This document shows, in pieces, positions 1 to 64,000 of a stretch of 64,000 bases of DNA. The stretch is from Paramacrobiotus metropolitanus (taxonomy: Eukaryota > Tardigrada > Eutardigrada > Parachela > Macrobiotidae). Where the stretch lies: positions 124,001-188,000 of the forward strand of contig NW_026570292.1 in the NCBI RefSeq assembly GCF_019649055.1. The letters run 5' to 3'. Numbering within the stretch: the stretch's first letter is position 1; every line of letters starts with the position of its first letter. Below the pieces are notes generated by a model. The model saw only the letters and a program-made list of their open reading frames with translations, ran no database searches and had not been told where the DNA came from. A program made the translations under genes and the position numbers.

Positions 1-874
1 ACAGAATTGGATAAGGAAGATCGGGAGGAACACAAATTATGGTGCCCCGTGCGCGCTTTTTTGGGCTGGTGCTGGGATGTTTTCCGGTACGGTCTGGCGC
101 TGATGCTGCTGTATGACGCTGTTCTCCGTAAGTTTGTACCGTATTACGTCAGATATCAATTTTAACGTTGTAGTATTATTTTTATATCAAGCGCAAAGTT
201 TTCTTGTGAGCGGCTCAATATTGTACCGGTGTAAACCATATACCTATATATATTCTGGGATGTGCAACGAAATAATTAAGCGCCCTTGAAATTTTCATGG
301 CGCACGGCAGCCGCATCCATAGAAGTGACCTTTCCTTAATTAATGCAACACAACGTTCACACTATGTAATCCATTATAACAAAAAACATGCGCAAATATA
401 ATTAGATGGGCGGAAGCATCGTCTTTAATTTCAGGTGTTTATGAAGACTGTGCACGGGATCCCATCGTCACGGCATGCCGCTTATTGGCACCGCTGATCC
501 TCCTGGCTATGCAGGTCTACCTGTCCATCCCGGTGGAGAAGAAAAAGGAAATGCGTCAGTGTGGCTATCTGCTCCTCCTCTCCCTCCTTCTTCTCGGTGT
601 GTGTTTCACCCGCTCCAAGCGGGACGCCGTCCTGGAAGCTAACAACCGACCGGCACTGAAACTCGCTGACGGACAGTGGACGTACACGAGAGTGGGCGAT
701 ATCGGGAACGGGGCATTCGCGGAAGTCAATCCGACGGTGTGGCAGTCCATTATCAACAACGATGGACACGCCATAGGTAGACTGCGGGATCAGTCAATTG
801 ATTACGTCAAACTGGAGCAACCGCCTCCGGAAACTCGTTGTGTACGCATCGGGATGCGATTGCGCTGTACATAG
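1..874 (+). CDS. Multi-pass membrane protein, 3' end only
   Basis: Two exons are visible, 1-127 and 435-874, separated by a 307-bp intron that begins GTAAGT and ends TTTCAG. The frame runs through the junction (codon CGT split 1+2) to a TAG at 872. The translation has three hydrophobic stretches (around WDVFRYGLALMLLYDAVL, RLLAPLILLAMQVYL and YLLLLSLLLLGV) followed by a hydrophilic tail of about 90 residues that ends in a Cys-containing segment. The 5' part of the gene lies outside the window. I do not recognise the family. An XK-like or similar multi-span protein is possible but unsupported. Confidence 0.6.
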
Positions 875-1718
875 TAGATTTTTTTTACATACAGTAGTAC
901 CCGCATAATCTTCTTATGTACATGTATAAGTGGCATTTGGCGCGCTTTCTAGGCTTGGCAACGCCCAGGGAACTTTTTTGATCGAAATACGAAAACAATT
1001 TTTATTATACTTTACTTTATTTTATCCATCATTTAAATAATTAGACAGCCTTCCAATTTGCTGCATGTAAAGAGCACTTGTTTCCGTGTACTTCTACCGT
1101 TAAACGGCCAGTACAAAAGTCAGTATTATCTGATTTCATTTTGGATATCTGACGAAACCTAAAATGGTTGTGACTGTAATTATTTGTAAACGGCTCTTTT
1201 CTACACAAAACTGCAGCCTCTGATGTCGGCGCTAAATGATCTAGCTGTGCTAATATTTGATTATGATATTTGTACCGTTTGTAAATATTATTATGTATTG
1301 CTGTAAGGATTTAAGTCACTTACCGGATTATTGTTCTATAATAAGTTTCTCGCCTAATTATTTTAATTTAATTTTAAACGGTGTCGCCAGTAAAGTTGAG
1401 CTGCAAATTTTTGCCATTTAGTGCTTTTGATTTTGATGGGAATCCAATAATACATATTTACATAACATTTCCCCTGCTGTATAAAGCTCCATCCCTCTCT
1501 TTATTATGTTATGCTGTGTATAGGACTGATTTGTTTGTTTTATTGTTCCGTGTTTGAATACACACGTAATAAAACATGTAAGCACTTTAGAAAGTTTAAA
1601 ATAAAATTAAAAAAACGAGGTCAGTTATTCCGCATGTCCAACAACAGACTATCTGTACTTTTATTCACCGTGTTTTGTTAATTTTAAAACCTGTATAACC
1701 GTACGCAGCAGCTCCACT
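875..1718. other. AT-rich intergenic spacer
   Basis: I see no coding potential. The spacer separates two convergent genes. AATAAAA-type motifs near 1567 and 1600 could serve as polyadenylation signals on either strand. Confidence 0.5.
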
Positions 1719-3467
1719 TTATACCCACGAATGTGCACGAATTCCCAACCGCCTGAGCGCAAGAAATACATTAAACGTATCATTCAAATATAAACCTTCC
1801 ACACCGCTCCAAATTTTGCCCAAAATCGTTACATTGACGTGATGCTCGAAATACATTTCATCGACCAACGAGTGCAATGATGCGTTGGCTATTAGCTGTT
1901 GTACTAGCGGATTTTCGATGCTGGGCGTGTCGATGTCGATCTTGACCACGACGTAATCCTCCGGAGTGGCCACTCGCGAGAGTATCGTCCAGGGATTCCG
2001 CTCGCTCCCTTCTTCCCGCGCCACCGGAAAATTGTACCAGTGGTATTTGTGGTGCAAGTGTCCAGGAATGGCGGCAAAACGTCGTCAGCATTATAGTGCT
2101 CCGCTTCCCAGGCAAAGATTCTGTCGAAATGAACGCCGCGCTTGGCGTACTGCTCGACCATCCACTGCTGACTATCGCCACCTAAATTATACACAACGAA
2201 CTGCTCAAGTTTGCTATCACTAATTTTATCTCACAAAAAACGGATAACTGCTATACTCGTTACACTTTACAGTAAGTTCAAAAAAGGAGGAAAAGGTGAC
2301 AATATCTGTACAATATTATAACCGCTATAGCTTATATGCGTCGTCGCCGTAGATGTACCCGCGATTGTGTGTATTGTGTAGTCCGTAGCCGGTGAATGCG
2401 GGCGACGGCAGTCTATAGTTTACGCGTACTTCTATGTATGTACAGTATAATTGTGGAGCTTTTAATTCACAGTAAAATCTCCAAGCCTTTTCCAGTTATC
2501 GAAATGAACCTTTACGTGGTCCGGTTAAACAGCGCTTTATTTACCGCGCTTAAATAAAGACCATGATATAATTATTACGAATCGGTACTGCCAATGAGAA
2601 TTATGTAATATGTATCGTACTGGCGCACAACAAGAAAGATTCCTAGAAGAGGAAAGCGACAAATGTATCCGCTTAAGCCGACACATTCTGTCCTATAATT
2701 ATGTTTTTACAGCAATATATTTTATTAGCAGAACTGAAACGCTTTTATCACGCGTGACCGCATTTTAGACCCGCTTTGTATGTGTACCCCCATGCACTTG
2801 TATATCGTTACATAGGCAGCAAAAAATTAGTTTACCTGACCCGTTATTATACAAACTGGCTCCGAGATCAAAATACAGTGCTCTTCCCTTTGGCAGGTCC
2901 CAGTCAATAATCAGGTATCGTTTGTCTCCCAAATATTTGTATATCTTCCTCTTGCCGTCTTCTCGCGATGTGCAGGAGTATGGATGCCGGGTCAAGAAAG
3001 CTAACGGCTCAATGCAGATTTGTTCCTCAGCATATGTGCACATATCCCTATATACAAATCTGCTGATGACTCTCAAATCAGGAGCCCCGACAGGAGGAGC
3101 TTGTTGTGCGGGTATAGAATAATTGATCCAGGCTTTGGCTTGGCGTACTTGCGCGGGAAACAGCTTGCAGGGGAACACCTGCCACTCGTGGATATTATCC
3201 ACCCAAGACTGCTCCAACTGACTGCTTTCATATCGAAGGAACTGTAACTGACAGATCTTGCCAGGCTCGTCACTTCCGGTTAACTGCAAATATTTGGTTA
3301 GCGATTTGTTTGTAACTTCTGCCATGTCTGCTACAATTTAAGCATACCGTATAAAGGTCAGAGTAGCGATACCTGGAGGAGAGGGTGAACAATATCCCAC
3401 ACAAGAACACGCCACTGTATAGTAATCCTACCCTGGTCATTTCACTAACTCCTTTTCCCTGTTGCAT
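1719..3467 (-). pseudogene. Methyltransferase-like (FkbM-type) protein, one frame break
   Basis: Minus-strand exons lie at 2836-3325 and 1719-2181. The 654-bp intron (2182-2835) begins GTAAAC and ends TTTAG, and the frame is kept: FDLGASLYNNGS joins GGDSQQW. The product has a central sugar- or nucleotide-binding-like segment (FDLGAS, AWEAEHYN) and the VVVKIDIDTPSIENPL / LVDEMYFEHHV / LRRLGIRAHSWV pattern I associate with an uncharacterised eukaryotic family related to SAM-dependent FkbM methyltransferases; this link is from memory. An upstream ORF (3270-3467) encodes a hydrophobic N-terminal anchor (VGLLYSGVFLCGILF), but I could not find a splice that joins it in frame. Within the last exon, near 2070, the frame changes at a run of four T (minus strand); one base appears to be missing. 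This is either a pseudogene or a homopolymer error. Confidence 0.6.
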
Positions 3468-4349
3468 TCCCAGTCAAAAACACACATCGTCTTCATGGGA
3501 ATTTGCTTAAAGCTTTAGCTGATGATTAATTAATTATTACAACCATTGGACAACTATTCGGCATGCCTTGGTGACTTGGCAAATTTTTAATAGACTTAGA
3601 AAATACTGTGAGTTGAGTAGCCTACTGTCAAGGAAATGACGGTCACGGTCATCGAGCTAGTAAGCCGCGGCTACTTCATAAGTAACTATTAGTTACTGTT
3701 TATAAAGCGCAGTACAGCATTCTCACAAGTCAGGTGTAATTAACAAAGCGGAACATGCGTATGAGACCATTCAAGGAGAATTACACGCACGAGTACTCTG
3801 TTGAGACCAACAGATACAGCAGTTTACTAACCGGCACAAAAAAAATTACACGTTACATAATGTATGTAATACAGCAGCATCTAGTTCCTCCTTCATGTCC
3901 GAAACCTTCGAAAACTTGTTGTAAAATCAAAAAAGATCAATAAATCTGAGCCGAATCGAAACAATGTATAACCGATGCGGAGTCGAAGCACTTATCGGAA
4001 TCACTTCGGTTGAAAACTAGATAAACATTACAGTGGCAAGGTTGGGACAGTTGAAATCACTGCAATATGATACACTGCAGCGTTGCTTTTAAGTAATCGG
4101 CGAGGCAAGTGGACCAGGTTTATCATTTAGAGGAAATGAAAACCGTGATTTGTTTACCATGTAACCGAGGGCTCTTGTTCCCTTCTCTGTGACACCCGTT
4201 GACTGGCTCTCTTGGTTTGACTGAATCAAGGCACAAGCTTTTGCTAATTTCCACTTTTCTTGTGCTAAAAATCAGCAAATAAAGCGAACCGTTCGTTAAA
4301 AAATTACATGGCCTGATTCTGCAAGGTTGGCTGCGAACTTAAAATTTTA
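3468..4349. other. Intergenic spacer
   Basis: No convincing gene. A 62-codon ORF at 3755-3943 has no recognisable features and lies in AT-rich sequence. The region is probably the shared upstream area of the divergent methyltransferase-like and receptor genes. Confidence 0.4.
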
Positions 4350-6034
4350 ATGTTCGCGATGGATGAAACTCCCAATTTCAAACTTGATTTGGGATATCAT
4401 GAACGCCTCCTAACTATTTTCGGGTTTCTACCACCACTTGTGAACTCGAAACCACAAGGTCCTTTTTCATCAGTAAGAAGCTTTATTTCATCAATATTTC
4501 CGTATATCCTACTTGTCGGCGCGTCAGTTCAGACGGCGGTGATGACTTTATCGGTTCTATGGAAATTCGTTCAAGGTGCACTGTTCTCCCCCAACCAAAG
4601 TCCTTTAATCTGCGTGCTCCCGCTTGTTGCGTATCCTTTCGTGAATCTACACACACTCTGCGTCTTATCGATAATGCTGTGGAATAAAAATCGCTTCACT
4701 CAGTTGAAATACCGTTTGTACATAATGTCACGGTATAAAAATCTCTGCATTCGACGGTCAGCAAACTGGAGAAAGGTCACGAATGTTTTAGCCACCGGAA
4801 CGTTGATGCTGATAACAACATGGGAATACGTGGAATGGCGCCGCTTCAGCGATTCGGATCCGCGACGGTATCTGGCCAACTACGATACTGTATACGAACC
4901 GATGCCCATGCAGATTACATTGCCTCAAGCGTACTTGTTCTGGTTTTGCTGCTGCTCGTTTCCGTATTACATTTCTCAGCTCATCTTCATCGTGATTGTA
5001 TCGCTGTCGTTGATGCTGCGGGATTCCTGCGAGCAGATCAATCTGGACATTACCGCCCTGCGGGAGCAGATGGAAGACGTTCACGCGTTCGGAAAACACA
5101 CCCCGATTGGGAAGAAAATCCTGGATGATGTGGAGGAAAGAGTGTCCGTGTTGCGCCGGATGCATCTGGAAGTCGTTCTGTGCTGCGAAAGCGTGAATAA
5201 AATGTTTGGATGGATTTTGTGTGCCATCTACGTGTTCAGCTTGGCGGTGGCTTGCTCGTTTATTGCAGCAGCGGTTTCCAATACGGATAAACTAGCAATC
5301 ACGGCGGTGCTGAATGTCGGCAGTGTGGTGCTTTTCGGGAGTTATGCGATTCTGTTTATGATACCATTGGCACAAGTCCATGAGCAGGTAATCGTACATT
5401 ATAATCGCCATCAAAATGTTAATAATTTAATACAGCCTTTTAACCATGCCGGCAATTAATTTTTGTTTGTGATTACAGGATAGCAAGCTGCCGTTGCGTC
5501 TTTATCGCCTTACTGATCAACTGCAATATCTGCCGATGGTAAGTTAGGTAAAGGGTTCGAAAGGTTGTTTTAGCATGGTTAACATCATTATTATTTTAAC
5601 ATAATTTTAACATCATTTCTACGCAGCAACTACACTAGCACTAATCAAAGGGTGAGAGAGAAATGAATGGATGTCATGTACCTAGAAGTGACATGATTGT
5701 ATCTGTTTGCAGCATACTCGCGTGTTTGCTGATCTGAACCTTTTTTCATCGGCCTGTCAAAAGTTCAACGTGAGCCTGTGTGCTGCTGAGCTCATCCATT
5801 TCAACAGAGGTCTTTTAACATGGGTAAGAGCGCAAGAGCTGCGTCTTGGAGAGTATCCTTTCAAAGTGCGATTAACAGAGTGTATCTGTACTTAACGGTG
5901 TGTATGATTGTCTCTTACAGACAGTAACGTTTCTGGTTTCCGCTGCGTTCCTAGCCCATGAGGTTGTTAGTCGAGCCGAAGACAGCCTGATCGAATATCC
6001 CAACACGGTAGCGAAGAATCTGACATTACCATGA
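4350..6034 (+). CDS. Gustatory-receptor-like seven-pass receptor 1
   Basis: Four exons (4350-5387, 5479-5538, 5713-5823, 5921-6034), all phase 0 with GT-AG junctions, encode 440 aa. Exon 1 supplies six hydrophobic segments (near residues 50-75, 85-115, 145-165, 185-230, 290-315 and 320-345). It ends in the motif QVHEQ, which the two paralogues downstream share as QVHEK. Exon 4 supplies the seventh span (TFLVSAAFLAHEVVSR) and a short tail. Layout and length fit the invertebrate gustatory-receptor-like superfamily (7tm_7 type), in which the N-terminus is cytoplasmic and the C-terminal exons are small. The ligand is unknown. The ATG at 4350 is the first in the open frame; a second, at 4359, is also possible. 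Confidence 0.75.
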
Positions 6035-6569
6035 TTCTGGTCAATCCTGAGAAAGAAAACAGCCGTTACCGGAAATCTGATATGGCTCGATATCTTTTTT
6101 CCTGTCCCTATGCGCAGAATGTGACGACACCGTTTCCTCAGTAAAATAAACTGACATGTGTCAACGCCGTTATCCGTGCTAATTATGTTGATAGTAAATT
6201 TGTATCTGTTTATTTGATTTGAACTGGAGTAATGATCATTCTAAGTGCGCATTCTGATCAACGCGTACGTTCACTGTCGCGGCGAACAAAACGTATCAAC
6301 GGCGCTTGCTTCGAATTAAAGTATTGCTTTTGCAATTCAATAACAGTTACGCTCAAAACCATCGCATTATAGACAAAGTTGCTGTCGGAAGTTTATTTTA
6401 AAAACAAAACGTAAAAGGCTGCTCTAAAAATCGACATTTAATGGCTTTACTTTGGATGCCACCGACAACTGTCAAAAAAAGCCTCACCGAAGATTACTGG
6501 AAATTTGGGCGCACAGCAGCACTAACTGTCAAAAATCGTCGGGCGCGGATCGAAGAAGGTTTAACGTCA
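6035..6569. other. Intergenic spacer
   Basis: Spacer between two convergent genes. No ORF with coding character. The minus-strand ORF at 6494-6757 overlaps the kelch exon in another frame and looks like a shadow. Confidence 0.4.
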
Positions 6570-8828
6570 CTACACTTTTGCGTTATCTGAATTCCGCTGC
6601 TTGAACGGAAAGCAGAGAGTATTTCCGAAAGTAGCATGATCGAAACATCGGGAGTCCATATTTGTAAGCGTACATTCGGACCAAATATCTGTCTGGAGAT
6701 CGTAAATTTCCATAGTTTGTGATGGCCGGCTAGAATTTTTACTGTCCAGAGAACCACCGACTACATAAATGCGATCGTTAACAGCGAACGCCCCGTGGCA
6801 CATTCTTGGCTGGTTCAGCGCGCTGACAGATTGCCAAAGGCCGGTACTTATCTCCAGCTTTATACAGGAATCTGTACGAGCGTACCCGGTTTCTCGTCCA
6901 CCCAATATAAACAGATGGTCACCGATCACGGCGAAAGCGCAATCACGCCTAGGTTTACAGTGTGGAACGGCGTTCATGAACTGCCATTCCCTCGTAACAG
7001 CATTCAAGCGAATGTCGGTGCCTAATTCCCCTACGGGTGCTGGAACTCGATCCAGGAATAATACTGTGTCGTCCGTGTTCGCAACAGCAATCCAAGTTTC
7101 ACGTCTAGAAAAAGTGCCGAGTAATGGCAATGACATAGTGCTTAAACTTCCTTATACAAAACTTAAACGTTTATTGCACGTACAGGTTTTTGAATTCCAG
7201 AGAGTAGTCAAGACGAATCTTGTCGTCAGGAAAAACTGTTGCCACTCGCAAAAGCTTTTGCGGTCCATTCAGATCTGGAAAATCCCAGAAGAAGATTTGC
7301 GTGCCGACTAATACGGGAGCCAAATACCATCTGCGGATATCGAAATCCGCTAACATCTCTGACCATCGGTGCTCTTCAAAATTATATGCCATTATGGCAA
7401 TAGATTCTTTTTGGGTATCTGGATCAACTAATTTTCTAACTTGACAGATCAGCCGATTGTCGATCAGTATAAAAGAAAAGGGGATGTAATCGTAACTATG
7501 CGCGTGTAGTGGTAAATCAAAAGGTTTAAGCGTCATAGATGATGGTTCGAATAACTGCAGTTGAATATGTACCAGCCAGTGTTCATAGGCTGGAAGTTTT
7601 GTGGATAGGTGAAACTGGTGAATAACTATCACAGATGTATCGTTTTTGTCGCCTTCCGTAGAACCTGTTTCGGGTCCAATGGGAATATCGGAAATGATGC
7701 CACACATAAAGCAGTGGTTGTCTTCTGATTCGGATGCAGGATGAACTGGCGTCAGCTGCTTGGTTAAAGCGGATAAATTCTGCTGTACGTCAACCGCTGA
7801 CATGCGTAGAGTGCTGTCTGTTAACAGACATTTCCCAATTATCTTAGCGAAATCGGCCGTGACCTTTCCATCAATATATGGTATGTAGCCGTCCATTATT
7901 TTTACCGTAAACGAGGTTTCTGTGGTATGTTTGTCCACCAGGAAATATTCGCTGAACGGTTTGTACAGTTTTCTTTCCGTTACACCAAAACAACAGTCAA
8001 CTAAATCATGCATAATGCAACCTAAACTCCATATATCGGTTTTTCTACCGACTTTGCTTTTCACTTCCAAGTTCCCAAATTTGTGCAGCATTTCGGGTGA
8101 CATGTATCGAATTGTGCCGCGCAGTTCGGAGATGTCGTTGGTACTAGTGATATTCTGCTGCATTTGTATAAGGTCATCAAGGTCACCAATACGAAGAACA
8201 CAGTGCCCGTTGTTTTTGTACTGCAGAAGCACGTTACGCGGCTTCATATAGCCGTGTATGATGTTGTTTGCGTGCAGGTAAGCGAGTCCTTTAGCAATCT
8301 GGATTGCGAAACATAACACTAATGCCTCGTTTAGCGTGGCTGCAGCGGTTGCTGCTGCTGACCGTTGTTTCGCTCTGTTTTGGAGGAAGGTAGTCAAATC
8401 CCCGTCTGAAATATTTGATAACAAGATGGGTTAGTTTTTACGATAAATCGCACTGCATCGATATTGGGAAGATACTTACCGCTGCAGTAATCCATCATAA
8501 ATTCAACGGCTGTAGCTCCGTACGCTTTAATAACCGTGACCTTGTGGTATGCCACCAAATGTTCGTTCCTGAGTTCAAGAAGCTTTTTCCATCGTTGTTG
8601 TAATGTAATCCAGCTGTTACTGGTGCCAGAGAATTTAACGTGTTCGACGAAGTGAATTACTTTGACTGCAACATTCTCGTCTCCATCAAAATTTCCGCGC
8701 TCTGATATCTTCCCTTTGTAGACGGTCCCGTAAGTGCCTTTACCGAGAAAGGCAATAGTCTGATACTGATACTGACAAGTGCTTCCGAAAGATGATTTTT
8801 CACACAGAACATCCGGTAGTAACTCCAT
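6570..8828 (-). CDS. Pseudokinase-kelch repeat fusion protein
   Basis: Three exons on the minus strand: 8480-8828, 7184-8405 and 6570-7140. The introns are 74 bp (GTAAGT...TTTCAG) and 43 bp (GTACGT...TTTAAG), and both junctions keep the frame, giving 713 aa. The N-terminal half is a protein-kinase fold: glycine loop GKGTYGTVYKG, VAVKVI lysine, KGLAYLHANNIIHG helix, MSPEML in the activation segment and DIWSLGC. The catalytic HRD motif reads HGY (HGYMKPRN), and the DFG position reads DLD (IGDLDDL). The catalytic Asp and Arg are therefore gone and the domain is probably inactive. The C-terminal half has kelch-like blades (HLFILGGRETGYARTDS, RIYVVGGSLDSKNSS, MEIYDLQTDIWSE). No signal peptide is visible; it is likely a cytosolic scaffold or sensor. 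It is transcribed away from the cyclase gene. Confidence 0.75.
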
Positions 8829-10429
8829 TATGACTGGCAGTAATATTGGTACCTTCTATAACTATTTGTGAAACTACGTAGATAAAACAGAATGCTCCGT
8901 TGTTACTTATTAACTTAAACAAAATACTGATTGCTCTGGCTGTGGCCTCAATCGGAGCAGATAGATGGTTTTATATTATTGCAAATAAAAAGGGATGCAG
9001 ACAGTCGGCATTTGCAAACTGCTTACGTGTACTAGATAAATTCAAAAGAATTTGTTCTAAAAAATTAGCGCCGCACTACCGAGTAGGTAACAAGCTGCGC
9101 TGACTGCGTTGCGCTGACTGCGTTGCGGTCGCCATTGAACCGGTTTTTGTGAATCAGTTGCCTGTGTAGCCTGCGGTGTTTGTAGTGTCGGTGTATCGAA
9201 TAGGTACAAGCATGTACTGTACTGTTCACAGTCACTACTTCACACTTCATATCTATCTGTACTTCTAGTAAGTACTGAATTCCTTCCAAATCTGATTGCA
9301 ACCAAGAACGGAGGGTCCGTTTGCGGTTTACGCGATAAGCAGGAGTGTGAGTCATGATATACGAGTACCTAGCCCAGTAGACGGTGCATATGGCTTGCAA
9401 AAATGCGCTTTGTGCGTGGTATGTACTTGTATTTGGAGTGGTAACAGTCCGGATGGACAGCAATGCTTAAACACGTGATATCCAGGTACCTGCATCACAT
9501 AAATACTTGTACATCACTATTCTTTGTAGTCACACCTCCTGTCAATCATTTTTAGCTGTAGCTTTGAACCACGACTACTGACGAAGTTAGAGTGTTGCTG
9601 GTGTCGAAGAACTTCTGTTTGATGTCCAGCATGCTGCAGAAAGAATGTCCAGCAAATGTTTAAACTAGACCGGCTAGATACGGATGTAAGAACCATATGC
9701 CTATCGGCGTATACAATTATTGAAACGTACTAATTATAGGGGTAAACGGTTAACATTTACTACGCAGCAATATGATCCATTTAATTCGACACTTTAGGTA
9801 GATTCCCTTATTCCATACTTAGGCCAAAATTATTGAAGAAATGGGCTAAAATTATTGGAGAAAATGTGTAATACCCAGAATGCGCCGTGAAAGGTCTTGC
9901 AGAAATACTGCGGGCACGGAATATTACGCCTGTGTTTGCTGATCTTATTTATATAAGTTCCTTTAGGAACAGAGGAGAATTAAGCAAGGAGCGTCATTTG
10001 AGTTGTAAAAGTCACGATGCCTACTCAGTATTCTTGCTTCTCGTGCATTTCGTGGGTGAGCTTCTGTGTTGACATCTGTGCCATGACATTTTAACTTAAT
10101 TATTACGCAGAATCCACTTGCCGGCTGTAATAATTTAATAAATATCGGTACCGCGGTCCTCGTGCTTGATGGGCGCTTCACGTCAACATTGCGGTAATAC
10201 ATGATTAATTTGCGCGTGCCGCATTCGTGCGGCTCTGGGTGGCATGTTGCACACAGAACCATGTCTTCTCTTCTGCGCCGTAACATGGAAAGATGCCTGT
10301 CAGGGTTGCAATTATGGTGGCGGATATAACCTGCGATAGAAGGACACCAATGCATTTTTATGTACCGTAAATCGTATAGGTAAACAAAGAGAACGCCATC
10401 AACCTGCACGCACCACGAATAAGTACAGT
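8829..10429. promoter_or_regulatory. Divergent intergenic region between the pseudokinase and cyclase genes
   Basis: A 1.6-kb spacer separates the minus-strand pseudokinase start from the plus-strand cyclase start, so it should hold both promoters. A short direct repeat (gcgctgactgcgtt, twice) lies near 9098-9125. The ORFs here (for example 9065-9463 and 9963-10409 on the minus strand) lack recognisable domains and are not called. Confidence 0.4.
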
Positions 10430-13400
10430 ATGTATCATGCTAGAACAGCTTTTTCAGTCGTCATTTTACTTTGCCTTTCGGATGGTGTCCATAACACCCT
10501 CAACGTGACACTCATGATTTACGGCATGTGGAAGCCGCCGTATTTACAAGGATTACCGTTTATTGCGCCGGGATTTGAACTTGCCGTGGATAGGGTTAAC
10601 GAAGCGTACGCCGGGGTGCTTAATTTCCGCATGGACATTGTTGCTTCCCAGTCAGTGCAGCAATGTCCAGATATTTCCGCTAATTATTACCTGATCGCGG
10701 AGCGCTATTACAGGCTTCTCGAAAATGGAACGCAAGCTGTGGCTGTGTTTTATGCAGGTAAAGCGAATATACTGTAACTAGACAGAAAGATGCGCATTTG
10801 ATCGCAGTGGTATATTTCAGGCTGCGACGCATTTACCACAGTTGCTGATTTTGGTCGAGGTTAGAAGATTGCAGATTGAAGTAGAATTTACCTATTATTG
10901 TTTACTTGTTATGTCGCTTTGCAGAGTGGGACCTTCTGGCAATTAACGTGTGAGTGTTACGTCTGTTTTTGCGATAACGCTTATAATCATATGTAGAGGA
11001 AGTGTTAGTTTACTATTCCGATAACCTTCTATTACATGCGGGCGGTATACGCGCTATAAGCCTGTAATGTATAAAAGTTCATCGCGAAGTACAGCTTCTG
11101 GTGGTAATGCTAAGCATAAGATTATGCTTGCTCTCATGTCAAGTTCCATTTTCTAAAGGGGGCCGACATTTTCCACCTTGCGAAATCGGATAGTTTATCC
11201 GACATCTATTGCTCTTGGACCATCACAATATGAAATCTACGGAGTCATGGTTGGACAATTAAGCACAGCGTACAGCTGGAACAGCATTGCCATCGTATAC
11301 GATATTTCCGGTTTAACGGTCTGGCATTTGCGTGTGTCACAAGAAATCGGCCAGTTTATGAGACAAAATTACGACCACGTCGATGTACATGCGTTTCCTG
11401 TGGACACCAGAGACAGCATTGATTTCGAGCCAATTATTAAAGATATATCCGTTCTGACTCGAGGTACACACAGCAGCACGTGAATTGAAACGGTCCTAGT
11501 GTTTTGCGTGCGGACAAAACAACACAGAAAACTGAAATCTGTTTCCATCACTAATCTCGCCATCAGCACTGCTTACTGTAAACGCTTTCAACATTGCAAA
11601 ATGTTGATAATAACTAATAAGGATAGCATTAATTGCAGTGGTTTTCTTGGCGATGCCGGTCAATACAACGGAACAATTCTTGGTAAAACAAAACCAACAT
11701 GGATCATCATCGTAAACCAATATAATACTTACGTAAACTACTGCTAACTCACTGTTCTTTAGCTGACTTTTGCGTCTTCCGGCGAAACTAGAGAAGAATA
11801 TGTAAGCATACAACCAAAGCAGATAACTCTGTCTAAAGTTTATCTGAAGCTGCCTGTGCGCTTTCCTGCAGGTCCACATTTACCTGGATTTTCTGGGAAG
11901 TTTTCGTAGCCCCTTGGAACGTGTTTTCCCAGACAACGATACACTTGTAACACGCTCAATCTTAGTTCGTGTGTAGAAAAATAATCTTTTATATTTGCAC
12001 TGTTGTTTACAGACAGTGACAACTCTCTGGCAATCGTTGTTTGTTATGGCCATATGTTTCGAACACGATAATACGAAGATTGCCGAACTGAGAAAAGAGA
12101 TGAAAGCGTTGGCTATTGGAAAATATAACGCCACATTCCGCAATCCAGGCGCCGGGGTGAGCAGAAAAATGTACGTACCATTTTTCGAGCAGATTGTGTG
12201 TTGACCTTTGTGATTAGTTTCAGACAAACGAATTCGTGACGACAGCCTACAGTGCCGTTCTTCTATATGCTGAAGTAATCAATCCCGTATATTTAAGCGC
12301 GTTAGTGCTAATTTACCCTGATTTTCTTGGTAGGTTTTAAGTGAGACAGTCAATGCAGGAAATGAACCGCGTGACGGAACACATTTAGCGGGTGCCATGC
12401 TAAACCGCACCTTTGCACTGCCGATTGTGGGCAGCGTGTACATTGACCAAAACGGTGAACGACAAAACGTTATCTGCTTGTACACTTTCTATACGGAACA
12501 ACGGCGATTTGTGGTAACATAAGACATGAGTCCAACACAATCAGTAGATCTTCGACATGGTTAATTTGAGTTTTTCCTAGAGAGCACGATATTTCGACAG
12601 TGCGACCTATACATTGCGCACCGTTCCTAATATCACAATGAACTGGGGAACATCAAACAACCGCCCGCCGCTTAGCGAACCTGTATGCGGATTTAGAAGA
12701 GATAAAGGACCTTGTGCAAAATTAGGTCGGTTTCTTGTCTATTTTTGTAGAAGTACTCGTAATCGAATCATCATTACCGTATCATTTTTATTATAGCTCC
12801 TTCAGTGATTGGTGGAATAGTGTCCGGAGTAGTTCTGGTTGTCATCGCACTGCTGTTCATAGTGCCGACGTTTATGTAAGAGAAACTTGAGCTTTATTAT
12901 AGTTTCTCTTAAAAACGGTATCAGGAATATACTGTGATGAGATTAGAGGCCAGAGAAAGCACACTGTTGACGATGATTGGTGGGTTGTGGATTTGCGTTA
13001 CCTCAGCCATGCGGTGATTTCCGGCAGCAGTAGTAAGGTATTTAATTACAAGAAACCTGGAAAATTACAGAGTATATTCCACGTTCATGAAAGATTTATG
13101 TAGGTTTCGGAGCATAGCCATCCCTGCTCCTTTAAGTCCAACTTGATCAACGCAACGATGTCATACCGAGGACGGACGGTGTGGGTGAAAGTTGTGAAGT
13201 TTACGCAGGACAATGCTCGTCTGCCCTCGCATCAAGAAACTATCAGACCCACACGAGAATTTCGAGCTCTACTTAACGAGGTTCGTTAATTGACCGGGTC
13301 ACCCATATATGTACACCATGTAAGCACATTGCTCAATCTTGGCTTCCCACATTCCTGTGCAGATTCGATCCTTGACAGACCGATGCTGCAACGTTAACCC

Positions 13401-15310
13401 GCTAATCGGCATTGGTCTTGGGCCCGTTCGCCTATTGTACTTGACTGCTCTGTGCCCCAAAGGAAATCTGAGCAACTTAATGGAAGACATCCATCTGGAC
13501 TGGAGCCTAAAATGCTCATTAATCGCTGACCTTATCGAAGTAATTGGAGAAACGTGTTTATTAGTGTCCGAAAAACCATCGTTATAGTTTCAGGGTGTAT
13601 CCGCAATTCACCGCACTGCTATTCGTCGTCACGGCAATCTGCGACCTTCCAAATGCCTGATCGATAGCCGGCTGGTGTTAAAAATTAACGAAGTGGGACT
13701 ATATGATACAGTCCACGAATTACAAGTGAAAGTGGTAAATTCGAAAGAACTAAAAACCGTTGGACAATCGTTACAAAACGCGTGGGTTGCTCCGGAGTTG
13801 CGAACCAATCTAATGGAGAATTTGGCATTTTCTCGAGCTGCATGGCAAACCCAACCATCCGCTGACATTTACGCTGTAGGATGCTTGATTCGTTATATTT
13901 TGCAAGACCCCGCTGACCAAACAGGTTTCATGAGAATCTATGCGATGCTGGCCATTGATTTTGACGCAAAAGAATTGCATGTATTTGTTACAGACGACCT
14001 TGCTGACTTTGACTTAGCGGCTTTAGCCAATCAGCATGACATTCCTCGGAACGCCGTGCCAATCTTATCCAATCTCTTACACCAGTGCCACAGTGCAGAA
14101 CCCATGGATAGACCGAATATTTGGCAGGTCAAACTGGAAATCGGTAGGATAGTCGCAAATCAAGGAAAGCTTTTGGATCAGCTGCTCAGACGCCTGGAAG
14201 AATACGCGCTGCAGCTGGAAAATGCGGTGTCCCTCCGAACACACACGCTTAAGCAGGAAATGGAGAAATGTGATTCTCTTTTGGGAGAAATGCTTCCTAG
14301 GTAGATTTCTCAAAGAATATTGTGTGTGCAATGAGCAGTTGAATCGTCGTGTAGGTATGTTCTCGTGCAACTTCGAACTGGGAATCTGGTACAGCCGCAA
14401 ATCTTCCCTTCGGTCACCATTTTAATGACCCATGTTGCCGGTTTCGACGAGTTCGTCAGCAAATGCGAGTCAGATCCGTTGGAGATCGTTATTTTTCTCA
14501 ACTCCATGTTCACGATTTTCGATCGCGTTCTAGCGAAATTCGATTGCTATAAGGTGGAAACCATTACAGACTGCTGCTTGGTACGTTACTTTGAACACGT
14601 TTAATGCTGCGTGCGGTATGCAAAGACGGTTCCTCCCACTTGTCCTTTTGCAAAACAGGTCGCCAGTGGATTACCGGTGGAGAATAATGGAGAACACGTG
14701 CATATTATAGCTGACGTAGCCTTGGAGATGAGAGAACTCTTCGAGCAAAGCTTCTTATGGGAGCGTCTCAGACTAAAAGCAGGAATACACAGCGGTAAAG
14801 TCGGAACTTTCGTGATTACTATTAGAAATTTTATTAAAGTGTTAACCGAAGATGGATAGGGAAATCATAGGGTTAACGCAGATTATGAAAACAAACAATT
14901 TGGCAAGATTATTATTTTGTATTTTAGGGTCATGCGCCGCCGGCGTTGTGGGTACGGCCAGGCCACGCTATTGCGTGTACGTATTGTAAAGATTCCCATA
15001 GGTATAGCCTGTCCACTGTCCAAATGTCAGCGCATTATTGTTCCTCATACGTTTCAAGGTTTGGTGATTCAGTCAACGTCACATCCAGACTGGCGTCCTC
15101 CAGTCAGTCTGGCAAGATTCAGATTAGCTATTCCACGGAAGCTCTACTGAGAACTGATAAGCTCTTCAAAGTGGACGAACGCGGTCTTACATACCTCAAA
15201 GTGAGTAAGCACCCCCTAGATTTGAAAAAAACTGACCTTTTGTACCGTGAACTGCCTAAAACTGTTTGTAGGGTATTGGAACTGTGATGACTTTTTGGCT
15301 CGACGGGTAA
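10430..15310 (+). CDS. Receptor guanylyl cyclase, 21 exons, altered catalytic Asp
   Basis: I trace 21 exons in one continuous frame giving about 1,132 aa. Approximate exons: 10430-10757, 10821-10859, 10925-10949, 11159-11463, 11500-11732, 11763-11801, 11872-11946, 12013-12156, 12224-12286, 12334-12513, 12581-12725, 12797-12875, 12947-13037, 13104-13280, 13363-13539, 13594-14300, 14355-14580, 14659-14794, 14928-14976, 15059-15200, 15272-15310. Domain order: signal peptide, ANF-type ligand-binding domain (GCDAFTTVADFGREW, VNAGNEPRDG), one transmembrane helix (IGGIVSGVVLVVIALLFIV), kinase-homology domain (HGNLRPSKCLIDSRLVLKI), coiled-coil linker (LLDQLLRRLEEYA) and a class III cyclase domain ending VMTFWLDG. 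The first metal-binding Asp (normally in SDIVGF) is His in MTHVAGF; the second is kept (ETITDCCL). Cyclase activity may be lost or changed. Exons 5 and 13 have the least certain boundaries. Confidence 0.85.
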
Positions 15311-15757
15311 AGAAAGCTGTTTTTCCGCACCTTGATTTGGTTTCCACTTGAATGGTTTTGCTCCTACTGTTGAAAACTTATGTACTACGTAATGTACAGA
15401 ATTTGTAAAAAACTCAATTTTGCTATGGCTCCGCGGCGAGTCCGTGGAGCGTCTATCGAGCTTTGTCAAACAAAACCGTGACCCTTCCTTGTCGCAAGGC
15501 TCATAGTTGTTACGTGAGATCTTGTACAAGCATGGTGCACCTGTTGGAAAACCCTTCTCGCTAGCGATGTTATTGGAACCACATGGGTTTATCAGACTGG
15601 CACTGCTTGACAGAATAACGGGAACATGATGCGCTCATGTACGTACTATGTATCTCACATACAGGACCTGAACATAGGGCAGGCGGCAGTATCCATCGTC
15701 GTTGATTCTGTCAAATCCTAGAAAGTAACCAAAAACCCCACTTTTTAAGGCTTCGCC
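15311..15757. other. Intergenic spacer
   Basis: Short spacer between the cyclase stop codon and the second receptor gene. Nothing coding is visible. Confidence 0.4.
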
Positions 15758-17296
15758 ATGTCAGCGAGATTCTCGCTCATCGGATTGCCGGAAAGAATAC
15801 TGGCTTGTTTTGGTATTTCGCCGTTGAAAAGCGTTTTCAGTAGCGTGGTAAAACTCGATTACATCCAAACGATTCTATCTGGTATACCGTTTGTTTTCAT
15901 TGCTGGTAGTTTGACAATGTCGGTAATATGCCTGACTAGTCTTTGCTTAACGATACTCCAGAAAACACCAAACGACGCCCATAAAGATCCCCTGTTGCAT
16001 AGCTTGTCGCTGATGGGTTATGCGATTCTGCCATTACAATTACCGATTGTAGTCAGTATTTTCATTGCCAAGAGGAAATCCTGGTCTGCTGTGCAGAACG
16101 CGCTGCAAAGTATCGTCAGCCATTTGAACATCCCAAAAAGATCAAGTTCCTACAGAACAAATGTCGTTTTATGCGCGGCAGCACTAACGGCCGTGTTAAT
16201 CTGGGGACGGCTGGAATGGAAATCATTTGTTGATAACAATCCGTCAGCATATTCTCCAAATTTCGAAACCGGGTTCGGTCCGTTACCAATGAAGATAAAT
16301 TTCTTGCAAACAGTTCTGTTCTGGACATTGTGTTGCACGGTACCGTATTTCTTCAGTCAGCTAATTTACATTATGATCATTACCAACGCCATCTTGATTC
16401 GCGATTGTTGCGATATTTTCCTCCAAAAGTTGCATTTGATTGCTTCCCGGCTAGACACTAAGGATCTCTTTAATGACGCCGTGCCACTTTTACACGACAG
16501 GCAGGAATTTCATCTGAAGCTGGTTTTGTGCGTAGAAACCGTGAACGACATGTACAGCTGGATGCTGTTTACGATTTACGGTTTTAATGTCGCCATGACC
16601 TGCTCTTTTATACTGGCAGTTTTTACCGGAGCGCAGCCGCTATTGTCGGGTATCGTGCTGAATTGTAGTAGTGTGGTGATCTTTCTCAGTTATGCCGTCT
16701 TGTTCCCAATTCCGCTGGTGCAAGTTCATGAGAAGGTTGGAGTTTTCAAACGCATGTGTTGCCCCATCACAAATACGTATACAGCACTGTCTGCATTCTA
16801 TTCAGGCTGGACACTTCAAGCTGGAGCTTTATAAATTACGGACGGCTGTGGGCCGAAAACACTTGTCCAATGGTGCTCAAACGCGAGTAAGAAACTTAAA
16901 ACTACAGTACTTGTGTCGCGATCATCAATAAGAAATTTGTAAGCCATAATTACTCACTGACTTTTGGCAGACACAACCTGTTATCTCGATTCTGGATGTC
17001 TTGGAACGCAACGTAGCTTCCCATGTTCCTTACTTCACGGGTGGGCACTTCGTTTATTACACGCGCTCGTTGTTAGCCGGGGTAATTATAAAATGCCGCT
17101 AACCACCGCTACTGCAGCTGACGTACGGATATATGTAATGTATTTTATTATAATGGCGAAATGTGCTTTTCTGTTACAGACTTGTGCTTTGTTGGTTTCG
17201 GCAGGAGTGCTATCACAGGAAGTGATAAACAGCACACAGGGATCGACCAGCATACAGGCACACCAAAGATTCCCCATTGCAAATAACTCTGCTTAG
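15758..17296 (+). CDS. Gustatory-receptor-like seven-pass receptor 2
   Basis: Four phase-0 exons at 15758-16735, 16806-16886, 16971-17081 and 17180-17296 encode 428 aa. The architecture matches receptor 1: six spans in exon 1, ending at QVHEK; a short hydrophilic exon 2; a 111-bp exon 3 (LDVLERNV...YYTRSLLAG); and exon 4 with the seventh span (TCALLVSAGVLSQEVI). The N-terminal block LIGLPERILACFGISPL is nearly repeated in receptor 3, and FHLKLVLCVETVNDMYSW is conserved as FHLKLILCMEALNEVYSW. All four exons are open and the splice junctions are canonical, so this copy looks functional. The donor of intron 1 (GTTGGA) is weak. Confidence 0.75.
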
Positions 17297-17908
17297 GGTC
17301 AGAAACTTAAAGTACTTGTAACAGTGATTTGATAAGGAAAATCAAAATACTGCTTAGATGGATGGCTTGAATAAATGTAAATGTTGCTGTTGTTGTAAGT
17401 GTGGTCTTACTTTTAATTCGGCAATGGCCAGTTCACATAAAAATAAGCTTGCGCTGGTAGAAACTAATTAAAATGATTGAAAATTGTAAGTGTGGTTAAC
17501 CGTTAACGTTAACTGCATGTAGTAGTGTCCTTGTGAGCCTAAAAAATTCCCAGAGTTGTTTGATTTGGAAAACGATAATTCACCGATTTGACACAAGTAG
17601 CCAAACTGTTAGCCAAAAAAGTTTAATTAACCTTATATTAAGCTAATCTACCAGAGTAAACACGATCATCTATGGAAGAAATTTACAGTTGCACGATCCG
17701 TTCGCTTAATAAACTTCAAGAAAATCGATATTCTCTGTTGAAATGAGCGCAGGTGTTTTTCGATTTCACCCCGCTCACACAAAGTTAACCCGCGGAACCA
17801 ACCTGTCAATTTCAGTAAAGGTGATCGATGATGACAGTTCTGAGTATGAGAAATTGTCCTGCAAACCCACCACATCGCCTAAAGTCGTTCTCTACGGCAA
17901 ACTTTCTT
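17297..17908. other. Intergenic spacer between tandem receptors
   Basis: AT-rich spacer. An upstream ATG at 17828 is in frame with receptor 3, but the homology with receptor 2 begins only at the ATG at 17909, so I treat 17828-17908 as leader. Confidence 0.4.
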
Positions 17909-19689
17909 ATGGATACGGAGTCTTTACTAATCGGAACGCCTGAGAAAATTCTAGCCACTGTGGGCATCTTGCCACTCAACCTCGTATTCACGAACACATC
18001 AAAATGGCGTCATATTGGCGCAGTGAAGAATGCGCTTCTTTGTGTCACGATCGCGTTTATATTAGGCGGCATAGTTCGCGCCAGTATTATCATTATCAAT
18101 CTTTTCCTCATTACCATGCAAGATCCGGATGGCGATTACCAGAGTCCTGTTTTACACAGTTTGTCCTTGATTGCATACGGGATTCTACCGGTACAACCAG
18201 TTGTCGTTGTCTCGATTTTTCTGTTTAGAAGGAAAAATTGGCACAATCTGCAAATTGCCATTCGAGAGATCTCGGATTTCGGCAACAGCCGAGCGACAAA
18301 TCGAGCTGCCTGGAAAAGAACCGGCACCGCATTTTCATGCGTTACACTACTGATAATAATTTTATGGGAGTTTACCGAATGGCGCGCGTATGCCGATGCA
18401 AATCCGCGCTGGTATGCGCCTGATTTTCAGGAAGGATTTGCTCCACTAAAAATAAAAATCAATGCGGCACAAACATGCATCGTGTGGATAGTCTTTTGCT
18501 CGATACCGCATTATTTTACTCAGCAATTGTACATCTGCGTTATCATCAATGCTATCGTTCTACGCGATGCCTGCACGGAATTTGTGAAGAAAACCAAAAA
18601 ATTCGTAAACGAGTGATGAATGGCCAGAATATCTGCGAGATTATTGTCTCTGTTAGAGAACTACAGGACTTTCATCTGAAACTAATTTTATGTATGGAAG
18701 CGCTTAATGAAGTGTATAGCTGGGTGCTGTTAGCAATTTTCGGCTTCAATCTGGCTATGGCATGCTCGTTTATAACGGCGATTATTGCGGCGCCGCCAAA
18801 GATTGTCACGGGAATTGTGTTGAATTATAGCAGCGTTGCGATCTTCTTCAGCTATGCGGTGTTGTTTGCCATTCCACTTGTGCAGGTGCACGAAAAGGTC
18901 AGCTCAGCTAACGTAATTGATACGAACTTCAGGTTCAAAGTTCAGATAATAATAATACCTTCTGTTGTGATACTAGAATTTTTTTCGCGGTTTGGTTAAC
19001 TCTGAAACGTTTACTGTATTCTGCAGTCGTATACCATAGCTATATTTAAACACGATTATGCGATTACAGATTATTTAGCTGTTAGTCGTAACCACTTACC
19101 AGGTTAGTTGATAGGAACTGCTACATTTCTTAAGTAATCGAAGGGCAATCACCTGAAATTACCGAGCTTTATAGTTCAACTTTCGCATAACTTTGTTTTA
19201 GAACTGTAACCTTTGTTACACAGGCCGATAAATTCGCTTTACATCTATACGAATTACGAATGGATGCGGAAAGCCAAACCAGCGCACAGAATATGATACT
19301 CAAAAACGTAAGTGTCTGGTTATCAGCAATTCTGTTACGTTATCAAAGAAACTGTCTGTTTTAGGGCCAAAATCTGATCGCGATTGTCGATCTACTGGAA
19401 GAAAAGGCACGACATTACGTTCTTTACTTTACCGGCGGCAGTTTAATACATTACTCACGAGGCCTTTTAGCAGCGGTATGCCAGTTATTATCCATAAGTT
19501 TCTGTGACTAGGAAATGTATGCCTGATTGTAAGTTTGTTGACTTGAATTTGTAGGCATGCACATTTTTGGTTTCCGGTGGTTTATTGGCTCTCGAAGTAG
19601 TTAGCAGAGCCGAACCATCTTCTCCACAATTGCTGGACTGCAGTATCTGTGGGATTGGAAACGGTACCCGTCTGATTGCACGCTCTTAA
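17909..19689 (+). pseudogene. Gustatory-receptor-like seven-pass receptor 3, one frame break
   Basis: Same structure as receptors 1 and 2: exon 1 17909-18897, exon 2 19224-19307, exon 3 19365-19475 (111 bp), exon 4 19555-19689, all phase 0. Exon 1 is interrupted near 18590-18605. The frame that encodes LRDACTEFVKKT runs to a TGA at 18614, and the homologous continuation (RELQDFHLKLILCMEALNEVYSW) is in the next frame. The change occurs in an A-rich stretch with runs of four and six A, and one missing base would explain it. All other exons are open with good splice sites, so this is either a very recent pseudogene or a sequencing error. The giant LTR element is inserted 190 bp downstream of the stop codon. 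Confidence 0.7.
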
Positions 19690-19783
19690 ACTGCATCCAT
19701 TTTGGTTGCCGGTCGACATTTTCTTTGTACGCTTGTTGTTTAAATGCTACTGCATTACGTTGGTTTCTTCGGTTAAAACGTAA

Positions 19784-19833
19784 AACTGCATATGGATGTA
19801 AGTCCAGGGGTGGACTTACATCCATATGCAGTT
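19784..19833. repeat. Perfect 23-bp inverted repeat, 4-nt loop
   Basis: aactgcatatggatgtaagt... at 19784-19806 is perfectly mirrored by its reverse complement at 19811-19833, around a GGGG spacer. It lies about 95 bp after the receptor 3 stop codon and 46 bp before the LTR. It could be a 3' UTR hairpin, or a bottom-strand small-RNA or transposon-end fold. Confidence 0.85.
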
Positions 19834-19879
19834 GAATCCGTAGGAAAGTAATATTATGATCTTGAGATGTGTTATGGAT

Positions 19880-20483
19880 TGACGTGTGGAGGAGTACGTA
19901 CGAGGGATTCCACCGTACATCCACTGACTGTCCGCCTTCACCTGCAAGTACAACACCGGATATCAGCACCGATCAGTTCTGTGATTCGTTACATTTATGG
20001 CTTAGCGGTGTATCTGATGTTTTTACTTCTGAGTCTATTTAAGTCTGAGATTCTACTAATATCGACAGAGATTGGATTTCAGTCTTGGATTTCTGATCTG
20101 ACGACTACTTGCTTTTAACTTTCCTTGTGTTGTGCATATGATTGTGTGTTAGCGGAGTAAAGCATCTTCTGTGATTATCGACGTTCGTAATTTATATCGG
20201 ATTATAGCGTGGTAAACACGGTATGCTCGTACTTCGTTCGACCCGCATATGTGACGACCGGAAGTTAGGAGTATTCTTCAGCACAATCGCTTAGGGATTC
20301 CTGATCTTCGTGTTCCTGAACCTACCAGATTCCATACATTTCCTGTGATCCGCTGTAACAATTGAGACAAGAGTTGCGATACTCACTGAGCAAGGCAGGG
20401 ATAGTGGATACGACGATCCCGTCCGGAGAGTTGTTAGCTAATCGTGTACTTCTTTGTACCATTGGCAACCTCATAACACGACA
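19880..20483 (+). repeat. 5' long terminal repeat
   Basis: 604 bp, starting TGACGTGTGG and ending AACACGACA. It matches 42885-43488 at all but two positions by visual comparison. It contains a TATTTAAG box-like sequence near 20035, a CCGGAAGT (ETS-type) site at 20258-20265 and an open frame of about 80 codons encoding a hydrophobic segment (see the ORF that runs into the 3' LTR). Confidence 0.95.
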
Positions 20484-20499
20484 TGGCGCCCACCGATGG
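20484..20499 (+). promoter_or_regulatory. Primer-binding site
   Basis: TGGCGCCCACCGATGG starts directly after the LTR's terminal CA. The opening TGGCGCC is complementary to a tRNA 3' end of the GGCGCCA type, as used by many gypsy elements and retroviruses. The rest does not let me name the tRNA with confidence. Confidence 0.85.
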
Positions 20500-20964
20500 T
20501 CTTTAATTTCCCGATGTTACAGCGAAATTAAGGAAGGAATCTGGATGGTAGTTAATTGATAAAAAATTGCGGTGGTCCGTAGAAAGGTGTCGAACCGAAA
20601 GGTACACCGAAGGAGGTCAGCGTTCCACATCTGGCCTAGAGTTTTATTGGGTGAGCTTCCTCCCCGGGCTGAGCTTCCTCGCCCAATTGGCTGAGCTTCC
20701 TCGCCATTAATTAATTGATAAATTCGGACCGTAAATTCAGCAGTAAAATTGGTTGAAACCTTAAAGGTCAGCCAGGGAAAAGTGGTTGGAAATAAAGTGA
20801 AAGTGGGTAATTTCCGGGTTATCTGCGCAAAGCGATGACCGGAGAAAATAAAGCATAAAGTGTAGTGTCAGTGCGCCTGGCCTACATTCAGATCGTAGCT
20901 GCAGATTACATCAGAGCTAAGGTTCTAGTTGGCAAGAAGAGGTTCTGAAAAAACAGAATCCAGT
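20500..20964 (+). other. Untranslated leader with three copies of a short repeat
   Basis: Leader between the primer-binding site and the first gag ATG. The sequence TGAGCTTCCTCSCC occurs three times, at 20652, 20670 and 20692. Such leaders commonly hold packaging signals; that role here is a guess. The open frame extends to a TTG at 20929, but the first ATG is at 20965. Confidence 0.5.
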
Positions 20965-23900
20965 ATGAAATTACCGAATTTTGATGACTCACGTCCTGAA
21001 AGGATTCAACAATGGGTAATTGCAGTAGACCAGTGTCGTACCACAAACGGATGGAATGATAGACAAACCTGTCAAGCAATTTCCGGTGCATTGAAGGGTG
21101 CTTCATACATCTGGTTCGCTGAATTGTATAAGGATAACCCAACAAGAACATGGAACAGATTCTTTAAACAGGCGTTAATCAAGCATTTCAACGGTGCATC
21201 ATCGAAGGCGGAAATGAGGCGGGCAATGAATAACAGGCATTGCCTAAAGGAGGAATCAGTCCGTACGTATATGGACAGTTTTATGATGTGGTTCAAGGAA
21301 CTACGAATTGAGGAAGAGGAACAAGTGGAAGTCCTGTTGGAAGGCCTGAAAAAACATAGACCGGGTTGGTATGCAACTTTATACCGCAATAGGCCGGAAA
21401 CTTACGAAGAGTTCGAAACGCAGGTGCAGGATTGCGAGAAGTTGCAGAAAATTCTGGATGAAGAGAAAAAAGGAGGCGAGCCGCGACAACGTGTAGTTAT
21501 TCAAGAGCCGAGAAGTGCAGGCAGTATTAATGATGCAGAAAACCGTACCAATCGTGGCGGATTTCAGTCTCGCGGAAGTTATTTCCAGCCGCGTGGAGGC
21601 CGCGGGAATTACTTTGGTAATAGAGGCGGGTACTCAAGACAGTATTTTGGTTCAGGAAATTATCAGAATGTCCAAACGGGAAGTCAGCCGTCACAGCCGC
21701 CGCCGGCGCAGGCGACTTCCGTTCCGAATGTATCCCAGCCGCAGGTGCAGTATATTCCGTACCCAGTATACCAGCAGCCTCAGGCGCAGGAAATGCAACC
21801 GGTACAGTTTACTCAGATTTGTCCACCGCCTCCTACGCCCGTAACTCAGCCGCATATGCAGATGCTGGTTGTCCCTATGCAACCTGTGCAGCAGCCGCTT
21901 CCGCCCTTGCAAAATTTCCAGCAGTTTAGGCCAAATGCCCCTGTAAATAATAATAATCAGGGTACGAATCAAGGACAATTTAGGTCGAATAATTATGGAA
22001 ATAATTATCGTGGGAATAACTCCCAGCGCGGTGGGTACAATAATAATTATCGGCAGCAGCAGCCGAATAATAATCAAAATTATCGGCAGAATTCTCAGCA
22101 ACCGAATCAGCAGGAACAGCCATTTGATGAGCGAAACATCTGCAAGGAAGCATGGCGAAATAATCAAGGAAATGAAATTTGTTACCGGTGTCATGGGATG
22201 CATTCAGTGGCATCATGTCTGAATCCCTTAGCAGTGCCTCGACTATACCGTCCCACACAAGAAATCCTAAACAGATGTAATAATCCTCAGATAAACATTA
22301 TGGAATTAGAAATGGTCGGTACTTCAGTAGCGAATGGCACTCCGGCAAGTTGCAATACGTTGGAAGTTGTAGATCCAAATCAGTATCCAGTAACGGATGC
22401 GGTATGCTTGAAGCCGACTTTAGATGCACAGGCATGGTATTCAGTAATTGACGTGAATTATCAAAAGGTAAAAACAATGATTGATACCGGCTCTAGTATT
22501 TCGGTGATGTCGCATCAAATGGCGAAAGATTTGGATTTGTATATTCATCAATGTCCCGATCACATTCAAGGGAGAGTAGTCCATACGGCTTATCAAGGAA
22601 GACAGTTAATCGAGCCCATGTGTGCGATCATAACCATCCACGAGTTCGGGATGGCGTTTGAGCATGCAGTATTGGTCAGTTCAACGTTTGAACGAGACCA
22701 CATTGTATTGGGACTGGACTTCTTAGCAACGAAACCTTTTATTCTGGATATGAACACCATGACGTGGAGATTGTCCCGCCGACGCCCGAATTCTCCGACA
22801 TGGTTTCCAAGAAAGATGCACTCAATGTCCGATATCATAAGAGCTCATCACTTTGATCCAATGATTCCACCTGGAGTAAAACCATCGCCGTCAATACCGG
22901 CACTAGTGTTAACAGAAAGAATCGGTGTCGCGAAAGAAGCACAATTTGTACCGTACGAGTCAGCCCACCTGATCTTGACGAAAGCACCAGTGGAAATGTG
23001 CATGATGCACATCCAACGAGCAAAAGAGGAGTGGCCTCGGCCTCCAAAACCAGTAGTTCAAGCGAATGCGAAGTCTCTGAATTCGGGTCAGGTGCCACTA
23101 GGATCGAATCAGAGGAATCGGGCATTTCTGGAGGAAGCAGTAAAAGAGGCAGTCAAAGGTTATATAAAACCCAAGCACGAAGCGATTATCAAGCAGGAGA
23201 ATGGTGTAATAAAACATGATATCGTGAATCCATCGATAAATCCAGTTCCTAGTCAAGTTCGTGGGGGAGGCGCGACGCCGCAGCAGAATGTCCAGAAGGA
23301 GGAAATACCCCACAGAGATGTGAAGCCGTTACCGGCAGTACAAAACCCTGTAAAAAATTCCATAATTAAATCGAGCCGATGTTTTGCAATTGATGCTAGT
23401 CAAGTTTGTGGGGGTGCCGGTAAGCCGATTAAATCGCTTACTACGCTGGCTGCGTTACTACATATTTTACCGGATGAACAGTACACATTTGCGGGCTTCC
23501 CTAAAAAGACGAATAAAACAGCGGAATGTGTAGTGTTTGGCAATAAAGTGCTGAACGTGGTACCGATTGATTTCAATCACCAGCATGTAGACGAAACACA
23601 TGAGCGGGAATATCCCTCCAAACTAGCCAGAAATCCAGAACTGATGCGCTGGATGATGCCGCCAACCCGACCGCAAGACAGAGATAGATTTCCAACAGAA
23701 AAACAATACAGAGATGTAGAATTCTGGAAAACCGAGCAGCAAAATTGTATGGATAGTCGAATGTGGCTCCGATATTTGAACAGACCCGAATACGCGAATA
23801 CTAACTATCTAAAATACGAACTGAACAGAATGATCACCTTTGAAGGATTGATCTGTCGAATTCCAGATCATGACGGGCAGTGTCCACGTATTTACGTACC

Positions 23901-26900
23901 GTTCCAGTGGCGTGAGAAGTTAATCGCTAAATTCCACGAAAATCTGATCCACAAACAGGTGTATGGTCCAAGAGAAAAACTTTATCCGTACTTGGTGAAA
24001 ATGTTCTACTGGCCGGATATAATTATACAAATTGAAGAATATGAGAAGGAATGTGAAGAATGTCGTCATTCTTTAAATTACCGGCAGCATTATAATTCAA
24101 CACATCGAAATGAATTGTTGGCAACGTCAGACAAGAAGAAAGTAACTTTTTCACCGGAAAATCCAGCTCCCGCAGGAGATTTCGAAAATGGCACATTTGT
24201 TCCGGCAGAAGGTATGCCGTTGTCCGACATAGGTCCAGTTCCTGTCTCCTACGAAGACAGAATGGCGGAGAAGCAAAAGCTGACTCATGAACAGGCGCTA
24301 AGTAAATTACCGTTCGGTCTCGATGTGTCTAATATCCGGCTGTCACCCAAAATGGCACCAAATGACTCAGCAGTCTATGTCGGAGTACCACGGGATCCGA
24401 CGGTGGCATATCATGGGCAGCGGAAAACAGAACATTTACCGAGTTGGCAAAACCCGGAGTTATTAGCGACACAAGCCGCTATGGCTGATGTGGACGTGAG
24501 CGAACAACACCGTATCTGGAACGAGATCCAACAAAACAACAGTGCCAGCATGATACCAGCAGAGGTTGCCGGTGTGCAAGATGTAGAAAAACTGGGAATT
24601 GACCAATACGAATACAAACGGAAGCGAAAATCGGGCGCGAGTCGCCGTTTAAAACAGCAACTAATTCAATTAGCCTTGGAGCGTGAAAAATTAAGTGAAC
24701 TCACCCAGCAATGCATCCAGCAATTGGAAGAAAATCAGAGGGTAGCAATGGCGCAAGAAATCCAAAGCTGTTTAGCACTGGCGACAAAATCACAGGATAC
24801 ACGGGACGCTGACGACATCCCAGCAGATGTGTATACGAAGGACGGTATTCACACGGTGTCCCGAGAATCAGAAGTCCAGAGCGAGGCGGGTGTTGTCAAC
24901 CAGGCTGATAAAGCAGAGGATGACATCTATCGAGTCGAACCAGAACCGGTGCCCATTGAATTTTTTAAAATGGAACTATTTCCCATGTCCCCGGTAATAA
25001 TTCAGCCGCGTTCCCAGGGAATTATCCGAGTTAGAACTGATATGCCGCCAGAAAAACTACAAAAATTTCAAGAGAAAAATTTGCAGAAGTTACCGTACTT
25101 ATACGAAGGCAAAATTCCAGCAAATAATAAAAATGTTCTTTTGTTTGATGGTGTGGTATCACTTAATGAAAAAGCAAACACACGAGTTTGTGTTATGAAC
25201 GCTTCGGACAAACATATGGTACTAAATAGAGAAACGAACCTTGGAAGTATTGTGGTGGTTGAGGAAGTGTATCAAGTTGACACACCGGGATATTGGGAGA
25301 ATTACCATGATGAATTCTGCAAAATTCCGCGTGACGAAAGCGGCACGCCGATAGCGGAAAGAATGTGTGATTGCTTGGCAATGCAGGCACAGGATGTGCA
25401 GTCCAATACGGGAATTGACCCTGAAACAGAAGAAACATTTGCAAAAATAAAAGTGGGAGAAATTTGTCCAGACAAGGAGGCGTTAAAACGGATTTTTTAT
25501 GAAGCGAAATCAGTTTTACCAACACAGGCTCGTCCAGTCGGATGTTGTACTATATATGAACACTCAGTTGATACAGGAAACAGTGCCCCAGTGCGCACTC
25601 CACCGTACCGTACGTCGTTCGAAGACAGGAAATGGCTTCAAGCCAAAACGGCAGAAATGGTCAGAGACGGAATTATAGAACCTACTAACTCGGCATGGGG
25701 AAGCCCAATATGCATTGTTAAAAAGAAAGATAAATCGAGGCGTCTTACCGTAGACTTCCGGAAGCTTAATGAACGATTGTTGGGAAGCTCTTATCCTTTA
25801 CCACGGGTCGACGATATCCTAAATGCACTCGATAAAGCAACTGTGTTTTCGAAAATAGATCTGAAATCGGGATTTTGGCAGATTAAGATTAAGCCAGAAG
25901 ACAGAGCGAAAACGACAATGGTGGGAGAGGAATTTACCTTCCAATACAGAGTACTTCCATTTGGGATGAAGGACGCGCCGTCCGCGTTCCAGCGTGCAAT
26001 GGATTTAACACTAGCAAACATGAAATGGCGCAATGTGTTGGTGTTCATAGACGACATAATCGTTTTCTCTAAAAATCTGGCAGATCATATGCGGGACTTA
26101 CGGGAATTATTCCTTCGGCTCCAGGAGTGTGGCTGGACCATAAGTCCTGAAAAAACGGAACTATTTGTCAATTCAATTACATTTTTGGGACATACGGTAG
26201 ACCAACACGGTATAAGCACAGATCCAGAAAAGATTAGAGCGGTCCAGGAATTTGGCCCTATAAAAGACAAAAAAGATATTCTAAGATTCTTAGGAATGGT
26301 GGGATATTACCGCCAGTTCATTAAGAACTTTCAAGAGAAAGCGGATCCGTTACAACGCTTGATTCCTAAAAAAGTGGACTTTGAATGGGGACCAGAACAA
26401 GCGGATGCGGTGCAGGAACTTAAAGACGCACTTACCTCGGCACCAGTGTTGGCTCGGTACGACCCAGAGGCAAGGTCGAGAGTTGTTGTTGACGCAAGTA
26501 CAATCGCGGTGGGAGCAGTCCTTATGCAGTGCCCGAAAGGAAAGGAACAGGAAGGTTCGGTAAATTGGAAACCTGTTGCATTTTTGAGTAGAAAATTAAC
26601 GGAAACGCAGAAGAAAATTTATTTCCCTACTGAATTGGAGGCGTACGCCTTAATTTGTGCACTAAAGAAATGGCGACATTACCTCTCGGACTACGAATTT
26701 GAAGTCCAAACGGACCATCAAGCACTTGTATTCCTTCACAATATGAGAGACGCGGCAGGTCGTCTGGGAAGATGGGCGTTATTTGTGCAACAATTCAACA
26801 CTAAGCCGGTGCACATACCTGGAAAAGAGAACGTAATCGCAGACGCATCGAGCCGTAATCCCGGAGACCAGCCAGAGCCAGAGTCAGACGACTCGGACAT

Positions 26901-29355
26901 TGAATTTGACTATCGGCAAACGAATCCGATGATTGGCGATGCAGCCATGGTCCAATATTGCCAGGAAGTACGAGAACGCGAGTACCCGGAATTATATATG
27001 AATATGATGGAGATGGCCAAGGAGCTGAAGGTGATCGATGAGAAAGACGAAGAGACATTTGACGCGGATAAAATGCAGAAACTAGTCCAAGATGAAAAGG
27101 CGGCCTTTTGGGCGGAAGAGCAGTCAAAGGATGCTCGTATCCTGCGTTGGAAACTATTGTTAGAGCATAAAAATGAAAAGAAATCGGAACATGAAAAAAT
27201 ACATTTACCCAAATTCACTGTACGGCAGGGAGTTGTCTACTACAAATTCGAATTAAATCGGAAGATTTTTTACTGTATGTACGTGCCGATACATCGGAGG
27301 TTGGAATTCTTGCGGGAGAATCATGACTCTCCGCTCGCAGCACACTTGGGCGTTTTGGCAACCTATAAAAGAATGTATAAGTATTTTTATTGGCCTAAAA
27401 TGCTCGACTCAGTTAGGGCTTACTGCGCCTCGTGTCCGGCCTGTTTGGCACAGAACAACCCGGCAACGGCACCGGCCGGATCCCTGCAAACAAATCCTAC
27501 TGTACCTCCGAGGATGGTCTGGGCAATCGATGTAGCTCCAGCGCTTCCTCCAACCGAATCTGGAAAAAAGCACATAATTATTGCAGTAGATTACGGGAGT
27601 AAATATGTACTAGCTGAGGCAGTCGAAAGAAACGACGCCGCTACTTTAGCTCTCTTCTTTTACCAGCGGATTATGACTGTCTTCGGTATGCCGGCGCATA
27701 TCACGTCAGACAGAGGCAGTAATTTTATGTCTGAAATGTTCCGTGAGCTCCTAGCTCTGTCGGGCGTCGCACACGCGCCGACGGCGTCAGGTCACCAGCA
27801 GGGAAATGGCCTTGTGGAGAAACGAGTTGGTGAGATTAAGCGCGCATTGGCGAAGTATACTAACGACAAGCAAAGCGATTGGGATACATTTCTTCCAGCG
27901 CTAACGGCTGCATTTAATGCTAAAATTGTTGAGCGAACGCAACACTCACCGTTCTTTTTAATGTACGGACAGGAAATGCGCCTTCCAGTTGCTAATTTTA
28001 TTCCGATGAACGAGGATTATGTCGTTCCAGCCCACGTATTTGTGCAGCAAATGCAAAGGAGTTTGCGCGAAGCCCTGGAAATAGCCAATGTCGAGGAGTT
28101 CAAGAATAAAATCAAGGATAAAGTTCGTTATGATACGAATACGCGAGATACAACTTACCAGATTGGCGATCATGTGTTGGTGTATGTACTGCACAGGAAG
28201 TTAGGTAAAAACCCGAGTCTTATGCCGCGCTGGACGGCAGGATGGGAGATTGTCAGGCCGAGTGGCCCTGTTCATTACGTAGTTAAATCTAATAAGAAGG
28301 GAAATGTCAAAATGGACACGGTTCATGTTTCCCGTTTAAAGCCTTACTGTTTCCGGGATATCGATACCATACTTGCCGATGAGAGGCCGCCGAAAGTTCT
28401 CTCTTGCTTGGAGAAGGAGTGCCCAGAGGAATTACAAGAGGCGCCCGCGCCGCCCCCAGTACTACCGACACCAGACATGGCAACATCCAAGTTGGATAAG
28501 GAATATTCGGATTACCTGGAAAGACAACAAATGGCAGAAATTGTTCGCACACGTTCAGGACGAATTAGTAAACCGGTGACGAAATTTGTGGTTGAACACA
28601 GTAAAAAGAAACGAGATCATTCAGGACAGAAAATAGTACCGGATACTTCAGCAGAAGAAATTGTACCTGTTCTGAATGTATCCCAGCTGGTGGAACAGGC
28701 GTCAGCAGATCGAAATTCACCGAAACGACTTAAACCGGAGATGAAAACAGAAAACGGTGTAGTTACACAGAAACCGGCGGAAATTACGAGCCAATTAGTG
28801 GCAGTGGATGCAGGAAAGGCACCGGATGTGAAAATTAAAGAAGAAATTTTTTGCGGAATATTTGAAGTAACCTCGGTTAATAGAATTACGACAGAAACGA
28901 GTATCAAACCTGTAGAAAAATTTGTACCTGATTGGGCAAAGCCAGCAGAAACGTTCTGGCCGGTCGGTGCCATAACAGACGACCTTCTGGAACGCCCGGA
29001 GTTTTGGCGTTATCGGCAGTCCGAGTGTACAGACGTTCAGATGTGGAAAGCGTTGGCAGATGGAGTTATCACGGATGAATCCGATTATGTAAAAGAACAC
29101 CTTCCTAAAATCAGAAACAGCAATGGATATATTTGTCATGAGGACTCTTCGCCGGATAAAATTAAACGCATTTTAATACCGTATCAGTGGCGTACGATCC
29201 TTGCGGAATCAGTACACAGACGCCTAAAACATAAATACTTCAGTAATACGCGAATAATGGACTATATTTTGTACGAGTTACGCTTTTATTGGCCGGAAAT
29301 TGAGGAAGACTTGGAAAAACAAGATGTAGAATGTGTATTATGCTGGACACGTTAA
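20965..29355 (+). CDS. gag-pol: Gag-Pol polyprotein with three H2C2 zinc modules
   Basis: A single 2,796-aa frame without a gag/pol shift. Order by residue: retrotransposon gag domain (1-165), RGG-rich (about 180-215), Q/N/P-rich (215-385), variant zinc knuckle CX2CX3HX4C (about 406), aspartic protease (DTGS at 506, HIVLGLDFL later), first H2C2 module (about 919-1035), Lys/Glu coiled coil (about 1222-1275), reverse transcriptase (about 1560-1770, active site FIDD at 1694), RNase H (VVVDAS, TELEA, TDHQAL, IADASS), integrase H2C2 (about 2046-2161), catalytic D2189, D2249 and E2285 with exact D-35-E spacing, a C-terminal VHVSRLKPY region, and a third H2C2 module at the very end (about 2679-2796). 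All catalytic residues are present, so the element may be active. Polyproteins of this superfamily are usually about 1,200-2,000 aa. The start at the ATG at 20965 is preferred over the TTG at 20929. Confidence 0.95.
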   Translation: MKLPNFDDSRPERIQQWVIAVDQCRTTNGWNDRQTCQAISGALKGASYIWFAELYKDNPTRTWNRFFKQALIKHFNGASSKAEMRRAMNNRHCLKEESVRTYMDSFMMWFKELRIEEEEQVEVLLEGLKKHRPGWYATLYRNRPETYEEFETQVQDCEKLQKILDEEKKGGEPRQRVVIQEPRSAGSINDAENRTNRGGFQSRGSYFQPRGGRGNYFGNRGGYSRQYFGSGNYQNVQTGSQPSQPPPAQATSVPNVSQPQVQYIPYPVYQQPQAQEMQPVQFTQICPPPPTPVTQPHMQMLVVPMQPVQQPLPPLQNFQQFRPNAPVNNNNQGTNQGQFRSNNYGNNYRGNNSQRGGYNNNYRQQQPNNNQNYRQNSQQPNQQEQPFDERNICKEAWRNNQGNEICYRCHGMHSVASCLNPLAVPRLYRPTQEILNRCNNPQINIMELEMVGTSVANGTPASCNTLEVVDPNQYPVTDAVCLKPTLDAQAWYSVIDVNYQKVKTMIDTGSSISVMSHQMAKDLDLYIHQCPDHIQGRVVHTAYQGRQLIEPMCAIITIHEFGMAFEHAVLVSSTFERDHIVLGLDFLATKPFILDMNTMTWRLSRRRPNSPTWFPRKMHSMSDIIRAHHFDPMIPPGVKPSPSIPALVLTERIGVAKEAQFVPYESAHLILTKAPVEMCMMHIQRAKEEWPRPPKPVVQANAKSLNSGQVPLGSNQRNRAFLEEAVKEAVKGYIKPKHEAIIKQENGVIKHDIVNPSINPVPSQVRGGGATPQQNVQKEEIPHRDVKPLPAVQNPVKNSIIKSSRCFAIDASQVCGGAGKPIKSLTTLAALLHILPDEQYTFAGFPKKTNKTAECVVFGNKVLNVVPIDFNHQHVDETHEREYPSKLARNPELMRWMMPPTRPQDRDRFPTEKQYRDVEFWKTEQQNCMDSRMWLRYLNRPEYANTNYLKYELNRMITFEGLICRIPDHDGQCPRIYVPFQWREKLIAKFHENLIHKQVYGPREKLYPYLVKMFYWPDIIIQIEEYEKECEECRHSLNYRQHYNSTHRNELLATSDKKKVTFSPENPAPAGDFENGTFVPAEGMPLSDIGPVPVSYEDRMAEKQKLTHEQALSKLPFGLDVSNIRLSPKMAPNDSAVYVGVPRDPTVAYHGQRKTEHLPSWQNPELLATQAAMADVDVSEQHRIWNEIQQNNSASMIPAEVAGVQDVEKLGIDQYEYKRKRKSGASRRLKQQLIQLALEREKLSELTQQCIQQLEENQRVAMAQEIQSCLALATKSQDTRDADDIPADVYTKDGIHTVSRESEVQSEAGVVNQADKAEDDIYRVEPEPVPIEFFKMELFPMSPVIIQPRSQGIIRVRTDMPPEKLQKFQEKNLQKLPYLYEGKIPANNKNVLLFDGVVSLNEKANTRVCVMNASDKHMVLNRETNLGSIVVVEEVYQVDTPGYWENYHDEFCKIPRDESGTPIAERMCDCLAMQAQDVQSNTGIDPETEETFAKIKVGEICPDKEALKRIFYEAKSVLPTQARPVGCCTIYEHSVDTGNSAPVRTPPYRTSFEDRKWLQAKTAEMVRDGIIEPTNSAWGSPICIVKKKDKSRRLTVDFRKLNERLLGSSYPLPRVDDILNALDKATVFSKIDLKSGFWQIKIKPEDRAKTTMVGEEFTFQYRVLPFGMKDAPSAFQRAMDLTLANMKWRNVLVFIDDIIVFSKNLADHMRDLRELFLRLQECGWTISPEKTELFVNSITFLGHTVDQHGISTDPEKIRAVQEFGPIKDKKDILRFLGMVGYYRQFIKNFQEKADPLQRLIPKKVDFEWGPEQADAVQELKDALTSAPVLARYDPEARSRVVVDASTIAVGAVLMQCPKGKEQEGSVNWKPVAFLSRKLTETQKKIYFPTELEAYALICALKKWRHYLSDYEFEVQTDHQALVFLHNMRDAAGRLGRWALFVQQFNTKPVHIPGKENVIADASSRNPGDQPEPESDDSDIEFDYRQTNPMIGDAAMVQYCQEVREREYPELYMNMMEMAKELKVIDEKDEETFDADKMQKLVQDEKAAFWAEEQSKDARILRWKLLLEHKNEKKSEHEKIHLPKFTVRQGVVYYKFELNRKIFYCMYVPIHRRLEFLRENHDSPLAAHLGVLATYKRMYKYFYWPKMLDSVRAYCASCPACLAQNNPATAPAGSLQTNPTVPPRMVWAIDVAPALPPTESGKKHIIIAVDYGSKYVLAEAVERNDAATLALFFYQRIMTVFGMPAHITSDRGSNFMSEMFRELLALSGVAHAPTASGHQQGNGLVEKRVGEIKRALAKYTNDKQSDWDTFLPALTAAFNAKIVERTQHSPFFLMYGQEMRLPVANFIPMNEDYVVPAHVFVQQMQRSLREALEIANVEEFKNKIKDKVRYDTNTRDTTYQIGDHVLVYVLHRKLGKNPSLMPRWTAGWEIVRPSGPVHYVVKSNKKGNVKMDTVHVSRLKPYCFRDIDTILADERPPKVLSCLEKECPEELQEAPAPPPVLPTPDMATSKLDKEYSDYLERQQMAEIVRTRSGRISKPVTKFVVEHSKKKRDHSGQKIVPDTSAEEIVPVLNVSQLVEQASADRNSPKRLKPEMKTENGVVTQKPAEITSQLVAVDAGKAPDVKIKEEIFCGIFEVTSVNRITTETSIKPVEKFVPDWAKPAETFWPVGAITDDLLERPEFWRYRQSECTDVQMWKALADGVITDESDYVKEHLPKIRNSNGYICHEDSSPDKIKRILIPYQWRTILAESVHRRLKHKYFSNTRIMDYILYELRFYWPEIEEDLEKQDVECVLCWTR

Positions 29356-29662
29356 AGGAAAGGAAATACGGATTTTAGTGTACATAATTTTATGATTTTA
29401 ATTTGCAGTGATATTTTCACGATTTTACATTCTAAATTAACTAATACAACCTGTACTAACAAGTACTAATCTTAAAACACAGTATCAGTATGAAAGGAGC
29501 GGAGCTGATTGGTTAGGAAATAAAGCCGTAATTCAAAATTCAATGCACCCGGATACTGAGCAACAGAAGCGTGTGGTAAAATTTTAACAGACTCTAAAAA
29601 GTCTAAATCGCATTTGATGCAGCAGTGTCAGTTGAGAACTCCTAAAACTTACCGCGTTATTT

Positions 29663-30337
29663 GTGAGGATGAATCGCGATCATCAATTGCCGGAAATGGA
29701 TGAACAGCCGTGGGATACTATGCCCAATGAAGAGATTCAGTCCCAAGCTGACACGGAAGAGTATATCGATATGTCAGTGGAATCGCGCAGTGCAGTCTCG
29801 ACGCCTGATAGTGGACAGGAAACCGAAGAGGAAGAGTGTGACTTACCTCCGTCTTGGTTGAACTACGCCAGGGGAGTCGACGAGCGCGCAAAGCCGTACG
29901 CAATCGAGGACTACGGACTGGAGAGTGAACACATTCTGGTCCATCCTGGAACTCGGCTGTAAATTGGACGGAAATGTCTACAAGCGGGAAGCTTTATGCC
30001 AGTTGGACGTTTTAACAGTTACCTGGCCACGCTGAACTATGATCATCCAGCGGAACAGCGTATCTGGCGATTTCTGTGTACGGATCCAGCAGATACGGTG
30101 CAGATTGGCCATTTGGTGTATGAGCTGCGCAGAAACCATGGTCTGGATATTGTTACGGACCCTGTTGCTGTGATCACTGCCGCGGGTTTGGAGCCAGGAG
30201 AGTTGAGTGACGGAGGCGCCGTAGAAACCTTACAACAGGCAATTGTGAAGGCTAATGCGCTTTTGAGACAGCTCCAGTGGAACGATGATGAGCAGGACGC
30301 AGACCGTCGGGGAACTAAACGCTCGCTTGAGGATTAA
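29663..30337 (+). CDS. Accessory ORF2, acidic protein split by one stop
   Basis: Two ORFs (29663-29962, 99 codons; 29996-30337, 113 codons) lie in the same frame, separated by one TAA at 29960 and 11 sense codons. Without the stop the product would be 224 aa. The first part is acidic (EETEEEECDLPPSWLNYAR). The second has a compact-looking segment (NYDHPAEQRIWRFLCTDP) and an acidic/basic tail. It follows pol by 307 bp in the sense orientation. I do not recognise it. The stop could be a readthrough site, a recent mutation of CAA, or the two could be separate proteins. Confidence 0.55.
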
Positions 30338-30828
30338 GGCAAAAGTGGAAGCAACACTAAAATTAAATGGACCAATAATTAATAAGTAAAATTCCTTGTT
30401 ACTAGAAGTTAAAAATGAGTCTGGATTACAATACTCACATATTGTGTTGTTAGATATCACTTGTTAGAATGATATGCTTTCACTTGATTTGTCTAACTGT
30501 TGAACTCCCGTATCTCGATAAAACGATGCTTCCGTGGAGGTAAAAGGATTAAAACCCCCAAGAAAACAAGCGTAGTCAATGAATGATAGCGGAAAATAAC
30601 AAATAACTAAAAATAATCAAATTAGAAACGAAGAACCGTAACTGTATGTAAATGCTGGAAACTGTCGCTGTGTCAGCCACCTACAGTAGTGACTGCCTAG
30701 GGCGACAGGGAGCCAAAAATTGCCAAGTCATACCCTGCATAGTGAATCGGAAGTCGCAGTTTGTTGTGGTTTTTAAATTTAGTTGTAAATTTATCTTCCT
30801 TTAAGATTTATATTTATTCTTTATTATT
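30338..30828 (+). other. Non-coding spacer inside the element
   Basis: AT-rich spacer with no long ORF. It holds a TCGGAAGT motif at 30747-30754, 75 bp before the next start codon. Confidence 0.4.
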
Positions 30829-31803
30829 ATGGCGTCTCCGCAGTCGGCTCATATGTTTTTCGCAAATGAAGTTTATGGGAAGTTGAAGACTCCCTTGGTT
30901 GAATGGAATCTCTATGAAAAGCAGTATACTTATGCGATCAATGTTTGGCGCGAGAGTGGTAGCGGAATTCCCTTCCCAAAAGCAATGGAAAGAGTACGTG
31001 AGCAAGATCTGGGCACCGAAGAAGAGGAAAAGTCCCTAGTTAAACAGGATTATTTGTTGGATATGCCTGAGCCTGACTCGGATCATTTCTGCAGCTTCGC
31101 CTATAGAATGATGGAAGCGCGAGCACACATTCTGCAGCAGCAACGAGAGATTCGCGCCCAAGGCAGAAGAATGACGGCAGACGAACGGAAAGAGATCAAG
31201 CTGGCCGTTCAGACGTATGACACGATGCAGCGAGGAGCCGACATTGCAGCAGATGACCGGGCTAAAGTATTGCTGAACCAGAGAATGCGACGCCAGCAAG
31301 CAGTGTTGGAAGCCTTGCTGAAAAAGAAGGCCATAGAAGAAGGAGGGCAGGAAGCAGAGGACACGAGCGGTGAGTGCGATTCCGCTGAACATGAGACATA
31401 TTTCAGCAGCATTGGCCACCGATCGGAAGCACTAGATCAACAGCTGGACGAAGCCGCGTTGAGTGAGCAAAACGACAGAGCGCACCAGTTTTGGGAAGCC
31501 CAGCAACTAGCCGTTAAAGAGGCATTCTTCAAGTGCCCCAGAAAGCCTAAGGAGACAGGAAACAAGGAACACAAGTCTCAGGAACAACCGAAGTCAGAAC
31601 AGAAACCACTTGTCCCCGTACCACAATTGGAAACTGTTAAGGTGAAGAAGTTGCGCGTGCGTTCTGCCAGTAAATACACCAGCATCGACCAAGTGGAGCA
31701 GGAAATGAAAGAGATCCTAAAACAATCGAGGGAAAAGCAGGATCGTCGGCAGTTGAATTGGTTGTCGAAGCAGCATATCCGGCTGCAGTTTGAGAGTTTG
31801 TGA
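30829..31803 (+). CDS. Accessory ORF3, charged coiled-coil protein
   Basis: 324 aa, starting at an ATG in the context TATTATGGCG. The N-terminus (residues 1-60) looks folded (FFANEVYGKLKTPLVEWNLY). From about residue 95 to 170 there is a long charged helix (RAHILQQQREIRAQGRRMTA, MRRQQAVLEALLKKKAIEEG), then an acidic stretch, a Lys/Glu/Gln-rich linker and another helix at the C-terminus. There are no transmembrane segments or Cys motifs. I do not recognise the family; a structural or RNA-binding role would be a guess. The frame is intact. Confidence 0.65.
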   Translation: MASPQSAHMFFANEVYGKLKTPLVEWNLYEKQYTYAINVWRESGSGIPFPKAMERVREQDLGTEEEEKSLVKQDYLLDMPEPDSDHFCSFAYRMMEARAHILQQQREIRAQGRRMTADERKEIKLAVQTYDTMQRGADIAADDRAKVLLNQRMRRQQAVLEALLKKKAIEEGGQEAEDTSGECDSAEHETYFSSIGHRSEALDQQLDEAALSEQNDRAHQFWEAQQLAVKEAFFKCPRKPKETGNKEHKSQEQPKSEQKPLVPVPQLETVKVKKLRVRSASKYTSIDQVEQEMKEILKQSREKQDRRQLNWLSKQHIRLQFESL

Positions 31804-32865
31804 GTTAATTACAGTTAAAATTAGAGTTTACAATGTCTCCTTAGTGCCGATATTTTTATGATGTTTAAATGGATTTAAATTTATAGCCCTATGGATTTTT
31901 GGTTTCCATTTACTTTTGCTCTGCAATTTGCTGATAAATCGGATCTTCTGTTTACACGGTAGTTGAGCTTTTGCTGGATAACTTGAATAAATAGAAACGG
32001 CCGATGGAATACGGATATTTGATACGGATTAACAAATATGATTTAGAGAAGTTTTAGAACCAACGATTAAAACGAGATCAGTCGCGAAAATGGTAAAGAG
32101 ATAAAGGGGACAAGCAGCTATGTAGAATCAGCACATTATAGCTTTCAGCACCGTGCCCTCGCCGACCGAATAAACGTAAACGCTTAATTTTCACTTCTAA
32201 AATCACGAGAAGTAATAAGGAAGGGATTAAATTACTTCCGGAGATGAAAACACAACAACTCCGAGAATTAAGGGACCTCTGAGCACTGTACCCCCGAGCA
32301 CAGTATAACACAGTATAGTACATACCGGAAGTTGACATGGAGCGGTATGGTTAGATTTCTGGTGTTCCGGAGATGTATAAACAGACTATACATGTCTACT
32401 CCTGTTATTTGGCATACTTCCAAAGCAGAAACAACTGAACTGGAAGATGGGAGTGAACCTCCAAAGGATAACCGGAAATTAGTTGTGTAGCGTACTGAAC
32501 TACATCGGAAGGGGACGGCAGCAGTAAATCATACCCCTGGATCAAATATACTCATCATAGAGTAAACTGTATTATTTCTGCTTACCAAATACTAAAATAA
32601 AATAAAACATCAAGTTTTCCATAATTTCCTACCAAAATGAAGGAGAGATCGACGAAAGTGAAAACAGGAACAGTAAACAAATGAACGTGTCTGTGCTGAG
32701 CCGAACTATAACGTAGGGGCAGTTTAGCCCATATTCACATTTCCAGTTGAGCACGTGTGTGCACTGTAGTGTTTTTGCGAAAAAGTAATCTCCAATTGTT
32801 GAAGTTTTAATTATGAACATTTACGTGCAACATTTCCAATTTTTCCGAGCAATCTGACAGCAATC
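31804..32865 (+). other. 1-kb non-coding spacer inside the element
   Basis: AT-rich with no coding candidate. It contains ETS-like motifs at 32234-32241 (reverse) and 32325-32332, and the phrase cagtatagtacata at 32311-32324, which has relatives upstream of other accessory ORFs. Confidence 0.4.
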
Positions 32866-33572
32866 ATGTCTCGTAAGACTGCAGCGGACGAGAAAGTGCC
32901 AGAGACCATTAAACCGCTTGCGATGCAGAAGACACTTCGTGAACCGGACTGTGTAAGATACGCGAAGCCCCGGAACTGTACGCAGAGTCCATGTGGAAGG
33001 AACCGTACGAGCCAGTAGCTCTAGTTCCTGTGCAGGAATCAGACGTGGGAGACCTCCTGCAATTTACGGATGAAGAAGTCGGTGAGCAGGAAGAGCAAGC
33101 CCCGCAGAGAGAGCAAAAGGCAAGTGGCAGCGAAATACCATCAAGCAGCATGCCCGTGCCAAACGAGTTTTCTGTCAGCATTGTTGGCGCAGTGCCGAAG
33201 CGCGTCTTGATTCTCCAACAGCATTTGTTGGAAGAAGAAGAGTTCCGCAAGCGTCACGAGGAACCAGATCAGGACAAGCCCCTCCAGCCAGAGCGACAAA
33301 GATGGGCAGCGGAGCAGTTACGCCTGCGATTGGCTGAACAGCGTGGCGGAAACTATCATACCATCGCCAAACCGAAACCCAAGAATCTTCCTCTCCCGGA
33401 CTGGCACGTCAAGTATACAAGTCGTATGACTCCGGAACAGATTCAGAATTTATCTTATGAGAAGTTTATGCGCATGTTCGCGCGCCAACAGAAAGAGCAC
33501 TACGACAAAATTCTAAGCGGACGAGGCCCGTACTGCGAATATGCGTACCCGCGGGGATTTGGTTTTGACTAA
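32866..33572 (+). CDS. Accessory ORF4, with probable 5' frame break
   Basis: The main ORF is 32991-33572 (193 aa): an acidic N-terminus (GDLLQFTDEEVGEQEEQ), a central predicted helix (RVLILQQHLLEEEEFRKRHE), a basic patch (AKPKPKNLPLPDWHVKYTSR) and a C-terminus ending PRGFGFD. An ATG at 32866 opens a different frame with plausible coding sequence for about 35 codons (MSRKTAADEKVPETIKPLAM). The main frame is also open upstream of its own ATG, from about 32939, so a single-base shift between 32940 and 32970 would join them. A GTAAGA at 32972 makes a splice conceivable, but no matching acceptor lies nearby. Function unknown. Confidence 0.55.
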
Positions 33573-34011
33573 AGGGTTGCTGAATGTTTTCTCGGATTCT
33601 TTTGGTTCATTCTTTTTCTCAGTTTATGAGTTTCGGAAACTTTATTTGCTCCAATTTCCTATGCTCATTATTTCAGTCCCGTTAGTAGAAGAAGTGCATT
33701 TGCCTGCACTTGTATTTGACGCGTTACCGCGTGTATAGATTTTATTAGATTTTATTAGAATTTTATCGATAGTTTTTCGGACTCACTTGCGTTGTCTGGT
33801 TGCCGATCGATTGTAATAAAAGCAATAGTTGTCGATCTTGAACCATAATAATAAAAACTGATTGATCTGAAATGTGGCATAACATGATATGACCCACCGG
33901 AAGTTGTAACATCCAATATCGCATAATATCGCATAACACGACATGCTGAACCGCCGTTATATATTTTCAAATGCAAGGATTGAAATCGGGAATAAAGCCA
34001 GTAATAACTGC
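33573..34011 (+). other. Spacer preceding the tRNA-like array
   Basis: Non-coding. It contains an ETS-like CCGGAAGT at 33897-33904 and a 14-bp copy of the LTR's 3' end (cataacacgacatg) at 33932-33945. Confidence 0.5.
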
Positions 34012-34860
34012 GTAGTGCACGGGTGAGCGATGGCATTTCTTCACGCTCAGGTCTAGAGTTCTATACCCAGTGAAATAAACATTTACGATTTAGAATTTAG
34101 TTTTTTACCGAAAATGTGGAATTAACATTAAAATAACATTTTCCGTGATTGCACAATGAGTTTAAAATGCGAAATTACTGCAGTAGTGTAGGGGTCGCTA
34201 CTGTTGGATAATGCTTCGAGATGCCAGGTTCGAGACCCACAATAAAAACTTTTGTAAATGGCTCATTCATTTTTTGCCATTCCTACGTTTTAAATATGGC
34301 GGATACGATTTTGGCGATAGCTAGATTAATTTTAAACGCGAATTCAGGTAGTGGTCTAGTGGCTAACAGATCCTCAACAACGGTTTAAGGTTGCTAGTTC
34401 AATCCCAGCGATGGCAGTGATTTTGTAAATAAATTTAATTTTTAATCCTTTTTATGGTTCCATTATGTAGAATCACAGTTTTAGAGATCATTGGTTAAAA
34501 CTTAAAATCAGTAATGCTGTAGTGGCCGAGCGATATGTCACTCATCTCCGATAGCCGGGTCAGCGAGTTCAAGTGCCTATATGGTTGTCAATTTTGCAAA
34601 TTAACTACCTAGTAACGGCCTGAAAAATATATTTTTCAACTCCTTGCAAACAAATTTAATTTTTAGACCAGGAGAATAAATGTAATGGTGAAGGGAGCAG
34701 ATTTTAACCCCAAGTGACAATTTATACAATTCCGGCACTATCTGTAACAGTATAAATCACTAAAACCGTAGTGGCCGAGTTGTGTACGGATCCTTCCTTG
34801 TTGTTGCCAGAATCTAGAATCGAATCCCACCAAGGGCAAATATTTTGTAAATAAAGTGCT
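34012..34860 (+). repeat. Five-unit tandem array of tRNA-gene-like repeats
   Basis: Units begin with GTAGTG at 34012, 34183, 34348, 34519 and 34768 (spacings 171, 165, 171, 249). Each opens with an A-box-like sequence (for example tggtctagtgg, tggccgag). A B-box-like sequence follows 44-49 bp later: gagttctataccc, ggttcgagaccc, tagttcaatccc, gagttcaagtgcc, gaatcgaatccc. Units 2-5 then carry TTTTGTAAAT or TTTTGCAAAT 67-75 bp from the unit start. This geometry matches tRNA genes or tRNA-derived SINEs. The arms do not pair well enough for functional tRNAs; the T arm of unit 3 pairs best. Confidence 0.75.
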
Positions 34861-35153
34861 GTAAATTAAAGTGAAAAATATCTTTTTATTGGTCTGTCTT
34901 AAATTTTAATCAAGATGAGAAAATCTGAATATCATGGATTGAATTTTACGAGAATATTGCGAAAAGAATTTACATAATAGTGGGATTTTAACACACTTGC
35001 AGTGGAAACGGCATTTTTAACTAAAATGAGTACATGGTTTAATTGTCGAAGATTGCTACCAACGAGAACATCAACAATATTATTCAGCAAATTTAGATGA
35101 GATTAGTCTACGAAGAAAAACAGAGCGCAGGAAGTTTCTCAAATTAATTAAAA
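34861..35153. other. Spacer downstream of antisense ORF5
   Basis: AT-rich and non-coding. It separates the tRNA-like array from the stop codon of the antisense gene. Confidence 0.4.
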
Positions 35154-36395
35154 TCAACGGGAAGATTTTGCCGATTTCCTTGGATTTCCTATAGCGGATT
35201 GATCATTGACGCGACGCTTCAGACTGGCGACGCTGGCGTCTGCTTCCTTTAAATTATGACGCAGTGAATCAGCGATGGCGTTGAGAGTCTGCCCGGCAGA
35301 AACAACTTCGGTGCGAATGATATCAGCAGAGGTGGGCAGCACAGTGTGAGCACGAGCAGGACGACGAGCTGGAAGGAATTCCTTCTCGGGCGCAGCATAA
35401 CGGAAGTTCACAGAAACAGGAACTTCTCCACTGGATGAACTGGTTGACGGTCCAGGATCGTCCATAGCTCCCGAAGGGACAGCAGGAACACGCACATTCC
35501 CCAATTCAGATGCGGCATTTACAATAGCAAAACACATATCGTTCACTGTGAGATCGCCAAAACCATAGCACAAATACGGGCAATCGGCCTCGTGCGGCTG
35601 CATCCGGATTGCTATAAAATCAGAAAATAAAAGTGGAGGAATACGGTATATTGGCAGCCTTGTTAAAATTAAAAATAAAAATAGAAGCTTACTGAGAGTG
35701 CGTCCAAATTCGGTCGAGAGTTCTCCAGCGCGTACCCATTTCATTCGCGCATCGACGCAGGGATGAATAAACAGCGTTCCATTCCCAGTTCGTATGCGTC
35801 CCGAACGAAGCAGTGCCAGCAGTGCCTTTCGGAATTCAATAGGAAAATGTGGGATTTCCACAGCGTAAGTGTTATGCAGCCACACGAGTAATTCCTGGCG
35901 AGTAACTCCGCATCCAGCTTCAAGAAGTACACCACAGATGGCGGCACGGAGCTTGTAGGTCTGGTCGATAATCAGAACGGGGCGACGGCTCCGAAGACGC
36001 TCAGCTTCCCCCAGGATGAATCGTCCATCCACATGTAGTTGTTTCAAAAGAAATCCAGGGGAAATACTTTCCTCCAAGTACAGTTTTACACGAGCGGAAG
36101 TGAAATCGTCATGCAAAGTGCAGATAAACTCCTGCATATCGGTAACATCCACTAGTTCGCTCTTCATAAAGGCATCTAGGAGGCGAACTTGTACACAAGC
36201 CTTCATTGCCTCCTGACGACGAGCCTTCAAAGTTTCCATGGGCTCCAGCGGTTTCTTGAGCATCGCGGCAACGTCGTTGCAAAGACGCCGAGTTCCGCGC
36301 ATATCGCCACGAGAGGGAGCACTCAGGCAGTACATGGCGCCTACACAGTGCAAAATATTAATTAACTGAAAATGCTGATAATTATAAACACTTAC
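35154..36395 (-). CDS. Accessory ORF5, antisense spliced gene
   Basis: This gene runs opposite to the element. A 5' leader intron (36341-36395, GTAAGT...TGTAG, 55 bp) is followed by an ATG at 36335. Coding exons are 35693-36335 and 35154-35611, separated by an 81-bp intron (35612-35692, GTAAGC...TTATAG). The intron is a multiple of three and stop-free, so the unspliced frame also stays open. The spliced product is 366 aa. Residues 100-190 alternate hydrophobic helices and basic turns (LIIDQTYKLRAAICGVLLEA, ELLVWLHNTYAVEI, RKALLALLRSGRIRTGNGTL) and look like a winged-helix-type fold, which is a guess. A Ser-rich linker and a basic helical tail follow. I do not recognise the family. Introns in antisense orientation survive retrotransposition because the genomic RNA is not cut there. 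Confidence 0.7.
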   Translation of the reverse strand, partial: VSVYNYQHFQLINILHCVGAMYCLSAPSRGDMRGTRRLCNDVAAMLKKPLEPMETLKARRQEAMKACVQVRLLDAFMKSELVDVTDMQEFICTLHDDFTSARVKLYLEESISPGFLLKQLHVDGRFILGEAERLRSRRPVLIIDQTYKLRAAICGVLLEAGCGVTRQELLVWLHNTYAVEIPHFPIEFRKALLALLRSGRIRTGNGTLFIHPCVDARMKWVRAGELSTEFGRTLSKLLFLFLILTRLPIYRIPPLLFSDFIAIRMQPHEADCPYLCYGFGDLTVNDMCFAIVNAASELGNVRVPAVPSGAMDDPGPSTSSSSGEVPVSVNFRYAAPEKEFLPARRPARAHTVLPTSADIIRTEVVSAGQTLNAIADSLRHNLKEADASVASLKRRVNDQSAIGNPRKSAKSSR

Positions 36396-36936
36396 CTGAT
36401 GTAGAGAAGAAAAACAAAGGATGTCAATACAATAAAATCAGAAAAGGAAAACAGAAATAAAAGTTCGCGATAAGTCTTTAAAAATTCGAAAAAAGTCTAA
36501 GTACTAAAAAACCGGGAGTCAGCCGCACGCGGGCAGTAGCTTTTTCGAGATACCGAAATTATCCCAGCCACTGTGTGCCCACGGAGAACCCCCGCGCAAA
36601 ACTGGTTCGGAAAATCCGGAATCAGTGTTTCCGGTCTTCCTTTTGTTAAAATATTAATAAATAGACCCTAAAAAACACTTCCATCCATAAAAATTACGGT
36701 GAAGAACAATGGTTGTCGAAATATGAGCGGATTTTATTAGTACTTACTCATCGGAAGTCGAATGCCTGTCGACAGGCAAACCACCATGTTATGGCACTGA
36801 CGTATAAAACTGTATAGTACAGTGTGTAACATGCCGCATCTAAACTGGAAATTTCTGAGTTTTTGAAGTTCTTTATTTCACTTTTGATATTTGATCCCCA
36901 AGTACCCCCAATCGCGGTTTCACCTTTCGTCATTTT
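36396..36936. promoter_or_regulatory. Divergent promoter region between ORF5 and ORF6
   Basis: A 541-bp spacer separates the antisense ORF5 and the sense ORF6, so it probably drives both. It contains TCGGAAGT at 36751-36758 and a ctgtatagtaca phrase near 36808. No ORF is seen. Confidence 0.45.
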
Positions 36937-38844
36937 ATGGGTTCTCTGCATAAAAGCTTGACGGGAAGCATGTCGCGGCGATTTTCCCCTGAAATACCGG
37001 AGCCAGAAGATGCAGTACCTTGGCGACCCACACCGCCTACTCGCCAAATGCGTGAGCGTGGCATTCTGGAAAGGCCAAATGCAAACCGGCATCCGATGGG
37101 TTATCAGCCTGGATCGGCGGCAGATCGTGCGGAGCACAGAGTGACGCGAGCACAGGCCCAAGCAGCGGATTTTGCGGGAGAATCCAGCGGATCGAGCAGC
37201 ACCGAAGAACAACCGATCCCACCTAACAGTTCAGACCGTGCAGATGTTGTTCGCGGGAACCAGCGCCGTGGCGCATTTGCAAGCACGCCAGAACAGACAC
37301 GTTGGCGAGGACAGCCTTCCTCGTCGTCCAGCAATAGCAGCACACCACCTGGAGGCAGCAAACCTCGGATTCGCTTGGTCGAATCGTCGGACTTGTCAGA
37401 GGGAGATAGCGGCACCAGTGGACATGCTGCAGGTAGATGCCGTATTTTATGCTTTTTACCTTAAACTATCTTATGACTCGTGGTGAATTGCTGAATGTTA
37501 AACCTATTTTTAAGATTTAAATTAAAACCCTATTTATCGAATTATAACACGACATGGCACACGATGGTTACTTAAAGGAAGGAGATCTTAATTAATTTTA
37601 ACCATGTGGCAGGAAACGGAAATGGTGTTGTACGCGTTTCACGCCCCGGGTTTGCTCGACGAACTGGTGTGCCGGAAAGGCCTGTTCAGCGCAGCAAGCG
37701 GCCACAGTTGAATGCGGTAGGCCTCGGACGAGAAGACACGGAGACTGAGCCTTCGTCGGTCGACTCAGTAACACTGAAGTTTCCTGATTTGGCCGTGGCT
37801 GACGATAGGGATGATATGGCCGTCGCCCAAGCCGTTGATCCAAGTGTGGATGTCGCCGGTGAGCATTATCATCGCCTTTGGTTATCGAATGATGGCAAGT
37901 TAATCCACCGTTATGACTTATTCAAATGGACTCAGAAGTTACCAAAAGAAATTGCCTATGAACTCAAAAGACAGTACCTATATTTACACCCAGCTTTTTC
38001 TGTCCTGTTTAAAGCGCTGAACCAGCATCAAGCGGAGGTTAAAGCTGCGGCTGAGAATGCTGGTCAGGACGGCGAAGATTCGGGCGACGACGCAGACGCC
38101 GAGGATGGTGAAGAAGCGGACGGTGATCAGAACGGCAGTGATACCAGTGGTTCGTTGGATACACAAACGGATGGCGATTCTCCCACTGATCACTCCACTA
38201 GTTCCGAAACCAGTGAGGAAACCAAAGCCGGATGGGAGCATCTTCAACGCATTAAAGCAGAACGCCGGGTTCGCTTCAGCAGTCTAATCGGATCTATTAA
38301 GCGCAAGTTCGATGAAATAGACGAAGAGGCCGGAAGTAGTGCGGAGAAACCGGAGGCTGTCAGCATTTTCCAGCCCCTATCTACAAATACTAAGCCAATG
38401 GACAAGAAAGATGATGATTCTCATTCGGACAGCGAAAACGAGCGTGAAATGCGGATTTTCGAAGATTCGCTTATTATTTATTCGGACCAAGAAGATGTAC
38501 CGATGCCCGATTTTGAGCACCCGCATATCTTGCCGAAAAAGTCTGCTGCAGAAGTCGCAATGGAGGAAGCGGATGTTAGCGACTTAGTGGATTTTGCTGA
38601 TGAACAGCCAGAGGAAGAAGAACAGTCTCAGCTGTGCGTCGATGACGACGAGCAAGCGGAAAATGTTCCAGCAGTAGCGGCAGTGGTGCAGATGCAAGTT
38701 GTCGTCGAACAGCAGGAAGAAGAGCCACGCTCGGAGGAGTTGCAAGTTGGACAGCTGACACCAGTCCGCAGCCCCATTTTGGATAATCGTGGTATTTTTC
38801 CTCTCAACCCATTTTTGCCATCGATTTTTATCAAATCGGCATAG
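36937..38844 (+). CDS. Accessory ORF6, spliced acidic disordered protein
   Basis: Exons 36937-37432 and 37613-38844 join across a 180-bp intron (GTAGAT...GTGGCAG). The junction is exact in frame (phase 1, GGA split 1+2), giving 575 aa. Exon 1 is Pro/Arg/Ser-rich (RRFSPEIPEPEDAVPWRP). Exon 2 has a folded-looking block (EHYHRLWLSNDGKLIHRYDL, ELKRQYLYLHPAFSVLFKAL) and then a long acidic, low-complexity region (GQDGEDSGDDADAEDGEEAD) with a basic helix (RVRFSSLIGSIKRKFDEIDE). Such acidic tails occur in nuclear and chromatin-associated proteins; no specific function can be inferred. The intron contains a degenerate copy of the LTR end plus primer-binding site. An alternative start is at 36970. Confidence 0.65.
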
Positions 38845-39383
38845 TTAACCTTCATCTTTCGTATGAGCTTGTTGTTACGATTGCCTTTATAGCGAGATTA
38901 ATTAGCGATTTATTGCTATATAATATTTCATCTCTATTTTTGTAACCTTAATTTGACCGTGAATTTTTGCGCCTTTTGTACGCCCGGAATAGCTAACTGC
39001 AGTCTTTTGTTGCCGCGGTGTGCCTGGTAAAATTTTTAATCTGATGATTTGATCATGCGTGGAGAAGCCGATGCTGTGACGTAATCTATCTAACTCCTAT
39101 TAAAAGAGCTTTAACCTGTGATGGTGATTGGTTGGCTCGAATGAGGTTTGAAAGTGGGGAAATTTCCCAACACACCGGCACGCTTGATCAGCCAGCAGGC
39201 ACAGGTATTTAAACAGTTAAAATTAGCACAGACTGCACAGTGCAGTTCCTCATTTTAAGTTGCACCTTTTTCAGTCACGCCGCACAGGCCGTGTATTAGT
39301 TCCTTGTTATTTCGTTATTTTGTGTGGAACTTTTACTTCGCTTTATTGCTGGCTAAGGTCACTTGTTCTCGTAATGATTTGCT
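38845..39383 (+). other. Non-coding spacer inside the element
   Basis: AT-rich, no ORF. The stretch just before ORF7 is pyrimidine-rich and may hold a promoter or leader. Confidence 0.35.
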
Positions 39384-40196
39384 ATGCCGCCAATTGATCC
39401 GAACCGAGCTTTTGAAAAGCTCGTTGACGCCGTATTTCAGTCATCGCAGACGGCGCAACAACAGCAACAGTATGGCTGGAGAGGAGGATACCGTGGTGGC
39501 CGTGCGCGCGGCGGATTTCGCCCGTATCGCCCTATGTACCATCGAAGTCACGGAAGCAACAACATCCGTCGTGGGCCATCTGATTGGATCCGTGGAGGCA
39601 GACCCTTGGGGGAACAGGGTCCTGCTCCGAATGCTGCTGGACCAGATGATCCGGCTCAACGAGTGGAGAATTCCGGCGTCCCTATGGAGGTCGACGTCGC
39701 GAACCCTGCGCAGGCGCCTCCACCAGCTGAAGATCCGAGTCGCGGAGTTGTGGGCCAGATTGTCGCCGCTCCTCCTCATGCTGATCAACATTTATCAGGC
39801 TCGTCTATCCTGATTGTCGGAAGCGTGCCAGCCAGCGTAGCAGCTTTACCACAGCAGCCCGGGCAAGCAGTACCAGCAGTCAGTGCACTTCCGGGATTGC
39901 CACCTGGAGTCGATGCCTTCGCAGTACCGGTGAATACGAATCGTGACCGTTCAGCTTCGCGAGACCGAATCGGGAAACCCTCGCATGATTTTGTGCCTAA
40001 TTTCGTTGCTGACCAAGAGTTACTCCAGCAGAAGCAGCGAGAGTCGGAGATGGAAAAGCGACGTAAGATGGCGGAAGAAGTCAGTCGCCGTCTGGATGCC
40101 GTGTCAGCCTCGTCGAGTGCGGGACAGACAGGATTATTTTCCTTGGCACCAAGCAGCAGCAAGTGCTATGGTAAATTCTCATTTATTTATTGTTAA
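39384..40196 (+). CDS. Accessory ORF7, RGG-rich protein
   Basis: 270 aa if unspliced. An N-terminal helix (DPNRAFEKLVDAVFQSSQTA) leads to an RGG/RG-rich stretch (WRGGYRGGRARGGFRPYRP), a long Pro/Ala/Val-rich linker, and a Lys/Arg/Glu helix (QKQRESEMEKRRKMAEEVSR). RGG regions bind RNA, and the gag region of this element has a similar RGG block, so a nucleocapsid-like or RNA-packaging role is conceivable. A good splice donor (ATG|GTAAAT at 40170/40171) near the end suggests a further exon that I cannot place. Another ORF (39304-39813) overlaps in a different frame and is judged a shadow. Confidence 0.6.
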   Translation: MPPIDPNRAFEKLVDAVFQSSQTAQQQQQYGWRGGYRGGRARGGFRPYRPMYHRSHGSNNIRRGPSDWIRGGRPLGEQGPAPNAAGPDDPAQRVENSGVPMEVDVANPAQAPPPAEDPSRGVVGQIVAAPPHADQHLSGSSILIVGSVPASVAALPQQPGQAVPAVSALPGLPPGVDAFAVPVNTNRDRSASRDRIGKPSHDFVPNFVADQELLQQKQRESEMEKRRKMAEEVSRRLDAVSASSSAGQTGLFSLAPSSSKCYGKFSFIYC

Positions 40197-40778
40197 TTAT
40201 TACTCGTCATGGGCAGACATTTTTGATTTTGTTGTTGTTCTGTGATATTACCTGACCTGACCTAAATGTTGTTGCTCTTTTCAATTTTGTTGTTTTGGAT
40301 TTTTACTGGTGTGTGGCGCGTCATTTTCAAAAGCCACTAAGTTGTTTCTTACGCGTTTTGTGTGTTTGTTGTTAACGGAAATGGGACAAATCCGGTTAGA
40401 CCGTCGTCCCCAAGTGCAGTATGAACCGTACGCAGCCCTCAGGGACCCCAAAATAATGAAATGTAAAATCCAAAAAAAAATAATAAAAAGCTAAAAAGGT
40501 CGTCTGGGTGCTTGTTCCTTCTAATTAGTAGTTAAAATTAATATTAAGTACAAACACTCAGTAAAATATGAAATAAAAAGAGCTAAGCAAGTATAACCGG
40601 TCGTACAAGCCAACCAGTACGGATAAGCGAAAACTCGTTGTGCACAGATGCAATAGTACAATACCAGAAGTCAAGCCCTTTAGTCTGAAAATCTAAATAT
40701 ATGGCCAGTACGGTACAAGTTTTGCCATAAGTACTAGCTAGTTTTCATTTGTGGTCGTGATCGGAAGCCTACACTATC
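40197..40778 (+). other. Non-coding spacer, possibly with a 3' exon of ORF7
   Basis: A small open stretch near 40381-40494 might be a terminal exon, but the acceptor is unclear. The rest is AT-rich. A tagtacaata phrase near 40653 precedes ORF8. Confidence 0.35.
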
Positions 40779-41393
40779 ATGGCGAATAAATCGCAGCGCA
40801 ACAACACGTTTTTCCAACGTTACGCTTCGGGTCGAGAGGAAGAAATGACTTCTCGTTTGGCTGCAGCTTCTGTGGAATCCGTCAATAAGATTCCTGTCAT
40901 GATTGGATATGCGCAGCGCCATGGGTCCTCGATCGCCACTGAGTTTGGATCGCCGCGTAGCTATCGTACTGAATCTATTTCGTCGTTGTTTTCTATGCCT
41001 GACGAAGAACGAGAACCGAAGGAAGCACCGAATCAGCAAATGGTTCGCGCTGCTCAGCTGATTAATATGGCACTGGACATGATCGATACTGTTCCTCTGG
41101 ATCAACGAACGATTGGAAAGGATGTTATTTGCGACGGTATGACTATTCAGCGTTGGGAAAAGGTTGCCCCGCTGCTGTACCGAGACACTGTGGAGCAGTT
41201 GAATGGAGGCGCCTCGCAGATGGCTGAACCACATTCTGCGCCTACGGCATCGGCCAACACGGGAGGATTTGGCTTCTACAGTTTCCCGTTGTCACCACTG
41301 AAGGAGAACTCGTCGGAAGTGCGCTCCAGCAGTTCGAACAATAAGCCTTGTAAGTTGTGCATCCAAGAGAACAAGGAGCCCAACACGGTTTGA
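40779..41393 (+). CDS. Accessory ORF8, unknown protein
   Basis: 204 aa. The N-terminus is basic (MANKSQRNNTFFQRYASGRE). The middle has a helical region (QQMVRAAQLINMALDMIDTV, GMTIQRWEKVAPLLYRDTVE), then a Ser/Asn-rich tail. The C-terminal CKLC...ENKEPNTV may be an artefact, because a strong donor-like sequence (CCTT|GTAAGT) occurs at 41350 and the true end could lie in a later exon. I do not recognise it. The frame is intact in the sense orientation. Confidence 0.6.
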   Translation: MANKSQRNNTFFQRYASGREEEMTSRLAAASVESVNKIPVMIGYAQRHGSSIATEFGSPRSYRTESISSLFSMPDEEREPKEAPNQQMVRAAQLINMALDMIDTVPLDQRTIGKDVICDGMTIQRWEKVAPLLYRDTVEQLNGGASQMAEPHSAPTASANTGGFGFYSFPLSPLKENSSEVRSSSSNNKPCKLCIQENKEPNTV

Positions 41394-41763
41394 ATGGTTT
41401 GCGTATCTTTTACCGCCCATGTGTCGATAATGACTTCGTTTCTAGTTTTAATAGATAATAGTTTCTTTATTTTTGTGCTGTTTTGCTTCGCATGATAATC
41501 TGTCTATTAATCTGGAAAAGATGAAGCTACTCAGCGGAAGCCGATAATTCCAATTAAAATTAAAAATTAGAATAAGCGCTACAGTGTATTTCCGGTTCAC
41601 GCACCAACGGAGTGGCAGTCTGATACATTTCCGGTACACACATTGCTGCATCACGATTGGATGTCCACAGCTATATTCAGTACATAAAGCAAAAGTTGAT
41701 ATTCTAACACGAGTCAAATTTAGAAAACCTTACAGCTCTTACAGAATTGTCTCTGAGTCTAAA
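41394..41763 (+). other. Spacer before ORF9
   Basis: AT-rich. The ORF9 frame is open from 41584, but the first convincing start is the ATG at 41764. A ttctaacacga sequence at 41702 resembles the LTR end motif. Confidence 0.35.
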
Positions 41764-42354
41764 ATGTCGGCCAAAGTTGTTACTCGAGCCGCTCGTCGCG
41801 TTGTTACGCGTGGTGCCAGACGTTTGGGCATCAGAGCTTTGGAAGCATATGATCGCGCTCAGCAAGAATGTCAGAATATGCTTGCTGCAATGATGGTTTA
41901 TGTGGAAACGATGGAGGATATGGATGAAGTCCGACGGGAGAACGATAAATGGGCTGAAGAAGAACGACAGGAAGAGCATATTCGGGAGATCCTGCGCGTG
42001 TTTGAAACGGATGAAGAATCTCAGCGTTGGATTCGGACGGCAAACTTGTGTGTAAATTTTCGTGGTCGACTGATAAAGAAAGAGCCTGAGGAGCCTTGGT
42101 CGTCTCCTGCTGCGTTTGATATCAAAGGCTATGAAGAATGGTTTTCGGAGTGTATGGGCGATGTTCGAGAGCCAACTCCACCGCCAGAACCTGAAGAACC
42201 TGTCGCAGAAATGCAGATATTGGAGAGAGAGCCGTCCCCGGAGATTCCTTACTCACAGGTCGTGCGACTGGATAATACGGGTAATGTCCAGGAGAACGTG
42301 CAGCCTCAATATGTCTCCATTATCTCTCTGCATAATTTCCCTCGTTCCGAATAA
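41764..42354 (+). CDS. Accessory ORF9, basic N-terminus and acidic tail
   Basis: 196 aa from the ATG at 41764. The first 25 residues are Arg-rich (VVTRAARRVVTRGARRLGIR), which could bind nucleic acid or act as a nuclear signal. A long helical charged stretch follows (METMEDMDEVRRENDKWAEE-like), then a Pro/Glu-rich segment (PTPPPEPEEPVAEMQILERE) and a short hydrophobic end. There are no Cys or membrane motifs. Family unknown. Confidence 0.6.
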   Translation: MSAKVVTRAARRVVTRGARRLGIRALEAYDRAQQECQNMLAAMMVYVETMEDMDEVRRENDKWAEEERQEEHIREILRVFETDEESQRWIRTANLCVNFRGRLIKKEPEEPWSSPAAFDIKGYEEWFSECMGDVREPTPPPEPEEPVAEMQILEREPSPEIPYSQVVRLDNTGNVQENVQPQYVSIISLHNFPRSE

Positions 42355-42637
42355 TTAGAATTATGGCGGAATTTTTATGTATCATATCTGATTTCTCATA
42401 TCTTGCACTTCATTTTGCATTTTGTACATTTTTGTAGCATTTTTTGCGAAATTTGTCAGGATATATTTGTACAGATCTAATAATTAAAATCACCGTACAA
42501 ATATCCTCTAATTCTCTGCAATTAAAAGATCTGGAAGAACAGTATAAGTAATTCAGTTTAAAAACTATTATTAAAGCCTAGTGCCTATACAGAACACAGA
42601 AAATTCATCGCACAAAAGGCACAGTAGTACATAGTAG

Positions 42638-43123
42638 ATTCTAACACGACTGGATCCTGGACCTCCTCCTCGCCAATCCCATGGACTTCCGGATGCCAAC
42701 GACGCTAGGATCCACACATTAACATCTCACACGGATCAGGCGTACAGTCACTGGGCATCGGATGGACATGCGTGGATTGTGGCGAAGGACGGGAGATGGA
42801 TCAGGGATGGAGCGCTCACAATCTCACGGGATGTTGCGGATGGACTTGTTTGCGTTGGCAGGAGCCAAGAAACGTTTGTGGGGGTGACGTGTGGAGGAGT
42901 ACGTACGAGGGATTCCACCGTACATCCACTGACTGTCCGCCTTCACCTGCAAGTACAACACCGGATATCAGCACCGATCAGTTCTGTGATTCGTTACATT
43001 TATGGCTTAGCGGTGTATCTGATGTTTTTACTTCTGAGTCTATTTAAGTCTGAGATTCTACTAATATCGACAGAGATTGGATTTCAGTCTTGGATTTCTG
43101 ATCTGACGACTACTTGCTTTTAA
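42638..43123 (+). CDS. ORF10, membrane-segment ORF running into the 3' LTR
   Basis: A stop-free frame of 161 codons starts after a TAG at 42635 and ends with TAA at 43121-43123, 239 bp inside the 3' LTR. There is no early ATG, so expression would need splicing from an upstream exon or a non-AUG start. The first 80 residues look like a compact domain (SHWASDGHAWIVAKDGRWIR, GALTISRDVADGLVCVGRS) with a weak immunoglobulin-like pattern. The LTR part adds a strong transmembrane segment (IYGLAVYLMFLLLSLFK). An envelope-like or membrane accessory protein is one reading; chance openness is another. The 5' LTR contains only the C-terminal part. Confidence 0.4.
   Translation: MLTRLDPGPPPRQSHGLPDANDARIHTLTSHTDQAYSHWASDGHAWIVAKDGRWIRDGALTISRDVADGLVCVGRSQETFVGVTCGGVRTRDSTVHPLTVRLHLQVQHRISAPISSVIRYIYGLAVYLMFLLLSLFKSEILLISTEIGFQSWISDLTTTCF
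42878..42884 (+). promoter_or_regulatory. Candidate polypurine tract
   Basis: gtggggg ends immediately before the TG of the 3' LTR, where plus-strand priming should occur. It is short and G-rich compared with typical polypurine tracts. Confidence 0.45.
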
Positions 43124-43488
43124 CTTTCCTTGTGTTGTGCATATGATTGTGTGTTAGCGGAGTAAAGCATCTTCTGTGATTATCGACGTTCGTAATTTAT
43201 ATCGGATTATAGCGTGGTAAACACGGTATGCTCGTACTTCGTTCGACCCGCATATGTGACGACCGGAACTTAGGAGTATTCTTCAGCACAATCGCTTAGG
43301 GATTCCTGATCTTCGTGTTCCTGAACCTACCAGATTCCATACATTTCCTGTGATCCGCTGTAACAATTGAGACAAGAGTTGCGATACTCACTGAGCAAGG
43401 CAGGGATAGTGGTTACGACGATCCCGTCCGGAGAGTTGTTAGCTAATCGTGTACTTCTTTGTACCATTGGCAACCTCATAACACGACA
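42885..43488 (+). repeat. 3' long terminal repeat
   Basis: 604 bp, identical to the 5' LTR except at 43269 (C for G) and 43413 (T for A). The change at 43269 destroys the CCGGAAGT site present in the 5' LTR. It is followed by GGAT, the target duplication. Confidence 0.95.
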
Positions 43489-43492
43489 GGAT

Positions 43493-43829
43493 TGTCCTGA
43501 GCAATAAAAGATAAATTTTTCTTCTAATATTGCGTCTAGCCAAGAGAATGCAAAGTTTGTACGCGCTCCGCACAGCAGACATTCAAGGAAGCAAGTTTCA
43601 AAAATGTGAAAACATGTTTCCCTGGGCCCTGGCTAAACCTTTTGTATTCAGTCGATACTGTATACAATGAATTAAAACAGGGCGTGTAACAATAATTTGA
43701 TTCTGGGGAAACTAGTGGCTAGCCAAAATAATGAGAAACTATTTATGCAATTCAGATATTCAGTTTTTCAGGCGCAAATCGCAATGGTGGTTTATATGTT
43801 TCGCTGTTTAACCGTCTTGTTGTAGTATT
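43493..43829. other. Flanking host spacer
   Basis: AT-rich sequence between the element and the first laminin-EGF gene. No gene seen. Confidence 0.35.
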
Positions 43830-44522
43830 TCAATATTGTCGAATGTAAAACGAAAAAGCGCGAAGAATATCCAACGTCGCGTTCACTATAGCAGTCGGGA
43901 TCTTGGAAATTGCCGGACCAATAACATTTTCACATGGTTCGCACACGGGATAATTACAAAATCCAACCCGGCATACGCTGCAGTCTCGACTGCCAATGTT
44001 GTCGTTCAAGCATTTGCATTGGCCGGATATTTCACTGCATGCAAGGCTGCCAGAGCCTTGGATCGAGCAGCGACACTCTGAACAACCGTCATAAGGCGAG
44101 AGGTACGTCCCCACTCTGCACCGATCACATATCCGTCCAGCAAAATTTCGGCTGCATTGGCATTGTCCGGTTTTGCATCACACGGCAATGTTGTCTCTCC
44201 ATATGTATACTCTGTTCCTCTGCGGACGCACCCACAGTCTACGCAACCGTATGTACCGTTCATGTACTTCCCGTACGGGCATTCATCTCTGTCTATTATA
44301 AAAGAAAAGAAAATCATGCATAAAAAATCGGTAACAATCATGAATTAAATAACTGGCTGGACATGGCACACTGTTCACGCTCAGTATTAAAGTATCTTTT
44401 GCGCTACGCAATACCACAACGCCTTCGTTACCGGATGGTGGGGCGGTGGAGAGTTTTGTTTCCAGCAAAAACAAAAACGCCACCCATGGCAGATATCCCA
44501 GAACATTGCAGTGCAGCATCAT
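43830..44522 (-). pseudogene. Small secreted laminin-EGF protein A, one frame break
   Basis: Exon 1 (44432-44522) encodes a signal peptide (LPWVAFLFLLETKLSTAPP). Exon 2 (43830-44292) follows a short intron ending ATAATAG. It encodes CPYGKYMNGTYGCVDCGC, two laminin-type EGF modules and the family C-terminus FCNYPVCEPCENVIGPAISK. After CDAKP the frame breaks, and the expected GQCQCSRNFAGRICDRC continues in the next frame. Compared with intact paralogue C, one base is missing near 44173 (AAATAC becomes AAAAC). Probably a recent pseudogene unless the base is a sequencing error. Confidence 0.65.
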
Positions 44523-45589
44523 GCTTGAATGCAGATTACAAGATAGCTTGCTAACAGATTCTCTGAGTAACTAACAGTCTGTAAAATTCATGACGACTAA
44601 CGTTGGAATTCAATAATTATGCCGGTATTTATATGCGTTGCAGTTAATCCATTAGCGATGTATACGCGCAGTAGTCAGAAAACAAGCAATCAGCCATGTT
44701 CCATGGTTGGATCACGTTATGCCCGGGGTGATAAATTTTTTGCGTACATCTTTCCATTGGAAATGACTTATTCATAGTTTCCGGCAACGAAAACCTGCGC
44801 AACTTCAACGTGCTTTGAGCTAACGGTATCTAGCTAGAGCCGTTCATATCAGGGGGTACTCGTACAGATTTAATCCTATGCAGTGATGTACAGATAAGTC
44901 TCCATTTTTGAGGAATATAGGCATTATCCTGGTTTTACTGGTTAGTGAGTTGGATATGCGGCGAAATGTCTGCTGCCACTTATCCCGCGACTACATATTT
45001 ATTCTCGGCGAAATGTATCGGTGCCGGTTCGATGAGTACATAGCCGGAAGAACAAAAATGCTTCATCGTACTTCATTATGGTATTCAAAGCCTGGAAATT
45101 TCTAATTTGGCCAATAAAACAAATCGCTTATGAGTTTGCTTGCCAAGCATATGTTTTCGCTTGTGCAACTGTATATCAAGACAGACTACAGTATAGAACA
45201 TACATATTTTAACACACTTTCGGTTCGGGAAATAACCTCTCGGCAGGTCTGATCGGATTGACGTGTTTTATTAGCGTGTTGTGCTAATGTTCCATGGTGT
45301 AGCATTGACTGAATAAACCTAAACCTAATTTTTGTACTGTAAGACTTTGCTTTTTTGTTCGAGCTTTAGAATAGTCCATCTGACTCCATCATATCGTATA
45401 GATGACCCTGATCGTCGTAGACACACTGGGCTGATAAAGTAAAAGCAACAAGAACTTTTCTCTGGCCTCTATCCAATGAAAATTTGTATGTATTGTACTG
45501 TAATTAAGCTTCCAGATGAAAATGGCAAAACTCATTAAATGTTATTTATGTTAGCTTAATAATCATCGTCTTGATTGTCTTGAACCACT
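44523..45589. other. Intergenic spacer
   Basis: No gene seen. A 65-codon plus-strand ORF at 44908 has no features. Confidence 0.35.
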
Positions 45590-46905
45590 TCAATACTGCC
45601 CAATGTAGAACGAAAAAGCTCGAAGAATGGTCAGTGTCGCGCTCGCAATCGTGATGGGAATCTTGGAAATGGCCGGCTCGATAACATTTTCACACGGTTC
45701 GCACACCGGAAAATTACAAAATCCAACACGGCATCCGTTGCATGACTGGCTGTCAATGTTATCGTTTTGCATTTGCAATGGCCGGTCATCTCATCGCATG
45801 CAAAGTTACCAGAGCCTTCGGCAGAGCCCCGACACCCCCAGCAACTAGTACCGCCACCACTTAAACCATAAGTCCCCGGTCTGCACCGATCACAAGCGCG
45901 CCCAATGACGTTTGTATCGCATTGACATTGTCCAGTATTCGTATCACACGGCTGTGTTCCCGATCCGTACGGATCTGTCGTTCCCCGCCGGTAGCAAGCA
46001 GTTTACACAACCGCAAGTACCGTTTATACAAGTTCCAAATGGGCAGGGGCTGTCATCTAAAGAAAAATCAAATAGATTGTATATAATATTATTTAACTGT
46101 GTCAGAGGCGTACGACTGCGCCTGGTGCGTACAGTCCACACAGGAAGTACTTGCACCCATTGCATGCCGTTATCGCCTCTCTCGCTGTACGTACGTGTGC
46201 TGCTGCACTGCACTCATCCGCTGAAGCGGACATACGCAGCGCACACAATGAGCCACACTTGCTCTCTCGTCCCTTTTTCGCAGTATGACTCAGCGTTCAT
46301 ACGCTCGCGTTGGATAGAGTCCAGTCTGCGCATCATCACACAGCTGATGGCACACAGCACGTGGTTGCCGCCAGCACTTCTTTCACGCCATCAGACGCTC
46401 AAGAACCTTGTTAGCATCCACTTGCTATCTAGCCATCTGTGCTTTGTTCTTGCTTTCCTGCTATTACGCAGCATTGCTCCCCCTTTATTTGTCAATAAAG
46501 CATCACTCGTGATCTCCTCGTGCTTGTCTGTTACAACTGAAATATATTCAAGTAAAAATTAATGCTTTGAAAAAATAAATAAAATCCTGATTGAGATGCA
46601 ACAAGATAAAGGCTATAATCCGGCAGACGCAGCGTTTTCCTTGTATATCATGATCAGTGTATCACTATGAAGAATGAATTGTGACGACGCTAATTAATGG
46701 CGGCAATGTGAATAATTACTAAGCAGACACACGGAAGCGTTCTTGACTTCGTGGTACTTCCTGTCAACAGTGAACGCCGTACGATTTTATTACCGTTTGA
46801 TGCTGGTACGCAGATAAATAATTCGGCTTCCAGCAAGAGGATGAATATTACCGGTACAAGAGCTCTCATAACATTAGAGTAAGGCATACCCGTCGTAGTA
46901 TTCAT
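45590..46905 (-). pseudogene. Small secreted laminin-EGF protein B, several frame breaks
   Basis: Exon 1 (46794-46905) encodes a signal peptide (RALVPVIFILLLEAELFI). Exon 2 (45590-46056) starts DDSPCPFGTCINGTCGCVNC, as in the paralogues. The frame is lost just after that Cys motif (near 45990, net two bases missing) and again near 45770 in the CKCKNDN region (one A missing from a short run). The remainder reads as family sequence across frames, ending FCNFPVCEPCENVIEP. A 737-bp intron holds a solo LTR. Two or more independent breaks argue for a true pseudogene. Confidence 0.65.
46100..46535. mobile_element. Solo LTR in the intron of laminin-EGF gene B
   Basis: A 436-bp segment starts TGTCAGAGG and ends GTTACA, flanked on both sides by ACTG (46096-46099 and 46536-46539). 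An AATAAA lies at 46493, about 40 bp before the end, as expected for an LTR. It is unrelated by eye to the giant element's LTR. No internal region is present. Confidence 0.6.
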
Positions 46906-47549
46906 AAAACGCTAGGGTAGTGCTCAAGTTTAACTGTTTGTCACGGCTCAGTTTTCTGTAAATACTCGCAACTACCAATTTATTTGTTAAGTCTACGCAT
47001 GATGCTTCATGGTGTTTAAGGTTATGTACTAAATGGACCATTTTTACTGATGTATACTAAAACGATGCTCTTAAAGCGTCTCAACTCGAATTGCTTATTC
47101 AGCGCTTCGAGGGAGCTTACGACTGTACAGGTTGGAAAAGGATGCAAGGTCACGAAGCAGCTATGCTTACAATTACCAGAATCGAGAAACACCAGTTTAC
47201 TGTGCGGCCAGATCCCAAGGCCTAACTTTATTAGTACGTCCCGTACGAACGGACGAAAGTCCAAAACTAAAATTAGGTTGAGAAACAGAATGGGCATCTT
47301 CCGATAAATGTGTCTAGTCATGTTACGCTCATGGTGAGTTGGTCAGAACAGGTAGTCAAACGTGGTGAACCGCTTAGACAACATTCATACGCTTTAATAC
47401 TGTATGACTAATTAAAGAATTCTTATCAATGTATCAGGTGCGTTTCATGATAGGATCATGTTATGCCTGCGGCGACAGGCCATTTACTTGGAAGAAAATA
47501 ACACGGTGGTTTCGTTTCGCCAACAACAAAGACTGTGTCCGACTTCAAC
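46906..47549. other. Intergenic spacer
   Basis: No gene seen; the ORFs on both strands at 47022-47321 overlap each other and have no features. Confidence 0.35.
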
Positions 47550-48553
47550 GTTTGGTAATAATCTCGTAATCAACCTACCACGACGCACAGAGGAGCTAGC
47601 TCCCTCCGCCTACTTGGCATCGGCTTCCTCATTGCGTCCGCTTCTCTAAACTATGCCCGATCCTACCACCGACGGATATAACCGCCGCAACACTGGCATG
47701 GAAGTTGGTCACCTGCTTGAACGATGTGCCGGCCGAACCCGTCCAGAGCATCCAAAAGGCCTGTGATACTCCCGCGACCTTACGTGCTCTCTCAGACCTT
47801 TCAGCTCTCCGTGTCTCTACTACAGAAGTGGCACACTTGAAGGCTGTATCGACCCCAGAATCAGGTCACTGGATCCACGCATTACCCGCTGCATGTTTGG
47901 GTAATTTACTCGAAAACATTGATTTCCAAACCAGCGTCGCTCTACGATTAGGAGCTCCAGTCGTCACTCCCCACGAATGTAAGTGCGGCGAATGGGTGGA
48001 CGAACTCGGGAGACATGGACTGCGAAGCAAACGATCAGCCGGACGTTTACCTAGACACGATGGCATCAGCAGGGAGTTCGCCCGCGCGCTAACGACGTGC
48101 GGTTTCCCTGCCAGAATGGAACCTAAGGGACTGGCCGTAACAGGCAATAAAAGACCGGATGTTGTTACGTTTATTCCATGGGAACGTGGCAAACCACTCG
48201 CAATAGACGTGACCTGTGTGGACACTCTGGCCACCTCCTATATTGACCGTACATCCGTCAATGTCGGTGCCGCAGCGGAACTGGCCGAAACAAAAAAGCT
48301 CGCAAAACATGCGTGGCTTCAGCCAAGGTACAATTTTGTTGCCGCTGGCTTTGAAATATACGGACCATTGGGCGACGGAGCTAAGAAGCTGGTCGATAAA
48401 GTCGGATACCTTATAGCGGCCGCTACCGGGCAATCGCGCGCGAAAGAATTCTTACGGCAACGGATCTCCATACAAATTCAAAGAGGGTACGCTCTGTGTG
48501 TGATGGGCACAATAAAGGAACAGGAGAAATTAGAAGAAATTTTCTTGTTGTAG
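47550..48553 (+). pseudogene. 5'-truncated non-LTR retrotransposon, endonuclease tail
   Basis: The fragment covers the end of a LINE-type ORF. It begins within the region after reverse transcriptase (LPRRTEELAPSAYLASAS) and shifts frame near 47640. It then runs open as ILPPTDITAATLAWK..., SGHWIHALPAACLGNLL, a Cys/His cluster (HECKCGEWVDELGRHGL), RHDGIS, EPKGL, and the catalytic-type RPDVVTFIPW...IDVTCVDT, ending at TAG/48553. The Cys cluster plus RPD...D pattern is that of the restriction-enzyme-like endonuclease of R2/NeSL-type elements, from established knowledge. The reverse transcriptase is missing, so this copy is dead. A related fragment lies at 53676-54055. Confidence 0.7.
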
Positions 48554-49510
48554 CGGATTGTCCATTTTATTGTTTTGTTAACGCCTTCCTGTGCCTAATA
48601 TGTACAAAGCTGTTGCTTTCTTTTCTTTGAGATTTGGAAACCTACCACTGATTTCAAAGTGTCTTGGAAATATACGGTTCCATATAGAGTACGTAGTGAT
48701 TATGCTATATTTGATGGAATACTGCTGCGCCAGCAACCGTGGGCCACAGTATATTGTTTTGTAAGTTTTGCTCAAAACGAAATTCCAAAGAATAAAGAAT
48801 TCGACGTTCTGCTAATGCGATATTCAAAAGTTGTTTCGGTGCCGTCCAGTGGCCCGAATAGAACGTACTTGTAGCGTCATTGATACTGAAAATATTCAGC
48901 ACCATGCTACCACGGTGACCCGCAATTTCGTAAACGAAAATTCGGCGACTGCCACTTCGCCGAACAGACACGATGTCGCCCGCTACGATGTCGGACTAAC
49001 GTTCAGCTAAGCCATCGTAAGTTAGTTTGTTTTTAGTTTTCTTAGTTTTCCTAGGTTTCTTAAGTCGTCGCCCTCGTGTCGGTCGACGAAATATCGGCCA
49101 ACCGACTACCACTACATCGCTTACTTCGATAATAAGCGCTTGGGTCTGTCACGTTTTGGGTAAAGAAATTCGGCTATTGCCTGAAATCTGTCAAAAATAT
49201 AATTGTCACTTATAATTTGTTTTTACTGTCACAACGCAGAGAAGGCATGACGCCGTCATCTGCATGATGTTGAATAATACAGTGGTATAAATGATGTGAG
49301 TAATACAGTGGTATAGGGCTATATTTGCATGACATTTGTGTTTGCATTGGAATCAAAATTCTGCATACTTTAATGCAACAGCTGTACTTGAATTCTTGCA
49401 AAAATAATGATTAGCCAAAATGACGCAAGATCTATGAAGTACATTTCGTACTAAACGGTAAACGAATTTGGAAGCAGACATATTCGCATTTTTGTGTTTA
49501 GTCAGTAGAC
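48554..49510. other. Intergenic spacer
   Basis: No gene seen. It has short runs of simple repeats (tagttttcttagttttcctagg near 49035). Confidence 0.35.
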
Positions 49511-50172
49511 TCAGTACGGCCTAATGTAGAACGAGAAAGCGCGAAGAATGTCCAATGTCGCGTTCACGATGGTGGTGGGAATCTTGGCGATCGCCGGGCC
49601 GATGATATTTTCACACGGTTCGCACACGGGATAGTTACAAAAGCCAACACGACATCGCTCGCAGCCTCGACCGCCAATGTTATCGTTTTTGCATTTGCAC
49701 TGGCCAGTCACCTCATTGCAGACCGTGCTGCTGGAACCTTCAAGAGCGCACCAACAATCCAAACAATAGCCAGCACTTAAGTCGTATGACCCCGGGTTGC
49801 ATCGGTCGCACGTCCGTTCAATAATATTTCGGCCACATTGACATTGTCCAGTATTTGCATCGCACGTCTGTGTTGACGATCCGTACGGATCTGTCGTTCC
49901 CCGGCGGTAGCAGGCGCAATTCACACAACCATAGGTGCCGTTCATAAACGATCCATACGGACACTGGCTGTCATCTGCAGAAAACATAAACATCGTGCAG
50001 GAATCATGGTGCAGCGAAGATTAATGGAAACGAACATACTGCTGACACTACAGCACACTGTTAATTATATTTTGTTACCTGACGACGAAGGTGGGGCGGT
50101 GGTAAATTTTGTTTCCAGCAAGAAAAGATAAACCAGCCACGTCAGACATATCCAAGCTTTGCAATGCGGCAT
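49511..50172 (-). CDS. Small secreted laminin-EGF protein C, intact
   Basis: Exon 1 (50079-50172) encodes a signal peptide (WICLTWLVYLFLLETKFTTA). Exon 2 (49511-49974) is joined across a 104-bp intron in phase 1, giving 185 aa. The mature protein has a leading Cys knot (CPYGSFMNGTYGCVNCACYR), two laminin-type EGF modules (CDANTGQCQCGRNIIERTCD and VCNEVTGQCKCKNDNIGGRG) and the family tail CRVGFCNYPVCEPCENIIGP followed by a hydrophobic/amphipathic helix. It is probably secreted or extracellular-matrix associated. This is the one fully intact copy in the array and the reference for judging the others. Confidence 0.8.
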
Positions 50173-51226
50173 CGTCTTTAAATCGGCTTTTCAGTACTAG
50201 AATCAGAAAAGTCACTAGTCTCAGGTCGTGTAATCCTTGACACTTGGAATCTCTGACAAAAGCGCCAGTATTAATACACTGCAGTTTGTATGCTCTCACT
50301 AGCGATGTGATAGTCTCTACCTAGCAGACATATCAGGCGCATTTCATGGTGGAGTCATGTTACGCTCGCGGTAATAATACCGTACCTTGTACATGCGTCT
50401 TTCAACTGGAAAACCTCATAATAATTATTGGAATTCGCTTAAGTGAACTGGCAACGTCGTAAAGACAACACCGACAGAAACCAATAAACAAACTATTAAA
50501 AAAATTAAAAACATTCGAGTTTTCTCACAGCCTAATTCCTTATTATGGCGATAAATTATTAGTATTTTACTGCATGTTCTGTGGTTGCAGGTGCGACAGT
50601 AGCTACTAGCTGCACGTCACCAGAAGACTCTGGATGGCTTAACACCCGTGTCCGATTGTTGCCACTGGATCAACGGTCTGCGGCCACAAACTCCCACCAG
50701 ATGCCTATCGAATGGCAAGGATTTTACGAATGCCGGTAGAGGCTTTTATGAGTCTACCGGGTAGTTATGGTAAATGTATTGTATAGCTGCTTATAATCGC
50801 GTGGACTAGAAGTCTGCGTTATCGTAACACAAGTATTAATAACCCTGCAAACATTTTTTCAGGAGATTTTTGTTTCGATATTTCCAAAAAAACTTTAACC
50901 AAAACTGTGGAAGCGCTTCTCAGCAGTCCAGCAATTCAACAAAACAGCTGGCCGTACGAATAAATATGAATTCCGTACCGAATTAAAATTACTCCTTTAT
51001 GGCGAAAAACGACAAATACGCCGCTAGTTACAGTAGTTTTGCAATAACTGGGAATATTCAGCTTTTACTTTACAGTTAGGACGATGCAGTCTCGCTAGCA
51101 TTTAGTGATTTCTCTTTATATTCTCTCGCTAGCATTCCTCTTTATATTCAGTAGTGCGAAGAGCAAACAGATGTCATTCTTTGCGCGGAACGGTGAGACA
51201 GTAAAATTGCGTAAAAATTTGCTACT
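50173..51226. other. Intergenic spacer
   Basis: No gene seen. AT-rich, with a short duplicated phrase (ctcgctagcatt) near 51090-51135. Confidence 0.35.
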
Positions 51227-51929
51227 CTAGAAAATGCGCGGCAGCATCATGGGAAATTTTACAACAGCGCGAAACATCTTGAATACTTCATTCGCCACAA
51301 CGATAGAAGCATTGGTAATCACCGTACTAAGCGCATTTTCACAAGGCTCGCACACTGGGAACTTGCAAAATCCAGCTTGACAGGAATCGCAATACATATG
51401 TGCCGATAATCCGATCCGTCTTGCAAACGCATGCACCCGAATATCTTACGCATGAATTATCTACACTGCCGCTGGGAGAGCACGGGCATGTTCCACATTT
51501 GTCATACCCAAAACGATATGTTCCCGGTGCACATTTATTACATGCCAGCCCGACAAAGTTGGGAAGGCAAGGACATTGTCCAGTATGCGGATCACATTTC
51601 TCCCTGTCATCTCGATCCGGAGCGGTGAAGGGGTTACAATTACAACTGACACAACCATAGGAACCGTTGTTGTACATTCCCGTTCCACAGGGAGTGTTCT
51701 CTAGAATTAATGATTAATTGCGAAAAACGGGCAGAGGTCACAGAGAAGGAGCGGTCAAGTAAGACGAGCGTTATAATAATTATAATAATAATATAATATG
51801 TACTGTTAAGCATAGTGCAGGTGAATTACCGGATAGCGCTGCGGCTGGGGCACATAATGCCGATTTTATTTCCAGCAAGAGTATACGGGTCAGCAACACA
51901 AAAATTCCGAAAGCGTTTGGAAGGGGCAT
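51227..51929 (-). pseudogene. Small secreted laminin-EGF protein D, one frame break
   Basis: Exon 1 (51830-51929) encodes a signal peptide (PNAFGIFVLLTRILLLEIKS). Exon 2 (51227-51700) joins in phase 1 and encodes CGTGMYNNGSYGCVSCNCN, two EGF-like modules (CDPHTGQCPCLPNFVGLACN, CGTCPCSPSGSVDNSCVRYS) and, in another frame, the family tail YCDSCQAGFCKFPVCEPCEN. The frame changes near 51395, between CVCKTDRIIG and YCDSC, where one base appears to be inserted. The C-terminal helix differs from A-C. The copy is probably decaying. Confidence 0.6.
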
Positions 51930-52934
51930 GCCGGTTTACTCTGTAGTTTGTACTGTATTGCGCTAACACAGTACTACAGTAATTAGAAGTCTTCAACGAC
52001 GTCTGCCGTCGTAATAATCAGTAATCGTATAATACAGTAATATGCCTGTTTCAGCGCATTAGGTTATCGTGCAGAACTGTAAAGCTTCTCTCATGATGCG
52101 ATCACGCTATGCCCAGGGTGATGGTGATTTCTGCACTAGAAAAAACAACAATAATTTGATGTTTTAGGCTTTGTGAACATCTTATACGCCAGCACAATGC
52201 ACGACGAGGAAATCGGCATAACTTCCGATACTACGGTAATTGTACTGGTGTTATCGAACGTATTGTAAAACGTACTGTAAATTATCGAAGGTGCTGTAAA
52301 ATCGATTTTTATATAGCGCAGATAAATTAAGTAGTTGTAAACTGGATTAATGTTATCAAACAGCGGTAAAAGGGGTGTGGTGTGCTTTTCTTACAAAATC
52401 TGATCTTGACTACTGTGGCTGCTTTGGAAAGCATGGCAGGATCACCTTTTCGTCTTCAGTCGGGTGTTATTGTTATTTTTACTACCAACAACGATGAAAT
52501 AGTTCTGTGGCAGCCGGCTCGTAGACTGCTTTAACTTCAGTATAATCTATAATGGAACTGGCTGCATGATACAACGGAAATTATTTGGCGATTAGCGGCT
52601 CAAATGCCAGTTACAACAAACTCTTGGGTCGATAAAAAGCGTTGGAAGATATGTCGTGTTTACGGTATTTGTTGGGGCTAGATTTTGGTCATAAGTCGTC
52701 GGCCTCGACAAAAAACTGGATATACAAATTCGAGTATACGTAGGTACATCTTTACGGACACATGCAAGATACGAGTACGTAGTAAAACCAGGCCTAGGCA
52801 TGCTTTTGTAAGCATCAGTCTTTTACGCCTTTGCATCTACCATTTTCCCTGCAGTCATAACCACGATGTATAGCATCAAGTCATGAGCAATTCCAAAGCG
52901 TGACGGTAGATCCGCACATGCTTCAATAGTTCAA
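51930..52934. other. Intergenic spacer
   Basis: No gene seen; short ORFs near 52592-52873 overlap on opposite strands and lack features. Confidence 0.35.
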
Positions 52935-53449
52935 TTAAAACCAAAAGTCCCGTAATCCGTTAAAATAAAAACCACAAAAAAGATTGAGTGTCGCATTCAG
53001 CACGGCTGGCTAGACTGAGGAAAATGTCGCAGCAAGGAGATTTTCGCACGGGTCGCACATAGGGTAGTTGCAGAATCCGGCTTGGCACATGCGGCAAGTT
53101 GGGCCTAAAATATTTTCGTTGTTGCATGTGCATTGCCCAGTCGTCACATTGCAAACATTGTGCTTGCTCCCTGGAAAACTACAATAACAGGATCGACAAG
53201 ATGGAACACCACGGATGTCCACATCAGAGACCCAAGTTTCTGGCGCGCATCGATCGCATGCCCGACCAATATAAGATGCACCGCACTCGCACTGTCCAGA
53301 AAACGCATCGCAAGGCAGTACACCATTATACTCCAAGTGATTATCCAGCTTGGAGTAAGGAATAACAGTCCCTGCTCGATTACAGTCGCAGTTGACACAC
53401 TTGCCGGATCCGTTCCGATACATCCCATATTCGCAAAGAAATATCTTTT
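52935..53449 (-). pseudogene. Small secreted laminin-EGF protein E, premature stop
   Basis: The single visible exon starts after TATTTTAG at 53450 and reads CEYGMYRNGSGKCVNCDC, two EGF-like modules (CDAFSGQCECGASYIGRACD, VCNVTTGQCTCNNENILGPT) and the tail CQAGFCNYPMCDPCENLLAA. A TAG at 53010-53012 interrupts the C-terminal helix; the same frame then continues as PAVLNATLNLFCGFYFNG to a TAA at 52935. Intact C has NATLDILRAFSFY at this place. The stop may be a late truncation. Exon 1 was not found; a LINE fragment sits where the upstream intron should be. Confidence 0.6.
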
Positions 53450-53675
53450 CTAAAATATAATAGCATTGTCATCGTAATTGAACCTCTACATAACTGCACC
53501 AACAACAACCTTATGAATTACATAAGTAAGTTTGCAACATACACTGAAATTTCGGTTTATACATATTCTAACCTTTAATAAGTATCATGTCACAAGTACA
53601 AACTTAGTACTAGAAAACATTAATCTCATAACAGAAACACTTCCTCAATGCTATCCTGATCGGGAATTGTACCCA

Positions 53676-54055
53676 TTACACAAATCGCATTCCCCGTTGT
53701 ATCTGGATAGAGAGCCGCTGTCTAAAAAACTCTTTCGCACGTTTCTGGCCTGTGGCGGTGGCCATACCGCTTCCAACCTTATCCACAAGCCTTTTTGTTC
53801 CATCTCCCCACGGTCCGTAAATTTCGAATGCTGCCGCCATGAAGTTATACCGTGGCTGCAGCCAGCTGTGTTTCGTCAGTTTCGCTCTTTCGGCATGTTC
53901 AGCTGCGGCCCCGGCATTCATTGAGAATGGAGCCGAAAGGTCTTTCAGCGAAGGATCGCAAAAGGCCGGATGTGATCACACTCGTACCATGGGAACGCGG
54001 ATAGCCGCTGGCCGTCGACGTGACTTGCGTGGACACACTTGCAGCCTCTGGTTTA
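53676..54055. mobile_element. LINE fragment with 5' inversion
   Basis: The 3' segment (53676-53921, minus strand) encodes NAGAAAEHAERAKLTKHSWL...IYGPWGDG, matching the tail of the element at 47550-48553. Directly beside it, 53930-54055 on the plus strand encodes the preceding part (EPKGLSAKDRKRPDVITLVP, AVDVTCVDTLAAS), interrupted by one TAG. The two parts are head to head, as expected of a twin-primed insertion. Confidence 0.65.
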
Positions 54056-55663
54056 TACTCTATAGTAAAAACATAATGTTACAGTCTTGTTCATTCTATG
54101 CATTGTACAAACATGCACCGGCTGACTACCTTCTGGTGCGCACAGGCCTATTTCTGCATTCAGTAAGAACAAGTGCACCGGTGCCATGATCCATCTTAAA
54201 ACTTTGCTGCGAAGCATTATGCTTAATTTGTCAACTTAAGCTCTCGGACCCGGCATTACCGCGAACGGTCAAAACACCGAACTCGAAATCTAGTTTTCTA
54301 AGCATGGGGGTAAGATTTGTTTTTTAAACGTATATTTACTCGTACTTGAGTACGGAGCCAGCAGAAAAACTTACATTACCTGTCAGGTATTTCTCACGAC
54401 AGAATCATGTTATGCCTACGGTAAAATCTCATGTTTCTAGAAATTATGGTTGTTGTTTTCACGTCGACAGCTTTCGCTTTGACTGCCAACTTCTGACAGG
54501 ATTTCACTCACATAAAATAATAATAATATAAATAAATAAATAAATGTTAATAATAAAATAATATTAATGTTCGTTAATTTGTATAAAATCAGAAAAATAT
54601 GAAATTATCAAGGAGATCTTATTTGAGAAAAGCTCTAGCATCATAACTGAAAATTTATAATTACCGAATTAATTGACTGAACTCTGAAACGCCAAGAAAC
54701 AACGGGTCGCATTACGAAAATGGAGTTGGTTGTTACGTTCCGGCTTAGAAGAAGTTCATATTAACGTGAATTTTAAATGCAATAATGTCTGTAGCAGGGT
54801 CCACCCGAACTGCCCGGGCCCCGAACTGGTTCATCAGAGTTACAAAAACGAAACAGGGAATCAACGTACCAGATGCTTTTCACCATTGGTGACAATCGTG
54901 CCTACCTAGAATTTACATTAAAAGATAGTTCCGAATTCCCAAATATTTCACTTCTTAGTTTTACTTCTTCACTAATGGAATCGACTTGACATCACGAAAA
55001 CATCCAGCACTGGGAGCATGCGTGCGTGTTTCGTGGCACTTTTGCCGTCCATGTCAACGGCAGTACAGTGCGTCATATAGCTGTACATTAACCGACGAAA
55101 AAAATACGATTCCGTATTTTGAAATAAAATTTATCGCTACATGTGTCTTGAAATAGATGCTAAACTCAAATAATTACTTAGTAACATGCATCACTCTTCA
55201 AGAAGCTGTTCCAAGCTACTCTGTTCCCGTTCCCACCGGCAGACCGGTTTAAAAACTTTCTACCGTACGGGTCGTCGCAAAATCGCACTATCGCAAAGTA
55301 GTTCAGTGCTAGCGAAAATAAAACGACAACGGCTGCCACGTAGCCAACCAGACCTTATTGCCGGTTATATTACAACACAACAACCGAACATAAAAATTCG
55401 CTGATTACATGCAAGGTCGTTGTTCGAGATAACGCCAAACCTTTGCCGAATTGGCGTCTTGCTGATCTCTGGTAAATATGATTCACTTCAGTTTCCCTAC
55501 ATTTATTGCCTGGTAGTATCTGCTACTCTATTGAATTATAAACTGACCTAATAACTTGAGCTTGAGAAGAAATTTTTAAGTAGTGCATTCATTATGAAGA
55601 CACTTAGATGTCTTGAAATTGATTTTGTTGTTAGTTGATATTTAAACTGATTGCAGAACTATA
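54056..55663. other. Intergenic spacer with a microsatellite
   Basis: No gene seen. An AATA/AAAT-rich simple repeat lies at about 54517-54565. Confidence 0.4.
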
Positions 55664-58409
55664 ATGGATCAGTCATCGATGAATTTCCAAAGCCATCTTA
55701 CAGGCTACGCCGACATATTACCCGAGCGGGAGGCCTGCAAAACCTTATCGATCCTTAATATTATAACAAGAAAGAAGAGCTTTTTTCTTGACATGTCTGA
55801 GACTGCCAATGCTAATCCCGGATGTTTAGGCGATGAAGATGCCCGAGTTCTTATAGAAGAAAAAGAGAACATCGAATTAGCTGAAGTGAATTTCACGTCA
55901 AGCATAATTGGCATGCTCGAAGATTGTCGCCAAGGAATAAACCAAATAGGCGCACTGGTGCAGTTTAATGCGCGGTTTAATGGTGGATTTTCTCTTTCAA
56001 CAATATCCTATTGGCAAACACCAACCGATCAAGGACAAACTGGATTTTGTCCAATCGGCCAAACAGCGTATGATTAAGTACATTGGGCATCCGGCACCGG
56101 ATGCGATGATGAGTTTCAACGCAGCTGAAGATACCTTTGTGCTGTACTACCACGAAAGTGCCAGTAAAAACGACTCGGACGAGTGGGCAACCACACTGGG
56201 CAAGTTTTTCAGTTTGGCGGAAGCAGCCGCAAAGGAATCTGACAGATCAAAAGCGTTCATAATCGTTGACTGTGAACTTTCTGGCCAAATGGGACCCAAG
56301 GGTTCCAAAGTTAACGAAGTGGCGCACTATCGCAATGGACAGTGGATGTACGATGGGTTCGAGGAGGACGATGGTGAAGAAAGCGTTCCAATGGCGAAAC
56401 CAACCATTGCGCCGGTAAAACGTCAGCAAGCCCAGAAGCGAGGTGCAGTCGAACTTCCGTGTCCCGGTTCCAGTAGACCAGGTTGCTGCTCACCGGAAAT
56501 AGTTCGCAGCTGGAAGTGTGCTGAGTGCCAGGAGTTGCTAGAGTACGGATTTGATGATCACTTCTACTGCAAGTGTGGCAGAGCTCTAGCGGATACATTT
56601 ACTTTTCACTGCGGCAGAAAAAGGCACGGTCTGCAGTATGTCGGATTTCGGTCAAATGTATATTATGTATTAACCAGTCTTATCGGCAAACTGGAAGCTT
56701 TTAAAGATATCAACATCCTTGTCTTAGGTAAGGAAGTTCCGTGCATCCTTACCGTTACCACAATAATCATTTAACCTACAGGCGAAAAGGGAGTGGGAAA
56801 GTCGACGTGGATCAATGGTTTTGCCAACTATGCCACCTACACAACGCTGGACGATGCGCTTCGCGAGCCATTGTATTTGATTCCCGGTCATTCCATCACA
56901 TTAGATGAGAACTACGGAAGGCAGGTGGTCATTATGGGCAACAGTGACAACGAAGGCGAAACACCTGGCCAATCTTGCACACAAATGCCTAAAACGTACG
57001 TCTTTCGCAAAGGAAACAACATCATCCGGCTCATTGACACCCCGGGCATCGGGGATACTCGTGGTACGGAGCAGGATAAAAAGAATTTCCAGTTCATCAT
57101 GGACCACTTGTCGCACTATGACAGTCTACACGGTATTTGCATCCTGCTGAAGCCCAATAACGCCCGGCTGACAGTAATGTTCCAGTTTTGCATTAAAGAA
57201 TTATTGTCGCATCTCCACCGCGATGCTTGCGAAAACATCGTATTCGTATTCACCAATGCGCGCAGCACTTTCTACCGCCCGGGTGACACGTACCAAGCCT
57301 TGTACAAACTGGTTGAGTCTGTGAATCCCCAAGCGAACTTACACTGCATTCGGACACCATCTACTGCGGAGACAACGAAGCCATCCGTTTCATGGCAGCT
57401 GTAAAATTTGGAATTCGGTTTGCCGAAAGCGAGCAAGAAGACTTCCGCAAAAGCTGGGACAAGTCGATGAAAGAAACGAACCGACTGACAGATTATATTG
57501 CCAACAGGCCGCCTCACGAGATGGGTGAAACGCGGACTCTCAACCAAAACAAACGGTTAATGCTAGCGTTGACAGAACCTTTAGTCTGTGTTATTAATAG
57601 CATTCAAGAGAATATTCAATGGTGGAGGAAAAAACAGAAATTCTCCTTTTCCAAGAAAACCAAAAACGCCTAGTAGAGAAATTGTACGTGCCGTCCTTCG
57701 ATTTGGAAAATAAACCTCTGTCCCACCCATGTACAGTTTGTGCCGCAAGCAAGTGCATAAAGGTAGTGGGGCAAAAGGTCAATTACATCACACACTGTCA
57801 CGAGCGCTGCACCGAAATCACAGGCGTTCTTGGCCAATACCCTAATCCAAGCCAGCAGAAATGTAAAGCTATCGACAGCAGTGGAAAGAAATGCAGCCAT
57901 TGCGGCTGTTCATGGGAAACGCATATGCGGATTGACTATGAACAAAGCGAAGTAGCGGTCCCAAGAATAGATGCTCAAGTGCAAGCCTTGCTGAACCAAA
58001 AAGATAGCCACATCAAAACTGTGCGACAAATCCTTCAAGATCTGCAAGATCGAAAAGCGCAACTGAACATTGAAATGGATGTGATAACCAAAGTTGCCGC
58101 CAAACTTTGGGATTTCGTGAAAACTAACGCAATAATGTTTATACTGATCCTATGGAATGCTATTGGCGGTATTTGATCGGAGTCGAAGAGGACAAGGTTG
58201 CGACTGGGGCCAGCCGAAAAGGTTGGGAAGACTATCAGAATACGCTGCAGCGATACCTGGAAGAAGGAGAGCTGCTGCAACAGGCCATGGCTGATGGTAC
58301 CAATCACGGGCAGTTTACCGCAACCGAGATTGACTCCGCCATTAAATCGCTATATAGTCTGCCCTTCAATGGACAAACAATCAAACGCTTGGTGGAGACC
58401 AGCAACTGA
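55664..58409 (+). pseudogene. Large GTPase with zinc modules (DUF8206-like), copy 1, broken
   Basis: Exon 1 (55664-56727) and exon 2 (56782 on) are split by a 54-bp intron that falls just before the P-loop. In order: helical N-terminus, Cys/His module (WKCAECQELLEYGFDDHFYC...CGRKRHG), G1 GEKGVGKSTWINGF, G3 IRLIDTPGIGDTRG, the ICILLKPNNARL and IVFVFTN segments, a second Cys/His module (CKAIDSSGKKCSHCGCSWET), and a coiled-coil C-terminus. The motif order resembles an AIG1/septin-like family with DUF8206 that I recall from other invertebrates. The frame is lost near 55977, 57350, 57610 and 58140, so no full protein can be made. The GTP-binding motifs themselves are intact. Confidence 0.7.
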
Positions 58410-59700
58410 TCTTCCGGACAGCAAACGTAGCATGCAGAGAAGATTTGTAAACCAACACCTCAATATCGGAAGGTCAAAAGGGTTATCGGACTCGGAGGTT
58501 CTAGCCAAAATAACCAGCAACCAGGTGTCTGCCAGAATTGTAACGCTGATAATCATTCAAACACAAGAAGGGTCGGCAAATAATACTACGATGTACCGGT
58601 TCTGCGATGGTTTACGGCATTAGAGGCAAACAAAATCAATCAGCGTAAATCCAATCAATCCATCTTTTGCGTGCGAACGAAGAACTATTGTCTGTTAGCA
58701 TGCGTAAAGAAGCTAAATGCGAAGACTTTGAATGCGGAAACTGTTATGTTTGTAAATTTCGTTGGCAATGATACTTTTTACGCTTTCGGAGCAGACGGAG
58801 GGACAGATACGCTGCGATCCCGTCTGAATTAGAGCGCCGCGTTCCGTTAGACGAAATTATTTTATTTTTGTCTGTACAAGTACATTTCCTTGTACATTTC
58901 TTCTTATACTTTGTAGAATGTCTTTATTCAGCAAGTTTATAAAGGGTTGTGGCTATAGACCAGTACTGCTGTATCATCATCTATATGAAAAATTCCTTCT
59001 AAAAAACACGAGAATAAACACTTTCCAAAGCATTTTGAGCGTTTCTGAGCTGAATCCTTGAACTTAAGACTTTGAAAAAGAATAACAAGCGGAGCGGTTT
59101 TCTTTCGTTCTACCGTACAGTAGTACAGAAGTACAGCTTTTAGCCGATTTCCTTAAATAGATCTGCAGACGCGCTGCACCAAGTTAGTGCTTGTACTCTA
59201 ACATTTCATTCTCTCAGGTACTCTTCTTTGTCTTGTACCTACCTATTATACGAGTAGAAGTAGCAGTTTATAGTTAACTACGCGCCACCAGTACAGACCA
59301 AAACGAATGTTTTAGATAAAACCGGTACCGCATGAATTCATAATCCTTGGTCCTTATCATATCTTCGCCACGCTTGTTGATCAAACAATGCCATCTGAAA
59401 TAAATACTGTTATAACGTACCGCATCATTGCCCAAGTTAGAACGTACAGATTATATTATTATAGTAACCAATTGTTACACAAAACGTAATCGCCAACGAA
59501 CGACGTCCAAATTGCAAGTTCCGATACCCCGTAAAACTAGTTCACCATGGACTACATAGCGAAATGGATTAAATGATAAAAACGTCTATTGATTCATCAA
59601 AGAATTAGTAAAATCGTTATTAAATTAAATTAGCGTGGCTTTCTACTACGACTAAATTCCTAGTAATTTTGTATCTGTGCATATTTGTCTAACGATTGCA
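58410..59700. other. Intergenic spacer between the GTPase paralogues
   Basis: No gene seen beyond a short open tail of copy 1 (to about 58623). Confidence 0.4.
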
Positions 59701-62700
59701 ATGAATCAGTCAAGCGCAAGTTTTCAGAAGCTCTTAGCGGATTACGCTGACGTCCTTCCAGAACGAATGGCCCACGATATTCTAAAGACGTATAGCCTCT
59801 TGTCGAATCAACACGAGTTCCTTCTAAATCTTGACGGGAATGCTAAACGTTATCGGGACTGCGTCAGAGAAGAAGATATTGACATTGTTGCCCAAGAGAT
59901 GCGCAATATTCAAACGGACGAAGTTAGTTTCATGTCAGGTCTATCAAAATGTTGAAGGAGTGTCGCCAGGAGCACAACGACACCCAGCATGTGATGCGAT
60001 ACAATGCCGAGGGACCGAGTTCCTTCTGCAACAGTATCCATCTAGGAAGCACCAGGATATTGCTGAAAAACTGGCTTTTGTGCGATTGTTGGAACGCAGA
60101 AACATTCAGTATATCGGACGCTTAACTCCCAATACGACAGTGAGTTTCGAGGCGGTTGAAAAGGCAGTTGTTCTGTTTTACCATGAACGTATTAAAAACG
60201 ATGATCCGAAAGAATGGGCTGCCTTATTGGCTGCGTTTTTCGATTTAGCGGACGGTGCGGAGCAAGGGAAAATCGGAGTGGCATTGTTCGCCGTAGTTGA
60301 CTGTGACCTTTCTGGCTACATGGGATTAGAAGACAGAAACGTGAATGCAATAATTCAGTATCGAAACGGCAAACCGGTAGGCGAGAAACTTGCTGCAGTG
60401 ACAGACGAAAAAGCTTGCCCGACAGCAAAGCCAGCAATTCCATCTACGCAATGTTCGGTACCGAAAAAACTGGGAGCGCTGCGTCTGCCGTGTCCTACTT
60501 CTTCGACGCCTGACCGCTGTCTACCTGATGGAGTTCACGAGTGGGAATGTTCCAAGTGTCACCAGTTACTTATGTATGGATTTGACGACCATCTCTACTG
60601 CAAATGTGGCAAAGCTGCAGCTGAATGGTATAGGTTTCATTGTGGACAACAACGGCACGGTTCGCAATATTCCGGTTTCAGACCAAACGTACTGACTAGC
60701 TTTCTGCAAAATCTGAAGCCATTTAAAGAGATCAATATTATTATTTTAGGTAAGCAGTGATGTAACTGGTAACAGCATCATTAGTTTTCTATTCTCATAT
60801 CGTGACTATGAGAAATTATGCTAAGAGCGCATTAATCTATCTAAATACCAGTGCGTGTCGTTGCTTCAGGTGAAAATACAGCCGAAAGCTCTACATGGAT
60901 TAATGGTTTCGTTAATTGTGTTATCTGCCCAGAACTCAGTAAAGCTCTTACGGATCCGATTCACCTCGTTTCTACAGCAGATTCATCCGATAGTAATAAT
61001 CCAAAAAAGTCGGAAGCAGAGGTTTCAGATTCTGCAAATACAACCTACACGAAGACCTACGCCTTTCGCAATAGCAACAACCTTATCCGACTCATCGACA
61101 CAACGACCGACCATAGCAGAGGCAATAATGATCACCAAGAGGTACAAAATTTTCCATACATTATCAAAGACTTGACAAAATATGATGGGGTGCACGGCAT
61201 CTGCATTCTTGTTCCACCAAACAATGGCCAGTCGACGAGAATCGCAAAATTTCTGCAGCGCCTGCACCGAGATGTGTGCCGAAACATTGTTTTTATTTTA
61301 ACCGGTGGGTGCAGCATTTTCTCGCGAGGCACTGTGTGCAAGGCACTGGAACGATTCATGGAAAATTGTAAATACCCAGTACATCTTAACGTCTACGATA
61401 CAGGTAACGTGTATTGCATGGATTATGAAGCGTTTAATTCTGCTGCAACTTTGCAGTCCAGATCTAAGGTTACGGGCTTTTGCGATGCAAACCTAGACAA
61501 GATCTGGGAGACCGCCGCGCAAGATGCAAATCGGCTGGTTAAATATCTTGGTGAAAGGGCACCCTATAAGTTGCAACCCACTATATCCCTTCTAAATGAA
61601 TGTAGGGAAACGATTAAGGCCTTGACGGAAGTTGTACAACAGATTAGCGAAACCAATAAAAAACCTAAGTCGGTACTTGATGAAAGAGCCCAAGAACTTC
61701 AACAGCTCATACGTGACCGAAGTGACCTGGAAAAACATCTGTACGTGCCATCAATTACCTTGGAAACCATTTCGTTACCGTACCCCCGTCTGGTTTGTGT
61801 GGGGCGGAAATGCGTGAAAGTTATTGGTAATAAGGTGAACTATGTAACCCACTGCCACGAACCTTGTTACTGCGTTATAGGGCCAGTTCCGGGTGTATAC
61901 CCAACACCCGGTGTCCAAAATTGTGTTGCAATGGATAGTACTAAATTACGATGCTCTAAATGTGGTTGTTCCTGGGAATTTCACATGCAGGTGGAATACG
62001 AGACGAAGGAAGTGGAAGTTTCTATGGTGGATGAAAAAATACAAACGTTGCTGGGGCAGAAAAGTAGCGAAATCGTGGCTGCCAAACTTTTCGCGAAAGA
62101 TTGTGAGGAGGGTATAACCAGAATAAACAAAGAAATGGAGGAGATTTTCGAAGTGGCTGCCCTGTTGATGTACTATATAAAAAACAATGCCATAGTCTCC
62201 GGCACGGATTCCATGGGTGAATTTCTCCGTTTCTTAATAGCAAATGAAGAAAAAAAGGTTGCTGCTGGCTCCACTCGAAAGTGCCTGGATGATTATCAGG
62301 CCGTACTCCAAACCTATGTGGACGAGCAAAAGCTATTGGAATTAACGATGGCAGATGAGAGCACGAATTACCAAGTCATTACATCGAAAGTCAGTGCCGC
62401 CATCAAGTCGCTCTATGGTTTGGATATCAGCGGAGAGATAATCAAAAGCCTTGTAGAAAAGTGCAGAAAGGAATCCGCGCCCATGCTACCGGTGGAGGAT
62501 ACATCGGTCACTTTTCTGTGGAAGTTGGTATCTCGGCATCCGGTACGAAAATGCGGCCTACCAACCAAGACCTCTCGGACAGAAAGGAAACAGGAGTCGT
62601 TAGGAATGATGAGGCCAACAACAACCGCAATTATTTTCAGCATGATAAAAACGACGGAAATTGTGAACATCAAGGTTATGGCAACCAGATTTATCGCCGC

Positions 62701-62731
62701 GCCTCTGCTTTCAGAGACATTCCAGCTATAA
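59701..62731 (+). CDS. GTPase-like paralogue, copy 2, degenerate G motifs
   Basis: Same layout as copy 1: ATG at 59701, exon 1 to 60749, a 120-bp intron, exon 2 from 60870. Exon 2 is one long open frame of about 620 codons covering the G domain, the Cys/His module (CVAMDSTKLRCSKCGCSWEF) and the coiled coil. The P-loop is degraded (GENTAESSTWINGF, without the GKST lysine) and the DTPG motif reads DTTT, so nucleotide binding is doubtful. The first 320 nt show two frame changes (near 59945 and 60010) before the frame that encodes FLLQQYPSRKHQ. A shorter gene product starting later in exon 1 is possible. Tail frames beyond 62490 are uncertain. Confidence 0.6.
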
Positions 62732-62831
62732 TGTACAGTATCCCCAAGCTGCAAGTGAAGCTGACAAAGCTCGTGATAACGCTCCAGTACCCACACAGTC
62801 AAATGTCCATCCTGTCACGTATCACAAGCAG

Positions 62832-63590
62832 ATGCTAAATGCCGGCCAAGCTTTAGCGCCAACATACTACGGCCGGCAAACTCCAACTCCTTTCCTTTAC
62901 CAAGGCGACAAACCGTCCGCTCCCCGGCAAAGCATACATTTTCCTTTGCCGAACCCCCATCAACTGGCTACGCCAGCGCTGCCGATGCATCGAGGGTCTG
63001 CAGACCTTTCTAAAGGAAGCATTGCGAATCCTGGGTATGCAGCAGCTATTTTACCGTATGGACCTCAATTGTCCAACCGGGATGAACAAGCGATGCCATC
63101 ATATCGCTTGCAGGGCGCAAACAATTTCGCAAGATCAACAACAGCGCGGTCACGACAGAGCCGCGACCTCGCTACGGGAAATATTCTAAATGAAATGCGA
63201 GGTTTGCCGCCGGCCCATAAAAGCCTCGTTCCGGAATCGACACAAGGTGGTTCAGCATCCACTTGTTTTCCAAAGCCGACAAAAGTACGGTCATTTTATT
63301 CTTTTTACTGTGTTGCAGATTTATCCCAAAGCGAGGCCAAGACTACAACGGATCTCTCGGCATCACAGTTCGATCGAAATGTTGCTCATCGACCTGTTGC
63401 GGTCGTTTCACAATTTGGACCAAAAAAGCCATCTGTGCCAATGAAAATAATATTAAAACCGTACACTCCAAAACCCACCCAGAAGTCGGCTTCTCCCAGT
63501 CTTGATCAATCGGGCGTGGATAAGATCAGTCCACCGAACAAAGGACTGGAAAAGAAGGGAGTGGCATTACGGAAGTGCGATACCGAATAA
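62832..63590 (+). CDS. Pro/Gln-rich low-complexity ORF, probable tail of GTPase copy 2
   Basis: 252 codons from an ATG at 62832. The frame is open upstream to about 62720 (YNVQYPQAASEADKARDNAP). The sequence is rich in Pro, Ser, Gln and Tyr (NAGQALAPTYYGRQTPTPFL) with no domain. It lies just after the coiled coil of GTPase copy 2 in another frame, so a missing exon junction or a frameshift could make it the disordered tail of that protein. Alternatively it is a separate gene. Confidence 0.4.
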   Translation: MLNAGQALAPTYYGRQTPTPFLYQGDKPSAPRQSIHFPLPNPHQLATPALPMHRGSADLSKGSIANPGYAAAILPYGPQLSNRDEQAMPSYRLQGANNFARSTTARSRQSRDLATGNILNEMRGLPPAHKSLVPESTQGGSASTCFPKPTKVRSFYSFYCVADLSQSEAKTTTDLSASQFDRNVAHRPVAVVSQFGPKKPSVPMKIILKPYTPKPTQKSASPSLDQSGVDKISPPNKGLEKKGVALRKCDTE

Positions 63591-64000
63591 TAGCTACGGA
63601 TTGGATTCAGAGGAACGCAGGAATCCGGTACTGCGACACACGACACGCCCCCTTTCTAGTGGTCCCTCTGCTACAGTTGTGTGTGTGTGTAAATTGGTGT
63701 AAATTGATAAAATGGGAAATGTTAAACGCTAACATGTGTCACTTGCTGCTACTAAGGTCACCAGTGCGACCAGTACCCTAATAAGAATAACAGCACTGCG
63801 TCATGTGTGTTTAGGACGATGATAAACTTTATCACCTACAAGATTTTTACATTAATTTGGGCGTTTACAACTTTTACATTAATTACAACCAAGATTTTTA
63901 CATTAATTACAACCATGGCAGCTGCATCTAACGCGTAAACATTGTGGCGTGGCGCGCAGGAGTGCGTAGTCCGGTGTAACCTATGAAACCATGTTTTTCG
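63591..64000. repeat. 3' spacer with TG run and short tandem repeat
   Basis: A GT microsatellite lies near 63676-63691. TTTTACATTAATT occurs three times between 63844 and 63910. No gene seen. Confidence 0.5.

What the first reader, a model, noticed from the sequence alone, without database searches (positions are those of the whole stretch)
19880..43488. A recent, 23.6-kb LTR retroelement with about 13 kb of accessory genes
604-bp LTRs with TG/CA ends, two differences between them, a GGAT target duplication, a primer-binding site and an intact gag-pol are all seen directly. The length and the eight extra ORFs after pol far exceed a standard gypsy element (established knowledge: about 5-10 kb). 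The extra genes lack recognisable homologues, so this may be a new class of gene-rich retroelement.
Basis: partly seen in the sequence, partly recalled or inferred. Interest (0 to 1): 0.92.

Follow-up and report, generated by a model that had tools for sequence, protein, structure and literature searches.

The report
Giant gene-rich LTR retroelement family
A virus-like jumping element in an animal genome, probably a tardigrade's, carries about ten conserved extra genes of its own, one of them reading backwards with an intron, plus a row of tRNA-like switches, and sister copies show that the extra cargo belongs to the element and is not an accident.

Summary
In detail: 604-bp TG...CA LTRs with two differences, GGAT duplication, a tRNA-Lys(CTT)-type primer site and an open gag-pol are where stated. 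The extra 13 kb is not chance, capture or mis-assembly. Eight other copies with LTR pairs 23-27 kb apart hold the same block in the same order; the two of them checked (C80, C2) have their own target duplications. Ten accessory frames show purifying selection (dN/dS 0.03-0.32, four nearest copies). Of 70 p8 rows entered, 52 lie downstream of a related RT and 62 have the antisense gene upstream. No envelope gene was recognised, though small hydrophobic stretches remain. Giant Ty3/gypsy elements (Burro, Ogre) and antisense accessory genes (Grande, Retand) are known; this gene number and layout did not appear in the listings searched. I call it a strongly divergent variant of a known kind. No RNA evidence was available; functions are inferred.

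The parts
19876..19879 (.). Target-site duplication GGAT (left)
19880..20483 (+). 5' LTR, 604 bp
   Evidence: 40 scored matches in the genome
20484..20501 (+). Primer binding site; first 12 bases match tRNA-Lys(CTT)
20965..29355 (+). gag-pol, one open frame of 2796 aa: protease, RT, RNase H, integrase
23896..24069 (+). H2C2 zinc-binding module before RT (first of three)
   Evidence: E 5.7e-5, 23.6 bits, under Pfam cut-off 25.5; similar to the C-terminal one
25717..26199 (+). Reverse transcriptase domain
   Evidence: 97 candidates scored in the genome, 99 matches
27283..27792 (+). Integrase: canonical H2C2 and core domain
29167..29343 (+). Third H2C2-like module at the C-terminus of Gag-Pol
   Evidence: BLASTP 37% over 59 aa to the first module, E 4e-10 for the single comparison; no Pfam H2C2 match of its own
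29669..29962 (+). Accessory gene p1, 97 aa, acidic
29996..30337 (+). Accessory gene p2, 113 aa; starts 37 nt after the last p1 codon in the 8 copies (window included) where both were placed
30829..31803 (+). Accessory gene p3, 324 aa
32866..33572 (+). Accessory gene p4 (open part 32991-33572); frameshifted near its start in this copy
34178..34846 (+). Array of tRNA-like Pol III-type units: 34178-34253, 34346-34424, 34766-34846 (A box, B box, TTTT); two weaker ones seen by eye only, near 34005-34070 and 34515-34600
35154..36335 (-). Antisense accessory gene m5: exon 36335-35693, intron 35692-35612 (GT-AG), exon 35611-35154
36937..38844 (+). Accessory gene p6-p7: exon 36937-37432, intron 37433-37612, exon 37613-38844
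37544..37570 (+). Sequence resembling the LTR end plus primer site, inside the p6-p7 intron
39127..39215 (+). Putative p8 promoter: inverted CCAAT (ATTGG 39127) and TATA-like box (39206)
   Evidence: ATTGG in 10 of 10 aligned copies, TATA-like box in 9 of 10 (C94 altered); positions
39384..40196 (+). Accessory gene p8, RGG-rich N-terminus
39472..39813 (+). Overlapping frame p8b inside p8, 113 aa, better conserved than the p8 frame there in the family copies
40779..41393 (+). Accessory gene p9, 204 aa
41764..42354 (+). Accessory gene p10, 196 aa
42640..42884 (+). Conserved block before the 3' LTR (last 129 bases 83-98% identical in 8 copies; 77% over 243 nt in a short element)
42885..43488 (+). 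3' LTR, 604 bp
43489..43492 (.). Target-site duplication GGAT (right)

Best explanation
It is a recent insertion of a giant Ty3/gypsy-type LTR retroelement whose lineage carries, between pol and the 3' LTR, a fixed accessory block of about ten genes with its own transcription units. Shown from sequence: structure, copies, selection on the frames, intron boundaries, promoter-like and Pol III-type motifs. Inferred: the LTR drives a 23-kb RNA that encodes Gag-Pol, is primed by tRNA-Lys(CTT), copied and integrated with a 4-bp duplication; meanwhile the integrated copy makes accessory mRNAs from internal promoters, m5 from the opposite strand with splicing. The m5 intron survives retrotransposition because the genomic RNA is its complement; the sense intron of p6-p7 survives only if genomic RNA escapes splicing, as in retroviruses. 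The Pol III-type array sits between convergent p4 and m5; I think it most likely acts in cis (TFIIIC-bound boundary or roadblock between the two transcription units), less likely through its ~80-nt RNAs. The accessory proteins may serve RNA handling (RGG-rich p8), regulation (m5) and evasion of host silencing; these roles are guesses.
For: LTR pairs 23-27 kb apart at 9 places including the window. Target duplications: C72 GGAT, C80 TATG, C2 CGCT, solo LTR C14 ACAG, C78 TAAG; LTR pair differences 2, 0 and 1 of 604 (C72, C80, C2), 99.3% identity for C78. Accessory genes colinear in 8 other copies. dN/dS 0.03-0.32 in 38 of 38 comparisons of 10 frames with the four nearest copies; 7 of 9 control frames give 0.39-1.45 there, with stops in 22 of 26 comparisons. 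52 of 70 p8 rows downstream of an RT on the same strand, median 12.5 kb; 62 of 70 p8 rows with m5 upstream on the opposite strand, 1 on the same, 7 without. GT...AG at the m5 intron in the window and in 8 of 8 other copies, C11 with a poor acceptor (GAG). p6-p7 donor in 8 of 9 copies, acceptor in the 5 of 5 copies where it was displayed; codons between that acceptor and the p7 ATG have dN/dS 0.04-0.17 in the 6 of 8 copies where dS was measurable, one stop in C38. Inverted CCAAT before p8 in 10 of 10 and a TATA-like box in 9 of 10 copies. Pol III-type units: 29 sense, 0 antisense in 9 intervals, shuffles mean 0.5, max 3; A-B spacing 44-46, terminator at 72-77 nt. Primer tRNA.
Against: No transcript, small-RNA or protein data were available, so promoters, splicing and Pol III activity are read from sequence only. 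ARAGORN and Rfam find nothing in the array, and its last unit has no conserved fold. A first box scan with other settings gave 17 sense but also 3 antisense hits in the nine copies' pieces and 1 antisense elsewhere in the window. Some copies have stops or shifts in single genes, C38 and C9 lack a detectable p10, C2 lacks p1, and the window's p4 is frameshifted. The m5 comparison counts overlapping pieces twice in C2 and reads through the intron in C80, C38 and C11. Two control frames over p8 also show low dN/dS; one is p8b. The structure model of m5 is useless (pLDDT 39); Pfam and PDB give nothing significant. Only p8's promoter-like boxes are clearly conserved; elsewhere only scattered motifs.
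Confidence: 0.85

Rival explanations
1. Ordinary gypsy element that captured host genes or into which another element inserted; the 13 kb is passenger DNA.
For: No enzyme domains recognised in the accessory proteins; RT rows of the 53-74% groups mostly have no listed p8 downstream.
Against: Same block, order and strands in 8 other copies and, in part, in C78 at about 50% p8 identity, purifying selection, independent target duplications. m5 lies upstream of p8 on the opposite strand in 62 of 70 rows, so no separate host copy stands out.
Confidence: 0.04
2. Endogenous retrovirus that still infects cells, one accessory protein being an unrecognised envelope.
For: Gene-rich 3' half, introns, retrovirus-like layout. 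Some hydrophobic stretches: p8 reaches 1.16-1.71 on the 19-residue hydropathy scale in nine copies (1.68 in the window), p8b 1.38-1.73 in the eight family copies read and 2.12 in C78.
Against: In the window the other ten pieces tested stay at 1.34 or less and p8b at 1.43; no envelope-like Pfam match; p8b is only 113 aa.
Confidence: 0.07
3. The Pol III-type array works through its RNAs (decoys or small-RNA precursors), not in cis.
For: The whole array, not only the boxes, is conserved between near copies: 93% to C80 and 92% to C2 where dS in both neighbours p4 and m5 is 0.28-0.38; each unit ends in TTTT.
Against: No conserved fold in the last unit over 9 copies; unit bodies differ between copy groups while boxes and spacing stay.
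Confidence: 0.35
4. The tRNA-like units are chance or fixed SINE insertions without role.
For: ARAGORN and Rfam see nothing.
Against: 29 against 0.5 expected, none antisense, constant spacing and place in 9 of 9 copies; the array DNA matched only five elements, window included (only 5 candidates passed the first look, so short diverged SINEs could be missed).
Confidence: 0.08

Closest known systems
Burro giant gypsy-like elements of planarians (PMC6431247, passages seen; Grohme et al. 2018 not seen)
   Same: Ty3/gypsy type, internal region above 20 kb, accessory coding capacity, animal host
   Different: Burro packs Gag, env-like, apoptosis and ubiquitin-related domains and Pol into one polyprotein of about 5,000 aa, total above 30 kb; here a 2,796-aa Gag-Pol is followed by separate genes, one antisense, without significant Pfam domains, with 604-bp LTRs and a Pol III-type array
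Ogre, Grande and Retand elements of plants (PMC6431247 and PMC7264820 passages; PMC11963269 abstract and passages)
   Same: Long region between pol and 3' LTR; conserved antisense accessory gene, in Grande with its own promoter
   Different: Retand region is 2.9-6.6 kb with mainly antisense ORFs (TRP28 domain) and tandem repeats; here 13.5 kb, about ten genes, a spliced antisense gene without TRP28, a Pol III-type array, animal host
Bdelloid rotifer LTR elements with ORF3 (PMC5408684, abstract seen)
   Same: Animal LTR elements with genes after pol, not always env
   Different: ORF3 types with known domains (env, esterase, exonuclease) instead of about ten unknown genes
Drosophila gypsy / errantiviruses (recalled)
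   Same: PR-RT-RH-IN order, tRNA-Lys type primer, 4-bp duplication
   Different: About 7 kb, env as third gene
Retroviral antisense genes (HTLV HBZ; passages of PMC11963269) and retroviral Pol III RNAs (BLV; abstract start of PMC3911700 in a listing; foamy viruses recalled)
   Same: Antisense gene in a provirus; Pol III transcription inside a provirus
   Different: BLV units are hairpin miRNA precursors; here tRNA-like boxes in a row, no conserved fold in the unit tested, between convergent genes

Membership tests
Ty3/gypsy LTR retrotransposon | Long direct terminal repeats with TG...CA ends and short target duplication | tested here: met
Ty3/gypsy LTR retrotransposon | Primer binding site matching a host tRNA next to the 5' LTR | tested here: met
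   first 12 bases to tRNA-Lys(CTT), 15 of 18 overall
Ty3/gypsy LTR retrotransposon | Order protease-RT-RNase H-integrase | tested here: met
   public RT relatives 34-45% identical in the 120 listed of 625
Ty3/gypsy LTR retrotransposon | RT falls inside the Ty3/gypsy clade in a tree | not tested
   no tree with named reference lineages was built
Endogenous retrovirus / errantivirus | Envelope glycoprotein with membrane anchor | tested here: inconclusive
   no Pfam envelope match; window pieces at or below 1.43 on the hydropathy scale except p8 (1.68), but p8b reaches 1.73 in C11 and 2.12 in C78; p4's first codons not tested
Burro | Giant internal region (above 20 kb) | tested here: met
   22.4 kb between LTRs
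Burro | One polyprotein with BIR, BCL2, MATH-TRAF or env-like domains | tested here: not met
   no such Pfam match in Gag-Pol or the accessory frames at E <= 1
Burro | Sequence relationship to Burro | not testable with these tools
   no Burro sequence at hand
Retand lineage | Antisense ORF between pol and 3' LTR | tested here: met
Retand lineage | TRP28 domain in the antisense protein | tested here: not met
   no such match in the window's m5 frame or in 7 exon-1 proteins
RNA polymerase III type 2 transcription units | A box, B box at fixed spacing, T-run terminator | tested here: met
   29 units, 0.5 expected
RNA polymerase III type 2 transcription units | Transcribed by Pol III | not testable with these tools
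   no RNA or occupancy data
tRNA gene | Cloverleaf recognised by ARAGORN or Rfam | tested here: not met

The most novel reading that the evidence does not exclude
A distinct class of animal retroelement that has become a large, DNA-virus-like genome between two LTRs: about ten orphan genes, overlapping and antisense genes, internal Pol II promoters, retained introns and a conserved Pol III-type array that partitions its transcription, with its own non-autonomous satellites and perhaps extra internal primer-site copies that help copy a 23-kb RNA.
Probability: 0.35. Interest if true: 0.93.

Novelty: new variant of a known kind. Interest (0 to 1): 0.84.

Why it matters
It shows that an LTR retroelement can stably keep about ten genes of its own and replicate at 23-27 kb, against a traditional limit near 10 kb (PMC6431247 passage), in dozens of copies of which one has identical LTRs. 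Antisense placement gives a simple way for a retroelement to keep introns; the sense intron implies control over splicing of the genome. The tRNA-like array links retroelements to Pol III promoters in an unusual way and is directly testable by RNA-seq. If the host is the tardigrade named here, material and assemblies exist.

Tried and rejected
Host genes captured, mis-assembly, chance ORFs: rejected (see rivals). p8 as a spliced exon: my first reading of a donor at its end was dropped after alignment showed that the frame simply ends near there. Primer: a pattern of T-loop plus 3' end gave 0 matches; a 13-mer gave 12 places, 8 fetched, none with a tRNA; the tRNA-Lys pattern then gave the answer. 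Telomere repeat of another tardigrade (recalled): 0 matches. Fold of m5 exon 1 from the window sequence alone: pLDDT 39, not used, no fold search made. m5 profile against PDB sequences: best E 0.12, SRP9, not significant; linker-histone match in 1 of 7 members, E 0.055, not used. m5 in viral contigs: none confirmed. Two control frames in the dN/dS test did not behave as controls: p_39472 (0.09-0.14 in near copies) and m_39441 (0.04-0.70), both overlapping p8; the first led to the overlapping frame p8b. For p8b the open length alone is not unusual (11-30% of synonymous shuffles reach it); the case rests on conserved start, length and higher identity than the p8 frame. In one search the p8b row of C248 picked up another frame and is not used. 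The 5'-UTR intron of m5 (36395-36341) shows GT-AG in only some near copies and is tentative. Internal LTR-end/primer-site-like motifs: 33 places with up to 3 mismatches in 14 against 5.2 per shuffle set, but many are orthologous and some lie in coding sequence; role unknown.

Full report
Observation. The LTRs differ at 2 of 604 positions. The primer site starts with 12 bases that match the 3' end of the genome's tRNA-Lys(CTT) gene plus CCA. Gag-Pol contains three H2C2-like modules: before RT (weak Pfam match), in integrase, and at the C-terminus (seen only by similarity to the first).

Host. The window lies in a 169.8-Mb assembly of 533 contigs. Its contig C1 has 4,484,719 bases; the published Paramacrobiotus sp. 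TYO assembly has 170.5 Mb, 684 scaffolds, longest 4,484,941 (PMC8277472, passages seen). I take the host to be this tardigrade or a near strain; this is inference from sizes.

Copies. The LTR gives 40 scored matches, among them nine pairs 23.3-26.8 kb from end to end, counting the window, and five pairs 7.4-8.4 kb. Own target duplications were read for C80, C2, a solo LTR on C14 and the more distant C78; the other six long pairs were not checked for this. C80's two LTRs are identical, C2's differ once. These are independent, recent insertions on different contigs, so the long internal region is not a mis-assembly.

Accessory genes. I fetched the part after pol of eight copies and searched it with the window's frames. 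p2, p3, p4, m5, p6, p7, p8 and p9 occur in 8 of 8 (p2 partly in C2), p1 in 7, p10 in 6, in the same order and strand; identities of the aligned stretches are 58-97% in four near copies (p7 lowest) and 35-82% in four far ones. NG86 dN/dS against the near copies is 0.03-0.32 in 38 of 38 comparisons; against the far copies dS is often saturated. Of nine control frames seven give 0.39-1.45 against near copies, with stops in 22 of 26 comparisons; the other two overlap p8 and are low. dS differs between genes for the same pair of copies (C72-C80: 0.04 in p8, 0.58 in p3), which points to recombination among copies.

Superfamily. p8 has 93 matches and RT 99 in the genome, both lower bounds. Of the first 70 p8 rows, 52 lie 8.9-19.8 kb downstream of a listed RT on the same strand and 62 have m5 upstream on the opposite strand, 61 of those at 2.0-3.2 kb; 1 has it on the same strand and 7 have none. 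C78, with p8 at about 50% identity, is 23.4 kb between outer LTR ends, with 99.3% identical LTRs and duplication TAAG; in the parts read it shows p2, m5, p7 and p8. In a deeper RT group (69-72%) the C12 copy has an antisense gene after pol that matches the m5 profile (hhalign probability 94, E 1.2e-7 for the single comparison), and 3 of the 13 copies of that group that I listed have m5 matches about 10 kb from RT on the opposite strand. The antisense gene is therefore probably older than the p8-bearing family.

Introns. m5 is interrupted in the window by an 81-nt GT-AG intron. At the same place all eight other copies have GT...AG (C11 with a poor GAG acceptor), while intron length and sequence vary; in five of the eight the protein match breaks there, in C80, C38 and C11 it reads through, with stops in C80 and C11. 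p6 ends at a conserved donor (8 of 9 copies; altered in C94) and the frame resumes at a conserved acceptor (5 of 5 copies displayed, window included; the far copies were not displayed there). The codons between that acceptor and the p7 ATG have dN/dS 0.04-0.17 in 4 of 4 near copies, with one stop in C38. An antisense intron is safe from loss because the genomic RNA is the other strand; the sense intron means that the RNA that is copied is the unspliced one (inference).

Promoters. Upstream of p8 an inverted CCAAT box aligns in 10 of 10 copies, C78 included, and a TATA-like box in 9 of 10 (C94 altered). CCGGAA/TTCCGG is denser between genes (14 in 6.6 kb of the window against 5 in 7.0 kb of genes; 1.67 per kb in the copies outside the located frames, 1.05 inside) than outside the element (0.52 per kb). 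This is suggestive only.

Overlapping frame. Inside p8 the +1 frame holds an ORF of 113-126 aa in 10 of 10 copies, starting at nucleotide 85-88 in eight and at 43 in two. In the eight family copies that frame is better conserved than the p8 frame over the same stretch (96-99% against 88-96% near; 64-69% against 46-55% far); in C78 it aligns over 109 residues (37%) where the p8 stretch aligns over 44 (59%). Its open length alone is not significant.

Pol III-type array. Between p4 and m5, which converge, a non-coding stretch holds units with an A box, a B box 44-46 nt later and TTTT 72-77 nt from the start: 29 in nine copies, all in sense, against 0.5 in shuffles (max 3). Two earlier scans with other settings: over all 165 kb of pieces from 11 copies, 19 sense and 0 antisense against 3.7 in shuffles (max 7), 16 of the 19 in this interval by their positions, 2 in the like region of C78, 1 in coding sequence, none in C12; and 17 sense against 3 antisense in the pieces of nine copies. 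ARAGORN and Rfam recognise nothing, the last unit has no conserved fold, and the array was found only in the near copies. C80 and C2 are 92-93% identical here although dS in both flanking genes is 0.28-0.38, so it is constrained.

What is missing. No envelope was recognised. In the window p8 reaches 1.68 on the 19-residue hydropathy scale, the other ten pieces 1.34 or less and p8b 1.43; p8b reaches 1.73 in C11 and 2.12 in C78, so a small membrane-associated protein is not excluded. m5 and p8 have no relative among the candidates scored from 5.8 billion proteins (word-based, limited sensitivity); the other accessory proteins were not searched there. RT's public relatives are 34-45% identical in the 120 listed.

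Literature. Searches in open-access full text listed Burro, Ogre, Terminons, rotifer ORF3 elements, Retand and Grande; none of the listed titles, abstract starts or passages seen describes this family, or a Pol III-type array with an antisense spliced gene in an LTR element. The tardigrade repeat paper PMC11071193 (passages) covers two other species. Subscription papers are mostly not held.

Verdict. The finding is real and stronger than stated. It is a gene-rich giant Ty3/gypsy-type lineage, a new variant of a known kind, with a layout unlike the known giants. Function of the genes and of the array is open.

Noticed in passing
L037 (G000:C138:286700-293300): A 7.4-kb element with similar LTRs shares its 5' leader (71.5% over 439 nt) and 3' block (77% over 243 nt) with the giant element; it encodes a gag-like protein (Pfam just under cut-off), a long protein with weak coiled-coil-type matches and an H2C2 module, but no RT or integrase match in the 6.6 kb read: probably a non-autonomous satellite that uses the giant's Pol.
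   Followed up: partly
window 37544-37570 and like places in C2, C80, C94, C38, C11, C248, C9, C78: Internal copies of an LTR-end plus primer-site-like sequence at two places that recur between copies: before p7 (7 of 9 family copies) and in the Pol III-type array (7 family copies and C78).
   Followed up: partly
G000:C2:1108339-1111941 (L007, L008): A second LTR plus primer site 3 kb upstream of the C2 copy has the same left flank CATACGCT: local duplication or unresolved haplotype.
   Followed up: no
window 15749-16834 and 17825-18616: Two neighbouring frames that look alike by eye; the first weakly matches the chemosensory receptor family 7tm_7 (E 3.1e-5, under the cut-off), the second has no Pfam match.
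   Followed up: partly
window 45634-46002 minus strand: Frame with a laminin EGF domain (E 8.2e-13).
   Followed up: no
accessory block, C72 against C80 and C2: Synonymous divergence jumps between neighbouring genes (about 0.04-0.05 in p8, 0.16 to 0.6 in most others), a sign of recombination among copies.
   Followed up: no
G000, RT groups at 53-74% identity: Further RT lineages, mostly without a listed p8 downstream; whether they are also giant was read only for C12 in part.
   Followed up: partly
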